DNA of 50,490 nucleotides from Gammaproteobacteria bacterium (GCA_003137095.1 PLET01000104.1:1-50490), one strand, 5' to 3'; counted from the stretch's first letter, positions 1 to 50,490 are shown. Numbers and translations: made by a program. The notes: generated from the sequence alone by a model not told the origin.

Positions 1-87
1 CGAGTAATCCCTCCCTCTCCGCCTCAGAGCTGCACGCAGCGAAATCCCCCTCAACAGGATCCCCCGAAGGTATTTGGGCGTCCGTAC

Positions 88-114
88 TTGACTTAACCAA
101 GGCGTTAATTAACG
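88..114 (+). promoter_or_regulatory. Possible promoter/operator before the ArsR-type gene
   Basis: A TTGACT hexamer (88-93) resembles a -35 box. Ten bases later lies a perfect 12-bp palindrome, CGTTAATTAACG (103-114), which ends 10 bases before the start codon of the ArsR-type regulator. Winged-helix ArsR proteins commonly bind such palindromes in their own promoters, so autoregulation is a reasonable inference. No convincing -10 box is visible, and no Shine-Dalgarno sequence precedes the ATG. Confidence 0.35.
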
Positions 115-124
115 ATGCGTGTAA

Positions 125-418
125 ATGAACGCCATAGACGACATCTTCGCCGCCCTGGGCGATCCGACGCGCCGGGCAATCCTGATCCGCCTGGCCCGGG
201 GCGCTGCCACCGTCGGGGAGCTCGCGGAGCCCTTTGCGATGTCGCTGCCCGCCATTTCGCGGCACCTCAAGGTGTTGGAGAGGGCGTCGCTCATTTCCAA
301 TGAACGGGTGGGCAAGTATCGTCACTGCCGGCTCAATCGCGAGGCGCTCGCCGGCGCCGCCGAGTGGCTCGAGTTCCACCGCGGCGTGCCTGTCAGCGAG
401 AGGAGATTCAATCCGTGA
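125..418 (+). CDS. ArsR-family winged-helix transcriptional regulator
   Basis: A 97-residue protein that is almost entirely one winged helix-turn-helix domain. It shows the family signature ALGDPTRRAILIRLARG near the N-terminus, the recognition-helix region MSLPAISRHLKVLERA (about residues 39-54) and the wing NERVGKYRHCRLN. It lacks the Cys-x-Cys metal site of ArsR/SmtB metal sensors, so it more likely belongs to the metal-independent branch often coupled to a downstream enzyme. Its stop codon overlaps the GTG start of the SGNH hydrolase by 4 bases (GTGA), which implies translational coupling. A palindrome just upstream could be its operator. The ligand is unknown. Confidence 0.9.
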   Translation: MNAIDDIFAALGDPTRRAILIRLARGAATVGELAEPFAMSLPAISRHLKVLERASLISNERVGKYRHCRLNREALAGAAEWLEFHRGVPVSERRFNP

Positions 419-1665
419 AGGCGATTACCGGTTTGCTCTTGATGTTCGCCGCTGCGGCGTTCGCGGGCCCCAGCCAGGAATATTGGGTTGCGAGCTGGAC
501 CAATGCCCAGCCGCTCATTCAACAGCCGCTGCCGCCGCCACCGCCCCCGGCTCCGCCCGGAACACCGCGCCAGGGACCGGACCCGGTGACGTTGTCGTAC
601 AATGCGCACGGCTTCCACGATCAAACCGTTCGAATGATCGTGCACACCAGCATCGGCGGACGCCGGCTGCGAATCCGGCTGTCGAATCCTTTCGGCGCAG
701 CGCCAGTGATGGTGGGCAGCGCCCATGTGGCCATTCACGTGGCCGGCTCGCGAATCGATCCGGCCACCGATCGCACCGTTCATTTCGACGGAAAGGCCGG
801 ATCCCTCATCGGTCCGGGCATGGTGATCCTGAGCGACCCCGTCGATTTCGCCGTTCCCGTTCAGGGCGACGTCGCCGTGAGTCTGTATCTACCGGGCGAG
901 AGCGGGCCGCCGTCCGCACACAACGGGCTGCATACCACGTATATCAACTCGGCTGGAGATGACAGCGCCGCCGCCGAGATTGCCGGTGCGCAAACTACGC
1001 CGATGTATTACTGGCTGGTGGGACTCGACGTGCCGGCTCACCCGGCAACCGAGCTGATCGTCGCCTTGGGCGATTCCATTACCGAAGGCTGGCGATCCAG
1101 CTATGACGCCAACAGCTCGTGGCCCGCGGTGCTGAGCGCCCGGCTGTCAGCGCACAAGAACACCGCCCGATTCGCGGTAGCCAATATGGGCATCGGCGGC
1201 AACCGGCTCCTGCATGACGGCAACGGCGCCAGCGCGCTGGCGCGGTTCGACCGCGACGTGCTGGGTCAGCCCGGCGTAAGATGGATGAGCCTGCTCGAGG
1301 GCATCAATGACATCGGGCGCGGCGACACCGAGCCGGTCACCGCCCAGCAATTGATCGACGCTGACAGGCAGCTCATCGACCGTGCTCACGAGCATGGCAT
1401 CAAGGTGCTTGGCTGCACGCTGCCTCCCTACGAGGGTGCTCGCTATTACCGCGAGGAGGACGAATCCAAACGACAAGCGCTGAATGCCTGGATTCGCAGC
1501 GGCGGCGCCTTCGATGCGGTCGTCGATTTCGACGCCGCCACGCGCGATCCCGAGCACCCCGCACGGCTGCGACCCGACTTCGATCCCGGGGACCACCTGC
1601 ACCTGAATGATGCCGGATACCGCGCCATGGCCGAGTCCGTCGAATTGTCCCTGTTCGTTAAATAG
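415..1665 (+). CDS. Exported SGNH/GDSL-family hydrolase
   Basis: The GTG start overlaps the upstream stop codon and gives a 416-residue protein beginning with a short hydrophobic signal peptide (KAITGLLLMFAAAAFA), so it is probably periplasmic or secreted. A proline-rich linker and a roughly 150-residue beta-rich region come before the catalytic domain. That domain has block I GDSITEG (nucleophile Ser221), the block II glycine in NMGIGGN, the block III Asn in EGINDIG and the block V Asp393/His396 pair in DHLHLND. Members of this family deacylate carbohydrates or lipids; the two-domain form with this C-terminus is common among carbohydrate esterases. The substrate cannot be read from the sequence. 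An in-frame start further upstream was rejected because it would lie inside the ArsR gene. Confidence 0.9.
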   Translation: MKAITGLLLMFAAAAFAGPSQEYWVASWTNAQPLIQQPLPPPPPPAPPGTPRQGPDPVTLSYNAHGFHDQTVRMIVHTSIGGRRLRIRLSNPFGAAPVMVGSAHVAIHVAGSRIDPATDRTVHFDGKAGSLIGPGMVILSDPVDFAVPVQGDVAVSLYLPGESGPPSAHNGLHTTYINSAGDDSAAAEIAGAQTTPMYYWLVGLDVPAHPATELIVALGDSITEGWRSSYDANSSWPAVLSARLSAHKNTARFAVANMGIGGNRLLHDGNGASALARFDRDVLGQPGVRWMSLLEGINDIGRGDTEPVTAQQLIDADRQLIDRAHEHGIKVLGCTLPPYEGARYYREEDESKRQALNAWIRSGGAFDAVVDFDAATRDPEHPARLRPDFDPGDHLHLNDAGYRAMAESVELSLFVK

Positions 1666-1733
1666 GGGGGCGCTAAGGAGTGGGCCGGCTGGAGCGGGAG
1701 CGTCGATATGGTACTATGCGCGCCCTTCCGCAT

Positions 1734-1810
1734 GCGCCCGTAGCTCAGTTGGATAGAGCGCCTGGCTACGAACCAGGAGGCCGGGAGTTCGAATCTCTCC
1801 GGGCGCACCA
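1734..1810 (+). tRNA. tRNA-Arg (anticodon ACG)
   Basis: A full 77-base cloverleaf can be folded by eye. The acceptor stem is GCGCCCG/CGGGCGC and the anticodon stem is CCTGG/CCAGG, with loop CTACGAA placing ACG at 1768-1770. The T arm is CCGGG-AGTTCGAATCT-type, and the discriminator A is followed by an encoded CCA. The ACG anticodon is normally edited to ICG and reads CGU/CGC/CGA. A TACTAT -10 hexamer (1712-1717) followed by a G/C-rich discriminator fits a stable-RNA promoter. The rest of 1666-2013 holds no gene, only an inverted copy of part of the T arm at 1863-1876. Confidence 0.97.
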
Positions 1811-1862
1811 TCGTTTTCCATGCCGTGGAATCGCGCATCGGTTCTTGCTGATCGACGTACCA

Positions 1863-1876
1863 ATTCGAACTCCCGG
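1863..1876 (-). repeat. 14-nt inverted copy of the tRNA-Arg T-arm
   Basis: The 14 bases ATTCGAACTCCCGG are the exact reverse complement of 1781-1794 inside the tRNA-Arg T arm. They sit about 53 bases beyond the tRNA 3' end. The match does not extend further on either side. A nested CGAAC/GTTCG stem (1866-1881) surrounds the core. It may be a remnant of a tRNA-targeted rearrangement or may base-pair with the tRNA precursor. Confidence 0.6.
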
Positions 1877-2013
1877 GTTCGCTTCCGTACAGAGCAGCGG
1901 GTGAACATTCCCTACGATCGAGGCCAATGCGAGCGCTTTCGTGTTTATACCAAGGTGCATCGCGCTGGTGGCTCGCAAACGCTTGCGTTTGGATAGTGTG
2001 ACGGAGAAAGCCG

Positions 2014-2691
2014 ATGTCTAGTGTTTGTCCGACGCGTCTCCCTAGGCACCAAGAGCAGCCGATGCACACTAAAGCGTTGCGTGCACCCCGGCGACCAACC
2101 CGGATTCGCGTCGTCGCGACGGCACTGTTGCTAATGCTCGCGGCCTGTACCCAATTGGGCAATGCCAGAAATCCCGATGCCGGAAATCCCGTTCCAATCC
2201 AGGGCGCGCCACGCGCGCAGCTGTCCATCGGCTATAGCACGCTTTATCAAGAGGCCGGTGGGATTCCTAAACTAAAGTGGATCTTGATGTTCAAGGACAA
2301 ACCTGAAGAGACGGGGCGGGTCATCAATGATCTGGTCAGCTACTACCAGCAACTGGCCGACACCCTGCAGAGGCTATCCAAGCAATATCCCGCCGTGCGC
2401 ATCGACGCGGTAACAATGTCCGGGATCGAGGGCGACGAGCGTAAAGCAATTGGCGAGGATCTGGCCAAAGACTTCGCCCCGCTCGTCGGCAAGACCGGTG
2501 TCAAATTCGAGCGGGAAACGCTGCTGATGTTTTACAACACGCTCAACGAGCAACGTCATCTGACCGGGGTGATGATCGGGCTCGAAACTGACCCAGGCCT
2601 CAGGAAGTTCTTGGAGACGACGAAAGCAGAAATGGAGGAACGCTATACGAAAGTCGGGGCGCTATTGGACCGCCGGTATTTCACCCAGTAG
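2014..2691 (+). CDS. Putative lipoprotein of unknown function
   Basis: A 225-residue protein I do not recognise. A basic N-terminus (APRRPTRIRVV) leads into a hydrophobic stretch ending in the lipobox LMLAAC, with the lipidated Cys at residue 45 from this start. The upstream GGAGAAAG Shine-Dalgarno supports this start, although an ATG at 2062 would give a more typical 28-residue signal. The mature part looks soluble and mostly helical, with charged heptad-like stretches such as LVSYYQQLADTLQRLSKQ and TTKAEMEERYTKVGALL and no obvious catalytic motif. It appears to be a single-gene unit in a membrane-anchored, probably periplasmic location. Confidence 0.75.
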   Translation: MSSVCPTRLPRHQEQPMHTKALRAPRRPTRIRVVATALLLMLAACTQLGNARNPDAGNPVPIQGAPRAQLSIGYSTLYQEAGGIPKLKWILMFKDKPEETGRVINDLVSYYQQLADTLQRLSKQYPAVRIDAVTMSGIEGDERKAIGEDLAKDFAPLVGKTGVKFERETLLMFYNTLNEQRHLTGVMIGLETDPGLRKFLETTKAEMEERYTKVGALLDRRYFTQ

Positions 2692-2898
2692 ATGGCGCCC
2701 TCAGACATGAAGTCCGAATGGATACCTGAGACCGACTTCCATCAGTTCTTGCCTGTTGGATGGCCGTTGCAGGCGAGTGACCGCCGCATGTAGCAGCTTA
2801 AATTATTGTCCACGGACCCTGATCGTCGGAATATTAGAATGTGGATTCTGGTCTGTGGTATTAGAGAAGCGTCGATGTACAAGGTTACAGGCAGCGCA

Positions 2899-2941
2899 GC
2901 ACAGACTGTGCATTGACATAAGACAATGGGCGTGCCGCCCA
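2899..2941 (+). promoter_or_regulatory. Inverted repeats ahead of the FAD monooxygenase gene
   Basis: A perfect 6-1-6 inverted repeat, GCACAG-A-CTGTGC (2899-2911), is followed by TTGACA (2913-2918), a consensus -35 hexamer. A 5-5-5 hairpin, TGGGC-GTGCC-GCCCA (2927-2941), then abuts the purine-rich ribosome-binding region of the next gene. No -10 box is visible at proper spacing, so the promoter call is weak; the repeat could be an operator. The rest of the 265-base gap shows nothing identifiable. Confidence 0.25.
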
Positions 2942-2956
2942 CGGGAAGAAAAACCA

Positions 2957-4078
2957 GTGACGAATCGAAGTCTGCTGATCGTAGGCGGAGGCTTTGCCGG
3001 CATGTCGCTGGCGATTCGCATGCGAGAACGCGGCTGGACCGTGGATCTTGTCGAGATCGATCCGCAGTGGCGGGTCTATGGCGCAGGTATCAGCATCACG
3101 GCGCCGACGTACCGGGCGTGTAAGCGGCTCGGCGTGGTCGAGGAATTGCTGGCATCCGGGTTCGGTAGCCACAAGGGCGTGCGAATTTGCGCGCCGAACG
3201 GGCACGTGGTGGCGGAAATTCCAGCGCAGCCGATCGAACCGGGGATGCCCACCGGCGGCGGCATCATGCGCCCCGTGCTGCACGATATTCTCTCGCGCCG
3301 GACGCGCGCCTCGGGCGCGACCGTGCGGTTGGGAGTCACGCTCGAGACCTATACGGAAACCGCGGATGGGGTACGCGTCACGACCACCGATGGCCAGACG
3401 CGCGATTACACCCTGCTGGTGGCGGCGGATGGCGCCTTCTCGGCGGTGCGCAGTCTCGTGTTCCCCACGGCGGCGCAACCCATCTACACGGGGCAATATT
3501 GCTGGCGACTGGTCGCCGACCGGCCTGCTGACATCGATGGCGTGCACTTTTACATGGCTGGATCCGTGACGGCTGGCGTAATGCCCACCTCTGCCACACA
3601 GATGTACATGTTCCTGCTGATCCACGAGCCGCACAAAATCCGGATCGATGAGGCCACGCAGTGGCAGCGCCTCAAACAGCTGATGGCGCCGTTCTCGGGG
3701 CTGCTGGGCACGCTGCGCGACGGCTTGTCAGACCGATCCGTCATCATCGTTCGCCCACTAGAGGCGATTCTGCTGCCACGTCCCTGGCATCGCGGCCGTG
3801 TTCTGCTGATCGGTGACGCAGTGCACGCTACCACACCGCATCTGGCTTCGGGCGCCGGTATCGCGATCGAGGATGCGCTGGTGTTGAGTCAGGAGCTGGA
3901 ACGCGAACCGGATGTGGAGCGGGCCTTGGTGCGCTTTGAAGAGCGCCGCTGGGAGCGCTGCCGACTGGTGGTGGAGAATTCCGTGCGCATCGGCCAGATG
4001 GAGCAGACACATGCAGATCCGGCGGCGCTGAAGACGCTGATGGCGGTATCGGAAGCCGCCCTGCGCGAAGATATTTGA
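2957..4078 (+). CDS. FAD-dependent aromatic-ring monooxygenase (group A)
   Basis: A 373-residue flavoprotein of the salicylate/p-hydroxybenzoate hydroxylase type. It has the N-terminal dinucleotide fold with GGGFAG (residues 10-15), the DG motif in AADGAFSAVRS (Asp158), and the GD motif GDAVHATTPHLASGAGIA (Asp287) that closes over FAD and NADPH. Such enzymes insert one oxygen atom ortho or para to a phenolic or heteroaromatic hydroxyl, using NAD(P)H and O2. The GTG start was chosen because it directly follows a GGGAAGAA ribosome-binding site and starts right before the FAD fold. A cupin and an extradiol-type VOC enzyme follow on the same strand, which suggests hydroxylation followed by ring cleavage. 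The exact substrate is not inferable. Confidence 0.88.
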   Translation: MTNRSLLIVGGGFAGMSLAIRMRERGWTVDLVEIDPQWRVYGAGISITAPTYRACKRLGVVEELLASGFGSHKGVRICAPNGHVVAEIPAQPIEPGMPTGGGIMRPVLHDILSRRTRASGATVRLGVTLETYTETADGVRVTTTDGQTRDYTLLVAADGAFSAVRSLVFPTAAQPIYTGQYCWRLVADRPADIDGVHFYMAGSVTAGVMPTSATQMYMFLLIHEPHKIRIDEATQWQRLKQLMAPFSGLLGTLRDGLSDRSVIIVRPLEAILLPRPWHRGRVLLIGDAVHATTPHLASGAGIAIEDALVLSQELEREPDVERALVRFEERRWERCRLVVENSVRIGQMEQTHADPAALKTLMAVSEAALREDI

Positions 4079-4157
4079 ACACCGTTGATGGCCGATCTGA
4101 CTCGGAGTGTCAGTCCGCCCCTAGCCTAATATGCTTTTGAACCTTCAGGAAAAACAG

Positions 4158-4715
4158 ATGACCAAACCCTTTCGCCGTGTCGTTACCGGACACGATGACG
4201 CCGGCCGCGCGATCATCCAATCCGACGCACCCCCTGAGCGCGTGAAGGTACTGTCGGACAATGGCCCGACTTTCTATGAAGTTTGGAATACCCGAGATAC
4301 GCCCGCGCCAATCGACCGTCGCAGTGGAGAGCCGCCGGAGGCACAGCTGACCCTGGCACCGCCTCCACGCGGCACGCGGATCAGGGTGCTGGATATACCG
4401 CCCGAGACCCCGGAGATGTTGCAGATGGATGCGAAGACCGCCCGCAAGCACTTTGCCGAGATCGGCGCTGCCGGCGCCTCCACCCACTCCGACATCCAGT
4501 CGCGCCACCCCCACATGCACCGTACCCAGACCATCGATTACGGGATTGTGCTCGAGGGCGAGATCACGCTACTCGTGGATGAGGGGGAGACTGTGGTGCG
4601 CACGGGCGACATTGTCATCCAGCGCGGTACCAACCACGGCTGGGCAAATCGCTCGGGCAAGATTTGCCGCATCGCGTTCATCCTGATTGATGGCAAGTTT
4701 ACGGACGGTTTATGA
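4158..4715 (+). CDS. Cupin-domain protein
   Basis: A single-domain cupin of 185 residues. The C-terminal half carries a cupin barrel with a His-rich metal motif (RHPHMHRTQ, His117/119/121), then GIVLEGEITLLVD and the second-motif histidine in RGTNHGWANRSG. The N-terminal half is less conserved. Cupins of this size in catabolic clusters act as small dioxygenases, isomerases or decarboxylases, or as small-molecule binding proteins; which applies here is unclear. The ATG was chosen for its AGGAAAAACAG Shine-Dalgarno; an in-frame ATG 27 bases upstream is possible. It lies 79 bases after the monooxygenase and 18 before the VOC gene, probably in one operon. Confidence 0.82.
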   Translation: MTKPFRRVVTGHDDAGRAIIQSDAPPERVKVLSDNGPTFYEVWNTRDTPAPIDRRSGEPPEAQLTLAPPPRGTRIRVLDIPPETPEMLQMDAKTARKHFAEIGAAGASTHSDIQSRHPHMHRTQTIDYGIVLEGEITLLVDEGETVVRTGDIVIQRGTNHGWANRSGKICRIAFILIDGKFTDGL

Positions 4716-4733
4716 GCCGCGGGGAGAGTCAAA

Positions 4734-5669
4734 GTGAAGATCCTTGGACCTGATTTCCTGGTGTTTGGCATCGATGATGTCGACGCTGGACACCGATGTG
4801 CGGTGGACTACGGCCTGAAAGTGGTCGAGAAGGGCGCTCACGGCGGTACCTATGAAGCTCTCGATGGCACCGGCATCGTGATTCGCCGTTCATCGGACCC
4901 CGGCTTGCTGCCGGCAACCGCGGCCAAGCCGGGTTTGCGCGAAACCCGCTACGGCGTCGCCGATAAAGCGACGCTGCAGGCGATTGGCGCCGAGCTCTCG
5001 AAGGACCGTGACGTTAAGGAGTTGGCCAACGGTCTGTTGCAGTCCACCGATGCCGACGGCTACCACATTGCCTTCGAAGTGACCGGCCGCCGTCCGATCG
5101 ACGGCCCTTGGTACGGCATCAATGTCCCGGGTCAACCGCCGGGCCGCGGCATGAACGTTACAGCCACCACCATCGACGAACCGGATATCCGCCCGTACAC
5201 GTTGTCCCATGTGGTGATGTTCACCCGGGACAAGGTGAAGTCGGAGAATTTCTACGCCGCACGGCTCGGCTTCCGGACCGTGGATAGCTTCTCCAATCTT
5301 GGGCCCTTCATGCGTCCGCAGGGCACGCACGATCATCACACGCTATTTTTGATCCAGGCGCCCCCCCGGGGCATGGAACACTTTACCTTCCACTTTGCCG
5401 GTGCCAACGAGGTGCTCAAGGCTGGCTGGGAGTTCAGCCGGAAAGGCTACAAGTCATTCTGGGGGCCGGGGCGGCACATCCTCGGGTCCAATTACTTCTG
5501 GTATTTCAACAGTCCGTTCGGCGGCAACATCGAGTTCGACGCGGACATGGATATTCACGATGACAGCTGGAGGCCGCGTTCCGTGCCTATGTCAGTGGAT
5601 GCTTCCCAGAGTTTTCTTCTTCAATACGCGGACAAGTGGGCGCCCACCGGCGGACCGCCCAAGCATTAA
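4734..5669 (+). CDS. Two-domain VOC enzyme, type I extradiol dioxygenase-like
   Basis: A 311-residue protein with two vicinal-oxygen-chelate modules. The C-terminal module keeps the complete 2-His-1-Glu iron triad of catechol 2,3-dioxygenases: His159 (SHVVMF), His216 (MEHFTFHF) and Glu267 (GNIEFDAD). The N-terminal module (PDFLVFGIDDVDAGHRCAV) lacks these ligands, as is usual for type I extradiol enzymes. It probably opens an aromatic diol ring beside the new hydroxyl, the step after the upstream FAD monooxygenase. The GTG start follows a GGGGAGAG ribosome-binding site. A role as another VOC enzyme, such as an isomerase or lyase, cannot be excluded. Confidence 0.83.
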   Translation: MKILGPDFLVFGIDDVDAGHRCAVDYGLKVVEKGAHGGTYEALDGTGIVIRRSSDPGLLPATAAKPGLRETRYGVADKATLQAIGAELSKDRDVKELANGLLQSTDADGYHIAFEVTGRRPIDGPWYGINVPGQPPGRGMNVTATTIDEPDIRPYTLSHVVMFTRDKVKSENFYAARLGFRTVDSFSNLGPFMRPQGTHDHHTLFLIQAPPRGMEHFTFHFAGANEVLKAGWEFSRKGYKSFWGPGRHILGSNYFWYFNSPFGGNIEFDADMDIHDDSWRPRSVPMSVDASQSFLLQYADKWAPTGGPPKH

Positions 5670-5729
5670 TTCCTTACCCCCGTGATATCCCACGAGTGGG
5701 GTCACCGCCTCGGTTCCGGCCCCTCGATC

Positions 5730-6170
5730 CTACTCCTCGAACAGGGCGGTGTAACGCCGCTGCATTTCCTCCGGAGTCACGGTCTCAATGTGACCACCGA
5801 GCAGCCACTCATGGCCGAAGGGATCGCGCACAGTGGCGGAACGTTCGCCGTAGAATTGATTCTGCAGCGGGCGGACGACCGCGGCGCCGGCACGGACCAC
5901 CTGCTCGAAGGCTTGATCGACGTCACCGACGTGCAGATGAATTGAAAACGTAGTTCCGCCGAGGGACCGAGGTCCCTGAATGCCGTGTTCCGGATATTCA
6001 TCCGCCAGCATGACCGTGGTGGGCCCGATCTTGATCTCCGCGTGACCGATGCGGCCATTCGGTTCCGTCAAGCGAAACAGCTCCTTGGCGCCAAAGGCCC
6101 GTGCATAAAAGTCGATAGCCTCGGCTGCGCTATGGACCCGCAAATACGGATAGACCTCATGAACTTCCAT
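5730..6170 (-). CDS. PhnB-like VOC (glyoxalase-fold) protein
   Basis: A 146-residue single-chain VOC protein of the PhnB/YdcF-like type, with a typical start (VYPYLRVHSAAEAIDFYARAFGA) and end (VRDPFGHEWLLGGHIETVTPEEM). The family includes bleomycin-resistance-like binding proteins and poorly characterised enzymes; no specific reaction can be assigned. A strong GAGGAGGG ribosome-binding site precedes the ATG. It lies downstream of the AraC regulator on the same strand with a 106-base gap, so the regulator may control it. It is convergent with the plus-strand aromatic cassette. Confidence 0.85.
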   Translation of the reverse strand: MEVHEVYPYLRVHSAAEAIDFYARAFGAKELFRLTEPNGRIGHAEIKIGPTTVMLADEYPEHGIQGPRSLGGTTFSIHLHVGDVDQAFEQVVRAGAAVVRPLQNQFYGERSATVRDPFGHEWLLGGHIETVTPEEMQRRYTALFEE

Positions 6171-6276
6171 CTTTGTACCCTCCTCGTGCGTTTTTCAAGT
6201 CCCAGGTTCATGATCATCCGCATTGGATTCATGAGATTCTTGAATATTTGTTACCTTGCGCGCGCAGCCCCACGAT

Positions 6277-7098
6277 CTAGTCCAGCAACCGGTGATGCAG
6301 GATACTGGCTGCACCTCTGGGGCGGTATCTGGTTGGCGAGACGCCCGAGAACTCGCGGAATTCCCGGGTCAAATGCGCCTGGTCCGAATAGCCGGCCTCC
6401 GCGGAAAGATCAGCCAGGCTCTCGACTTTGCCTTCGGCGAGTCGCCGCACGACGTTCGTGAATCGTTTCACCCGATAGTAGTGCTTGGGCGTCAGCCCGA
6501 CCGCTGCGCGAAACAGAGCGATAAAGTGTCTCGGACTGTAACCGGCCGCTCGTTGAATTTCGGCGACGCGGGAAGAGGCCCACATGTCGGCACGGAACGC
6601 GAGTGCCCGTGCGACCGCGGGATGGATCAGCAGCGGGCGCCCGAGTCGGGTACGCAACTCCGTTGCAAGCGCACGGAAGACGGCCGTTGCACCTTGCGCC
6701 GCCAACAACCGTTCGCGCAACTCGAGGCCCCGAGCACCCCATACGGCATCGATGGGTACGTGACCATCCGTGAGTTCGGCAACTGGAAAACCCAGAATGG
6801 CGCCGGCCGCGCCGGCGCGAAAAGAGATGCCCGCGGTGGCACCCGCCGGTTTTGGACCGGATTTGTAATAGCTCCATTGCGGTCCATGCACGATACCGCG
6901 AGACCAAACCTGGGAATCCCGGGATGAGGACCCCGGCAAGCAGAGTATCGGGGAATCGTGCAGCGCGAATATCATCTGGGCGCTGCCGGACGGAAGCATG
7001 TGCTCCCCGAAGGCCTCTGGTGCGTCACGCCGCGACCACCAGAAGCAGTCCACGTAGTCGTCGAGCGGCGCGCCCGGACGGTAGCGGATCAATTGCAT
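6277..7098 (-). CDS. AraC-family transcriptional regulator
   Basis: A 273-residue regulator with an N-terminal sensory beta-domain typical of AraC proteins that begin LIRYRPGAPLDDYVDCFWW, and a C-terminal double helix-turn-helix (about residues 165-262). The first helix pair lies around ASSRVAEIQRAAGYSPRHF; the conserved second pair is SLADLSAEAGYSDQAHLTREF followed by FSGVSPTRYR. It is divergent from the S9 peptidase gene across 147 bases that contain a CTTAGCG/CGCTAAG inverted repeat (7107-7113 and 7176-7182). The PhnB-like gene follows it. The inducer is unknown. Confidence 0.9.
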   Translation of the reverse strand: MQLIRYRPGAPLDDYVDCFWWSRRDAPEAFGEHMLPSGSAQMIFALHDSPILCLPGSSSRDSQVWSRGIVHGPQWSYYKSGPKPAGATAGISFRAGAAGAILGFPVAELTDGHVPIDAVWGARGLELRERLLAAQGATAVFRALATELRTRLGRPLLIHPAVARALAFRADMWASSRVAEIQRAAGYSPRHFIALFRAAVGLTPKHYYRVKRFTNVVRRLAEGKVESLADLSAEAGYSDQAHLTREFREFSGVSPTRYRPRGAASILHHRLLD

Positions 7099-7245
7099 GG
7101 CCGAAGCTTAGCGGTATTCGCGCGCTGCTGCCACGACGCCTCGACGGCAAGCGCCTGCTGGCGGCTGGGGTGCTACGCTAAGGAATATCGCAGCGCGGTG
7201 GCCGTAATGGCGGGCGGCATCGCGCGTCAGCAAGGGAGATGGATT

Positions 7246-9384
7246 ATGCGACTGTTGAGATTCCCGGCTCTGGTGCTGATCACCATCGCGGCTGGCGCAG
7301 GCGTCGTGGCGGCGCAGCCGGCCGCCGGCAAGGAGGTCCTGACTCACGAGATGTTGTGGATGATGAAACGCGTGGGCGCGCCGGTGGTGAGTCCCGATGG
7401 CAAGTGGGCGGTCTATCCGGTCAACGAACCCTCCTACGAGAAGGACAAGGCCGCGAGCGACTTGTGGCTGGTGTCCACCGACGGCAGCAAGGCGCCGCGG
7501 CGCATCACCAACACCAATGCACCCGAGGGCGGCGTGGCGTGGTCGCCGGACAGCGGCAGCATCGCCTTTTCCACCAAACGCGAGGGCGACGAGGTCGATC
7601 AGATCTACATCTTGAATCTGGCCGACGGCGGCGAGGCGCGCCGCCTCACCGGTTTGTCCACTGGCGCGGAGCATCCGGTATGGCGTCCGGACGGCAAGGC
7701 GATCCTGTTCGAATCCAGCGTCTTCCCCGACTCTCCGGACGACGAAACGAACCAGAAGGCTGCGAAGCAAAAAAAGGACCGCAAGTACAACGTGCGGACT
7801 TACGAGCACTTTCCGGTGCGATTCTGGAACGAGTGGCTGGACGAGCATCAGCCCACCCTGCTGGTGCAGGCGCTCGATCAAAGCACCGCCAGGGACATTT
7901 TGTCGCCCACCGCCTTCGCGCACCAGCCGGGTTTTTCCGGATCACAGACCGACGACGGCGTCACGTTGTCGCCGATCTTCAGTCCGGACGGAGCAGAAGT
8001 CCTGTTCATCGCGACCACCGAGCGGTGGAACGCCGCATTTGCGCAGGTTCCCTACCGCATCTACCGCATGAGCGCCGCGGGCGGCGCGGAACCCGAGGCG
8101 GTGACGCCGCTCGGCGCCGAGTATGGCGACATCGCCTTCACGGCGGACGGCAGGACCCTGCTGTTCACCCTCGCACCCCAGGATGCGGAGGTATATCACC
8201 TGAAGCAGCTATACCGGCTGCCATGGCCGCACGCCGGCGAGGCCTCGCGCATCACGCGTGACTTCGATCGCGATACCGCACGCTACGCGGTCACCGCCGA
8301 CAGCAAGACCGTATACCTCCTCGCGCAGGATGCCGGCAGGGAGAACTTGTACCGCGTGCCGCTCGCCGGCGGCACGCCTGCGCTGGTGATCGAACCGGCC
8401 GTCGGCGGCTACACCGCACTCGAGATCGCACAAAAGTCGACCCGGACCGTGATGCTCGGCAGCTACGGCAGTTCGGTGAACCCGCCGGAAGTGGTGCGAA
8501 TCGATCTCTCGAAGCGCACGCACGTCAATCTCACGCGGGTGAACGTTGCGCTGGCAGCGAACATCGATTGGCAGCCGCCGCGGCACTTTTACTTCACCAG
8601 CACGCAGGGCCGCAACATTCATAACATGATCGTGCTGCCGCCGGCGTTCGACGCCGTGAAAAAATATCCGGCGGTGGTGCTGATCCACGGCGGTCCGGCC
8701 AGCAACAATCCGGACCAGATCGGCCTGCGCTGGAATTATCACCTGCTGGCCGCATCCGGTTACGTGATCCTCATGACCGATTACACCGGATCCACTTCCT
8801 TCGGCGAGGCGTTCGCGCAGGCCATCAAGCTCGATCCACTGAAGACCCCGGGCGATGAGATCAATCAGGCCGTGGACGAAGCCTTGAAGCGTTTCACGTT
8901 CATCGACGGTGACAGATTGTGCGCGGCAGGCGCCAGCTACGGGGGACACCTCGCGAATTGGATTGAGGCCACCACCACGCGCTATCGCTGCATCGTGAGT
9001 CACGCCGGCGAGGTGGATCTGACCTCGCAGTGGGGGACCAGCGATTCCATCTACGGCCGCGAAATCACCAATGGCGGTCCGCCCTGGGAGAACAGTCCCA
9101 TCTGGCGTGATCAAAGCCCGCTGACCTACGCCGCCCACTGGAAAACCCCCATACTGCTCAGCATCGGCGAGCGCGATTTCCGGGTGCCGATCAACAACAC
9201 GCTGGAGAACTGGAGCGCGCTGCAGCGCATGCACGTGCCGAGCCGACTATTGGTGTGGCCGGATGCCTGGCACTGGATCCTCAAACCCGAGGACAGCCGG
9301 CACTTCTACGAGGAGGTGCAGCGCTGGCTGGGCATTTACTTGAATGGCGAGGCGCAACACGGCGCGCCAGCCGCGCGCCGATGA
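7246..9384 (+). CDS. Exported S9-family prolyl oligopeptidase-type peptidase
   Basis: A 712-residue serine peptidase starting with a signal peptide (MRLLRFPALVLITIAAGAG, cleavage near VVAAQP). An N-terminal TolB-like beta-propeller with PDGK/SPD repeats (about residues 45-430) comes before an alpha/beta-hydrolase domain. The domain's triad is Ser564 in GASYGG, Asp644 in GERDFRVP and His676 in DAWHWILK. S9 enzymes of this class act as dipeptidyl or acylaminoacyl peptidases in the periplasm. The ATG follows AAGGGAGATGG and begins the signal peptide; upstream in-frame codons have no such support. The stop overlaps the next ATG by 4 bases. Confidence 0.93.
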   Translation: MRLLRFPALVLITIAAGAGVVAAQPAAGKEVLTHEMLWMMKRVGAPVVSPDGKWAVYPVNEPSYEKDKAASDLWLVSTDGSKAPRRITNTNAPEGGVAWSPDSGSIAFSTKREGDEVDQIYILNLADGGEARRLTGLSTGAEHPVWRPDGKAILFESSVFPDSPDDETNQKAAKQKKDRKYNVRTYEHFPVRFWNEWLDEHQPTLLVQALDQSTARDILSPTAFAHQPGFSGSQTDDGVTLSPIFSPDGAEVLFIATTERWNAAFAQVPYRIYRMSAAGGAEPEAVTPLGAEYGDIAFTADGRTLLFTLAPQDAEVYHLKQLYRLPWPHAGEASRITRDFDRDTARYAVTADSKTVYLLAQDAGRENLYRVPLAGGTPALVIEPAVGGYTALEIAQKSTRTVMLGSYGSSVNPPEVVRIDLSKRTHVNLTRVNVALAANIDWQPPRHFYFTSTQGRNIHNMIVLPPAFDAVKKYPAVVLIHGGPASNNPDQIGLRWNYHLLAASGYVILMTDYTGSTSFGEAFAQAIKLDPLKTPGDEINQAVDEALKRFTFIDGDRLCAAGASYGGHLANWIEATTTRYRCIVSHAGEVDLTSQWGTSDSIYGREITNGGPPWENSPIWRDQSPLTYAAHWKTPILLSIGERDFRVPINNTLENWSALQRMHVPSRLLVWPDAWHWILKPEDSRHFYEEVQRWLGIYLNGEAQHGAPAARR

Positions 9385-9890
9385 AGATCCGTCCGTTCAA
9401 GATTTCGATTCCAGCCGGCGAGATTCTCGATCTGAAACGCCGCCTGGAACAGACGCGCTGGTTGGAGCATATTCCGGGCGCCGGATGGAGTCAGGGAACG
9501 GGTTCCTTCCAGCCGGACATTGCGGATCCTCCGGGGCTGAGCAGGGAGGACGGCGACGTTGAAAGCAGGTTCACGCGCGAGGAGCTGCTGACCACCATCT
9601 CGTTGTATTGGTTCACCGGCTCGATGCCGTCGACGATGCGCATTTATTGGGAAGGCAGGCGCAGACCATTGAGGTTTTCCGCGGGCGAGCGGGTCGATGT
9701 GCCGGTTGCCGTTGCGCACGTTCGCCACGAGCTGCCGATGCCACCGCGCGCCTATGTGGAGCGCGGCTACAACGTCGCGCGCTGGACGGAGTTCGGCAGC
9801 GGTGGACATTTTGCTGCGATCGAGGAAACGGACGCGCTCGAGCAGGATATCCGCGCATTCGCGCGGTCGCTCGTGACGGTGCAGCTCTGA
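9381..9890 (+). pseudogene. Epoxide hydrolase (EHN family) with large internal deletion
   Basis: The 169-residue frame joins the first about 41 residues of an EHN-type epoxide hydrolase (KIRPFKISIP...RRLEQTRW...IPGAGW) to its last about 110 residues (from DVESRFTREELLTT through ERGYNVARWTEF to GGHFAAIEE). About 16 unrelated-looking residues lie at the joint. Full-length relatives are close to 390 residues. The missing centre contains the HGWPGS oxyanion region, the GGDWG nucleophilic aspartate and the lid tyrosines; only the base histidine in GGHF remains. The frame is open and ATGA-coupled to the S9 peptidase, so a product may still be made, but it cannot be a working hydrolase. Confidence 0.8.
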
Positions 9891-9950
9891 CCGCGCATCT
9901 TCGTACGTCAACGCACAGACCAGCGCTCTGCGGCGTGATGCAGTGCGGGC

Positions 9951-10874
9951 ATGGAATTGGATCCCATCAAGATGGCGGCACCTGCCGTGTTGTTGATGAC
10001 ACTCGGCTGCGCCAACACGCAGTTGAACCACAATACCATCGATTTGACGGCGTCCCTGGACAGCCTGACCACCAAGCAGATTCTTTATAATCTGGCCCGG
10101 ACGATCGCAGATCCCTATTCCGTTCCATCCCAGGCCGGCATCGCGGCCGGATCCGCGACGACCAGCAATGGATTCAGTCCGCAGCTCGGAATACCGTTGG
10201 GGGCCTCATCGCTCGTCACCGATGCGCTGCCCGCTGCGGCCGGAAAGAACGCGGTCGCAAACACCTACCCGAACTATGCATTGACTCTCGGCTTCACCGA
10301 CAGCTGGCAACAGGGCTGGACGCTCGATCCGGCCACCGACTCCGATCAGCTGCGCCGCCTGCGGGCGCTGTATCGGTACGCGACAGGCCAGATTCCCGAG
10401 GCGGACCACGAAAACGAATTCGAATGCGAGTATCCGATCCAGACGTTGAGCGGTCGGGCAGCCCGGCGCGATAAGACCGCCGGAGAGTCCACCGAATACA
10501 CCCTGCATTGCAAGGCGGATGAAGGCAGCATGGCGGCCGTCGACGTGGAACCCGACCCGAATTTCATCCGCTGGCCGAGTTGCGTGATATGCGAAGACAG
10601 GACCGATATTCCCTTCATCAACAAGCTGCTCGCGTATCATTTCATCAAGTCCGCAAACTTCGACGGGGCGCGGCTGCTAGCCAAATACGGCGCCGTCTCG
10701 CTCTATGTCTGCGGCAACAAGGACATTTGCGGCACCGATGGCATGAAGGCGTTCCACGAACTCCGACTGTTTGTCTTCGAGGCCAGCGGTCAAAGCAACC
10801 TCGCGACGGGTTCCAGCAAGGCGCCGAGCGTCAGGACATTGGGCGCACCCGTTCTGGTGGGCCCGGGCCGCTAG
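9951..10874 (+). CDS. Putative exported lipoprotein of unknown function
   Basis: A 307-residue protein I cannot assign. A short hydrophobic N-terminus (KMAAPAVLLMTLGC) resembles a lipoprotein signal with Cys near residue 20, although the lipobox TLGC is not ideal. The mature part starts with Asn/Thr/Ser-rich sequence and carries several cysteines (ECEYP, LHCKAD, SCVICED, YVCGNKDICG) that suggest disulfides in the periplasm. Nothing points to a known enzyme. The stop codon shares the palindromic CTAG with the convergent neighbour. Confidence 0.65.
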   Translation: MELDPIKMAAPAVLLMTLGCANTQLNHNTIDLTASLDSLTTKQILYNLARTIADPYSVPSQAGIAAGSATTSNGFSPQLGIPLGASSLVTDALPAAAGKNAVANTYPNYALTLGFTDSWQQGWTLDPATDSDQLRRLRALYRYATGQIPEADHENEFECEYPIQTLSGRAARRDKTAGESTEYTLHCKADEGSMAAVDVEPDPNFIRWPSCVICEDRTDIPFINKLLAYHFIKSANFDGARLLAKYGAVSLYVCGNKDICGTDGMKAFHELRLFVFEASGQSNLATGSSKAPSVRTLGAPVLVGPGR

Positions 10875-11551
10875 GACGGCGATGCGCAGGGCAACAGCGG
10901 CACCTCGAGATAGCAGCCGAACTCGCTGACAAAATCGACGGAGACGCAGGCATGCACGCGCCCCTGCTTGTCGTCGAAAATCGCGCTCGCCGCGAGCGGG
11001 AATACCGGCTGATGCCAGACACCGGGGTCGATGTGGATGCCGAAGGAGCCGTCGCAGTAAAAGGCGATGAAATCCTCCGGTCGGACGTCATCGCCGGGTT
11101 TGGCGAGCAACGCCACGAACGCCTCGCCATGGCGCGGCGAGAATATCTGGCCGCCATCCGGATGGTAGTTTGCCTCGTGCGTATAAATCCGCCCGGTATC
11201 GGCCGGCTGCCGGCTCTCCGAGGCGGTCGCCGGATCGGCGAACCACCCGGTGATGTAGCTGCGGCCCACGGCTCGATTCACGGCGTGTTGGATTTCACCG
11301 TGCCGCTGCATGACGAACTCATCCTGGACGATACCGCCTTCATTGCCGGTGCCCGGCACGATCGGTCTCCAGTCCGGCTGCGGCCAGGTCGCGATGGTGA
11401 CGCGCGCCGCGGCGAAATCCGACACCTTGTGGCCATAACCGCGCAATGCGCGGTCGGTCGCCGCAATGCCGGGCACCGGATGGGCCCGAACCGCGCCCCG
11501 CTCGAGCGACGGCAGAGCGGCAAGGTCAAGCTGCGCAAAGTTCGATAGCAT
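10871..11551 (-). CDS. Ureidoglycolate lyase (AllA-fold)-like protein
   Basis: A 226-residue protein resembling the AllA/ureidoglycolate lyase family. It has the mid-protein HPDGGQIFSPRHGEAFVALLA segment, the FIAFYCDGSFGIHIDPGVWHQPVF block holding the GxxIHxGxWHxP active-site signature, and the late HACVSVDFVSEFGCYLEVPL strand. AllA cleaves ureidoglycolate to glyoxylate and urea in purine catabolism, but no other purine gene adjoins this copy, so the true substrate may be a related amide or keto acid. The ATG at 11551 was chosen because upstream codons would run into the divergent lrgA promoter. A second AllA-like gene lies at 47.1 kb. Confidence 0.75.
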   Translation of the reverse strand: MLSNFAQLDLAALPSLERGAVRAHPVPGIAATDRALRGYGHKVSDFAAARVTIATWPQPDWRPIVPGTGNEGGIVQDEFVMQRHGEIQHAVNRAVGRSYITGWFADPATASESRQPADTGRIYTHEANYHPDGGQIFSPRHGEAFVALLAKPGDDVRPEDFIAFYCDGSFGIHIDPGVWHQPVFPLAASAIFDDKQGRVHACVSVDFVSEFGCYLEVPLLPCASPS

Positions 11552-11592
11552 GGGCCCAGTATATCCAGCGGGGCCGCACGGTAGGAGGTTAC

Positions 11593-11955
11593 ATGATCGC
11601 CGCATTCTCGCTCTTGGTTCTTTGCCAGCTGATCGGCGAATTTCTGGTGCGCCTTGCGCGCGTGCCCGTGCCGGGTCCGGTGGTCGGGCTGTTGCTGCTG
11701 CTGGGTTTCCTGGCGTGGCGGGGCCGCGTGCCGGAGGCGGTGCAAAGCACCTCCCGCGGCCTGCTGACGCATTTGTCGCTGCTGTTCGTGCCGGCCGGCA
11801 CCGGGGTGATGCTGCATATGCATCGGCTGCGGACCGAGTGGCTGCCGGTGATCGCCGCGCTGGTCGCCGGCACTGCGATCACGCTGATCGTCACGGTGCT
11901 GGTGTTTCTCGCCGTGTCGCGACTGACGGGCGCCTCGATTGCCGCGAGAAAGTGA
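11593..11955 (+). CDS. lrgA: LrgA/CidA-family membrane protein
   Basis: A 120-residue protein with four hydrophobic segments and the CidA/LrgA pattern LLVLCQLIGEFLVRL, VPVPGPVVGLLLLLGFL, LLTHLSLLFVPAGTGVM. These holin-like proteins pair with LrgB/CidB in the inner membrane and influence murein hydrolase activity or transport of small organic acids such as pyruvate; the latter suits a catabolic neighbourhood but is inference. The ATG follows a TAGGAGGTT ribosome-binding site. Its stop overlaps the lrgB start (TGATG). Confidence 0.9.
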   Translation: MIAAFSLLVLCQLIGEFLVRLARVPVPGPVVGLLLLLGFLAWRGRVPEAVQSTSRGLLTHLSLLFVPAGTGVMLHMHRLRTEWLPVIAALVAGTAITLIVTVLVFLAVSRLTGASIAARK

Positions 11956-12671
11956 TGCCGCAGGCGATATCGAGCATCTGGGTCTATCTCAGCGCGTCGC
12001 CGCTCCTGTGGCTGACCGCAACTCTGTGGGCCTATCTCGGCGCCCATTGGCTGCACGAGCGCAGCGGCCGCAATCCCCTGGTCAATTCGGTGAGCATCGC
12101 CGTCATCGCGCTGATAGCGGTCCTGCTGGCGACCGGCACGCAGTACGAGACGTACTTCCAGGGCGCGCAATTCGTGCATTTTCTGCTCGGTCCCGCGACG
12201 GTTGCGCTCGCCGTGCCCCTGTACAATCACTGGGCCACGGTACGCCGCCTGATCCTGCCCATGACGGTGGCGCTGGCCGCCGGTTCGGTCACTGCAATCG
12301 CATCGAGCGTCGGCATCGCGTGGGCGGTGGGCGCGGATCCGATCACCCTGAAATCATTGGCGTCGAAATCGGTGACGACGCCCATCGCCATGGCGGTCAC
12401 GGAACAGATCGGCGGACTGCCCTCGCTCACGGCGGTGTTCGTCATATTGACGGGCATTCTCGGCGCCATCATGGTGACGCCGCTGTTCAACGCCATGCGG
12501 ATCCGCGACATGCGGGCTCGCGGTTTCGCCGTCGGCCTGGCCGCGCATGGGATCGGCACGGCCCGCGCGTTTCAGGTCAGCGACGTCGCCGGGGCCTTTG
12601 CCGGCATCGCGATGGCGCTCAATGGGATCGTGACCGCGGTGCTCGTGCCCTTGCTGGCGAATATGTTCTGA
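11955..12671 (+). CDS. lrgB: LrgB/CidB-family membrane protein
   Basis: A 238-residue polytopic protein with the LrgB hallmarks LASKSVTTPIAMAVTEQIGG and AHGIGTARAFQV, and about seven membrane segments. It is the partner of the LrgA-type protein directly upstream, overlapping by the TGATG junction, and probably assembles with it in the inner membrane. Its 3' end is 34 bases from the convergent crotonase gene; that gap has a short CACCG/CGGTG hairpin without a T-tract. Confidence 0.92.
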   Translation: MPQAISSIWVYLSASPLLWLTATLWAYLGAHWLHERSGRNPLVNSVSIAVIALIAVLLATGTQYETYFQGAQFVHFLLGPATVALAVPLYNHWATVRRLILPMTVALAAGSVTAIASSVGIAWAVGADPITLKSLASKSVTTPIAMAVTEQIGGLPSLTAVFVILTGILGAIMVTPLFNAMRIRDMRARGFAVGLAAHGIGTARAFQVSDVAGAFAGIAMALNGIVTAVLVPLLANMF

Positions 12672-12705
12672 CTTCCTGTGGTTCACCGGCGCCACGGTGC
12701 CGACA

Positions 12706-13461
12706 TCAGCGGCGCGATGCCTTCGCCATGAATTTCGCCACCCGCTGCGCGGCGTCGGGCGCCAGCCCTTCGTTCTTGAACAACTCGAGCGCATGCGCAT
12801 CGTGCAGGCTCAGGCCGTCGATTTCGATCAGTGCACGCTTGTTGACCTGGTTCGCGTACCAGGAATTGGCGACGATGTCCCGGGACATAGAGCTCAAGTC
12901 GGCGTCGAAGCGCTCGTCGGGAAAGCAGAAATTCGCGAGGTGCATGGCTTCGGCCTGCCTTCCCGAATAGCTGCGGCAGGTGAACATCATCTCGGCGGCC
13001 TTGGGGGTGCCGATGCGGTGCGCCAGCCGCAGGCTCAAGCCCCAGACCGGCGTCAGACCCCAGCGCGCATAGACGTCCGAGAACTGCGCCGATTCGGATG
13101 CCACGATCAGATCCGCCGCCAGTGCCAGCTCCATCGCCCCCGTGGAGCAATGTCCCTGCACGGCGCTGATCACCGGCTGCGGCAGGTTTGCAACTTTTTG
13201 GATGACCTCCGACTGAAAATGCGGCTTGGCATGCGCCTTGGTGAGTTCGAGCACCTCCTGCATGTCGTAGCCGGCCGAAAAATTGCCGCCGGCGCCGCGC
13301 AAGATGACCAAGCCGATGGTCTTGGTATGGCGTCCGATCGATTCGACGTGCTTATCCAGCGCCTCGAATACGTCCTTGGAAAGCGCATTGAGCTTCTCCG
13401 GACGGTTCAAGGTCAGCGTCGCGACGCCTGCATCATCGTGCCGTTCGACCAAACTGCTCAT
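12706..13461 (-). CDS. Enoyl-CoA hydratase/isomerase-family protein
   Basis: A 251-residue crotonase starting MSSLVERHDDAGVATL, with the oxyanion-hole segments RGAGGNFSAGYDMQEV and QGHCSTGAMELALAADL. The first catalytic Glu (in GAMEL) is kept, but the position of the second, normally in a QPE motif, reads SDVYA, so the second acid is absent. It is therefore less likely to be a plain hydratase than an isomerase, a thioesterase-type member or an altered paralogue. The chosen ATG has a GAGGAG ribosome-binding site and overlaps the last 29 bases of the efflux outer-membrane gene, an unusual join of a CoA enzyme to a metal-efflux unit. Confidence 0.85.
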   Translation of the reverse strand: MSSLVERHDDAGVATLTLNRPEKLNALSKDVFEALDKHVESIGRHTKTIGLVILRGAGGNFSAGYDMQEVLELTKAHAKPHFQSEVIQKVANLPQPVISAVQGHCSTGAMELALAADLIVASESAQFSDVYARWGLTPVWGLSLRLAHRIGTPKAAEMMFTCRSYSGRQAEAMHLANFCFPDERFDADLSSMSRDIVANSWYANQVNKRALIEIDGLSLHDAHALELFKNEGLAPDAAQRVAKFMAKASRR

Positions 13462-14935
13462 ACTGAGGCTCCTCGGTTCGATTCCACCATCCGCCGCCCA
13501 ACGACTGGAACAGCCCGGCGGTATCGGCAAAGCGGTTCGCCACCGCCTGAACCACTGCGAGTTCGGCCTGCCGGTCCGCCGTCTCGGCGTTCAGCAGCGC
13601 CACCTGGCTGATGGTTCCCAGGCCGAGCTGCCGCCGCGACAGCTCGAGCGTGGTGCGCGCCGCACGTTCGGCCTCGACGCTCGCCTTCAAGGCATCCGCG
13701 TCCGCCTGCAGCGCGCGCAGCGTGTCGGCCACATTCTGGCAGGCGAGAATCACGGCCCCGCGATATTGCGCCGCCGCCTGGTCGAGCGCCGCATCCGCGG
13801 CTCGATGCCGGTGAATCAGCGCTCCGGCATCGAACAGGGTCTGGGTGAGCGAGGCGCCGAGATCCCAGAATCCCGTGTAAGGCGTGAACAGCTGACCGAG
13901 TTTCAGCGCGCTCGATCCCAGATCCCCGGTGATCGCGAATTGCGGCAGCATGTTGGCGAGCGCCATGCCATCGGCCGCGGAGGCCGCATGCAGATTCGCC
14001 TCGGCCTGACGCACATCGGGGCGCTGCTCGATCAATTTGGAGGGTACGCTGACCGGTAGCTCCGTGGGGAGCGTCAAGTCTTCGAGGCGGAAGGTTTCGG
14101 CGGGCTCCTCGGCGGGCAATCTGCCGAGCAGCGCGGTCAGGGCATCGCGGGTCTGTCCCAGCTGCTTTCGCAGCGGCGGCAGGGTCTGCGCGGTTTGCGC
14201 CTCCGATGCCTGCTGCGCGAGCACGTCCAGGTCGCTCGCGGTTCCCAGGCCCTTTTGTTTCTGCACGGTATCCGTCAGTTGATGCTGCAATTCCAGCAGC
14301 CTTATCGTCGCCGCAATCTGCCCGCGAAGCGAGGCCTCCTGCACCGCCGTCACCACCACGTTGCTGGTGAGGGTCAGGTAGGTGGCCTCCAACTGGAAGC
14401 GGCCGACTTCGGCCTGGGCTTTGGCAAGTTCGACCGCCCGGCGTGTACCGCCGAACACGTCCGGGGCATAGCTCAGGCTCAGCTGGGCGGTGTAAAGGGT
14501 GTACACCGAACTGGGCGCGGTGGTGGGGCTGGTCAGGGTATCGGTCGGAAACTTCGAACGATCTGCCGAAAATCCTCCCTGCAGAGTCGGGATATAGGCG
14601 GTCCATTGCGCGGAATACAATTCACGGGCCTGGCGCAGCGCCGCCTGCGCGGCGCCCACGTTGGGATTGCCCTTGAGCGCCGCTGCCACGAGCCGATCGA
14701 GTGCGGGGGACTGGAACATAGTCCACCACTGCGCCGGGATGTCCCGGCCGGCGTCGAATTGCTGGGCGGCGCCGGCTGCGCCGACCGTCGCCGCGGTTTG
14801 ACCCTGCATGGGCGCACTGCCATATCCCGGGGATGCGGGAGCGGCAGGGCGTTTGAAGTCAGGCCCCACCGCGCAGCCGCACACGCCGAGGGCGAGCGCG
14901 GCGGCGGTCACGCACGCGCGCATCACAGGCCCCAT
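13433..14935 (-). CDS. RND efflux outer-membrane lipoprotein (NodT/OprM type)
   Basis: A 500-residue TolC-like outer-membrane factor. The signal peptide ends in a lipobox (LGVCGC), followed by the family start AVGPDFKRPAAP and two long repeated coiled-coil and beta regions, with LIEQRPDVRQAEANLHAA and RRQLGLGTISQVALLNAE typical of NodT proteins. It forms the exit duct for the RND pump encoded immediately upstream. The ATG at 14935 has a GGAGAA ribosome-binding site; an alternative ATG at 14923 overlaps the pump stop as TGATG. Its 3' end overlaps the crotonase gene. Confidence 0.92.
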   Translation of the reverse strand: MGPVMRACVTAAALALGVCGCAVGPDFKRPAAPASPGYGSAPMQGQTAATVGAAGAAQQFDAGRDIPAQWWTMFQSPALDRLVAAALKGNPNVGAAQAALRQARELYSAQWTAYIPTLQGGFSADRSKFPTDTLTSPTTAPSSVYTLYTAQLSLSYAPDVFGGTRRAVELAKAQAEVGRFQLEATYLTLTSNVVVTAVQEASLRGQIAATIRLLELQHQLTDTVQKQKGLGTASDLDVLAQQASEAQTAQTLPPLRKQLGQTRDALTALLGRLPAEEPAETFRLEDLTLPTELPVSVPSKLIEQRPDVRQAEANLHAASAADGMALANMLPQFAITGDLGSSALKLGQLFTPYTGFWDLGASLTQTLFDAGALIHRHRAADAALDQAAAQYRGAVILACQNVADTLRALQADADALKASVEAERAARTTLELSRRQLGLGTISQVALLNAETADRQAELAVVQAVANRFADTAGLFQSLGGGWWNRTEEPQYEQFGRTAR

Positions 14936-17900
14936 CGTGCTTCTCCGTGACGCTGCTCGGCCCAATGTTCGATCACATGATACATGGACGGGATCACGAA
15001 CAGCGTGAGTACGGTGGAGATGGCCAGTCCGCCGACGACCACGGTGGCGATGCCGCGCTGCACGTCGCTGCCGACGCCCGTGTGGATCGCCGCCGGCAGC
15101 ATCCCGAGGGTCGCCACGGTGGCCGTCATCAGCACCGGCCGCAGGCGTTCGGTGGCCCCCTTCATGATCGCCTCATGTAGTTCGAATCCGGACTTCCTCA
15201 TGCGATTGAGATTCGACACCATGATGATGCCATTCTGCACCGCCACGCCGAACAGCGCGATGAAGCCGACACCGCTCGCCACATTCAGATTCTGACCGGT
15301 CAGATGCAGCGAGATCAATCCGCCCAGGGTTGCGAGCGGGACCACGCCGAGGATCAGCAGCGCCTGGCGGAACGATTTGATGCCGACGGTGAGAAACAAC
15401 AGCATCATTCCCATCACCAGCGCCAGGATCACCAGGAGCCGCGCTTCCGCGCGCCGCTGATTCTCGAACTGGCCGCCCCACTCCAGGCGGATCTTGCTGT
15501 GATCGAACTGCAGTCGCGAGGCGATTTTCGCCTGCGCCTCCTCGAGGTACGAGGTCAGATCGCGGTCGCGATTGTCGATGCGGATGGTCAGGTTGCGCTG
15601 GCCGTTCTCGCGGGTGACGGTGCTCTCGCCCGACCGAACCCTGATCTCGGCCAGCTGCGACAGCGGCACCTTCGCGCCGCCCGCGGCATTCACGAACAGA
15701 TCCCCGAGCGCCCCGGGGGTGTTGCGGGATTCTTCCGTGAAGCGCACGGTCACCGGATAGGTGCGCTCGCCCACGTAAACCGTCGACACCCGCGACTGGC
15801 CGACGCCGGTTTGGATCACGTTCTGCAGGTCCGACATGTTGACGCCGTAGCGCGCGGCCTTCTCATGATCCAGTTTGATCTCAATTTGGGGGATCGGCGG
15901 CTCCTGGAAGATCGACGCGCTGGAGGTGCCCTGGATGCCGTAGAGAACGTCGACGATCTGATTGCCGATGGTGCGCAGCTCGTCCAGATCATCGCCGTAG
16001 ATCTTGGCCACCAGCGGGCTGTGCGCGCCGCCGATCATGTCGTTGACGCCGTCGATGATGGGCTGGCTGATGCCGATCGAGTACCCCGGAAGATCCCTGG
16101 CGAGGCCGGCCGCCAGACGGTCCACGAACGCCTTTTTCGATTCGCCGGCCGGCCAGCTGTCATAGGGCTTGAGCCCCACCGGCACCTCGACGTGCGACAT
16201 GGTCCACGGATCGGTGCCGTCGTCGTTGCGTCCGGTCTGCGTCACCACGTAGGAGACTTCCGGATACTTGAGCACTGCGCGACGCAGCGCGCTTGCCATG
16301 TCGCTGGCCTTGTCGAGCGCCAGGCCGGTGGGCATCTGCACCTGCAGCCAAAGCGCACCCTCGTCGAGATCCGGCAGAAAATCCCTGCCCACCGTCGCCG
16401 CGAGGCCCACCACCGTGAGCAGCGCGAAGATCACCACGCCGTAGATGATGCGTGGCTGATCGATGCAGGCTCCGAGGACGCGGTCGTATTGCACGGTGAG
16501 GCGCTCGAGCCAGCGGTTCTGATAGGACTCGCGGGGATTTCGAAACGCCAGGTAGGCCAATCCCGGCACGAGCGCCAGACTGGTGAGCAGTGCGCCCAAC
16601 AGTGCGTAGCCCATGGTGTAGGCCATCGGCGTGAACAGCTTGGCTTCCGCACGCTCGAAGGAGAACAGCGGCAGATAGGCGGTGATGATGATGAGGCTGG
16701 CGAAGAAGATCGGGCGGGTCACCTGCAGGGTCGCAGCCTTGGCTTCGCTCTCGCTCAGCTCCTCCCCGGGCATGGCCTCGCGCCGCCGCAGCACCGCCTC
16801 GGTCACGACGATCGCGCCGTCGACCAGAATCCCGAAGTCGATGGCGCCGAGCGACAACAGATTGGCCGATACGTGCGTGAGTTTCAGCAGCGAGAACACC
16901 GACACCAGCGCCATCGGAATGCTCACCGCCACGACGAATGCGCTGCGCGGGCTGCCGAGGAAGATGATCAGGATCAGGAACACCAGCGCGATGCCCTCCA
17001 GGATCGTCTGCCCCACCTTGTGGATCGTGGCGTGCACCAGATCGTCGCGATCGATGTAGGGCACGATGCGCACGCCGGCGGGCGCCAGTTTGGCATTGAG
17101 TTCGGCCACCTTCGCGTGGATGCCGCGCAGCGTTTCGGACGGATTCTGATACTTCAGCATCAGCACGATGCCCTCGATCGTGTCCGGATTCGTGTCCTTG
17201 CCGAGGATGCCTTCGCGCTCCTGATGGCTCAGGGTGGTGCGGCCGAGGCTGCGCACCAACACGGGCGTGCCGCCGGACTGGGTCACCACGATGGAGCCGA
17301 TCTCCTCCAGGGTGTGTATCAGCCCGACGCCGCGGATGACGTAGCTCTGGTCGCCGCGCGAGACCCTGCCGCCGCCGGCATTGGCATTGTTGTTGTTGAT
17401 GGCATTGATCACGTCCGTGATGCCGAGGCCATAATGATGCAGCTGCTTGGGATCGAGATCGAGCTGGTATTCGGTGGTGAAGCCGCCGAAGTTCGTATCG
17501 TCGACCACACCGGGCACGGACTTCAATGCCGGGATCACGGTCCAGCGCTGGATCTCGGACAGTTCCTGCAGGTTCTTCGAGTCGGATTCCAGGGTGTAGC
17601 GGTAGATTTCGCCGCCGGGACCGGCCACCGGATCGAGGGAGGGAGATGCCCCGGCCGGCAGCACCGCCTGATTGATGCGCTCGGTCAGGCGCTGCCTGGC
17701 CCAATAGTCCTCGTAACCGTCGCGAAACAGCACCGTGATCAGCGACAGGCCGAAGGTGCTCGAGGAGCGCATCAGCAGCAATCCAGGCGTGCCGTTGATC
17801 GCGCGCTCGAGCGGCACGGTGATCAGTTGTTCGACCTCCTCGGCGGCGAGCCCCGGCATCTGCGTGGTGATCTGCGCCGCCACGTCGCCGAGCTCCGGAT

Positions 17901-18015
17901 AGGCCTCCACCGAGAGGGTCTCCCAGGCGTACACGCCGTATGCGGCCAGCAACGCGGCCAGAATGAATATCGCGACCCGCCGCTGCAGGCAGAAGCCGAC
18001 GAATTGATCAATCAT
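14923..18015 (-). CDS. czcA: Heavy-metal efflux RND pump (CzcA/CusA family)
   Basis: A 1030-residue inner-membrane proton antiporter of the HME-RND class, with two large periplasmic loops and twelve expected membrane helices. The TM4 motif contains Asp393, Asp399 and Glu406 (in AIDFGILVDGAIVVTE), the spacing of CzcA-type Zn/Co/Cd pumps rather than CusA. Another family mark is IRGVGLIHTLEEIGSIVV. It would drive metal out through the adaptor and outer-membrane genes that flank it; gene order is adaptor, pump, outer-membrane factor with overlaps of 8 and about 13 bases. Nickel or cobalt is suggested by the divergent DmeR/DmeF pair. Specificity is inferred. Confidence 0.93.
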   Translation of the reverse strand: MIDQFVGFCLQRRVAIFILAALLAAYGVYAWETLSVEAYPELGDVAAQITTQMPGLAAEEVEQLITVPLERAINGTPGLLLMRSSSTFGLSLITVLFRDGYEDYWARQRLTERINQAVLPAGASPSLDPVAGPGGEIYRYTLESDSKNLQELSEIQRWTVIPALKSVPGVVDDTNFGGFTTEYQLDLDPKQLHHYGLGITDVINAINNNNANAGGGRVSRGDQSYVIRGVGLIHTLEEIGSIVVTQSGGTPVLVRSLGRTTLSHQEREGILGKDTNPDTIEGIVLMLKYQNPSETLRGIHAKVAELNAKLAPAGVRIVPYIDRDDLVHATIHKVGQTILEGIALVFLILIIFLGSPRSAFVVAVSIPMALVSVFSLLKLTHVSANLLSLGAIDFGILVDGAIVVTEAVLRRREAMPGEELSESEAKAATLQVTRPIFFASLIIITAYLPLFSFERAEAKLFTPMAYTMGYALLGALLTSLALVPGLAYLAFRNPRESYQNRWLERLTVQYDRVLGACIDQPRIIYGVVIFALLTVVGLAATVGRDFLPDLDEGALWLQVQMPTGLALDKASDMASALRRAVLKYPEVSYVVTQTGRNDDGTDPWTMSHVEVPVGLKPYDSWPAGESKKAFVDRLAAGLARDLPGYSIGISQPIIDGVNDMIGGAHSPLVAKIYGDDLDELRTIGNQIVDVLYGIQGTSSASIFQEPPIPQIEIKLDHEKAARYGVNMSDLQNVIQTGVGQSRVSTVYVGERTYPVTVRFTEESRNTPGALGDLFVNAAGGAKVPLSQLAEIRVRSGESTVTRENGQRNLTIRIDNRDRDLTSYLEEAQAKIASRLQFDHSKIRLEWGGQFENQRRAEARLLVILALVMGMMLLFLTVGIKSFRQALLILGVVPLATLGGLISLHLTGQNLNVASGVGFIALFGVAVQNGIIMVSNLNRMRKSGFELHEAIMKGATERLRPVLMTATVATLGMLPAAIHTGVGSDVQRGIATVVVGGLAISTVLTLFVIPSMYHVIEHWAEQRHGEARWGL

Positions 18016-19183
18016 TGAGCAGTATTCCGCCCTTCACGACGACCTGCTCCCCGGCTGCAACCCCGGAGCGCAGGGCGACGGTCGGGCCTTCCTCCAGCTG
18101 CGGATCGACGATGCGCCGCTCGAAGGTCCAGGGCGCGGTGGCGACGAACACGCTGGTGCGGTCATTGTTCATGAGCAGAGCGGAACTCGGCACCACGATC
18201 TTCGATTGCGCAGGTCCCATCAGCGTGACGGTCGCGAACATGTTGGGCTTGATCGCATAATCGGCGTTGGCGACCGCGATGCGGATCTTGTCGCGGCGCG
18301 AATCCGGCTCGATCACATCGGAGATAAACAGCACCTTGCCGCGGATCAGCCGACCGGGAAACGCCAGCAGCTCGATGTCGGCGTCCTGGTTCCGGGCGAC
18401 CGACGCCTCGTCCTTTTCGGCCACCATCGCCGTGACCCACACGGTGCTCAGATCGGCGATGGTCATCATGGTCTGGGTGGGGTCATTGATCATGTTGCCG
18501 GGTGTGACGGCGAGGGTGGTGACGCTGCCGCCGACCGGGGCGGTCACGGTCAGGAATCGCGAGGCAGGGCGGGAGGATGGTGCGCCAGACGATGCGCCGA
18601 GCAGCTTCAGGCGCGCCTGCGTGCGGGTGTATTCGGCCGCGGCCTGCGCATAGTCGCTGCGCGCCTGATCCAGATCCCGGTCCGAGACGACCCCGATCTT
18701 GTTCTGTGCCTCCTGGCGCGCCAGATTCTTCCCGGTCAGCCTGGCCGTGACGGCGGCCTTCTCGTCGTCGTCGTAGGCCTGGCCGAGATCGGGCGAATCG
18801 ATCACCGCCAGCACCTGGCCGCGCGCCACGCGGTCGCCCAGCCCCACCTTGAGCGCAATCAGGCGGCCGCTGAGCGCCGGTAGCACGGCGGCGGTGCGCG
18901 CGGGATCCGATTCGACGACCGCCGGCAGCAGCAGCTTCGCGCTGACCGCCTGTGCCACGGCCGGCATGACGGTCAGCCGCTCGCGCAGCGCGGAGCCCTC
19001 AGGGACGATGATCAGATCGCCTTTGCGCACCATGAGATCGGGAGATTCCGCTCCCCTCGCTCCGCCGGACAGCAGGCCGAAGCCCCGGCTGAGCAGCGCC
19101 GCCAGCAGCAACACACCGAGCGCGAGGCCGCCCCAAACGAAGGCGCGGCCGCGAAACGAAGCCTCATGATCGTGAATCGACAT
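18008..19183 (-). CDS. RND efflux periplasmic adaptor (membrane fusion protein)
   Basis: A 391-residue adaptor with an N-terminal membrane anchor (FVWGGLALGVLLLAALL). The biotinyl-lipoyl halves are GRLIALKVGLGDRVARGQVLAVIDSPDL and PVGGSVTTLAVTPGNMI, with a helical hairpin between them, then a beta-barrel (IADLSTVWVTAMVAEKDE) and a membrane-proximal domain ending VVKGGILLN. It links the RND pump to the outer-membrane duct. It has an early IHDHEA stretch but no marked His-rich or metal-binding tail. The ATG follows GGGGATACGGC and avoids an 8-residue extension. The gene faces dmeR across 91 bases that contain the G-tract operator. Confidence 0.92.
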   Translation of the reverse strand: MSIHDHEASFRGRAFVWGGLALGVLLLAALLSRGFGLLSGGARGAESPDLMVRKGDLIIVPEGSALRERLTVMPAVAQAVSAKLLLPAVVESDPARTAAVLPALSGRLIALKVGLGDRVARGQVLAVIDSPDLGQAYDDDEKAAVTARLTGKNLARQEAQNKIGVVSDRDLDQARSDYAQAAAEYTRTQARLKLLGASSGAPSSRPASRFLTVTAPVGGSVTTLAVTPGNMINDPTQTMMTIADLSTVWVTAMVAEKDEASVARNQDADIELLAFPGRLIRGKVLFISDVIEPDSRRDKIRIAVANADYAIKPNMFATVTLMGPAQSKIVVPSSALLMNNDRTSVFVATAPWTFERRIVDPQLEEGPTVALRSGVAAGEQVVVKGGILLND

Positions 19184-19234
19184 GCCGTATCCCCAGCGCC
19201 ATGGCAAAACGCTGGCGATCCTATGCCGATCCGG

Positions 19235-19260
19235 GTATCCTGTCTAGGGGGATAGGATAC
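19235..19260 (+). promoter_or_regulatory. CsoR/RcnR-type G-tract operator between dmeR and the RND operon
   Basis: Perfect 7-bp arms GTATCCT (19235-19241) and AGGATAC (19254-19260) flank a core with CTAGGGGGATAG (19244-19255), that is, five G bases bounded by CTA and TAG. CsoR/RcnR/DmeR repressors bind exactly this kind of site: an inverted repeat with a central G or C run. The end of the site is 14 bases from the dmeR start and 52 from the adaptor start, so a tetrameric repressor bound here could silence dmeR-dmeF and perhaps the divergent pump until metal releases it. Confidence 0.65.
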
Positions 19261-19274
19261 GAATGAGGCCGCCG

Positions 19275-19535
19275 ATGCATAAGTTTCCCGCGATTGTCAC
19301 ACGCTTGAAACGTGCGCAAGGCCATCTCGCGACCGTGATCGAAATGATGGAGGCGGAACGGCCGTGCCTCGAGCTGGCTCAGCAACTGCACGCGGTGGAG
19401 AAGGCGATCGGCAACGCCAAGAAGGAGCTCATCAAGGATCACATCCACCATTGCATGGAGGAGACCTCTGATGCGCTGCCGCGCGAATTCAGGACGTTGC
19501 TCAAGGAATTTCAGGGCGTGACGAAGTACCTTTGA
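19275..19535 (+). CDS. dmeR: CsoR/RcnR-family metal-responsive repressor (DmeR-like)
   Basis: An 86-residue all-helical DUF156 repressor, starting MHKFPAIVTRLKRAQGH. The metal-ligand triplet of the family is present as Cys31 (RPCLELAQQ), His56 and Cys60 (DHIHHC), with an N-terminal His2 that RcnR-like nickel/cobalt sensors also use. The Cys-His-Cys pattern with His2 leaves nickel, cobalt and copper all possible; the next gene, a DmeF-type transporter, favours cobalt or nickel. This ATG follows GAGG and matches the usual start of the family; the ATG 12 bases upstream lies too close to the operator. It is 35 bases before dmeF, in the same unit. Confidence 0.85.
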   Translation: MHKFPAIVTRLKRAQGHLATVIEMMEAERPCLELAQQLHAVEKAIGNAKKELIKDHIHHCMEETSDALPREFRTLLKEFQGVTKYL

Positions 19536-19570
19536 GCGCCGCCGCGGATATTCCCAAGGGGAGCCGACCG

Positions 19571-20968
19571 ATGAAGCACACGCACACGCACACGCACACG
19601 CACACGCGCACGGACACGGCACCGGCGGCGGCGGACGGACACAGCCATGTCTTCCTGGGCACCGGACACGAGCAGAACGAGCGCAAGACCTGGGCCGTCA
19701 TCGTGCTGTGCACGGTGATGATGGTGATCGAAATCGCCGGCGGCAGCCTGTATGGGTCGCTGGCGCTGGTTGCCGATGGCTTGCACATGTCCACCCACGC
19801 GGGCGCGATGCTGATTGCGGCGCTTGCCTACACCTATGCGCGCCGCCACGCCCACGACAACCGATTCGTCTTTGGTACCGGCAAGCTCGGCGACCTGGCG
19901 GGCTTCACCAGCGCCATCGTGCTCGCCATGATTTCCCTGCTGATCGCCTACGAGGCAGTGACGCGATTCCTCGCGCCCATTCCGATCCGCTTCGCCGAGG
20001 CGATTCCGATCGCCGTCGTCGGCCTGCTGGTGAACATCGTCAGTGCGTGGCTGCTGAGCGGCGGCGACGGCCACAGCCACGGCCACAGTCACGGGCACGG
20101 CCACGCTCACGACGACGCTCACGTTCATCCGGACGAGCATCCCCATGACCACCGCGCGCCCGCCGCCGAGACCCGGCGGATCCCCACCGATCAGGGCATG
20201 GTCGAAATGTCCATCTTCGAGGACGGCGTGCCGCCGCGATTTCGCGTGCGGTTCGATCCACCGGCAGAGCTCGGCGCGCCGCCGACTCTGCAGACGCAGC
20301 GGCCCGACGGCTCGCGCCAGACGTTCGCTTTCGCGCGCCGCAACGGCTACTTCGAATCGATCGAGGAGATTCCGGAGCCCCACGCCTTCCAGGTGACGCT
20401 CCAGGTGGCCGGCGCACGGCACGAGACCGCCTTCGAGGAGCATTCGCATCATGATCACGCTCATGAAGATCAGGCGCACCATGATCATGCCTCTCATGAT
20501 CAGGCGCGCGACGAGCCGGCGGCGAACGACCAGGCGCATGCGCATCGCGACAACAACATCCGCTCGGCCTACATCCACGTAATCGCGGACGCCGCGGTTT
20601 CGGTGCTCGCCATCACGGGTCTGGTGCTGGCACGCGCTTTCGGCTGGATGTGGATGGATCCATTGGCCGGCGTGGTCGGGGCCTTGGTCATCGCCAACTG
20701 GTCATACGGACTGATGCGCGATACCGGGCGCATCCTGCTCGACATGAATCCGGATCAGCGATTGACCGACCGGATGCGCGCGGCGATCGAGTCGGGCGGC
20801 GATCGGCTGGTGGATCTGCATCTTTGGCGTCTTGGTCCGGGGCACCTGGGCGCGGTGGTGTCGGTGTGCACCCGCGAGGCTCGCGACTGCGACTACTACC
20901 GCGGGCGGCTCAAGGACTTCAAATCGCTGTCGCATGTCACCGTGGAGGTCACCAGGCCGGCGGCGTGA
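19571..20968 (+). CDS. dmeF: CDF-family cobalt/nickel efflux transporter (DmeF-like)
   Basis: A 465-residue cation diffusion facilitator. It begins with a (HT)n tract, has TM2 with His72/His76 (HMSTH, HxxxH in place of HxxxD) and TM5 with His336/Asp340 (HVIAD). It extrudes divalent metal from the cytoplasm with proton exchange. Between TM4 and TM5, where most members have one His-rich loop, this protein has two His-rich stretches on either side of an about 90-residue insert (about 202-290). The insert has strands VEMSIFEDGVPPRFRVRF and EIPEPHAFQVTLQV and is probably a small beta domain. The ATG after AAGGGGAG was preferred to one 39 bases upstream. Cobalt/nickel preference is inferred from the DmeR partner and the HxxxH motif. 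Confidence 0.88.
   Translation: MKHTHTHTHTHTRTDTAPAAADGHSHVFLGTGHEQNERKTWAVIVLCTVMMVIEIAGGSLYGSLALVADGLHMSTHAGAMLIAALAYTYARRHAHDNRFVFGTGKLGDLAGFTSAIVLAMISLLIAYEAVTRFLAPIPIRFAEAIPIAVVGLLVNIVSAWLLSGGDGHSHGHSHGHGHAHDDAHVHPDEHPHDHRAPAAETRRIPTDQGMVEMSIFEDGVPPRFRVRFDPPAELGAPPTLQTQRPDGSRQTFAFARRNGYFESIEEIPEPHAFQVTLQVAGARHETAFEEHSHHDHAHEDQAHHDHASHDQARDEPAANDQAHAHRDNNIRSAYIHVIADAAVSVLAITGLVLARAFGWMWMDPLAGVVGALVIANWSYGLMRDTGRILLDMNPDQRLTDRMRAAIESGGDRLVDLHLWRLGPGHLGAVVSVCTREARDCDYYRGRLKDFKSLSHVTVEVTRPAA
19577..19606 (+). repeat. Hexanucleotide repeat (CACACG)5 encoding His-Thr
   Basis: Five exact CACACG units encode HTHTHTHTHT at the very N-terminus of the CDF transporter, followed by a degenerate CGCACG unit. 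Because the unit is six bases, slippage would change the number of His-Thr pairs without shifting the frame, so the metal-binding tail can vary in length. Confidence 0.9.
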
Positions 20969-21061
20969 TTCCAGTGTCCGCTATGTGGGAGGCGCGCCCG
21001 GTCCTGAGGCCCGCACATCGCGATGGGTTAGGCTGGCCTGGATCAATCGAGGAGAACGGCC

Positions 21062-22504
21062 ATGCGATGGTCTCGCCGTCAATTCGTCGCGAGCGCAACG
21101 CTCGCATCGGGTGCGGCACTGATCGGCAAGGCGGCGCCAGCGGGCATCGCGGGCACGGCGCCGGACGTCGATGTCATCGTGCTCGGCGCGGGATTGTCCG
21201 GGCTGCATGCGGCGCAGTTGCTCGAGGATGCCGGCGCCCGGGTACTGGTGCTCGAGGGCCGTTCGCGCGTCGGCGGCCGGGTTTGCACCCTGAAGGATCT
21301 GCCGGGCCATCCCGAAATGGGCGCCAACACCATGGGCAGCGGCTACGGCAGGACGCTGGATGTCGCCCACAAATTAAACGTGCCGCTCGCCGACATGGCG
21401 CCGCGCATGGCGCAGATGGCCAAGCTGCAGCTGGCCTTTGACGGCAGGCTGATGACACGCGATGCTTGGGCGGCATCGCCGAAGAACCCATTTCCCGCCA
21501 ACCGCCGCAACCTGATGCCCTGGGAACTCGTGCCGAGGATCCTGGCGGAGGCCAATCCGCTCGTGGACTGGTCCAAATGGGCGAGCCCCGAGAGCGCGGC
21601 GCTGGATATCTCCATGCACGATTTCCTGATGGCGCGCGGTCTGGACGATGCATCCATCCAGCTCGCCTTCGATACCTCACCCTACTACGGCACCCACTCC
21701 TACGAGGTGTCCGCCCTCATGTATGAATTCAATGCCGGCTGGGGCCGTTCCATGGCCTCGCTGGGTCCGGCGGCCTACGCGGTGTCCGGCGGCAACGAAC
21801 GGCTGCCCGAGGCCATGGCAGGGAACCTGAAGGGCGACGTGCTGCTGCGCAAGGAGATCGTCGCCATCGACACCGGCGCGGCGGCGGCGAGCGTGGTGTG
21901 CCGCGACGGCACCCGCTATGCGGCGAAACGCATCGTCTGTTCGCTGCCGTTCTCGACGCTGCGCGAGGTCCGTATCGATCCACCGCTGCAGCAGGAGCAG
22001 GCGCGGGCGGTCCGCACGCTCCACTATCAGACCCTCACGCTTATATTCTTTGCGGTGACCAGGCCGTTCTGGGAAGAGGACGGCGCCGGTCCCTCCATGT
22101 GGACCAACGGGCCGGCCGGTATCGTGCTCGCGCAATATTTCGGGCGCACCGACTCGGAGGTGACGGGCTTGGTGGCGCAGGGCCGAGGCCAGCTGGGCGC
22201 CCATTGGGACCGGCTTGGCAAGGACGCCGCGATGCGGCTGGTGCAAAGCGAGATCGAGTCGATCCGCCCCGCCTCGAAGGGCAGCTTGCGGCCGCTGCGC
22301 ATGCATTCCTGGGCACTGCAACGCTTCAATGCCGGGGACTGGGCCGTGTTTGCGCCCGGCGAGGTGGCCGGCTTCACCGCGGCCATGGCGGTGCCTCACG
22401 GCCGGGTGCATTTTTGCGGGGAACACACGGCACTCGGCAGCCGCGGCATGGAGGGTGCGATGGAGTCCGGCGAACGTGCCGCCATCGAGGTGCTGTCGCT
22501 GTGA
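21062..22504 (+). CDS. Tat-exported flavin-containing amine oxidase
   Basis: A 480-residue FAD amine oxidase. It opens with a twin-arginine signal (SRRQFVASATLASGAALIG), followed by the dinucleotide fold VIVLGAGLSGLHAAQLLEDAG and the ENNLRVGGR-like EGRSRVGGRV. It ends with the family's C-terminal FAD block, here FCGEHTALGSRGMEGAMESG. Such enzymes oxidise primary or secondary amines to imines with H2O2 production; periplasmic export fits amine assimilation. A GAGGAGAA ribosome-binding site precedes the ATG. It begins a run of four close genes ending with the HotDog hydratase, so it probably acts in the same catabolic route as IorA/IorB. Confidence 0.9.
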   Translation: MRWSRRQFVASATLASGAALIGKAAPAGIAGTAPDVDVIVLGAGLSGLHAAQLLEDAGARVLVLEGRSRVGGRVCTLKDLPGHPEMGANTMGSGYGRTLDVAHKLNVPLADMAPRMAQMAKLQLAFDGRLMTRDAWAASPKNPFPANRRNLMPWELVPRILAEANPLVDWSKWASPESAALDISMHDFLMARGLDDASIQLAFDTSPYYGTHSYEVSALMYEFNAGWGRSMASLGPAAYAVSGGNERLPEAMAGNLKGDVLLRKEIVAIDTGAAAASVVCRDGTRYAAKRIVCSLPFSTLREVRIDPPLQQEQARAVRTLHYQTLTLIFFAVTRPFWEEDGAGPSMWTNGPAGIVLAQYFGRTDSEVTGLVAQGRGQLGAHWDRLGKDAAMRLVQSEIESIRPASKGSLRPLRMHSWALQRFNAGDWAVFAPGEVAGFTAAMAVPHGRVHFCGEHTALGSRGMEGAMESGERAAIEVLSL

Positions 22505-22528
22505 GATTCGCCCTTTGGGAGGAGGAAC

Positions 22529-23008
22529 ATGCCAGCGTATGAGATTTCCATCAATGGTCGGTCGCGGCGCGTGGACGTCGAGGCGGACACGCCGCTGCTC
22601 TGGGTGATCCGCGACACGCTCGGGTTGTGCGGCACCAAGTTCGGATGCGGTGTGGGGGCGTGCGGTGCCTGCACGGTGCTGCTCGATGGCCAGGCGCAGC
22701 GAACCTGCATCCTGCCGATCGCGGCGCTCGGTGCAACATCCCGCATCACCACCATCGAGGGTCTGGCGGGGGACGGCCACAGCCATGCGGTGCAGCGTGC
22801 CTGGTCCGAGCTGGATGTGCCGCAATGCGGCTACTGCCAATCGGGACAGATCATGGCGGCGGTGGCGCTGCTGCGCGAGCTGCCGAAGCCCACCCCGCAG
22901 GACGTGCGCCGCCGGATGACCAATCTGTGCCGCTGCGGCACCTACCAGCGCATCCATGCGGCCGTGCTGCGGGCGGCCGAATTGTCGCGGCCCGGCGGGC
23001 CGGCCTGA
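22529..23008 (+). CDS. iorA: [2Fe-2S] subunit of a molybdenum hydroxylase (IorA-like)
   Basis: A 159-residue small subunit. The plant-type cluster is held by Cys40, Cys45, Cys48 and Cys60 (KFGCGVGACGACTV...RTC), and the second cluster by Cys100, Cys103, Cys134 and Cys136 (PQCGYCQSGQ ... NLCRCGTY). It passes electrons from the molybdenum site in the next subunit. A GGGAGGAGG ribosome-binding site lies ahead of the ATG. Its stop is one base from the iorB GTG. The two-subunit form without an FAD subunit is the isoquinoline 1-oxidoreductase type, whose electron acceptor is a membrane or periplasmic carrier. Confidence 0.93.
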   Translation: MPAYEISINGRSRRVDVEADTPLLWVIRDTLGLCGTKFGCGVGACGACTVLLDGQAQRTCILPIAALGATSRITTIEGLAGDGHSHAVQRAWSELDVPQCGYCQSGQIMAAVALLRELPKPTPQDVRRRMTNLCRCGTYQRIHAAVLRAAELSRPGGPA

Positions 23009-23009
23009 C

Positions 23010-25166
23010 GTGACGGACACCAACCGCAGAGACATCCTGAAAGGCGCCGCCGCCCTCGGCGCGGTATTGACGCTGCCCGTAAGGCTGGAGGCGGCGGCCC
23101 GCGGGCCGGCGGGCGACCAGCCGGCCCTCAATGCGTTCATCCGTCTGCCCGCCACCGGTGGGGCGGTGTTTCAATGTCCCTATGCGGAGATGGGGCAGGG
23201 TATCTACACCGGTGTCGCGCAGATCCTGGCGGACGAGTTGGACATCCCCTTCGAGCACATCCGGGTCGAGCATGCCCCGACGGCCGAGGCCTACCGGCTG
23301 CTCGAATTTGCACCCGGCGTCCCAAAGATCCGTGTCACCGGAGGTTCCTTCAGCACGCGTTCCTGCTACGCGGCGCTGCGTGCCGCGGCGGCGAGCGCGC
23401 GGCGCATGTTGGTGCAGGCCGCGGCGGCGCAGTGGGGCGTGCCCGAGGCCGACTGCGTGGCCGAACTCGGGGTGGTGCGGCATCCGGCCACGGCACGCCA
23501 CACTGCCTATGCGGCGCTCACGGCGCGGGCCGCCGCGTTGCCGGTGGCAGAGCCGATACTCAAGCCGGCGAATCAGCTGCGCTACATCGGCAAACCGATG
23601 AAGCGTCTCGACACGGGCGCAAAAATCAACGGATCGGCGCAATTCGGCATCGATACCCGCGTGCCCGGCATGGTGTATGCCGCCGTGAAGCACTGTCCGG
23701 TCTTCGGTGGCGAAGCGCTCTCCTTCGACGACTCGATCCTCTCCTCGTCGCGGCACATACTGGCGGTCGAAAAAATTCCGGGCGGCATCGCCGTGGTCGC
23801 TGACAGCTTCCACCGTGCAAAAAAGGCGCTCGCGGACGTGAAGGTGGCCTGGTCGGATTCCCCGCTCGCGGGCTTTTCGTCCACGGAATTTGCCGAGCGG
23901 CTGCGCGCTCGCCTGGACGAAGCCGGTGAGACGGCAGAATCGATCGGCGATGCCCCGGCCGCGCTCGCCGGCGCGGCCAGGTCGCTGAGCGCCGACTATC
24001 AACTGCCCTTTCTCGCGCACGCGACCATGGAGCCGCCCAATTGCACGGCCGATGTGAGTGCCGACCGCGCGGAGATCTGGATCGGCAATCAAATGGTCGA
24101 TCTGGTCGTGGCCTTGGTGCAGGGCGCCACGGGGCTGCCCGCGGAGCGGATCATCGTGCACACGCCGTTCCTGGGGGGTGGTTTCGGACGCCGCGTCGCC
24201 TTCACCGACCAGGTCATCCCCGCGGTGCTGCTCTCGAAAAAGCTCGCCAAGCCGGTCAAACTGATCTTCACGCGCGAGGAGGACATCCAGCACGATTTCT
24301 ACCGGCCGATGACGGCGGTTAAACTGCGGGCCGGTTTCGATGCGCAGCGCGCGCCCGTGGCCTGGCACTTCACCATCGCCGGCGACGGCCCGGGGCGCAA
24401 TGGCAATCCCGGCTTCGTCGGCAAGCTCGATGAAAGCGTGTTCGGCGGCCTGAACAAGCAGCCCTATGCGCTCGCCCACAAGCGCGTCGACTACGTCTAC
24501 GAGCCGATCCCCATTCCGGTGGGATACTGGCGCTCGGTGGAGAACAGCGGCAATGCCTTCTGCAAGGAATGCTTCATCGACGAAATGGCGGCCGCCGCGG
24601 GATTGGACGAAGTGCAGTTCCGGCGCAACCTGCTGGCCGACGCGCCGCGGTTTCTGGCGGTGCTGGAGCGCGTCGCGGGACTGTCGAATTGGCGCAGCGC
24701 GCGATATTCCGCGCCCGACGGCTCGATCCGCGCCTTGGGTGTCGCCCTGCACGAAGCGTTCGGATCCATTGTCGGCGAAGTCGCCGAGGTTTCGATCAAG
24801 GAGGGCGCCGCGGTGGTGCATCGTGTGTGGGCCGTGGTGGACTGCGGCTCGGTGGTCAATCCCGCGCAGATCGAGGTGCAGCTGCAGTCGGCCATCGTGT
24901 TCGGACTGTCCGCCGCGTTGCGCGGCGAAATCGTCATCGAAAAGGGCGCGGTGCGGCAGGGTAATTTCACCGACTATCCGATCGTGGGCATGTCCGACAT
25001 GCCGGTCGTCGAGGTGGCCATCATCGAGAGCGGCGCCCCACTCGGCGGCATCGGCGAAGCCGGCACGCCACCCATCGCACCGGCCGTGGTCAACGCCCTC
25101 GCCAAGCTCACGGGCTCACGGATCCGATCGCTGCCCTTGTCCACCCATCACCTCGTCACTATCTGA
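23010..25166 (+). CDS. iorB: Molybdopterin subunit of an IorB-type hydroxylase
   Basis: A 718-residue catalytic subunit with a twin-arginine-like signal (NRRDILKGAAALGAVLTL), so the holoenzyme is exported. Two molybdopterin-binding halves carry MGQGIYTGVAQILADELD, GGGFGRRVAF and VGYWRSVENSGNAF. The catalytic Glu683 lies in GGIGEAGTPP, equivalent to the GEP/GEA glutamate that takes the proton from water during hydroxylation. Members oxidise N-heteroaromatics such as isoquinoline, or aldehydes and nitrogen-containing rings. The GTG start is 2 bases after iorA. The substrate is unknown, but the neighbourhood suggests a nitrogenous compound. Confidence 0.92.
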   Translation: MTDTNRRDILKGAAALGAVLTLPVRLEAAARGPAGDQPALNAFIRLPATGGAVFQCPYAEMGQGIYTGVAQILADELDIPFEHIRVEHAPTAEAYRLLEFAPGVPKIRVTGGSFSTRSCYAALRAAAASARRMLVQAAAAQWGVPEADCVAELGVVRHPATARHTAYAALTARAAALPVAEPILKPANQLRYIGKPMKRLDTGAKINGSAQFGIDTRVPGMVYAAVKHCPVFGGEALSFDDSILSSSRHILAVEKIPGGIAVVADSFHRAKKALADVKVAWSDSPLAGFSSTEFAERLRARLDEAGETAESIGDAPAALAGAARSLSADYQLPFLAHATMEPPNCTADVSADRAEIWIGNQMVDLVVALVQGATGLPAERIIVHTPFLGGGFGRRVAFTDQVIPAVLLSKKLAKPVKLIFTREEDIQHDFYRPMTAVKLRAGFDAQRAPVAWHFTIAGDGPGRNGNPGFVGKLDESVFGGLNKQPYALAHKRVDYVYEPIPIPVGYWRSVENSGNAFCKECFIDEMAAAAGLDEVQFRRNLLADAPRFLAVLERVAGLSNWRSARYSAPDGSIRALGVALHEAFGSIVGEVAEVSIKEGAAVVHRVWAVVDCGSVVNPAQIEVQLQSAIVFGLSAALRGEIVIEKGAVRQGNFTDYPIVGMSDMPVVEVAIIESGAPLGGIGEAGTPPIAPAVVNALAKLTGSRIRSLPLSTHHLVTI

Positions 25167-25976
25167 GTGTCCGCCACCCGGGAAATGACGCTGCGGCTGG
25201 ATGACTGGCCGGTCAGGGCGCTGCAGGCCACTTTGGATCTGAGCGGCTCCCCGCCGATTTCAGGAGAGTTGCCGCCGCTGTGGCACTGGCTCTATTTCCT
25301 GCACACGGAAAGGCGCAGCGTGCTGGGCGCCGACGGGCATCCGGCGCCGGCGGATCAGGACCCCTCCAGGCCCGGGCGCCGCTTGTTCGCCGCGGCGCGC
25401 ATCGAATTCGAACGGCCCCTGCGCCTGGGCGAGTCCGCCCGCCTGACCGAATCCGTGATCGCCAGCCGCGAGACGCAGGGGACGAGCGGCCCGTTGCGTA
25501 TCGTCACCCATGAATACCGGTACTTCCAGCAACATGTGTGCTGTATCCGCGAGCAGCGCGACATCATCTATCTCGGGCCGCACGGGCCGCGCGCCGGCGC
25601 GGCCGCCGCATACGCCGAGGTCGTGCCGCCCGGGCCGCCCGGCTGGATGGATGCGGTGACGCCGGATCCGGTGCTGCTGTTTCGATTCTCGGCGCTGACC
25701 TTCAATGCGCATCGCATTCACTATGACCGGCAATACGCGGCATCCGAAGGCCACCGCGAGCGGGTGGTGCACGGGCCGCTCACGGCCATCCTGTTGGCGG
25801 AGACCCTGCGCGCCCGGCGCAGCGGCCGGCTGCGGCGCTTCGAGTTTCGAGCGCGCCGGCCCCTGTTCGTCAACGAGCCCATTCGTCTGATCGGCAATCC
25901 GTCCGCGGATCGCATCACGTTGCAGGCCCTGGAGCCCGCCGGAGCGGTCGCGATGGAGGCGCTGGCATCGGGTTGA
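25167..25976 (+). CDS. HotDog-fold acyl-CoA hydratase (MaoC/mesaconyl-CoA-hydratase-like)
   Basis: A 269-residue protein with two HotDog modules. The N-terminal half (PPLWHWLYFLHTERRSVLGADGHP) resembles FAS1-like dehydratase domains. The C-terminal half holds the MaoC hydratase region FRFSALTFNAHRIHYDRQYA, with the Asn/His catalytic pair in this stretch. The closest functional family is mesaconyl-C4-CoA hydratase and other acyl-CoA dehydratases, which add water to alpha,beta-unsaturated CoA esters. The GTG codon directly abuts the iorB stop; an ATG at 25185 is the alternative start. Convergent with the MFS gene. Confidence 0.82.
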   Translation: MSATREMTLRLDDWPVRALQATLDLSGSPPISGELPPLWHWLYFLHTERRSVLGADGHPAPADQDPSRPGRRLFAAARIEFERPLRLGESARLTESVIASRETQGTSGPLRIVTHEYRYFQQHVCCIREQRDIIYLGPHGPRAGAAAAYAEVVPPGPPGWMDAVTPDPVLLFRFSALTFNAHRIHYDRQYAASEGHRERVVHGPLTAILLAETLRARRSGRLRRFEFRARRPLFVNEPIRLIGNPSADRITLQALEPAGAVAMEALASG

Positions 25977-25990
25977 ACGATGCCCGGCCC

Positions 25991-27271
25991 TCAGGCCGCC
26001 GGGGGCGGCAGCTCGAAATTCCGATAGCGTCCCAACAGCAGCATCAACAGCGCCGGCGCCAGGAACAATCCGCACGCCACGTGCAGCGACATCGAATAGG
26101 AACGGGTGTGGTCGAAATTGGCGCCAAAGAAAACCGGTCCGATTCCGGCGCCGAGCGCGAAGAAGCTGTACAACGCTCCGTAGATGCTGCCGTAGCTCTT
26201 CATGCCGAAGTAGCGCGCCACGATGAACGCGAGCAGATCGTATTCCGCACCGGCCGCCATGCCGATCAGAGCGATGGCAAGTACCGCGGTTTGGTAGGAT
26301 AGTCCGCTGCCGGACAGCAGCAAACAGGCAATGGACGGGGCGCCGAGCAGGACCGCGGCCACCGCCGGTGCCCAGAACAGATCGATGAGCCAGCCGCCGG
26401 CGATGCGCCCGACGATGACCGACAGCCCGATCAGCGAGGTCAACGGCACGATGTCGGCATGCGCGAACCCGTCGATCTTCAGGATGTTTTCCATGTTCGG
26501 AATCAAGCCGCCGACCGCAAATGCCAGCGAGACGAAGCACATTCCCACCAGCCAGAAGCGCCAGTCGGCGGCGGTCTGGCGCATGGTCAGGCCCGGGGTC
26601 AGGGCGGCATTGAGCCGGGCGGCCTCGCGGCGCTGGCGCGGGTCGATCGCGCGCTGGGCGGGATCACGAAAGCACAACAGCCCGATGGGCAGCGCGATCA
26701 GCAGCGGCAGTGCGCCGATGGCGGCATACGCCAGGCGCCATCCGAACTCGCCGATGAGCCAGGCGGCAAACGGCTTGATGATGTAGCCGAACACGCCGGT
26801 GCCGATGAGGGAGAGTCCGAGCGCGAGGCCCTTGCCGGTTTGGAAGCCGTTGTTCACCGCGCGCGTCCAGGTGATGGGCAGGGTACCCACCCCGAGGAGT
26901 GCGATGACGAGCCAGGTCGCGTAATAGAGGAGCAGCGAGCCGTTGCTCAAGCCGAGCGCCATGAAGCTCAGGCCGAACAGGACCACGGAGGTGAGCGCCA
27001 CCGGGCGCACGCCGAAGCGATCGGAGGCGATGCCCACCGCGGGACTTGCCAGGATGACGGCCACGGTGGTGCAAGTGATGCCGGCAAATATCTGCGCGAA
27101 GCTCCAGTGAAACTCATGCGCCAGCGTGGGCGCGAAGATCCCGATGGTGTAGAAGGGCATGGGCGAGAGGCCAAACGCGATGCCGACGATGGATGAGAGG
27201 ACGATCGGCCAGCCGCGGCGGAACTCGCCGGCTTCCGAACCGATGATCCGCTCGGAGGTGGTGTTGAGCAC
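25991..27271 (-). CDS. MFS transporter (oxalate/formate antiporter-like)
   Basis: A 426-residue major facilitator with about twelve membrane helices. It shows the loop-2/3 motif GIASDRFGVRPVALTS and a repeat-symmetric GRIAGGWLIDLFW in the second half, as in the OFA and monocarboxylate families. The helix pattern and IGPVFFGANFDHTRSY fit organic-acid uptake. It starts 7 bases after the membrane protein gene that precedes it, likely the same operon, with a GTG start. A role in taking up the substrate of the surrounding catabolic genes is plausible but not shown. Confidence 0.88.
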   Translation of the reverse strand: MLNTTSERIIGSEAGEFRRGWPIVLSSIVGIAFGLSPMPFYTIGIFAPTLAHEFHWSFAQIFAGITCTTVAVILASPAVGIASDRFGVRPVALTSVVLFGLSFMALGLSNGSLLLYYATWLVIALLGVGTLPITWTRAVNNGFQTGKGLALGLSLIGTGVFGYIIKPFAAWLIGEFGWRLAYAAIGALPLLIALPIGLLCFRDPAQRAIDPRQRREAARLNAALTPGLTMRQTAADWRFWLVGMCFVSLAFAVGGLIPNMENILKIDGFAHADIVPLTSLIGLSVIVGRIAGGWLIDLFWAPAVAAVLLGAPSIACLLLSGSGLSYQTAVLAIALIGMAAGAEYDLLAFIVARYFGMKSYGSIYGALYSFFALGAGIGPVFFGANFDHTRSYSMSLHVACGLFLAPALLMLLLGRYRNFELPPPAA

Positions 27272-27278
27272 GTCGCGC

Positions 27279-27947
27279 CTAGAACGGCTTCACGACGCCG
27301 ATGAAGGCGACGCTGGCGATGCCCACCCAGTACACATAAGCCAGCACGCGCGACTGGGCGCCTTCACGGGCGAGCTGACGCTCCAAGTCCGGCGTGCTGC
27401 CGGTCTGCGCCAGCTGGCGAAAGATGACCGCCCAGTGCCGCATCACGAAGCGCAGCAGCAAGCCGATGACCAGCAACAGGGAGTAGATGAGCAGCTTGGC
27501 GGCGTACCAGCGGGCCGTCAGCGGCGCTCCGGTGATCAGGGAGACGAGTGCCGTGCCGAACAGCAGCGGAATCACCACGTAGCGGATTTTCTCGTCCCAC
27601 AGCGTGAGCTTCAGTCCGAGCGGCGTGCCGCGCTTGAGAAAGGCCGAGAAGGTCAGGCTCATCCAGGCCAGCATGAATATCCACACCGGCACAACGTAGG
27701 CGCCGAACGGGTTCACGCCGATGACGGCGCCCATCTGAAAGCCCAGGGGCAGGAGCAGCAGGATCCCCAGGCGCGCCAGGATGTCGATGCGGTAAGCGGT
27801 CTCGAGATGATGACGCCGCTCCTCGAGCGACAGATGCGGATTGAGAATGTGGTGCGCGGTCTGGAACACACCCCACTCGCCGCCCAACCAATACACCAGG
27901 GCCAGAATGTGCATCCATTTGAGAACGAGATAGCCTGATATGACCAT
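27279..27947 (-). CDS. Integral membrane protein of unknown function (CopD-like topology)
   Basis: A 222-residue protein with about six membrane helices. The first helix (YLVLKWMHILALVYWLGGEWGVF) and the C-terminal YWVGIASVAFIGVVKPF resemble heme- or copper-associated CopD/DUF2269-type membrane proteins, with histidines in helix 1 and near HHILNPHLSL. It could therefore bind heme and serve electron transfer, for example to an exported oxidoreductase, but that is guesswork. Its promoter region carries a 12-bp palindrome. The MFS gene follows on the same strand after 7 bases. Confidence 0.8.
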   Translation of the reverse strand: MVISGYLVLKWMHILALVYWLGGEWGVFQTAHHILNPHLSLEERRHHLETAYRIDILARLGILLLLPLGFQMGAVIGVNPFGAYVVPVWIFMLAWMSLTFSAFLKRGTPLGLKLTLWDEKIRYVVIPLLFGTALVSLITGAPLTARWYAAKLLIYSLLLVIGLLLRFVMRHWAVIFRQLAQTGSTPDLERQLAREGAQSRVLAYVYWVGIASVAFIGVVKPF

Positions 27948-27966
27948 GAAGACCGCCGCGTTACCC

Positions 27967-27978
27967 GGTCACGTGACC
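27967..27978. promoter_or_regulatory. 12-bp palindrome upstream of the membrane-protein/MFS unit
   Basis: The sequence GGTCACGTGACC is a perfect palindrome centred on CACGTG, 20 bases upstream of the minus-strand membrane-protein ATG. It is between that gene and the end of the FAD oxidase gene, where an operator would lie. No clear -10 or -35 is seen, so the role is inferred from position only. Confidence 0.3.
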
Positions 27979-28021
27979 CGATCTTCAGTATAGGCACGGC
28001 CCTTCGCCCGGCGAGGCGGCT

Positions 28022-29632
28022 TCATGCGGGTGTTTCGACATGCGGGCAAAGGCCGAGCTCGAGCGCACCGGGATTCATGAGATCGTGCGGATCGAGCGCG
28101 CGCTTGACGGACCGCACCAGGGCCAACGCCTCGGGCGCCAGCACGCTGCCGTAGGGGTAGACCTTGCCGAGCTGGAAATGCACGGCCTGATGGCGGCTGT
28201 ACAGGGCCACCAGATCACGCTTCAGGGCATCGACGCACGCCGCCGCGGCTGCGTCGTGCGCACGCTGCGGCAGGGAGGCGAGATAGCCGGCCGGCAGGGC
28301 GTGCCGGTGGTAGGCGGACTGCGCCCCGGGCCAGTAGAACGCGAGCTCATACAAGAACGCCGTCGTTCCCATGGTCATGAACATGCCGCCGCACCACACG
28401 CCCAGAGCCTGCATCTCGGCGCGGCGCGACAACAGTAATTCGTCCACCGCGCGGTGAAACTCCGCAACCCGCGAGTGCGGGATGTAGCCATGCAGGGGCA
28501 CCCAGCGTTCGCCGTCGGGACCGAGGGTGTTGAACAGCGGCGCGAACGGCTTGGAGCGCACGATGGCCGGCACCGTATTGGCGATCGGTGCGCCGCCGGC
28601 TGCGCGCAGCAGCTCGTTCAGGCGCCGGCACTTGATGCGTGCGCCGCGCGGTGCGAATCCCTCCAGGATGAAATGTGCGGAGTAGGGCGCGGCGCCGAGG
28701 CGGCGCGAACCCGCGAGGGCGGTGCTGATCAACTGCTTGAGGGCGGCGAACGGCGTGCCAGCCGATACGGCAAGATCCTTCGCGGTCAGGAACTTGGAGA
28801 TGCGCGCGGCACGCGTGATCTGCCCCTTGGCCAAGGCGGCATCCATGGCGAAATGCTCGTCATCGATGCCTTCGATCGCGGCCGCGCGCAATCCACGGGC
28901 CAGGCTTTCGAGGTCCTGGAAGGCGAAGGACGCGCAGGCGAAGGCCGGCAGGCGCCTGCGCAAGGCCAGGGTGATCCGCGCTTTCACGCCGAACACGCCG
29001 CAATCGCCGGTGAACAGGCCGGCCAGATCCGGTCCGTACCAGCGCGAGTACGGGGCTGCGCCGCGGGCCGCGGCGCCGGTGCGCAGCAGGCCGCCGTCTG
29101 CGGCGACCACCTCCAGGCTGATCACGGATTGGGCGCTGATGCCGTAGGCGCCTGATCCGTGGCTGATCGAGTGCTGGGATACCGATCCGCCGACGGTCGC
29201 CGCAATGCCGGAGAAGGGTCCAAAAAACGGCGTGCGCCAGCCGCGCGGATCGAGCGCGGCCTTGAGCGCGGCCCAGGTGACTCCGGCCTCCACGGTGACG
29301 TACGCGTCGGTTTCGTTGATCTCCACGATGCGGTCGAGTCCGCCCATGTCGATCAGTATCGAATCGGGCCGCGCCGGCAGATAGCCGTCGGTGTAGGAGG
29401 CGCCTCCGCCGCGGGTGTACACGGCGATGCCGGCCGACGTCGCGGTGCGTACCGCGGCCTGCAGTGCCTCGACGCTTGCGGGCCGTACCACCGCGAGCGG
29501 CAGTTCGCGGGACCGATACACGTCGGTGGCGAACCCGGCGACCGCCCCGCCCGTCAGCACATTGGCTGCGCCCACTGCGCCGATCAGACGCTTGGTGAAG
29601 TTCTCATCGGCGGCCGGTCGCAGCATATCCAC
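28022..29632 (-). CDS. FAD-linked oxidase/dehydrogenase (GlcD/VAO-type)
   Basis: A 536-residue flavoenzyme of the vanillyl-alcohol-oxidase/GlcD class. The PP-loop region is VVRPASVEALQAAVRTATSAG, followed by the FAD contact TRGGGASYTDGY and GIAATVGGSVSQHSISHGSGAYG, and a C-terminal substrate-binding half. Typical reactions are oxidation of 2-hydroxy acids or phenolic alcohols, or reductive steps in lactate, glycolate or alkylglycerone metabolism; the substrate is open. Start choice is GTG at 29632 or ATG at 29626; neither has a clear ribosome-binding site. It is divergent from the IclR regulator at 29.8 kb, with two inverted repeats in between, and so is a candidate target of that regulator. 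Confidence 0.88.
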   Translation of the reverse strand: MDMLRPAADENFTKRLIGAVGAANVLTGGAVAGFATDVYRSRELPLAVVRPASVEALQAAVRTATSAGIAVYTRGGGASYTDGYLPARPDSILIDMGGLDRIVEINETDAYVTVEAGVTWAALKAALDPRGWRTPFFGPFSGIAATVGGSVSQHSISHGSGAYGISAQSVISLEVVAADGGLLRTGAAARGAAPYSRWYGPDLAGLFTGDCGVFGVKARITLALRRRLPAFACASFAFQDLESLARGLRAAAIEGIDDEHFAMDAALAKGQITRAARISKFLTAKDLAVSAGTPFAALKQLISTALAGSRRLGAAPYSAHFILEGFAPRGARIKCRRLNELLRAAGGAPIANTVPAIVRSKPFAPLFNTLGPDGERWVPLHGYIPHSRVAEFHRAVDELLLSRRAEMQALGVWCGGMFMTMGTTAFLYELAFYWPGAQSAYHRHALPAGYLASLPQRAHDAAAAACVDALKRDLVALYSRHQAVHFQLGKVYPYGSVLAPEALALVRSVKRALDPHDLMNPGALELGLCPHVETPA

Positions 29633-29658
29633 TGCTTTATACGACGTTGATTTTCATT

Positions 29659-29778
29659 GCGCCATGGATTCCTGGCGCGAATTGACCGCTATCCGGAAAC
29701 TGGCCACTTAGCGGCCAAGCGACAGGCCCTTTGAATCGGCTGCATTTACACTAGAGCCATAATCCGGGTATGGCGCCA
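29659..29778 (+). promoter_or_regulatory. Divergent control region with repeated GCGCCA/TGGCGC half-sites
   Basis: An inverted repeat, GCGCCA (29659-29664) and TGGCGC (29673-29678) with an 8-base spacer, lies in the gap between the FAD oxidase and the IclR gene. A second repeat, TGGCC/GGCCA (29701-29717), follows. A palindromic TGGCGCCA (29771-29778), which contains both half-sites overlapped, sits just before the IclR start codon. CATAAT (29758-29763) is a possible -10. IclR proteins bind such pseudo-palindromes near divergent promoters, so this could control both neighbours. Confidence 0.4.
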
Positions 29779-29780
29779 AC

Positions 29781-30599
29781 ATGCACTTCAATCGTTCCCT
29801 CGGCCGCGGTCTGAAGATACTCGCAATCCTCAATGCGGGCGGGGAACACCGCGTGGCGTCCCTGGCGCGGGACGTGAAGCTGCCGAGAAGCACGGCGTTC
29901 AGGCTGTTGTGCACCCTGGTCGAAGAGGGCTATGTGCGGCGGGATCCGGCCACCGACATCTACCATCCGACCGCGCTGGTCATGGCGCTGTCGGACGGAT
30001 TCGACGCGACGGCGCGTCTGGTGCAGGTCGCCCGGCCCCAGGTGACCGCCCTCGGCAAACAACTGGTCTGGCCGGTGATGCTCGCGACGCTGTCGGGCAC
30101 CTCCGTGCTGCTGCGGCAGACCACCGATTCGACCAGCCCCCTTGCCGTGGTCAGATACACGGCCGGGTATCGGGCCCCGGTTCTCGACCGCGCTTCCGGG
30201 CAGGTGCTCCTGGCATTCAGCAGCAAACACCAGCGCCAGATGGTATTGGACCTGCTGTATCGCGATGACGCCGCCAAGGATCAGCCGATCGCGCGCTCGG
30301 AAATCGAGTCGCGACTCGCGGAGATCCGCGCGCTCGGCTACGCCTGCATGCACGGGCCGCGGCACGCATCGGCGCGCAACAGCCTGGCCGTTCCGGTGCA
30401 GGCGGGCGAGGATACGCTCGCGGTGCTCGTGGTGCGCTTCGCGCGCAGCGCGGTCCGGCAGCAGACCGTCATGGAGCAATTTCTGCCCGCCCTGCGCGGC
30501 GCGGCGCACGCCATCGTGGAGGCCTTCCATCGCCCCGGTGCGCAGCCCGCAGAAAGCCCGGGGGCGCAGCGCGATGGAAAAATCCGAAGTCTGACGTGA
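29781..30599 (+). CDS. IclR-family transcriptional regulator
   Basis: A 272-residue regulator. The winged helix-turn-helix occupies about residues 5-65 (RGLKILAILNAGGEHRVASLA, then KLPRSTAFRLLCTLVEEGYV). The effector-binding domain has the IclR features RAPVLDRASGQVLLAFSS and IRALGYACMHGPRHASARNSLAVPV. It begins the coupled plus-strand unit: its stop overlaps the amidohydrolase GTG by 4 bases (GTGA). It probably senses a pathway intermediate and controls this unit plus the divergent FAD oxidase. There is no strong ribosome-binding site ahead of its ATG. Confidence 0.92.
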   Translation: MHFNRSLGRGLKILAILNAGGEHRVASLARDVKLPRSTAFRLLCTLVEEGYVRRDPATDIYHPTALVMALSDGFDATARLVQVARPQVTALGKQLVWPVMLATLSGTSVLLRQTTDSTSPLAVVRYTAGYRAPVLDRASGQVLLAFSSKHQRQMVLDLLYRDDAAKDQPIARSEIESRLAEIRALGYACMHGPRHASARNSLAVPVQAGEDTLAVLVVRFARSAVRQQTVMEQFLPALRGAAHAIVEAFHRPGAQPAESPGAQRDGKIRSLT

Positions 30600-32065
30600 C
30601 CGAGCCTCCCTACGACCTGCTGATCAAGAACCTCAGGATCGTCCGACCGCGCATCAGCGGCGTGCGGCCGCAGGACGTCGCGATAGCCGGCGGAAAGTTC
30701 GTGCGCGTGGACGACTCGATCGCAGCCGACAGCGCCAAACAGGTGGTCGATGCGCAAGGCCTGCTGGGCTTTCCCGGTCTGGTGGATGCCCACATGCACA
30801 CGGGCATCTATTCCCCCCTGGCCGAGGATGCGCTGACCGAGAGCCGGGCGGCGGCGCAGGGCGGAGTGACCTCGAGCCTGAATTATTTCCGCTCGGGTCA
30901 GTACTACCTCAACAAGGGCGGACCGTACGAGACGTTCCTTCCCGAGGTGCTCGACATCTCCGCGGGGCGATTCTACGTCGATTACGCCTATCACCTGGCG
31001 CCCATGGACAGCCGCCAGATCTCCGAGATCGACATGCTGGTGGAGAGATTCGGCGTCACCTCCTTCAAGATCTACATGTTCTACGGCGGCTACGGCCTGC
31101 ACGGCGCATCGAGCCACCAGCACGATTTCCTGATGATCGATCCGGCCGAAAAATACGACATCGCGCACTTCGAGTTCGTGATGCGCGGCGTGAAGCGCGC
31201 GATGGAGCGCTTCGCGGACCGGCGGCAGTACATCAGCCTCAGCCTGCATTGCGAAACCGCGGAGATCATGGCGGCCTACACGAAAATCGTGCAGCAGGAG
31301 GGCCGGCTGTCCGGCCTGCGCGCCTACAGTGCCGCGCGCCCCGCGCACTCCGAGGGGCTGGCGATCGCGATCGCCGCGTATCTCGCCCATGAGACCGAGT
31401 GCGTGAACATCAATCTGCTGCACTTGAGTTCGCGCAAGGCGGTGGAGGCGGCGCTCACCATGGCCAGGGCCTTCCCACACGTCGACTTCCGCCGCGAGGT
31501 GACTTGCGCGCACCTGTGCATCGATTACGACGTCGCCACCGGCTCGCTCGCCAAGGTCAATCCGCCGATCCGCTCGCGCGAGGATGTCGAGTACCTGTGG
31601 TCGGCGCTGCTCGACGGCCACATCGACTGGGTGTGCAGCGATCACGCCTGCTGCCGCCATGAGATGAAGATCGACGGCGGCCGGCCGGACGACATCTTCG
31701 CGGCCAAATCCGGGTTCGGCGGCACGGAGTATCTGCTATCCGGATTGATGACCGAGGGGCGCAGGCGCGGCCTGTCCTACAACCGCATGGCCGAACTCAC
31801 CGCCTGGAATCCCGCGCAGCGGTTCGGCTTGCCGAGCAAGGGCGACATTGCCCCCGGCTACGATGCCGATCTGGCGATCGTCGATCCACGGATTTCCTTC
31901 GTCGTGCGCTCGGCTGAATCCGAATCGGCGCAGGGATATTCACCCTTCGAGGGGCTCGAGCTCGAGGGCAAGGTCGTCACCACGTATCTGCGCGGCGCGG
32001 CGGTCTTCGCCGACGGACGCATCGTCGGCGAACCACGCGGCCGCTATTTGCAGCGGCCGTACTGA
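30596..32065 (+). CDS. Cyclic amidohydrolase (dihydropyrimidinase/allantoinase-like)
   Basis: A 489-residue metal-dependent amidohydrolase of the hydantoinase class with a complete dinuclear site: His66/His68 (DAHMHTG), the carboxylatable bridge Lys158 (SFKIYMF), His218 (SLHCETAE), His276 (LLHLSSRKA) and Asp349 (CSDHACC). These enzymes open cyclic amides, imides or ureides such as hydantoin, dihydropyrimidine or allantoin. The sequence does not say which ring is the substrate. The GTG start overlaps the IclR stop. It is followed after 9 bases by the reductase gene, whose GAGGA ribosome-binding site overlaps this gene's stop. Confidence 0.9.
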   Translation: MTEPPYDLLIKNLRIVRPRISGVRPQDVAIAGGKFVRVDDSIAADSAKQVVDAQGLLGFPGLVDAHMHTGIYSPLAEDALTESRAAAQGGVTSSLNYFRSGQYYLNKGGPYETFLPEVLDISAGRFYVDYAYHLAPMDSRQISEIDMLVERFGVTSFKIYMFYGGYGLHGASSHQHDFLMIDPAEKYDIAHFEFVMRGVKRAMERFADRRQYISLSLHCETAEIMAAYTKIVQQEGRLSGLRAYSAARPAHSEGLAIAIAAYLAHETECVNINLLHLSSRKAVEAALTMARAFPHVDFRREVTCAHLCIDYDVATGSLAKVNPPIRSREDVEYLWSALLDGHIDWVCSDHACCRHEMKIDGGRPDDIFAAKSGFGGTEYLLSGLMTEGRRRGLSYNRMAELTAWNPAQRFGLPSKGDIAPGYDADLAIVDPRISFVVRSAESESAQGYSPFEGLELEGKVVTTYLRGAAVFADGRIVGEPRGRYLQRPY

Positions 32066-32074
32066 GGACTCACC

Positions 32075-33085
32075 ATGCCGGAAAACGCCCGAATCCTGTA
32101 CGCGCGCGCCGCGCGCGGACTGCCGGTCACCGAGGATTTTGCCGCGGATTCCGCACCCCTGCGTCAGCCGGAAGACGGACAGCTGCTGGTGCGAAACATC
32201 TACCTCGCACTCGAGCCGTACTATCGCAACGTCATGAAGGGCATGCCGATGTACGGTGCCGCGCTGAAGCCCGGCGACGTCATGTACGGCGAGACCGTTG
32301 CACAGGTCATCGACAGCCGCCATGCCGGCTTCAGCGCAGGCGATCATGTACTGGGGCGCGGCGGCTGGCAGCAGTTTGCCGTGCTCGAGGGCGCGGGGGC
32401 GCGCAAGCTCGACCCGGCGGAGCTGCCGTTGAGCACCGCGCTCGGCGTGCTGGGCACCCCGGGATTGACCGGCTTCGTGGGCATGGTGTATCTCGCGCCG
32501 CCACGCCCGGGCCAGACCGTGGTGGTGTCGGCGGCCACCGGTCCGGTGGGTTCCACGGCCGGCCAGACGGCGCGCCTGATGGGCGCCCGGGTGGTCGGCA
32601 TCGCCGGATCCACCGAGAAATGCGCGTACGCGGTGCGCGAACTCGGCTACGCCGATTGCGTCAATTACAAGACCGAGGATCTGAAAGCCGCGCTCAAGCG
32701 CACCTGTCCCGACGGCATCGACGTGTATTTCGACAATGTCGGCGGCGACACCCTTGCGGCAGTACTGGCCAATCTCGCGCTGCATGCGCAGGTGGTGCTG
32801 TGCGGCATGATCGGCGCCTACAATGCGGATGCTCCGCCCGTCGGCCCGCATCTCGGTCCGGTGGTGATCGCGCGCGCCACCTTGAAGGGTCTGGTGGTGT
32901 TCGATCATTTCAACCGGCTGCCGGAACTCAGGAAGGTGGTCGGCACCTGGATCAAGGAGGGCAAGTTCCATTACCGCGAGGATCTCGCCCCGACGCTCGA
33001 TGCGGCGCCGGCGGCCTTCTGCCGGTTGATGCGCGGCGAGAACTTCGGCAAGAGCCTGGTGCGCATCGCCGCGGAGCACGCATGA
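32075..33085 (+). CDS. Zinc-free medium-chain reductase (alkenal/one oxidoreductase-like)
   Basis: A 336-residue NAD(P)H-dependent MDR protein of the prostaglandin/leukotriene reductase and CurA branch, shown by the N-terminal LEPYYRNVMKGMPMYGAALKP-like segment and the cofactor loop SAATGPVGSTAGQTARLMGA. It has no structural-zinc cysteine set. Such enzymes reduce alpha,beta-unsaturated ketones, aldehydes or CoA-like carbonyls. Its stop overlaps the start of the next gene (ATGA). In context it may reduce a double bond produced in the pathway. Confidence 0.9.
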   Translation: MPENARILYARAARGLPVTEDFAADSAPLRQPEDGQLLVRNIYLALEPYYRNVMKGMPMYGAALKPGDVMYGETVAQVIDSRHAGFSAGDHVLGRGGWQQFAVLEGAGARKLDPAELPLSTALGVLGTPGLTGFVGMVYLAPPRPGQTVVVSAATGPVGSTAGQTARLMGARVVGIAGSTEKCAYAVRELGYADCVNYKTEDLKAALKRTCPDGIDVYFDNVGGDTLAAVLANLALHAQVVLCGMIGAYNADAPPVGPHLGPVVIARATLKGLVVFDHFNRLPELRKVVGTWIKEGKFHYREDLAPTLDAAPAAFCRLMRGENFGKSLVRIAAEHA

Positions 33086-33387
33086 GCACGATCGTGGTGC
33101 TCTTCAATCTGAAGTCCGGCGTCGAGGCCGAAGCCTACGAGGCATGGGCGCGCGAGCGGGATCTGCCCAACGTCAATGCGCTGCCGTCGGTGCGCGGCTT
33201 TCGCGTGCTGCGCTCGCAGGGACTGCTCAACCGGGCCGCATCGCCGTATCAATACGTCGAACTCATCGAATTGCACTCCCTCGAGGATTTTCGCAGCGAC
33301 GTGAAGTCCGAGGTGATGCAGGGCGTCGCGCGCGAGTTCCGCGCATTCGCCGATGCGCCGCTGTTCATCGTCACCGGGTCCCTGTGA
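33082..33387 (+). CDS. REDY-like/HapK-type small dimeric alpha-beta barrel protein
   Basis: A 101-residue protein with the ferredoxin-like fold common in EthD/REDY-type families. It has AWARERDLPNVNALPSVRGF (the REDY-like region), YQYVELIELHSLEDFRSD and a C-terminal FADAPLFIVTGSL. The function of most members is unknown; relatives include small cyclases or monooxygenase-like proteins of polyketide and aromatic pathways. It overlaps both neighbours by 4 bases (ATGA and GTGA), so its amount is tied to that of the reductase and the SDR. Confidence 0.72.
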   Translation: MSTIVVLFNLKSGVEAEAYEAWARERDLPNVNALPSVRGFRVLRSQGLLNRAASPYQYVELIELHSLEDFRSDVKSEVMQGVAREFRAFADAPLFIVTGSL

Positions 33388-34220
33388 GCGTGCGCTTCGC
33401 AGGCAAGGTGGCGCTGTGCACGGGCTCGGGCCGCCGCGCCGGGCTGGGAGCGGCCATACTGCAGGCCCTGGCCGCGGAAGGATGCAAGGTGGTGTTCACG
33501 GACATGCTCGATCCCCAGGCCGAGCTGACCTCCGCCAACATCGCCAGCCGCAATGAGATGCAGGGCTTGGTCGGGGAGATCCGCGCCGCCGGCGGCGAGG
33601 CGATCGGGCTGCCGCTCGACGTGCGCGACGAAGTCCAGGTCGAGGCGGCGATCGCCGCGGCGGTTTCGCAGCTGGGTCGGTTGGATTTCCTGATCAACAA
33701 TGCCGGCGTGGGATTTCTGATCGAGCCGCTGATCGGCACGTCGAAGCAGCGCTGGCAGACGGTGATGGAGGTGAATTTGACGGGCGCCTTTCTCTGCACG
33801 AAACATGCGGCCAGGCAGATGATCCACCAGGGCGGGGGCGGCCGCATCGTCAACATCGCCAGCCAGGCCGCCAAGAGCGGCCACCTGCACATGGCGGCAT
33901 ACACCGCTTCCAAGCACGGCATGGTCGGATTGACCCGTGCCGCCGCGATCGAACTCGGACCCCACGGCATCACGGTGAATGCCATCTGCCCGAACCACGT
34001 CACCACTGGCCTCGGGGAGGTGCAGAACCAATATTTCTCGCAGCTGCGGGGCTTCGAATCCGTGGAGGAGTATCTGAAGGACATGAAGGGACGCATCCCG
34101 TTGCGCCGCGTCGGCCTGCCCGCCGACACGGCGCAGGCTTGTGCATTTCTGTGCAGCGACGCGGCGGCCTACGTCACGGGGGAGGCGATGAACGTCAGTG
34201 GTGGAATGGAGATGCATTGA
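33384..34220 (+). CDS. Short-chain dehydrogenase/reductase (SDR)
   Basis: A 278-residue classical SDR. The cofactor turn is CTGSGRRAGLGAAIL, a TGxxxGxG variant with two extra residues. It has the NNAG motif and a catalytic Tyr-x3-Lys in AAYTASKHG, with a Ser in NIASQAAKSG. It oxidises or reduces a hydroxy or keto group with NAD(P)H; the cofactor and substrate are unknown. Start may be this GTG, which overlaps the HapK-like stop, or the next GTG 6 bases on. Its stop overlaps the ATG of the small protein (TGATG). Confidence 0.9.
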   Translation: MSVRFAGKVALCTGSGRRAGLGAAILQALAAEGCKVVFTDMLDPQAELTSANIASRNEMQGLVGEIRAAGGEAIGLPLDVRDEVQVEAAIAAAVSQLGRLDFLINNAGVGFLIEPLIGTSKQRWQTVMEVNLTGAFLCTKHAARQMIHQGGGGRIVNIASQAAKSGHLHMAAYTASKHGMVGLTRAAAIELGPHGITVNAICPNHVTTGLGEVQNQYFSQLRGFESVEEYLKDMKGRIPLRRVGLPADTAQACAFLCSDAAAYVTGEAMNVSGGMEMH

Positions 34221-34582
34221 TGGCCCCAAAGAAAGCCGGGAAAACCAGGTCGGCCGAGACGAGCACGTCAACCGCCGGGGCTTTGCGCCTGCCGCGCATC
34301 AGCAATGGCGTCAGGCCGGAGTTCTACGACGATCCGGCCATCGATCAGCTGTTCGCGATCGTCACCGCGCTCACCGGCGAATTGTCGGTGGTGAGCGACC
34401 GGCTGGACACCCTGGAGCGCGCCTTGGTGAAGGGCCGGTCACTCGAATCGGGTGCCGTCGAAGCATTCGTCCCGGATGCCGACGCCGTCGATCAGCGTGC
34501 GCGGCGCCGCGAGGAATTGCTCGGCCGCGTCTTTGCGGTGTTCGAGGTCTACGCGGCCCACCGGCGGCCCGGCGCGAGGTGA
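34220..34582 (+). CDS. Conserved-looking 120-residue protein of unknown function
   Basis: I do not recognise a named family. The basic N-terminus (APKKAGKTRSAETSTSTAG) is followed by a central NGVRPEFYDDPAIDQLFAIV, a helical stretch with heptad-like spacing (ALTGELSVVSDRLDTLERAL), and a charged C-terminus (RARRREELLGRVFAVFEVYAAHR). There is no signal peptide or metal motif. It overlaps the SDR before it and the flavoprotein after it by 1 and 4 bases, which suggests a stoichiometric partner, such as an assembly or interaction subunit for the TMADH-type flavoprotein, in a coiled-coil form. That role is inferred from gene order alone. Confidence 0.7.
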   Translation: MAPKKAGKTRSAETSTSTAGALRLPRISNGVRPEFYDDPAIDQLFAIVTALTGELSVVSDRLDTLERALVKGRSLESGAVEAFVPDADAVDQRARRREELLGRVFAVFEVYAAHRRPGAR

Positions 34583-36585
34583 GCGGTACGGACCGGTCCC
34601 GCTATCCGCACCTGTTTGCGCCGCTCAAGGTCGGCGCCCGCGTCCTGAAGAATCGCATCGCGCACGTCTCGATGACGACGCGAATGTCGGCCGGCCGCAA
34701 GGTCACCCCCGCGATGCTGAACTATTACGCCAGCCGCGCCAAGGGCGGCGCCGCGCTCATCGTGACCGAGCCGGTGTCGGCGGCACGCTTCCAGAATGCA
34801 CCGCATAAGGTGCGGGTCTGGAGCGATGAAGATCTCTGCGGCTTGTCGAGATGGGCCGAGGCCGTCGAGCGCGAGGATTGCGCGCTGCTCGCACAGCTGC
34901 AGGACCCGGGCCGCGGCCGGCATGAGCGCGGCCGCAATCCCGACGCCATCGGGGTTTCCGCGCTTCCGGATGATCTGAGCTGGACCATGCCGCGCGTTTT
35001 GTCCGTCGCCGACATCGAGACCCTGGTGGCTGACCTCGCCGCCTCCAGCCGCCGTCTGCAGCGCTGCGGATTCAGCGGCGTCGAGCTGTCGGCGGCGCAC
35101 GGTCATCTGTTCCATCAATTCCTGTCGCCCTGGATGAACGTGCGCGCGGATCGCTACGGCGGCGATCTGGCGGGCCGCTGCCGGCTGCTGCAGGAGCTGT
35201 TGGCGGCGATCCGCGCGGACTGCGGCAGGGATTTCATCATCGGCGTGAAGCTGCCGGGCGACGACGCCGTGGCCGGCAGCGTCGCCCCCGACCAGGCCGC
35301 CGCCATCGCGCGCCATCTGGCGGCCGGCGGCGACATCGATTTCCTGAGCTTCGCGCAAGGGTCGCACTCCCGCGATCTCGACCTGCACCTGCCGGATCTG
35401 CACGGCCGCCGTGCGCCGTATGTGGAGCTCACGCGCAGCCTGAAGCCGGCCGTGCCCGGCGTTGCGGTGATGGCGCTCGGCCTGATCACCGATCCCGCCG
35501 AGGCCGACGCCATCCTCGCCGGGGGCTTCGAGCTCATCGGGCTGGGGCGGCCGCTGGTGACCGATCCGGCGTGGGGCCTGAAGGCGTCCCAGGGGCGGGA
35601 GGCTGACATACGCTACTGCGTGTCCTGCAACTCCTGCTGGGGGGTGATCACCGAACATCGTCCGCTGGCGTGCGACAACAATCCGCTGGTGGGGGCGCCC
35701 GACGAGGTGGACTGGTGGCCGCAGCCCGCGCCTGCGCGCAAGCGCGTGGCAATCATCGGCGCCGGCATCGCCGGCATGGAGGCGGCGTGGATTGCGGCGG
35801 CCCGCGGGCACGAGGTGTGGGTGTTCGGGGCGACCAACGAGGTGGGCGGCAAAACCCGCCTCCTGGCCGCCTTGCCCGGGGGCGAGGCGCTCAGCAGCAT
35901 CTACGACTATCAGGCCCTGATGGCCAAGAAGACCCGTGTGCGTCTCGAGCTGGGCGTGCGCGCCACCGCCGATGATCTGCGGTCGCTCGCGCCCGATGTC
36001 CTGGTGCTCGCCTGCGGCGCCTCCATGATGTGGCCGCGCGCGCTGCCCGCCGCGTGGCGGGATGAGGGCTGGGTGCCGGACCTGCGCGCCTGCGTGGCGC
36101 AGATGCTGGACTTCAACCGGCACCAGGGCGGCGCGGCGGTGATTTTCGATCTGGACGCCACCGAGGGCACGTATGCGTCGGCGCAGCTTCTGAAGCGGCT
36201 GTTCGACCGGGTGGTGATCGTCACGCCGCGCGACCGCATCGCCGAGGACGTCCCGCTGGTGTCGCGGCTCGGCATTTTGAGGCGCTTTGCGCATCTCGGG
36301 ATCGAGACCATGACCTTGAGCGAAGTGGACGCCGGCTCGCCGCTCGAGGACGCCACGCTCGCGGTGAGAAACATCTACACCGGGAAGATCACACCCATCG
36401 AGGGGGTGGCGCTGTTCACCTACGCCACCCCACGGGTGCCGGACGGACAGGAATTCCAGTCCTTGCCGGGCGGGATCGGCGAGTCGTACGCCATCGGTGA
36501 GTCGTACGCCATCGGCGATGCGTACGTGCAAGGTACGGTGATGACCGCCACATCGCAGGGCCACCGCTGCGGCAACAGGATTTGA
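34579..36585 (+). CDS. FMN/FAD/4Fe-4S oxidoreductase of the TMADH/2,4-dienoyl-CoA reductase family
   Basis: A 668-residue flavoenzyme. An N-terminal Old-Yellow-Enzyme barrel (residues 1-340) has AAHGHLFHQFLSPWMNVRADRYGG-type OYE features. A 4Fe-4S motif follows: Cys347, Cys350, Cys353 and Cys365 in Cx2Cx2Cx11C spacing, as in trimethylamine dehydrogenase. The C-terminal half binds a second nucleotide (VAIIGAGIAGMEAAWIAA). Members reduce double bonds or remove amine groups by flavin chemistry. The last FAD-contact motif, IGDAY, is preceded by two tandem copies of its neighbour sequence, IGESYA. The GTG start overlaps the small protein's stop. Confidence 0.9.
   Translation: MSGTDRSRYPHLFAPLKVGARVLKNRIAHVSMTTRMSAGRKVTPAMLNYYASRAKGGAALIVTEPVSAARFQNAPHKVRVWSDEDLCGLSRWAEAVEREDCALLAQLQDPGRGRHERGRNPDAIGVSALPDDLSWTMPRVLSVADIETLVADLAASSRRLQRCGFSGVELSAAHGHLFHQFLSPWMNVRADRYGGDLAGRCRLLQELLAAIRADCGRDFIIGVKLPGDDAVAGSVAPDQAAAIARHLAAGGDIDFLSFAQGSHSRDLDLHLPDLHGRRAPYVELTRSLKPAVPGVAVMALGLITDPAEADAILAGGFELIGLGRPLVTDPAWGLKASQGREADIRYCVSCNSCWGVITEHRPLACDNNPLVGAPDEVDWWPQPAPARKRVAIIGAGIAGMEAAWIAAARGHEVWVFGATNEVGGKTRLLAALPGGEALSSIYDYQALMAKKTRVRLELGVRATADDLRSLAPDVLVLACGASMMWPRALPAAWRDEGWVPDLRACVAQMLDFNRHQGGAAVIFDLDATEGTYASAQLLKRLFDRVVIVTPRDRIAEDVPLVSRLGILRRFAHLGIETMTLSEVDAGSPLEDATLAVRNIYTGKITPIEGVALFTYATPRVPDGQEFQSLPGGIGESYAIGESYAIGDAYVQGTVMTATSQGHRCGNRI
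36475..36528 (+). repeat. 18-bp tandem repeat, about three units, in the flavoprotein C-terminus
   Basis: Three consecutive 18-bp units start at 36475, 36493 and 36511. The first two differ by one base (C/T) and read IGESYA; the third is more divergent and reads IGDAYV, the normal FAD-binding IGDA motif. Two extra six-residue copies are thus inserted in frame directly before the conserved motif. Confidence 0.9.
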
Positions 36586-36624
36586 GGCGGTCGCGGCGCG
36601 AGCAGCGGCGCGCCCACCCTGGAT

Positions 36625-37830
36625 TCATTTTCGCGCACCGAATAGGTACCAGCTCGCTCCATTGCCGTGCGCGGGTGCCTCCTTCTCGCCGCGCGCCACC
36701 GCGGAGAAATCCTCAGCGCTCACGGTGCCGAAATTCGGGATGCGGATCTCGAAGAATTTCGCCGCCTTGAAGCCGGCGCCCACGACCTCCTTGCGCAAAT
36801 CGAGCGCGCGATAGGCCGCGTAATACGGTTCGTTGTTGTAATACGAATCCCAATTCAAATAGAACGAATAGTAGGGATCGGTCTGCGAATCCGGCGGCAG
36901 CTCCATGTGCACCATGATGCCGCCGGGCTTGAGGATGCGCAGCGCCTCCTTGAACACCCGCCGGGTGACCGCCGCCGAGAACTCGTGCAGGAAAAAGCTG
37001 GAACAAACGATGTCGAAGCTGTTGTCCGGAAAATCGGTGGCTTCGGCGTTTTGCTGGGAATAATGCACGCGGGCGCCCAGGGATTCCGCGCGTGCGTGTG
37101 CATAGCGCAGCAGCGGCGCGCAGACGTCGATGCCGTAGGCCTCGCAATCGGGGAACACCTCGAGGTAGGGCAATAGATTGGCGCCGACCGTGCAGCCGAG
37201 GTCGAGCAGACGCTTCGGTTTGAAATCCGGATCACGCGCCTTGAGGTACTCGGCGATCGACTTGGCGACGCCGCCGCCGCGTGCGCGCAGCGTGAAGCCG
37301 CCGGCGAACACCGCCGTGCCGTGGTGATACACGGCGCCGGCCGCCACATCGTCGGGCTGGAATTCCGAGTGAAAGCCGCCGGGCATGAGATGGATGTCCT
37401 GACGCAGCATGACGGGCGGGACCTGCATCGCCGGGTCGAGCCGCAGCGAGCCGAGCTGGCGCTTTGCCGTCGCGCTCGCGCGCGCGGCCTCGACCAGCTT
37501 CGGCAGATCGCGCTCGATCTGCGGCAGCACCGACGACCAGGTCAATTCCTGCGCCGTATAGCGCAGGGCGCTCCAGGCGCGAAAATAGGGATTGGGCAGC
37601 ATCGCCTTGCGAACTTCGAGTGCATTGCGCGCCTCGCGGCCCTTGGCCTTCTTCACCTGCGGCCCGACTTCCCGGGTGTAGACGCCGCGCATGGTCGCCG
37701 CCATGTCCACCATGATGTGCTTTCGCAGCTGCGACACGAATTGCTGCCGGGCGCGTTCGTCCGCGGTCGGCGCGGTGAGCGTGTCGAAGCGGCTGTTCTT
37801 TCCCTCGAGACCCTCGGAGACGTGTGACAT
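36625..37830 (-). CDS. SAM-dependent class I methyltransferase
   Basis: A 401-residue protein. An about 190-residue N-terminal part with unknown fold (VSQLRKHIMVDMAATMRGVY, YFRAWSALRYTAQELTWSS) comes before a Rossmann methyltransferase. The latter has the glycine motif I LLDLGCTVGANLLPYLEV, the acidic motif II AYGIDVCAPLLRYA and IVCSSFFLHEF. It would methylate a small molecule at O, N or C; the acceptor is not known. It is the last gene of the minus-strand unit behind the CoA-transferase, with 25 bases between them and an AGGAGGAG ribosome-binding site. A methyltransferase in a catabolic unit is odd and could mean that the pathway builds or detoxifies a metabolite. Confidence 0.85.
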   Translation of the reverse strand: MSHVSEGLEGKNSRFDTLTAPTADERARQQFVSQLRKHIMVDMAATMRGVYTREVGPQVKKAKGREARNALEVRKAMLPNPYFRAWSALRYTAQELTWSSVLPQIERDLPKLVEAARASATAKRQLGSLRLDPAMQVPPVMLRQDIHLMPGGFHSEFQPDDVAAGAVYHHGTAVFAGGFTLRARGGGVAKSIAEYLKARDPDFKPKRLLDLGCTVGANLLPYLEVFPDCEAYGIDVCAPLLRYAHARAESLGARVHYSQQNAEATDFPDNSFDIVCSSFFLHEFSAAVTRRVFKEALRILKPGGIMVHMELPPDSQTDPYYSFYLNWDSYYNNEPYYAAYRALDLRKEVVGAGFKAAKFFEIRIPNFGTVSAEDFSAVARGEKEAPAHGNGASWYLFGARK

Positions 37831-37855
37831 GGCCTAGCTCCTCCTGCAGTTGCAA

Positions 37856-39031
37856 TCAAATGACGCGCTCGGCCCTCAGCATAGCGGTTTCTTCCTCGGA
37901 AACACCCAGGTCGGCCAGGATTTCGAGGGTGTGCTCGCCCGCGGCGGGCAATGCGCCGTCGCGCCCGGTGCGCCGGCCCGCCATTTCGATCGGCAGGATG
38001 GGCAGCCGTGTGGCGCAGCCGTCCGGCAGCACGGTGGGCGCGAGTCCGCCGCCCGCGGCGAGGTGCGGATCCTCGAACAGATCCTCGGGGCGCATGATGG
38101 GCGCGAACGGCAGGCCGGCCTTCTCCAACCGGCCGATCAATTCGGCCTTGGCGAGCGTCGCGAAACGCGCCTGCACGGCCGCGAGCAGCACCTCTCGCGC
38201 CTGCACCCGCTGTGAATTGGTACGATAGCGCGGGTCCGCGCCGAGTGCGGCGAAATCGAAGGCCGAGCAGAACGATTGCCACTGGGCATCCGAAACCACG
38301 CCGACGAACACCTGTTCACCGCCCTTGACCTGGAACACATCGTAGATGGCCCAGGCGGAGACGCGCACCGGCATCGGCCGGGCCGCCTGACCGGTGACGG
38401 CGAGTTGCGCCATGTGTTGCCCGACCAGGTAGACCGTGGTTTCGAACAGCGCACTGGTGACCTTCTGGCCCCGGCCGGTCAGGTGCCGCTGCTGCAGGGC
38501 TGCGAGGATCCCGATGACGCCGAACATCCCCCCGGTCACGTCGACCACGGAGGCACCGGCGCGCAGCGGCCGACCCGGAGGACCGGTCATGTAGGCCAGG
38601 CCGCCCATCATCTGCGCGACTTCATCGAGCGCGGTGCGCTGCGAATAAGGGCCGGCCAGAAAGCCCTTCTGCGAACAGTAAATGAGCCCGGGGTTCTCCG
38701 CCGACAGCGACTCGTACGACAATCCCAGCGCATCGAGCGCTCCCGGCCGGAAATTCTCGATGAGCACGTCGCTGCGCAACGCGAGGCGGCGCGCCAGCGC
38801 CAAACCGCGGGAATCCTTGAGGTTCATGCACAGGCTCTTCTTGCTGCGGTTGAACATGGGAAAGTAACCCGCGCCCGAACCCTGCAGGCTGCGGGTTGCA
38901 TCACCGCCCGGCGGTTCCACCTTGACCACGTCGGCGCCGAGATCGGCGAGAATCGCGCCGACCACCGGGCCCATGACCATGTGCGTGAATTCCAGCACGG
39001 TGATGCCGGCGAGGGGCAGGGCGGTGTTCAT
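37856..39031 (-). CDS. Family III CoA-transferase (CaiB/BaiF)
   Basis: A 391-residue CoA-transferase of the formyl-CoA transferase type, starting PLAGITVLEFTHMVMGPVVG. It has NFRPGALDALGL, SVVDVTGGMFGVIGILAAL and a C-terminal FLEDPHLAAGG-like segment (FEDPHLAAGGG). The family transfers CoA between carboxylic acids through an aspartyl-CoA anhydride; the catalytic Asp should lie in the central QKGFLAGPYSQRTALDEVAQM-like region. Here it probably activates a dicarboxylate before the HMG-CoA-lyase-like gene, whose stop overlaps this ATG by 4 bases. Donor and acceptor are unknown. Confidence 0.93.
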   Translation of the reverse strand: MNTALPLAGITVLEFTHMVMGPVVGAILADLGADVVKVEPPGGDATRSLQGSGAGYFPMFNRSKKSLCMNLKDSRGLALARRLALRSDVLIENFRPGALDALGLSYESLSAENPGLIYCSQKGFLAGPYSQRTALDEVAQMMGGLAYMTGPPGRPLRAGASVVDVTGGMFGVIGILAALQQRHLTGRGQKVTSALFETTVYLVGQHMAQLAVTGQAARPMPVRVSAWAIYDVFQVKGGEQVFVGVVSDAQWQSFCSAFDFAALGADPRYRTNSQRVQAREVLLAAVQARFATLAKAELIGRLEKAGLPFAPIMRPEDLFEDPHLAAGGGLAPTVLPDGCATRLPILPIEMAGRRTGRDGALPAAGEHTLEILADLGVSEEETAMLRAERVI

Positions 39032-39972
39032 GCGGTGCCACCCGCCGCCGTGTATCCGAGCGGCAGACCCGCGGCGGGCGTGAAGCCGTACAGCGGTTCA
39101 TCCGGCAGCGAGTCCCGCAGGATCGAGCGCACCTCGAGCAAGCGCGGCAGATCGATGCCGGTGTCGAGTCCCATGGCCTCGAGCATGAACACCAGATCCT
39201 CGGTGACGATGTTGCCGGAGGCGCCCGGCGCGAACGGACAGCCGCCGAGCCCGCCGAGCGAGCCGTCGAACGTGGTGATGCCTGCCTCGATGCCGGCCAG
39301 CACGTTGGCGAGCCCCAGGCCGCGCGTGTTGTGCAGGTGCAGGCTGTGCACCGCGGCCGCCCCAACGGCTGACTGCACCTCCCGCACCAGCGATTTGATC
39401 TGCGCCGGATTGGCGTAACCCGTGGTATCCGACAGGCCGACCTCGTCGCATCCGCAGCGCATCAGCGCCTCCGCCAGTTCGATCACCTTCATGGAGGGGA
39501 CGTGGCCCTCCAGCGTGCAGCCGAACGCGGTGGACAATCCGCCCTCCAGCACGGGACGGCGCTGCGGCGGCATGGCGCGGATCAGCTGCGCGATGGCGCG
39601 CACCTCCTCGAGCATTTGGGCATGCGTGCGTCTCACGTTCCTCAGGCTGTGCGTTTCCGAGGCAGACAGCGGAATGGTGATCTTGTGCGCACCGGCGCGC
39701 AGCGCCGCCTGCGCGCCGTGAAGATTGGGTACGAGCACCGCCACGGTGAGCCCGGGAATCGTCAGCGCGTATTGCACCAGGCTGGCGGTATCGGCAAGCT
39801 GCGGCAGCAGTTTGGCGGGCACGAAGCTGCCGACCTCGATTTCGCGCACGCCCGCGGCGGCCTCCGCCTTCACCCAGGCCATTTTCGACTCGAGCGGCAT
39901 GAGCGCGGCGATGCTCTGCAGGCCGTCGCGCGGACCGACTTCGCTCACCAGAATGGCCGTGGTCACGGGCAC
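39028..39972 (-). CDS. Hydroxymethylglutaryl-CoA lyase-like enzyme
   Basis: A 314-residue HMGL/DRE-TIM barrel enzyme. It has the catalytic start VSEVGPRDGLQ (Arg and metal Asp), the HxH metal pair in LHLHNTRGLG, and the catalytic cysteine in GGLGGCPFAPGASGN. Members split 3-hydroxy-3-methylglutaryl-CoA or other 3-hydroxyacyl-CoA, or make similar C-C breaks. The GTG start overlaps LeuD by 10 bases, and the stop overlaps the CoA-transferase start. Following a CoA-transferase and an aconitase-type isomerase, it may release acetyl-CoA or a keto acid from a branched hydroxyacyl-CoA. Confidence 0.9.
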   Translation of the reverse strand: MPVTTAILVSEVGPRDGLQSIAALMPLESKMAWVKAEAAAGVREIEVGSFVPAKLLPQLADTASLVQYALTIPGLTVAVLVPNLHGAQAALRAGAHKITIPLSASETHSLRNVRRTHAQMLEEVRAIAQLIRAMPPQRRPVLEGGLSTAFGCTLEGHVPSMKVIELAEALMRCGCDEVGLSDTTGYANPAQIKSLVREVQSAVGAAAVHSLHLHNTRGLGLANVLAGIEAGITTFDGSLGGLGGCPFAPGASGNIVTEDLVFMLEAMGLDTGIDLPRLLEVRSILRDSLPDEPLYGFTPAAGLPLGYTAAGGTA

Positions 39973-40598
39973 TGCCTCAGATACACCCAGGGGCGCAGCC
40001 GCCGGTCGCGGCCGTGGAAGTCATCGATATCGGCGATGTTCTTCAAGGTCAATGCGATGGCGTCCAGTCCCTCGAGCAGCCTCTCGCGGGCGTCCGGGTC
40101 GATGGCGAAGGGGATTGCGCCGGTCGACGGCGTGCGCAGCTCGCTGTGTTGCAGGTCGAGGGTGAGCGGATGCAACTGCGGTGCCGCGAGTATGGCGTCC
40201 GCCAGGGCGTGCAGAGCGGCGGCCGGCAGAGCGGCGGCCAGCAATCCATTGTTCACGCAATTTTCGAAGAAAATCGGCGCGAAGCTCTGCGCCACGATGG
40301 CACGGATGCCGTACTCGCACAGCGCCCACACGGCATGCTCGCGGCTCGAGCCGCAGCCGAAATTGCGGCCGGCGAGCAGTATCTGCGCCTGTGCATAGGG
40401 AACCTGATTCAAGATGAACTGCGGGTCCGGCTCGCGGCCCGCGCCCTGATAGCGCCAGCCGGCGAACAATCCTTGCGCGAGACCGTGCTTGCCCACGCTT
40501 TTGATTTCGCGCGACGGTATGATCGTGTCCGTGTCGATGTTGTCGCGCAGCAGCGGGGCGGCGAGCGCGGTGAGGGTCTCGAACGGCCGGCCGGTCAT
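39963..40598 (-). CDS. leuD: Aconitase-family small subunit (LeuD-like)
   Basis: A 211-residue swivel subunit, with RDNIDTDTIIPSREIKSVGK and the nucleotide-free active-site loop GRNFGCGSSREHAVWAL. In leucine biosynthesis LeuC/LeuD isomerise isopropylmalate, but the same pair also serves as 2,3-dimethylmalate or citramalate dehydratase in catabolic pathways. No other leucine gene lies here and the gene neighbours are catabolic, which favours the second role. The ATG overlaps the LeuC stop (ATGA); upstream in-frame codons were rejected because they lie inside leuC. Confidence 0.9.
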   Translation of the reverse strand: MTGRPFETLTALAAPLLRDNIDTDTIIPSREIKSVGKHGLAQGLFAGWRYQGAGREPDPQFILNQVPYAQAQILLAGRNFGCGSSREHAVWALCEYGIRAIVAQSFAPIFFENCVNNGLLAAALPAAALHALADAILAAPQLHPLTLDLQHSELRTPSTGAIPFAIDPDARERLLEGLDAIALTLKNIADIDDFHGRDRRLRPWVYLRQCP

Positions 40599-42034
40599 GG
40601 CGCGAGCGTCCTCGCGTCGGCAATGTGCCCGCGGACGGCACTCGCCGCCACCGTGGCCGGGCTTGCAATGTGGGTACGGGTGCCCGGCCCCTGACGACCC
40701 TCGAAATTGCGATTGGTGGAGGACACCACGCGCTTGCCCAGGCCAAGGTCCTCTCCGCCGGCATAAAAGCAGAGCGAGCAGCCGGCATCGCGCCATTCGA
40801 AGCCGGCGGACTTGAACACGCGGTCGAGACCTTCGGCCTCAGCCTGGCGCTTGACTGCGGAGGAACCGGGCACGCACAGGGCATACACGCCGGGCGCAAC
40901 ATGCCGCCCATCGAGAATGCGCGCCGCGCTGCGCAAGTCGGCGATCCGGCCATTGGTGCAGGAACCGATGAAAGCGGCATCGATACGCAGCGACGTCATG
41001 GGCTCGCCGGGCGCCACCCGCATGTAGGCGAGGGCGCGGGCATGGGCCTCGCGGCTCGAGCCGCTGTGTTCGGCATCCGGGACGCGGTCGGTGACGCGGA
41101 TGGCATGCTGTGGGCTGGTGCCCCAGGTGATCATCGGCGCCAGGTCGCCGCTGTCGATGCGGATCTCCTGATCGAAGACGGCGTCCGCGTCGGACGGCAG
41201 GCGGCGCCACTGCTCGAGCGCCATGTCCCACAATGTCCCGCGCGGGGCGAAGCGCCGCTCGCACAGATACTCGAAGGTGCGGTCGTCCGGCGCGATCAGA
41301 CCGCTCACTGCCGAGAATTCGGTCGCCATGTTGCATAGGGTCAGGCGCGCCTCGATCTCGAGCGCGCGCACCGCGGAGCCCGCGAACTCGATCACCTTGC
41401 CGCTGCCGCCGGCGGCGCCGTGGCGGCTGATCAACAGCAGGCAGAGATCCTTGGCGCCGACCGCCGTCGACAGCGCGCCGTCGAAACTGACGCGCAGAGT
41501 CTGCGGCTTCTTGAGCCTGAGCGTGCCGGTGGCCAGGGCATGCTCCGCCTCGGTGGAGCCGATTCCCCAGGCGAGCGCGCCTATGCCGCCCTGCGTGCAG
41601 GTGTGGCTGTCGGGGCAGACGATGGTCAGCCCCGGCAATGCCAGTGCGAGTTCGGGCGAAATGACGTGCACGATGCCCTGATCCGGGTCGGTCACGTCGA
41701 ACAGCCGGATGCCGGCCTCGTGTGCCGCCGCGCGCGTCTGCCTAATGAAATCCCGGCCGTTCGGCACCGGCGTGTCATCGCCGCGCCCCGGGCGGGTATC
41801 GACGATGTGATCGATGGTGCAGAACACCTGGGCGCGGTTGCGGACCGGCTGTCCGCGCTCGCGCAGGCCCCTCAAAGCGATCGAACCGGTGCGCTCGTGC
41901 AGGAAAATGCGATCGATGGCCAGCAGCGAGTGATCGCCCGGCACGATGAGATGTTGCCGCCAGATCTTCTCGAACAGCGTCGACGCCGGCGGCTGATCCG
42001 CTGCCAGCCGGTGTTCGCGATGCGGCTCATGCAT
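40595..42034 (-). CDS. leuC: Aconitase-family large subunit (LeuC-like)
   Basis: A 479-residue Fe-S hydro-lyase subunit. It has PDSHTCTQGGIGALAWGIGSTE, the cluster ligands in GSCTNGRIADL and CSLCFYAGG, and the C-terminal STNRNFEGRQG. It pairs with the LeuD-like subunit encoded next. It starts the minus-strand catabolic unit and is divergent from the alpha/beta hydrolase over about 170 bases. Start is uncertain: this ATG and one 27 bases upstream both lack a good ribosome-binding site. A specific role in 2-methylcitrate-like or dimethylmaleate hydration is possible but not shown. Confidence 0.9.
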   Translation of the reverse strand: MHEPHREHRLAADQPPASTLFEKIWRQHLIVPGDHSLLAIDRIFLHERTGSIALRGLRERGQPVRNRAQVFCTIDHIVDTRPGRGDDTPVPNGRDFIRQTRAAAHEAGIRLFDVTDPDQGIVHVISPELALALPGLTIVCPDSHTCTQGGIGALAWGIGSTEAEHALATGTLRLKKPQTLRVSFDGALSTAVGAKDLCLLLISRHGAAGGSGKVIEFAGSAVRALEIEARLTLCNMATEFSAVSGLIAPDDRTFEYLCERRFAPRGTLWDMALEQWRRLPSDADAVFDQEIRIDSGDLAPMITWGTSPQHAIRVTDRVPDAEHSGSSREAHARALAYMRVAPGEPMTSLRIDAAFIGSCTNGRIADLRSAARILDGRHVAPGVYALCVPGSSAVKRQAEAEGLDRVFKSAGFEWRDAGCSLCFYAGGEDLGLGKRVVSSTNRNFEGRQGPGTRTHIASPATVAASAVRGHIADARTLAP

Positions 42035-42116
42035 GTTCGAAGCGCGCCATGGGCATGCCATGACCCTATGCCGGGCCGCGATCCCATCGCCAGGAGGCTG
42101 CGTACCATCGGCCGCT

Positions 42117-42157
42117 GGTTGGCCATGACCGAGCCGGCAGCCATCAGCCGGTCAACC
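42117..42157. promoter_or_regulatory. Possible operator between leuC-like and hydrolase genes
   Basis: GGTTGGCC (42117-42124) and GGTCAACC (42150-42157) form an 8-bp inverted repeat with one mismatch and a 25-base spacer. It sits within the divergent promoter region of the leuC-like and alpha/beta hydrolase genes, so an IclR regulator might use it. The evidence is position and symmetry only; no promoter hexamers are convincing in this 172-base gap. Confidence 0.22.
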
Positions 42158-42206
42158 CCCCGGCCGGCGCGGGATCCGCTGCCGGCAAGTTCCTAGAATT
42201 CCCGCC

Positions 42207-43052
42207 ATGACCTCACCCGCCGACAACCGGGCGCAGCGGCGCAATGGCTACGCCCCCGGACCTTTCGGACAGGTGCATTTTCAAATCTGGGGGGAGGGCG
42301 TACCGTTGATGCTCTGCCACCAATCGCCGAGTTCCTCGGAGCAGTTCACGGCGATCTATCCATTGCTGGCGCGCCGCAAAATCCAGGCCATCGGCATCGA
42401 CACGCCGGGATTCGGCATGTCCACGGCGCCGGATCATCCGCCGTCGATCGAGGAATATGCCGACTGCGTGACGGCGGTGCTCGATCACCTGGGTTTGCCT
42501 CGGGCGCACATCCTGGGACAGCACACCGGTTCCATGGTGGCGATGGAGGCGACGCTGCGCCACCCCGGGCGGTTTGCCAGCCTCATCTTGAACACGCCGA
42601 CGCCGTTTTCCGCCGAGGAGCGCATCGAGTGGTCGCAGCGGCTCACCCCGCGGCAACGGGCCTGGCGCCCGCAGGCCGACGGATCGCACCTGACGGCACT
42701 GTGGCAGAGGCGCTGCGCCGCGTCCGGATCTTGGACGCATCTGCCGGCCATGCATCGGGAGGTGGTGCAAATGCTGCGCGCCGGCGACACGCTGTGGTAC
42801 GGCCATGCCGCCTCCTTCCGCTACGACCAGCTCGGCCGTCTGGCGTCGATCAGCCTGCCGACGTTGATCCTGACCAATTCCGGCGATCTGACCTTTCCGC
42901 TGGCAAAGCGCGCGGCGGCCAGCCGTCCGGATTTTGATTATGTCGAATTGGCCGGCGGCACCCACGACATCGTCGATGAACAGCCCGAGGCCTTCAGTGC
43001 CGCGGTAGCCACATTCATCGGGCGGCAGGTCGCGGCCGGCCGACGCACCTGA
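42207..43052 (+). CDS. Alpha/beta-hydrolase with His at the nucleophile elbow
   Basis: A 281-residue alpha/beta-hydrolase fold (PLMLCHQSPSSSEQF at the oxyanion HG region, IGIDTPGFGMS, RPDFDYVELAGGTHDIVDE). The nucleophile elbow G-x-S-x-G reads GQHTG, with His106 in place of the Ser. The base His253 (GGTHD) and an acidic Asp in NSGDLTFP remain. Without Ser/Asp/Cys it probably is not a classical esterase; related folds catalyse cofactor-free C-C or oxygen chemistry or are lyases, but family members with GxHTG are poorly studied. A single gene between two regulatory units, so its exact pathway step is unknown. Confidence 0.88.
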   Translation: MTSPADNRAQRRNGYAPGPFGQVHFQIWGEGVPLMLCHQSPSSSEQFTAIYPLLARRKIQAIGIDTPGFGMSTAPDHPPSIEEYADCVTAVLDHLGLPRAHILGQHTGSMVAMEATLRHPGRFASLILNTPTPFSAEERIEWSQRLTPRQRAWRPQADGSHLTALWQRRCAASGSWTHLPAMHREVVQMLRAGDTLWYGHAASFRYDQLGRLASISLPTLILTNSGDLTFPLAKRAAASRPDFDYVELAGGTHDIVDEQPEAFSAAVATFIGRQVAAGRRT

Positions 43053-43074
43053 CCGGGGCCGGGCACCGATGCGG

Positions 43075-43893
43075 TCAGGCGCGGCGGTTCGGAATTGGCG
43101 GCACGGCAGGCGCCTTGTCAGCGGCGCGCAACTGGCGTTCGATCCGGCCGGCCAGATCCCGCAAGGTGGCGAGCTTCTTTTGCAAGCCCTCGGCTCCGCC
43201 GGCGGAAATGCGCATGTAGCGCAGCGTCAGGGTGCCGATCAGCATGCCCTTCAGGCGCAGCGGCACGGCCACGGTATTTTCGCGTTCGCCGAGCGGCTCG
43301 TAGGTCGAAAAATCCTGCCGCCGGATCCGGTCGAGCTCGCGGGTCAGTTCCGCCGGCGTGTTTGGTTTGCCGTACGGCGGCGGCGGCAACTTTTGTTGAA
43401 TCGCGAGGATGGAGCCTTGGGTCTCCGGGGCGAGATTGCTCAGACACAAGAGCCCCGCCGCGGAATACAGCATGGAAGCATAGCCTCCGGCCCGATAACG
43501 GCGGATCACCCGGCTGGTCGCGTGGTCGGTGTTGAATCGCACGATGCAGCGATCGCCCACCGGGGTGACCAGCGCCAGCGGCCAGCCGTGCAATGCGGTC
43601 GATTCGAGCATCAGCGGCTGGGCGGCCGCCAGGAGGCGCACATCGCCGTCGAAACCATCCGACAAGCCACGGGCCAGCACGGTCAGTCGATAGCGCGCGC
43701 CGCGCCGGCGCGGGCCCTCGACCACGTAGCCCAACTCATTCAGTGTTTTAAGAACCCGATAGGCCGCGGCGCGCGACAGCCCGAGAACGGCGGCCAGTTC
43801 CCCCGATGAGAGGGACTCGCGGCTGTTCATCAGGCGGAGCGCTTCGATGCCGATGCGCAGGGATTGAATGTCATCGGCTTCTCTTGCCTGCAT
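43075..43893 (-). CDS. IclR-family transcriptional regulator (second)
   Basis: A 272-residue IclR protein with a helix-turn-helix (ALRLMNSRESLSSGELAAVL, then LSRAAAYRVLKTLNELGYVV) and an effector domain containing RYRAGGYASMLYSAAGLLCL. It stands back to back with a third IclR gene with only 42 bases between start codons, and is convergent with the alpha/beta hydrolase. Paired divergent IclR genes suggest cross-regulation. Its target may include the hydrolase or the LeuC-to-methyltransferase unit; this cannot be read from the sequence. Confidence 0.9.
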   Translation of the reverse strand: MQAREADDIQSLRIGIEALRLMNSRESLSSGELAAVLGLSRAAAYRVLKTLNELGYVVEGPRRRGARYRLTVLARGLSDGFDGDVRLLAAAQPLMLESTALHGWPLALVTPVGDRCIVRFNTDHATSRVIRRYRAGGYASMLYSAAGLLCLSNLAPETQGSILAIQQKLPPPPYGKPNTPAELTRELDRIRRQDFSTYEPLGERENTVAVPLRLKGMLIGTLTLRYMRISAGGAEGLQKKLATLRDLAGRIERQLRAADKAPAVPPIPNRRA

Positions 43894-43935
43894 GGCGCGT
43901 ATAGTATCGCAACACCGAGGGATGTCGCCGAACCC

Positions 43936-44763
43936 GTGGATATCATCACCGAATTTGAAGCCTCCAACGACGCCGCGGCGGTGTCATCGCTGCCGCCGGC
44001 CAACAAGGCGTCGCGCGAGCGACTGCAGGCCCTGGAGCGCGGCCTCGAAGCGCTGTCGCTGCTCAACCGCTTCGGCGCCGGCACCAGCACCCAGGTGGCA
44101 AAGGCTCTGGGCCTGAAGCGCTCCACCGCGCACCGCATTCTCGGTGTGCTGGTCAAATTGGGCTTGCTGCGCCATGACGCGTTCAATCACCAGTACATCC
44201 TGTGCGAGCGCGTCAGCGAATTGTCCAGCGGGTATCACGATGACCCGTGGGTGACGGCCTGCGCCGTGCCGCTGATGATGGCCTGGACGCGGGAGCACCA
44301 CTGGCCGCTGGTACTGACGACGCCGCTCGCCGGCCGGCTGGTGGTGAGGGCATCCACGGATTACGAGAGCCCGATGTCGGTGGACCGTTTCCATGGTGGA
44401 CAGGTGATTCCGGTGGAGGGTTCGACGGCGGGAATGCTGTATTTGGCCTTTGCGGGTGAATCTCCTCCGCCGCTCATCCTGCGCCGCAAGGGACCCCGGG
44501 ACGAGCTGGAGTGGGCCGCTCCGGAGGAACTCGCCCGCATCCGGGCGAGCGGTTACGTCGCGCGGCCGACGGCCTGTTTCACGGGCGCGCGGATCAGTGT
44601 GCCCTTGAGTCTCGAGCGGCCCTTCATCGGCTGCATCACCATGCGCTGTCGCGCGGAGAACATCGAACTCATCAGTGAAGTCGACGCCTGGGTGGCATCG
44701 CTGCGCCGGGTGGCCCGGCTCATCGGTACCGAATTGAAGAAAAATCCGCCGCCGGCCGATTAG
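43936..44763 (+). CDS. IclR-family transcriptional regulator (third)
   Basis: A 275-residue IclR protein from this GTG, with an N-terminal acidic leader, the helix-turn-helix (QALERGLEALSLLNRFGAG, LGLKRSTAHRILGVLVKLG) and the effector domain (VPVEGSTAGMLYLAFAG-like VIPVEGSTAGML, ASGYVARPTACFTGARISVPL). A TATAGT hexamer (43900-43905) in the 42-base divergent gap is a likely -10. An in-frame TTG further upstream would overlap the divergent gene. The stop codon overlaps the convergent amidase stop. The tandem of three IclR genes in 14 kb is notable. Confidence 0.87.
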   Translation: MDIITEFEASNDAAAVSSLPPANKASRERLQALERGLEALSLLNRFGAGTSTQVAKALGLKRSTAHRILGVLVKLGLLRHDAFNHQYILCERVSELSSGYHDDPWVTACAVPLMMAWTREHHWPLVLTTPLAGRLVVRASTDYESPMSVDRFHGGQVIPVEGSTAGMLYLAFAGESPPPLILRRKGPRDELEWAAPEELARIRASGYVARPTACFTGARISVPLSLERPFIGCITMRCRAENIELISEVDAWVASLRRVARLIGTELKKNPPPAD

Positions 44764-46094
44764 GGCGGCGACCCGCCGAGCCGCTCCCGGATGGAGGCGG
44801 CCAGGGCCAGCAGCCGCAGGTCCTCGCCGGCGCGGCCGATCAATTGCAAATTCACAGGCCGGCCGCCGGCGATCGCCTGCGGCCACGAGACCGCCGGCAG
44901 CCCCGCGATGTTGGCCGGCGCCACGAAGGCGGCAATCGAACGCGGCAGATCATCCCGCGCATCGACCGCCTCGACCGGGCAGGTCGGCGTCAGGATGGCG
45001 TCCGCGTCATCCAGGCCGCGGCGCATGCGGTGCGCAGCGTCGATCAGGATTGCGCGTCCTGCCTGCAGCCTGGACGCCGGCAACGAGGCGGCGCGCTCCA
45101 GCAGCCGGCGCAGTTCGGCACCGAGCCGGCCCGGGTTTGCGAGCGGTGTTGCCCCCGTTTTCAGCCGTGCGGCAAAATCGCCCGCGACCTCCCAGAGCGC
45201 GGCACGCGACACCTCCGCAAAATCGACTGCCGGAAACTCGCGCAGGCGCAACGCCGGCGTGCCGCCGAGCGCGGCCACGCAGCGGCGATACGCCTGCGCC
45301 ACGGGGCCGTCCGCCGCGGTGAGCGCCGCATCGCCGAGGAACAGCAGCAGACCGCGCGCCGGCGCCGCCGGCGCCGGGTCGAGCAGCGCGGCGGCGGCCA
45401 GTGCGACATCCGCCAACGAGCCGGCGAGCAGGCCCAGCGTGTCGAAGCGCGGATACAGGGGCGCGACGCCCCGCATCGGCAGGCCATCGTGAGTGGGTTT
45501 GAATCCGACGATGCCGCACAGTGCCGCGGGGATGCGCACCGAACCCAGGGTGTCGGTGCCGACCCCGAGAAGCGCATGACCGGCTGCGACCGCGGCCGCC
45601 GAGCCGCTGCTCGAGCCGCCGGTCAGCATTCGTCGATCTCGCGGATTCACACAACGGCCGAAATGCTCATTGCGACCACTCGCCCCGAGCGCCGCCTCAT
45701 CGAGATGGGTCTTGCCGATCAGGATGGCGCCGGCCTGCCGCAGCCGGGCCGCGATGGCCGAGTCCTCTGCGGCGGGCGGGCGTGCGAGGGCCACGCTGCC
45801 GCAGGAGGTGGTGACGCCCCGCAGGTCGATGTTGTCCTTGACCGCCACCGGTACACCGAGCAGCGGGCAGGGCGCGCCGGACACAGCGCCCGCCAGCTGC
45901 CGGTCGAGCCGCCCGGCCTGCGCCAACGCCTGCTCCTCCAACAGGCAGGTGTAAATACGGTCGGTCGGGTTGCGGCCGATGGCGTTCGACAACAGCCTGT
46001 GCATCTGCATCGCCGCCGGCTCATGCGGCAGGCGCCAGTTCGCGAGCAGGGCCGCGATGCCGGACGACTCGATCAAGGTGGACGACTCGCTCAA
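44760..46094 (-). CDS. Amidase-signature family amidohydrolase
   Basis: A 444-residue amidase with the Ser-cisSer-Lys triad: Lys86 in VAVKDNIDLRG, the cis-Ser within LTGGSSSGSAAA (about 161-163) and nucleophile Ser185 in GTDTLGSVRIPAA. The usual Gly before Gly-Ser is Leu183, a small departure from GTDTGGS. It hydrolyses an amide to acid and ammonia and may release nitrogen from the ring-opened intermediate of the nearby amidohydrolase or NodB-like enzyme. The start is a TTG without a clear ribosome-binding site; a later ATG at 46010 is possible. Divergent from the NodB-like gene. Confidence 0.88.
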   Translation of the reverse strand: MSESSTLIESSGIAALLANWRLPHEPAAMQMHRLLSNAIGRNPTDRIYTCLLEEQALAQAGRLDRQLAGAVSGAPCPLLGVPVAVKDNIDLRGVTTSCGSVALARPPAAEDSAIAARLRQAGAILIGKTHLDEAALGASGRNEHFGRCVNPRDRRMLTGGSSSGSAAAVAAGHALLGVGTDTLGSVRIPAALCGIVGFKPTHDGLPMRGVAPLYPRFDTLGLLAGSLADVALAAAALLDPAPAAPARGLLLFLGDAALTAADGPVAQAYRRCVAALGGTPALRLREFPAVDFAEVSRAALWEVAGDFAARLKTGATPLANPGRLGAELRRLLERAASLPASRLQAGRAILIDAAHRMRRGLDDADAILTPTCPVEAVDARDDLPRSIAAFVAPANIAGLPAVSWPQAIAGGRPVNLQLIGRAGEDLRLLALAASIRERLGGSPP

Positions 46095-46213
46095 GATCGG
46101 GGACTGTATACCAGCCGGCCCGGCGCGCCGCGGCGCACCGCGGATGCGCCCGCATTTCGGACAGTTGCGGAGTTGTCACCGTGAATTCTTGGGCATCTCC
46201 GTACACTGCAAAA

Positions 46214-47110
46214 ATGCCTGCGGCCATCCCCATTGCCGATCCTGCTCCGCGCGAGTGGGGGCCCGGTGCCCGACTTGCGGTGTCCCTCGTCATCAACGTG
46301 GAGGAGGGCGCGGAGATGTCGGTCGCCCGCGGCGATGCCACCATGGAGCCCGTCGATGAGTTCGGCATGTTCGCCAGGGAGCCGCTGCGCAATCTCGCCA
46401 ATGAGAGCAATTATCGCTACGGTCTGACCCAGGGTGCGCCGCGCGTGGCGAGGCTGCTGCGTGAACGGCACATGCAGGCAACCTGGACCTGCGCCGCCGA
46501 AGCGCTCGAAGCGGCACCGCAGGTCGCCGAGCTCATCGTCGAGGGCGGACACGAGGTGTGCGCACACGGTCATCGCTGGATTTCGCAATTGAAAATGGAC
46601 GAGACCACCGAGCGGGACTTCATCGCCAGCGCGCGCGACTCGATCGCGCGTACAACCGGACGGCGACCGGCCGGATGGCTGTCGAGATATTACACCACGC
46701 TCAATACCCGTCGGCTCCTGGCCGAATCCGGTTTTACTTATCACATGGATGATTTCTCCGACGATGTGCCGTTCTGGGATGCAACACATTCGCGGCCCAT
46801 CCTGGTGATTCCCTACCAGCTCGACACCAACGACATGAAGATGTGGGCCCATCCGTCCTATACGCCGGACCAGTGGCTGAAATACGCCTGCGACACCTTC
46901 GACTGGCTGCTGCAGGAAACACGGGAACTCGCCCGGCCGCGCATCATGTCCCTGGGGGTCCATCTGCGCATCATCGGGCGCCCCGGCCGCATCGGCGCGC
47001 TGCGCTCGTTTCTCGACCGCGTCGCCTCGGTGAAAGATGCCGCCGTGCTCACCCGCCTGCAGATCGCGGCGGCCTGCCAAATGAATCAACCCAGGGAGAC
47101 CGCAGCATGA
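46214..47110 (+). CDS. Polysaccharide-deacetylase-fold hydrolase (PuuE/imidase-like)
   Basis: A 298-residue NodB-fold protein. Its metal region reads LVINVEEGAE, where classical members have Asp-Asp, and the His pair lies in GGHEVCAHGHRW, close to the PuuE-type allantoinase pattern. The middle keeps the GWLSRYYTTLNTRRLLAESGF segment typical of PuuE-like proteins. The fold includes chitin deacetylases, allantoinase PuuE and cyclic imide hydrolases; with the other nitrogen-related genes, a ring-amide or imide substrate is plausible. The ATG at 46214 sits just 6 bases past a TACACT box, which would make it almost leaderless; a GTG at 46181 is an alternative. Its stop overlaps the AllA-like ATG. 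Confidence 0.82.
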   Translation: MPAAIPIADPAPREWGPGARLAVSLVINVEEGAEMSVARGDATMEPVDEFGMFAREPLRNLANESNYRYGLTQGAPRVARLLRERHMQATWTCAAEALEAAPQVAELIVEGGHEVCAHGHRWISQLKMDETTERDFIASARDSIARTTGRRPAGWLSRYYTTLNTRRLLAESGFTYHMDDFSDDVPFWDATHSRPILVIPYQLDTNDMKMWAHPSYTPDQWLKYACDTFDWLLQETRELARPRIMSLGVHLRIIGRPGRIGALRSFLDRVASVKDAAVLTRLQIAAACQMNQPRETAA

Positions 47111-47739
47111 ATTCAGCCATCGCCGATCAGCCCATCTGCAAATTGGTGCCGGTGGTGCCGGCCACCGCGGCCGCGCTCGCCCCCTACGGCTATCTGATCG
47201 GGCCGCCCGACACCGAGGTCAAGGGCCGCATCGACTATTACGGCAATGACGTCCAGGTACGGACCCCGGCGAAATTCGTGTCGAACAACGACATGATGCT
47301 GAATCTGGTCACCTTCAACCGCCGCGCGCCGGTGATCCGCTGGATGGAATATCACATCAAACACACCCAGACCTTCATTCCGCTCGCGGGCCGGCCCTTC
47401 ATCATGGTGCTCGGCATCCCCACCCATCGGCGCGCCGACGGCGGCGTCGATGCCGCGCGGCCGGATCTGCCGGATCTGTCGACTGTACGGGGATTCTACT
47501 TCGACGGATCGGCGGGAATTTGCATGCACATCGGCACGTGGCACGAAGTGCCGTTTCCGATCCTAGATCAGACCAATTTTGTGGCGATCGTGACCAACGA
47601 GACCAACCGCAATCTCGAGGAACACGACGAGAATTTCGAGAGCGAGGGCGGCGATCTGGTCAAGCGGCAGCTGGTCAGACGCTTGAACACCCAGCTGGAG
47701 ATCGACCTGTCGGGAGTGCCCGGCGCGAAGACCGGTTGA
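47107..47739 (+). CDS. Ureidoglycolate lyase (AllA-fold)-like protein, second copy
   Basis: A 210-residue AllA-like protein, more typical than the one at 10.9 kb. It has the substrate-entry MEYHIKHTQTFIPLAGRPFIMVL segment, then GFYFDGSAGICMHIGTWHEVPFPI with the IHxGxWH signature, and a C-terminal ETNRNLEEHDENFESEGGDLV. AllA enzymes work as dimers that cleave ureidoglycolate-type compounds without metal. It overlaps the NodB-like gene (ATGA) and is 4 bases from the BKACE gene. The tight unit suggests a specific substrate in this catabolic route rather than purine breakdown. Confidence 0.85.
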   Translation: MNSAIADQPICKLVPVVPATAAALAPYGYLIGPPDTEVKGRIDYYGNDVQVRTPAKFVSNNDMMLNLVTFNRRAPVIRWMEYHIKHTQTFIPLAGRPFIMVLGIPTHRRADGGVDAARPDLPDLSTVRGFYFDGSAGICMHIGTWHEVPFPILDQTNFVAIVTNETNRNLEEHDENFESEGGDLVKRQLVRRLNTQLEIDLSGVPGAKTG

Positions 47740-47743
47740 TGCC

Positions 47744-48625
47744 ATGAGCAGAAAAGTCATGTTGACCTGCGCCGTGACCGGCGCCGGTTCGACCACGAAG
47801 AAACACCCCGGGGTACCGGTGACCCCGAAGCAGATCGCCGCTGCCTGTCTGCAGGCCGCCAAGGCGGGATGTTCGGCCGTGCACGTGCACGTGCGCGACC
47901 CGGCGACCGGCGAGGGCGGCCGCGACCCCGCGCATTTTCGCGAGGTGGTCGCACGCATCCGCGAGTCCGGCGTCGACATCGTCCTCAATCTGACCTGCGG
48001 CATGGGCGGCCGCCTGGTCCTGGACGATGACGATCCGTCCGTCATGGCGCCCGGCACCGACCTCGCCCGACCCGAGGAGCGCATGCAGCACGTCGAGGAA
48101 CTGCTGCCTGAGATCTGCACCCTCGACTGCGGCAGCATGAACTTCGGCCGCGAAGTGGTGATCAACCGGGTCGGTGATCTGGAACGCATGGCCCGCGTGG
48201 CGCAGCGCCTCGGCGTGAAGCCCGAGCTCGAGGTGTTCGATTTCGGCCAGATCGGCATCGCGCGGCAGTTGATCGACGGCGGACTGATCGACGGCACGCC
48301 GTTGTTTCAGCTGTGCCTGGGGATTGCGGGCGGCACCCCGGCCACCACCGGTGCGATGCTGGCGCTGCGTGACGCGCTGCCGGGCGGCGCCCACTGGGGC
48401 GCCTTCGGCATTTCGAAATCCGAATTCCCGATGGTGGCGCAGGCGGCGCTGCTCGGCGGAAATGTCCGGGTCGGCCTGGAGGACAATCTGTACCTGGAAG
48501 CCGGACGCCTCGCCACGAACGGCGAGCTGGTCGACAAGGCGCTGCAGATATTGAGCCTGTTGGGCGTGGCCGCCATGAGTCCCGCCGAGACGCGCACCGC
48601 ACTCGGCTTGCGGCGGCATCACTAG
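47744..48625 (+). CDS. BKACE (DUF849) beta-keto acid cleavage enzyme
   Basis: A 293-residue TIM-barrel enzyme of the BKACE family, whose founding member Kce cleaves 3-keto-5-aminohexanoate with acetyl-CoA. The metal site is kept: His47 and His49 in AVHVHVRD and Glu227 in SKSEFPM. The family condenses a beta-keto acid with acetyl-CoA to give a CoA ester and acetoacetate. The residues that select the keto acid's side chain cannot be assigned by eye, so the substrate is open. It sits in one unit with NodB-like, AllA-like, crotonase and acyl-CoA dehydrogenase genes. Confidence 0.92.
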   Translation: MSRKVMLTCAVTGAGSTTKKHPGVPVTPKQIAAACLQAAKAGCSAVHVHVRDPATGEGGRDPAHFREVVARIRESGVDIVLNLTCGMGGRLVLDDDDPSVMAPGTDLARPEERMQHVEELLPEICTLDCGSMNFGREVVINRVGDLERMARVAQRLGVKPELEVFDFGQIGIARQLIDGGLIDGTPLFQLCLGIAGGTPATTGAMLALRDALPGGAHWGAFGISKSEFPMVAQAALLGGNVRVGLEDNLYLEAGRLATNGELVDKALQILSLLGVAAMSPAETRTALGLRRHH

Positions 48626-48638
48626 TCCGGAATCCCCG

Positions 48639-49415
48639 ATGGCCAGCGGTTTATCCCTTTCGATCGACGGCGGCGTCGCACGGCTTCGCCTGACGCGGCC
48701 TCAGGCGCGCAACTCCCTGACCCAGGCGGTGTGCAGCGCCCTGTGCGAGGCGCTCACGGCACTCGCACGGGACCCCGCGTGTCGGATCCTGGTGGTGGAA
48801 GGCAGCGGCGGTTCGTTTGCCAGCGGCGCGGACATCGCCGAACTCGACCGCCTGCGCGGCGATCCCCCGCAGCTCATCGCCATGTACCGGCTGCTGCGAG
48901 AGACCCAGGAACTGCTGTATGGCCTGCCGCGGCCCACCATCGCCCTGATCGACGGCTTTTGCCTGGGCGCGGGTCTGAGCATCGCGCTGGCTTGCGATCT
49001 GCGGCTGGCGGCCACGCGCAGCGTGTTTGCCGCCTCGCCCTGCCGCATCGGGCTTCTCTACAGCGACAGCGAGGTGCGGCGACTGGCGATGCGGATCGGT
49101 ACGGCCGGGACGCGCGATCTGCTGTTCACGGGACGGCGCATTTTCGGCGCGGAGGCGCTGCGGCTGGGTCTCATCGAGCGCCTGTCGGAGCCCGGGGAAC
49201 TTGAAGAGTCCCTGACCGAGCTGGTGGGCCAGATTGATTCGTGTTCGCAGGCCTCGCTGCACAAGACGAAACAGCAGCTGTTGCGACTGGAGACCGCCGG
49301 CGGCGGCGTGAGGCGCGACGATGCCGAGGCGGAGGCCGCATTTTTCGAGGCGGACGCCGCCGAAGGTTTCGCGGCCTTCCTACAGCGGCGCAGCCCGCGG
49401 TTTCCGGGCCGATGA
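48639..49415 (+). CDS. Crotonase-superfamily protein lacking both catalytic Glu
   Basis: A 258-residue crotonase with the oxyanion strands EGSGGSFASGADIAEL and GFCLGAGLSIALACDLRLA. The two glutamates of enoyl-CoA hydratase are not present: the first position reads GAGLSIAL (Ser) and the second FAASPCRIG (Pro). It should therefore not be assumed to hydrate a double bond; an isomerase, decarboxylase, thioesterase or C-C hydrolase role of this superfamily is possible. It starts 13 bases after the BKACE gene, and its stop overlaps the dehydrogenase ATG (ATGA). Confidence 0.88.
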   Translation: MASGLSLSIDGGVARLRLTRPQARNSLTQAVCSALCEALTALARDPACRILVVEGSGGSFASGADIAELDRLRGDPPQLIAMYRLLRETQELLYGLPRPTIALIDGFCLGAGLSIALACDLRLAATRSVFAASPCRIGLLYSDSEVRRLAMRIGTAGTRDLLFTGRRIFGAEALRLGLIERLSEPGELEESLTELVGQIDSCSQASLHKTKQQLLRLETAGGGVRRDDAEAEAAFFEADAAEGFAAFLQRRSPRFPGR

Positions 49416-50490
49416 CGGCCGATGACCCCGCCACCGCGGATATCCGCGACTCGGTGCGCGCACTGTGCACGCGCTTTCCGGGCGCGTACTGGCGCGAACT
49501 CGACCGGTCCCGCGGCTATCCCACGCAATTCGTGGCCGAATTGACCGCCGCCGGATTCCTGGCGGCGCTGATCCCGGAAGAGTACGGCGGCAGCGGACTC
49601 GGGCTGAGCGCGGCGGCGGCGGTGCTCGAGGAGATTCACGCGAGCGGCGGCAACGGCGGCGCCTGCCACGCGCAGATGTACATGATGGGAACCCTGCTGC
49701 GGCACGGATCCGGGGCGCAGAAGCGCTCGTGGCTGCCGCAGATTGCGCGCGGCGAAATCCGGCTGCAGGCGTTCGGTGTCACCGAACCGAGCAGCGGCAG
49801 CGATACCCTGGCGCTGCGGACCACGGCGGTTCCCGATGGTGATCACTACATCATCAACGGCCAGAAGATCTGGACCTCGCGTGCCGAGCATTCGGATCTG
49901 ATGCTGCTGCTGGCGCGCACCACCCCGGCGGACCAGGTGAAGAAGCGCACGGAAGGACTGTCCGTGCTCTTGATCGACATGCGCGAGGCGCTCGGCAGGG
50001 GCCTGACCATCCGTCCGATCCGCACCATGATGAATCACTCGACCACCGAGGTGTTCTTCGAGAATCTGCGGGTGCCGTCAGGTGCCCTGGTCGGGGAACC
50101 GGGCCGGGGCTTTCATTACATCCTGGACGGCATGAATGCGGAACGGACCTTGATCGCCGCCGAATGCGTGGGCGATGGCCGCTGGTTCATCGAGAAGGCA
50201 GCCGCTTACGCCCGCGAACGCCGGGTTTTCGGCCGGCCCATCGGCCAGAATCAGGGGATCCAGTTCCCGATTTCCCGCGCCTACGCAGCGGTTCGTGCGG
50301 CGGCGCTCGCCGTGTCGCATGCGGCGCAGCGCTTCGAGTCCGGCGCGCGGATCGGCGAGGAGGCGAACATCGCCAAGCTGCTCGCATCCGAGGCCTCATG
50401 GCAGGCGGCGGAGGCCTGCGTGCAGACCTTCGGCGGATTCGCCTTCGCCGAGGAATACGACGTCGAGCGCAAATTCCGCGAGACGCGGCT
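49412..50490 (+). CDS. Acyl-CoA dehydrogenase (partial, runs off the window)
   Basis: The first 359 codons of a family member. It shows IPEEYGGSGLGLSAAAAVLEEI, the FAD/substrate contacts AFGVTEPSSGSDTLAL and YIINGQKIWTSRAEHSD, the middle-domain end and helices ERTLIAAECVGDG and RRVFGRPIGQNQGIQFP. The C-terminal helical part, including the usual catalytic glutamate, lies beyond the window edge at 50490. It oxidises an acyl-CoA to the 2-enoyl-CoA with ETF as acceptor. It is the last visible gene of the NodB-to-dehydrogenase unit, and its ATG overlaps the crotonase stop. Confidence 0.92.
   Translation, partial: MTADDPATADIRDSVRALCTRFPGAYWRELDRSRGYPTQFVAELTAAGFLAALIPEEYGGSGLGLSAAAAVLEEIHASGGNGGACHAQMYMMGTLLRHGSGAQKRSWLPQIARGEIRLQAFGVTEPSSGSDTLALRTTAVPDGDHYIINGQKIWTSRAEHSDLMLLLARTTPADQVKKRTEGLSVLLIDMREALGRGLTIRPIRTMMNHSTTEVFFENLRVPSGALVGEPGRGFHYILDGMNAERTLIAAECVGDGRWFIEKAAAYARERRVFGRPIGQNQGIQFPISRAYAAVRAAALAVSHAAQRFESGARIGEEANIAKLLASEASWQAAEACVQTFGGFAFAEEYDVERKFRETR

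Follow-up and report, generated by a model that had tools for sequence, protein, structure and literature searches.

Fermentative nicotinate breakdown uses a Mo-hydroxylase, a reductase, an amidohydrolase, an aconitase-type alkylmaleate hydratase and a C-C lyase, together with a B12-dependent methyleneglutarate mutase and a methylitaconate isomerase. The (R)-citramalyl-CoA lyase of Chloroflexus aurantiacus cleaves a 2-alkylmalyl-CoA and works with a CoA-transferase; to our knowledge it has no linked amidohydrolase. In itaconate degradation, the lyase is of the CitE type. The Chloroflexus enzyme is cited in PMC3572532, and the itaconate/methylsuccinate cluster has, in excerpts of its description, a CoA-transferase, a hydratase and a citramalyl-CoA lyase, besides MmgE/PrpD and an acyl-CoA dehydrogenase (PMC12290011). 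As excerpted, the fungal HXN nicotinate route unites an OYE-related reductase with a ketoreductase of the polyol-dehydrogenase type, adds a cyclic imidase and an amide hydrolase, and ends at alpha-hydroxyglutarate, with LeuC/LeuD, CaiB and a lyase not among the steps described there (PMC9304392). The lumichrome (riboflavin) degradation cluster includes, in the excerpted text, several hydrolases, a xanthine-oxidase-like enzyme and a final retro-aldol step to pyruvate (PMC12746152).

The locus described here lies in a 50,490-nt stretch (the window) of a Gammaproteobacteria bacterium (GCA_003137095.1 PLET01000104.1:1-50490; 28,022-50,490 shown). Gene identities come from Pfam/NCBIfam profile scans of the predicted proteins:

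22529-25166, +: g19 and g20, Mo-hydroxylase small and large subunits; possible upstream member, membership uncertain
25991-27271, -: g22, MFS transporter (MFS_1)
27279-27947, -: g23, membrane protein (weak DUF2269 match, E 0.003, below cut-off)
28022-29632, -: A0, FAD_binding_4 (FAD4) oxidase or dehydrogenase
29781-30599, +: A1, IclR regulator
30596-32065, +: A2 (AmidoH), hydantoinase/allantoinase-type cyclic amidohydrolase
32075-33085, +: A3, MDR-family reductase, curcumin-reductase-like
33082-33387, +: HapK/EthD-like small protein (PF11639, 48.9 bits)
33384-34220, +: A4, SDR dehydrogenase
34220-34582, +: 120-aa protein, homologues of which adjoin a methyltransferase elsewhere
34579-36585, +: A5, OYE/TMADH-type flavoenzyme (Oxidored_FMN)
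36625-37830, -: B6, methyltransferase, N-terminal part without family assignment
37856-39031, -: B5, CaiB-type CoA-transferase
39028-39972, -: B4, HMG-CoA-lyase-family (HMGL) C-C lyase
39963-40598, -: B3, LeuD-type small subunit
40595-42061, -: B2, LeuC-type large subunit
42207-43052, +: B1, alpha/beta hydrolase
43075-43893, -: C0, IclR regulator (HTH part only)
43864-44763, +: C1, IclR regulator (HTH part only)
44760-46094, -: C2, amidase, proposed half-amidase
46181-47110, +: C3, PuuE-like NodB-fold hydrolase, proposed second cyclic-imide hydrolase
47107-47739, +: C4, AllA-like protein (Ureidogly_lyase, about 63.1-64.6 bits)
47744-48625, +: C5, BKACE
48639-49415, +: C6, crotonase-family protein
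49400-50490, +: C7, acyl-CoA dehydrogenase, running off the window end

The original prediction described three compact catabolic units with three IclR regulators, beginning at 28,022. The scans confirmed every enzyme it named and all three regulators, and spacing is operon-like in each unit (-4 to +9 bases from A1 to A5, -4 to -10 from B2 to B5 with B6 beginning 25 bases past B5, and -16 to +13 from C3 to C7). Its gene list was incomplete, leaving out the FAD_binding_4 oxidase, the alpha/beta hydrolase, the methyltransferase and the HapK-like and 120-aa genes, and its starting point did not hold: homologues of the MFS transporter and membrane protein (25991-27947) recur with the gene set. The enzymes form a real combination of known families, and one that is probably undescribed.

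The likeness to fermentative nicotinate breakdown that had been proposed stands only as pathway logic, in that a Mo-hydroxylase, reductase, amidohydrolase, aconitase-type hydratase and C-C lyase are found here too, and in some relatives LeuCD-like subunits go together with an enzyme of the methylisocitrate-lyase type. The window differs in its CoA-transferase, HMGL-family lyase and allantoinase/hydantoinase-type amidohydrolase, and neither the B12 mutase nor the isomerase is among the genes annotated and scanned between 21 and 50.5 kb. Compared with the Chloroflexus lyase system, it adds LeuC/LeuD. It resembles the itaconate/methylsuccinate cluster but has an HMGL-type lyase, a LeuC/LeuD pair whose proposed substrate is the free acid, and ring-opening enzymes ahead; an itaconate degradation cluster was rejected on the lyase type and the lack of HpcH/CitE or RipB/Ich model matches among the scanned proteins. 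The lumichrome cluster resembles the proposed pathway in its hydrolases, its xanthine-oxidase-like enzyme and its pyruvate-yielding last step but runs through a P450, a TPP decarboxylase and a catechol dioxygenase, and the terms "isopropylmalate" and "CoA transferase" are absent from the main text on it (PMC12746152).

Several enzymes keep the residues expected of their families. Aligned with allantoinase 3e74, A2 has H66, H68, K158, H218, H276 and D349, which we take to be metal ligands; they match the pattern of a binuclear metal site (HxH, Lys, two His, Asp), with putative carbamylation of the lysine. Assignment of A2 as an AllB allantoinase equivalog failed at the curated NCBIfam cut-off (246.6 vs 357.85 bits), as did that of C3 as a PuuE equivalog (224.7 vs 424.6 bits); A3 scores 360.1 bits against a curcumin-reductase-like cut-off of 440. 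PDB relatives of A5 are NCR, dienoyl-CoA reductase and histamine dehydrogenase. B4 (275, subfamily cut-off 246) retains the Arg-Asp, HxH and GGCP..GASGN motifs and falls within the HMG-CoA lyase family. B2 and B3 both exceed their subfamily cut-offs; B3 also passes the leuD cut-off (171 vs 116.25) and B2 falls short of that for leuC (523.8 vs 560.25). In B2, whose best PDB match is an isopropylmalate/citramalate isomerase, cysteines C368, C428 and C431 (in the motifs GSCTNGR and GCSLC, by alignment to 4nqy) are kept and are presumably Fe-S ligands.

Units A and B are part of one gene set that recurs. Partner models were sought within 7 kb of AmidoH in 80 loci, 44 of them uncut over that distance, and in 20 control stretches. 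LeuC was found in 22 loci, LeuD in 22, CaiB in 21 and HMGL in 10, against 0, 0, 2 and 1 controls; the uncut loci gave 15 for LeuC, 15 for CaiB and 8 for HMGL. All four accompany AmidoH in 10/80 loci, by record titles from Pseudomonadota (L140, L142, L145 Pseudoxanthomonas yeongjuensis, L163, L217), Bacteroidota (L176, L183, L213) and Chloroflexi (L196, L212). Elsewhere LeuC/LeuD occurs with CaiB and an HpaI-type lyase (4/80, Marinimicrobia) or, without CaiB, with a methylisocitrate-lyase-type enzyme (4/80), and four groups, Pseudomonadota, Bacteroidota, Chloroflexi and Marinimicrobia, have LeuC-LeuD-CaiB with a C-C lyase near AmidoH. The lyase type varies by lineage, and therefore the reaction, not the gene, seems to be kept. 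AmidoH, SDR and HapK-like genes of unit A recur with LeuC, LeuD and CaiB in single loci of several phyla, with HapK-like homologues clustered with SDR, LeuD, LeuC, CaiB and AmidoH genes in four Marinimicrobia loci. Among 147 relatives, 28 carry AmidoH and 22 of these also a B-type HMGL; three of the 28 (G036, G055, G071) carry a 51-52% group whose two aligned members (L135 = G055, L137 = G036) lack putative metal ligands. Distances co-vary with those of AmidoH for CaiB (Mantel r 0.83; 23 loci including the window), HMGL (0.71), LeuD (0.55) and LeuC (0.52), at 0/2000 permutations each. Because the relatives are not independent, significance is lower than the Fisher and Mantel figures suggest. 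None of LeuC, LeuD, CaiB and the three modelled lyases turned up within 7 kb in 50/80 loci (24 cut by contig ends; 26/44 of the uncut loci), including 12/13 cyanobacterial ones, and AmidoH therefore has other contexts too.

An FAD4 match lies within 7 kb of AmidoH in 16/80 loci and 0/20 controls (the A0-type gene stands beside ETF genes in L099 and L132), and homologues of A3 (at least 40%), A1 (42-46%) and B1 (44-50%) occur in 16/80, 9/80 and 5/80 loci. SDR (31 vs 4), VOC-like (5 vs 1), HyuA (2 vs 1) and methyltransferase genes (4/80 vs 1/20) show no clear excess over controls; HapK (4/80 vs 0/20) is too rare for judgement. CN_hydrolase-family genes occur in 9/82 loci and hydantoinase A/B-type genes in some. 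A4 homologues are found at 65-74% in 6/10 OYE loci, and B6 homologues in OYE, PuuE and AmidoH/LeuCD loci. The methyltransferase, the 120-aa protein (no match in the Pfam scan) and the HapK-like protein stand outside the scheme proposed below. Upstream, a g20 homologue (41%) lies near AmidoH in L098 and L200 (1/80 survey loci), g19-type homologues occur in HMGL stretches L115 and L138, and g21 has only a sub-threshold dehydratase match. A g22 homologue (46%) adjoins CaiB-HMGL-LeuCD in G062 (L109), and a g23 homologue (32%) lies near OYE and methyltransferase genes in G129, where a relative of RipB/Ich itaconyl-CoA hydratase (244 bits, cut-off 340) sits between HapK-like and SDR genes.

Two sphingomonad plasmids (pJE1/pTomTYG65b) hold homologues of g22 (48%), g23 (29%), A0, A4 and B2-B5 together. 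Their clusters have two NodB-type hydrolases of the polysaccharide-deacetylase family, only 25-32% identical to C3; LeuC/LeuD pairs and lyase types likewise number two. They also carry a hydrolase of the isochorismatase family, best matched in the PDB by 4l07/4l08 and by N-carbamoylsarcosine amidohydrolases. On a Rhodococcus plasmid, MmgE/PrpD, CoA ester lyase and CoA transferase genes are close to an AmidoH homologue.

We infer the reactions, the substrate and their direction from the genes themselves. At a probability of roughly 45%, units A and B and the upstream transporter would form one pathway from a cyclic imide or lactam to a 2-oxo acid and an acyl-CoA, with unit C serving a second ring or fragment. 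After uptake by g22, an N-heterocycle or lactam would be converted to a cyclic imide by the Mo-hydroxylase g19/g20, A0, A5, A4 and A3. AmidoH would open the imide to a half-amide, from which an amidase (C2 or another) may release ammonia to leave a substituted maleate; the LeuC/LeuD pair would hydrate this to an (R)-2-alkylmalate, CaiB would load CoA onto it, and B4, a candidate (R)-citramalyl-CoA-type lyase, would cleave it into an acyl-CoA and a 2-oxo acid, which for a methyl substituent would be pyruvate. In unit C, the PuuE-like hydrolase, the amidase and the AllA-like protein may act first, opening a second ring or handling a further fragment, with acyl-CoA dehydrogenase, crotonase and BKACE following. 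The substrate class originally predicted (imide, lactam or N-heterocycle) fits these enzyme types.

Unit C is tied more loosely to A and B, because it recurs whole in one relative and its AllA-like gene lies far from HMGL. In that relative, G129 (L120), alone among 60 stretches, the amidase (44%), PuuE, AllA (52%), BKACE, ECH and ACAD homologues of C2-C7 stand together, and among C genes at 40% or more AmidoH loci hold C7 in 1/80 and no other. C might be a distinct pathway, of ureide-like or cyclic-amide type, that is merely adjacent, which is possible if doubtful. Against this, C3 at 54% or more is found in 10/147 relatives, all ten with a B-type HMGL; eight PuuE loci read widely include six with a B6-type methyltransferase and two with an A4-type SDR (58-59%); and on 4/5 Novosphingobium plasmids 39-49 kb separate an AllA-like gene from a B-type HMGL. 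C2 homologues (36-37%) occur in 4/8 PuuE loci, and other relatives hold C3-type genes together with those for ECH, an amidase and a B6-type methyltransferase. On a Tistrella plasmid, genes for MmgE/PrpD, an acyl-CoA dehydrogenase and a CoA-transferase come after a C3 homologue (57.5%); these families are reported for methylsuccinate breakdown (PMC12290011). The co-occurrence of the three units thus holds for parts of A with B, in several phyla and on two plasmids, and only loosely for C.

A pyridine-type substrate, hydroxylated, reduced by OYE and SDR to a piperidine-dione imide and opened by a NodB-type imide hydrolase and an amidase much as in the HXN route, would account for the OYE, SDR, PuuE-like and amidase genes and the Mo-hydroxylase upstream. 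It is unlikely: LeuC/LeuD, CaiB and HMGL would be needless in a route ending at alpha-hydroxyglutarate, general family scans between 21 and 50.5 kb gave no nicotinate-type flavin monooxygenase, and C3 is PuuE-like, not HxnM-like, scoring 187.9 bits with allantoinase PuuE and 58.8 with 3qbu, named as the structural relative of HxnM, the imide hydrolase of the fungal route (PMC9304392). Breakdown of a steroidal alkaloid or terpenoid, with an imide from the side-chain nitrogen ring, is suggested by carriers that are Steroidobacteraceae by record title (L165, L186, L203) but is very improbable, AmidoH-LeuCD-CaiB clusters being found also in Marinimicrobia, Chloroflexi and Bacteroidota; genes for steroid-ring breakdown were not noticed next to it. 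Scarcely credible is a role of B2-B5 in leucine, isovalerate or itaconate metabolism unrelated to A2, for all that LeuC/LeuD and HMGL are standard names there and LeuD and HMGL pass their cut-offs: AmidoH recurs with B2-B5-type genes across phyla, and the genome has a second HMGL at C9 (38%) and two further leuC copies (C24, C113). The C24 copy adjoins leuD, and inspection by eye places branched-chain biosynthesis genes next to it as well; B2/B3 were rejected as the biosynthetic LeuCD.

A widespread route for alkylmaleimides from oxidative tetrapyrrole breakdown (chlorophyll, haem, bilins) is a long shot. Imide hydrolase and half-amidase would yield dialkylmaleates, LeuC/LeuD-type hydratases would convert them to dialkylmalates, and CoA-dependent or free lyases would cut these to pyruvate and an acyl unit. 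If true, the doubled NodB, LeuC/LeuD and lyase genes of the plasmid clusters would serve two kinds of maleimide. The host is an uncultured bacterium with a large breakdown gene set. Unrelated bacteria share parts of this set as groups, and judged by their types the enzymes would open a nitrogen-containing ring and cut its product into ordinary food molecules.

The enzymes named in the original prediction, which had proposed a three-unit catabolic cluster for a nitrogenous substrate, are borne out by Pfam and NCBIfam scans. The gene set is larger than predicted, with an extra FAD_binding_4 oxidase (A0), an alpha/beta hydrolase (B1) and a methyltransferase (B6), and with two additional small proteins:

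33082-33387, HapK/EthD-like protein
34220-34582, protein of 120 aa

Unit A (intergenic spacing -4 to +9 bases) is arranged IclR-AmidoH-MDR-HapK-SDR-small protein-OYE, where AmidoH is the cyclic amidohydrolase (A2). Unit B comprises LeuC-LeuD-HMGL-CaiB-methyltransferase and unit C PuuE-AllA-BKACE-ECH-ACAD, with an amidase on the opposite strand, and a Mo-hydroxylase gene pair lies upstream of the units. Gene starts are approximate throughout, those of the SDR (A4) and the OYE (A5) being placed by domain limits and overlaps. Curated NCBIfam cut-offs are reached by the HMGL, LeuC and LeuD models only, so that all other names denote family relatives. Immediately after the Mo-hydroxylase genes, g21 (25167-25976) has a sub-threshold FAS1-like dehydratase match and looks MaoC-type hydratase-like by eye; the NCBIfam scan gave no match for it.

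Genes of the units recur together among 147 relatives (148 genomes minus the window's own), in which 10 candidates per genome were scored for AmidoH, 15 for HMGL and 6 for the A5-type OYE, so misses are possible. Of these genomes, 28 have an AmidoH relative that reaches the limit applied, and 37 have an HMGL of the unit B type (at least 58% identity; next best genome 45%). Both occur in 22 of the 147 (Fisher p 2e-11, a value inflated, like the co-occurrence statistics in general, by the kinship of the genomes). When G036, G055 and G071, whose AmidoH relatives form a 51-52% group, are excluded, the B-type HMGL is present in 20 of 25 AmidoH genomes. In that group (L135 from G055, L137 from G036) putative metal ligands are changed (H66->N, K158->Q, D349->A or N), and these proteins may be inactive or have another role. 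The B-type HMGL also accompanies the A5-type OYE in 18 of the 22 relatives that have it, and PuuE at 54% or more in all 10.

A scan of contigs for AmidoH relatives gave at least 519 stretches, the best 80 loci of which were analysed. At these 80, the window genes that have homologues at 40% or above are CaiB (20), MDR (16), LeuD (10), LeuC (9), the A1 IclR (9), the FAD_binding_4 oxidase (8), HMGL (6), B1 (5), A4 (5), the acyl-CoA dehydrogenase C7 (1) and the Mo-hydroxylase subunit g20 (1). Partners within 7 kb were also counted by profile models, which did not include PrpD- or CitE-type genes, against 20 control stretches taken from relatives of the window and not from the 80 AmidoH contigs. 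LeuC and LeuD are each found at 22 of the 80 loci versus none of the controls, CaiB at 21 versus 2, the FAD_binding_4 oxidase at 16 versus 0 and HMGL at 10 versus 1. Lower counts were obtained for methylisocitrate-lyase-type (6 versus 0), HpaI-type (5 versus 0), HapK (4 versus 0), methyltransferase (4 versus 1), VOC-like (5 versus 1) and HyuA (2 versus 1) genes, and the SDR model is unspecific (31/80 versus 4/20). The control counts for methyltransferase, VOC-like, CaiB, HMGL and HyuA are inflated because one control, L277 from relative G033, itself carries all five.

The partners occur in several combinations: LeuC/D with CaiB and HMGL (10 loci), LeuC/D with CaiB and HpaI (4), LeuC/D with a methylisocitrate-lyase-type gene and without CaiB (4), CaiB alone (4), LeuC/D with CaiB and no lyase (3), LeuC/D alone (2) and a lyase alone (3). 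None of LeuC, LeuD, CaiB and the three modelled lyases was seen within 7 kb at 50 of the 80 loci, 24 of which are cut by a contig end. Such an end falls within this distance at 36 of the 80, and the 44 uncut loci have LeuC (15), CaiB (15), HMGL (8) or none (26). Four Marinimicrobia loci (L157, L159, L162, L170) bring together HyuA, SDR, HapK-like, HpaI-type, LeuD, LeuC, CaiB and AmidoH genes, and a Chitinophagaceae locus (L176) holds the same genes and HMGL within about 15 kb. Furthermore, the sequence distances of CaiB, LeuC, HMGL and LeuD track those of AmidoH.

Cyanobacterial AmidoH loci lack all of these hydratase, CoA-transferase and lyase partners in 12 of 13 cases; LeuCD or CaiB are mostly not nearby, and the AmidoH relatives (L166, L172, L192, L211 and others) adjoin an Asp/Arg-hydroxylase-family gene, some also lying near DUF4437 proteins. 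Another cluster variant (L096, L099, L132 and related loci) includes a haem-oxygenase-like protein, UbiD, a redoxin, ETF subunits and an aldehyde dehydrogenase. Both OYE genes and LeuCD-AmidoH clusters are repeatedly accompanied by a roughly 300-aa protein that looks VOC-like by eye and has no Pfam match (e.g., L140:3706-4647, L259:8277-9188), and DUF1838 proteins are present in the catabolic neighbourhoods L115, L120 and L169.

Among 10 stretches around the OYE, each from a different one of the 22 positive relatives, six have an A4-type SDR at 65-74% and five a B6-type methyltransferase. The PuuE loci (eight stretches, from eight of the 10 positive relatives) contain ECH (seven), methyltransferase (six), amidase (four) and an SDR at 58-59% (two). 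The methyltransferase is repeatedly neighboured by homologues of the 120-aa protein. In G033, MmgE/PrpD and AMP-binding CoA ligase genes lie upstream of amidase and PuuE, and in G129 a RipB/Ich-like hydratase sits between the HapK-like and SDR genes.

Related clusters are carried by plasmids. In Sphingomonas sp. JE1 (pJE1) and Sphingobium sp. TomTYG65 (pTomTYG65b), LeuD-LeuC-CaiB (51-53, 61 and 62%) and HMGL (66-67%) adjoin an isochorismatase-family gene, together with two polysaccharide-deacetylase-family genes, a second LeuC-LeuD and an isocitrate-lyase-family gene. These clusters also match A4 (65%, in a gene cut by the stretch edge), the MFS transporter g22 (48%), A0 (35%) and the membrane protein g23 (29%); their two NodB-type proteins are distant from the PuuE-like C3 (25-32%), and A2 has no match in them. 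The isochorismatase-family protein best matches N-carbamoylsarcosine amidohydrolases and 4l07/4l08, a maleamate amidase from nicotine degradation. On pSA1 of Novosphingobium resinovorum, a stretch of 50 kb contains HMGL (68%), A0 (48%), AllA-like (41%) and AmidoH (33%) relatives and homologues of the methyltransferase (three, 37-39%), the 120-aa protein (two, 33-34%) and B1 (29-44%). A Comamonadaceae plasmid has in a row IclR, an amidohydrolase family gene with no detectable similarity to A2, HMGL (61%) and CaiB (56%). A Rhodococcus plasmid places an AmidoH homologue (61.6%) amid MmgE/PrpD, CoA ester lyase, CoA transferase, hydantoinase A/B and amidase genes, and on a Tistrella plasmid genes for a TRAP transporter, MmgE/PrpD, an acyl-CoA dehydrogenase and a CoA-transferase come after a C3 homologue (57.5%).

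What chemistry could these genes perform? We infer every reaction of the following scheme. What recurs is a set of functions, namely a hydratase, a CoA step and a C-C lyase, with the lyase drawn from different families; this argues for a putative alkylmalate-type intermediate, and the structure nearest to LeuC is an isopropylmalate/citramalate isomerase. According to PMC6689899, a citramalyl group in the S form matches the R configuration at position 3 of HMG-CoA, so an S-HMG-type lyase would suit R-citramalyl-type substrates. Cyclic-amide hydrolases and amidases of several families, placed ahead of these steps, would fit a cyclic imide or lactam as substrate. Methylsuccinate breakdown has been assigned to an acyl-CoA dehydrogenase together with an MmgE/PrpD protein (PMC12290011); both families also follow the Tistrella C3 homologue, so unit C may process the saturated counterpart.

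Other substrates and roles were weighed. Dimethylmaleate chemistry would suit riboflavin or lumichrome breakdown, but this reading was dropped, as the pathway described in the literature relies on other enzymes (PMC12746152). Canonical purine ureide breakdown is disfavoured by C3, below its curated cut-off, and by the AllA-like C4, far under the AllA cut-offs. A bilirubin reductase role for A5 was dropped, its score being 224.9 bits where the cut-off is 750. Leucine biosynthesis or breakdown by B2-B5 is thought unlikely; the genome has separate copies. A third LeuC-LeuD pair (51-53%) lies on contig C113 of the same genome (L246, 6.8-10 kb), outside the C24 locus of the separate leuC-leuD copy; its neighbours resemble, by eye, an isopropylmalate dehydrogenase and an ABC transporter.

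No match at these levels to AmidoH, the AllA-like gene, the B-type HMGL, the A5-type OYE or PuuE is present in the 22 same-genus genomes. The contig's left part (1-21000) is also scarce in them: its S9 peptidase has a single above-limit match (71%) outside its own genome, and its RND pump has matches of just 37-39%. This suggests an accessory region or mis-binning. The region is likely an accessory island; alternatively it may have been mis-binned, the genome being listed as 91.77% complete and 4.06% contaminated.

Searches of the open literature gave no description of this gene set among the papers that they listed. A compact version of the cluster is present in a named strain, Pseudoxanthomonas yeongjuensis DSM 18204, so its substrate can be sought directly. 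If the cyclic imide or lactam scheme is true, a ring-opening and CoA-cleavage route operates in bacteria of several phyla, masked by names such as dihydroorotase, isopropylmalate dehydratase and HMG-CoA lyase, and renaming these genes would fix misleading leucine and pyrimidine annotations.
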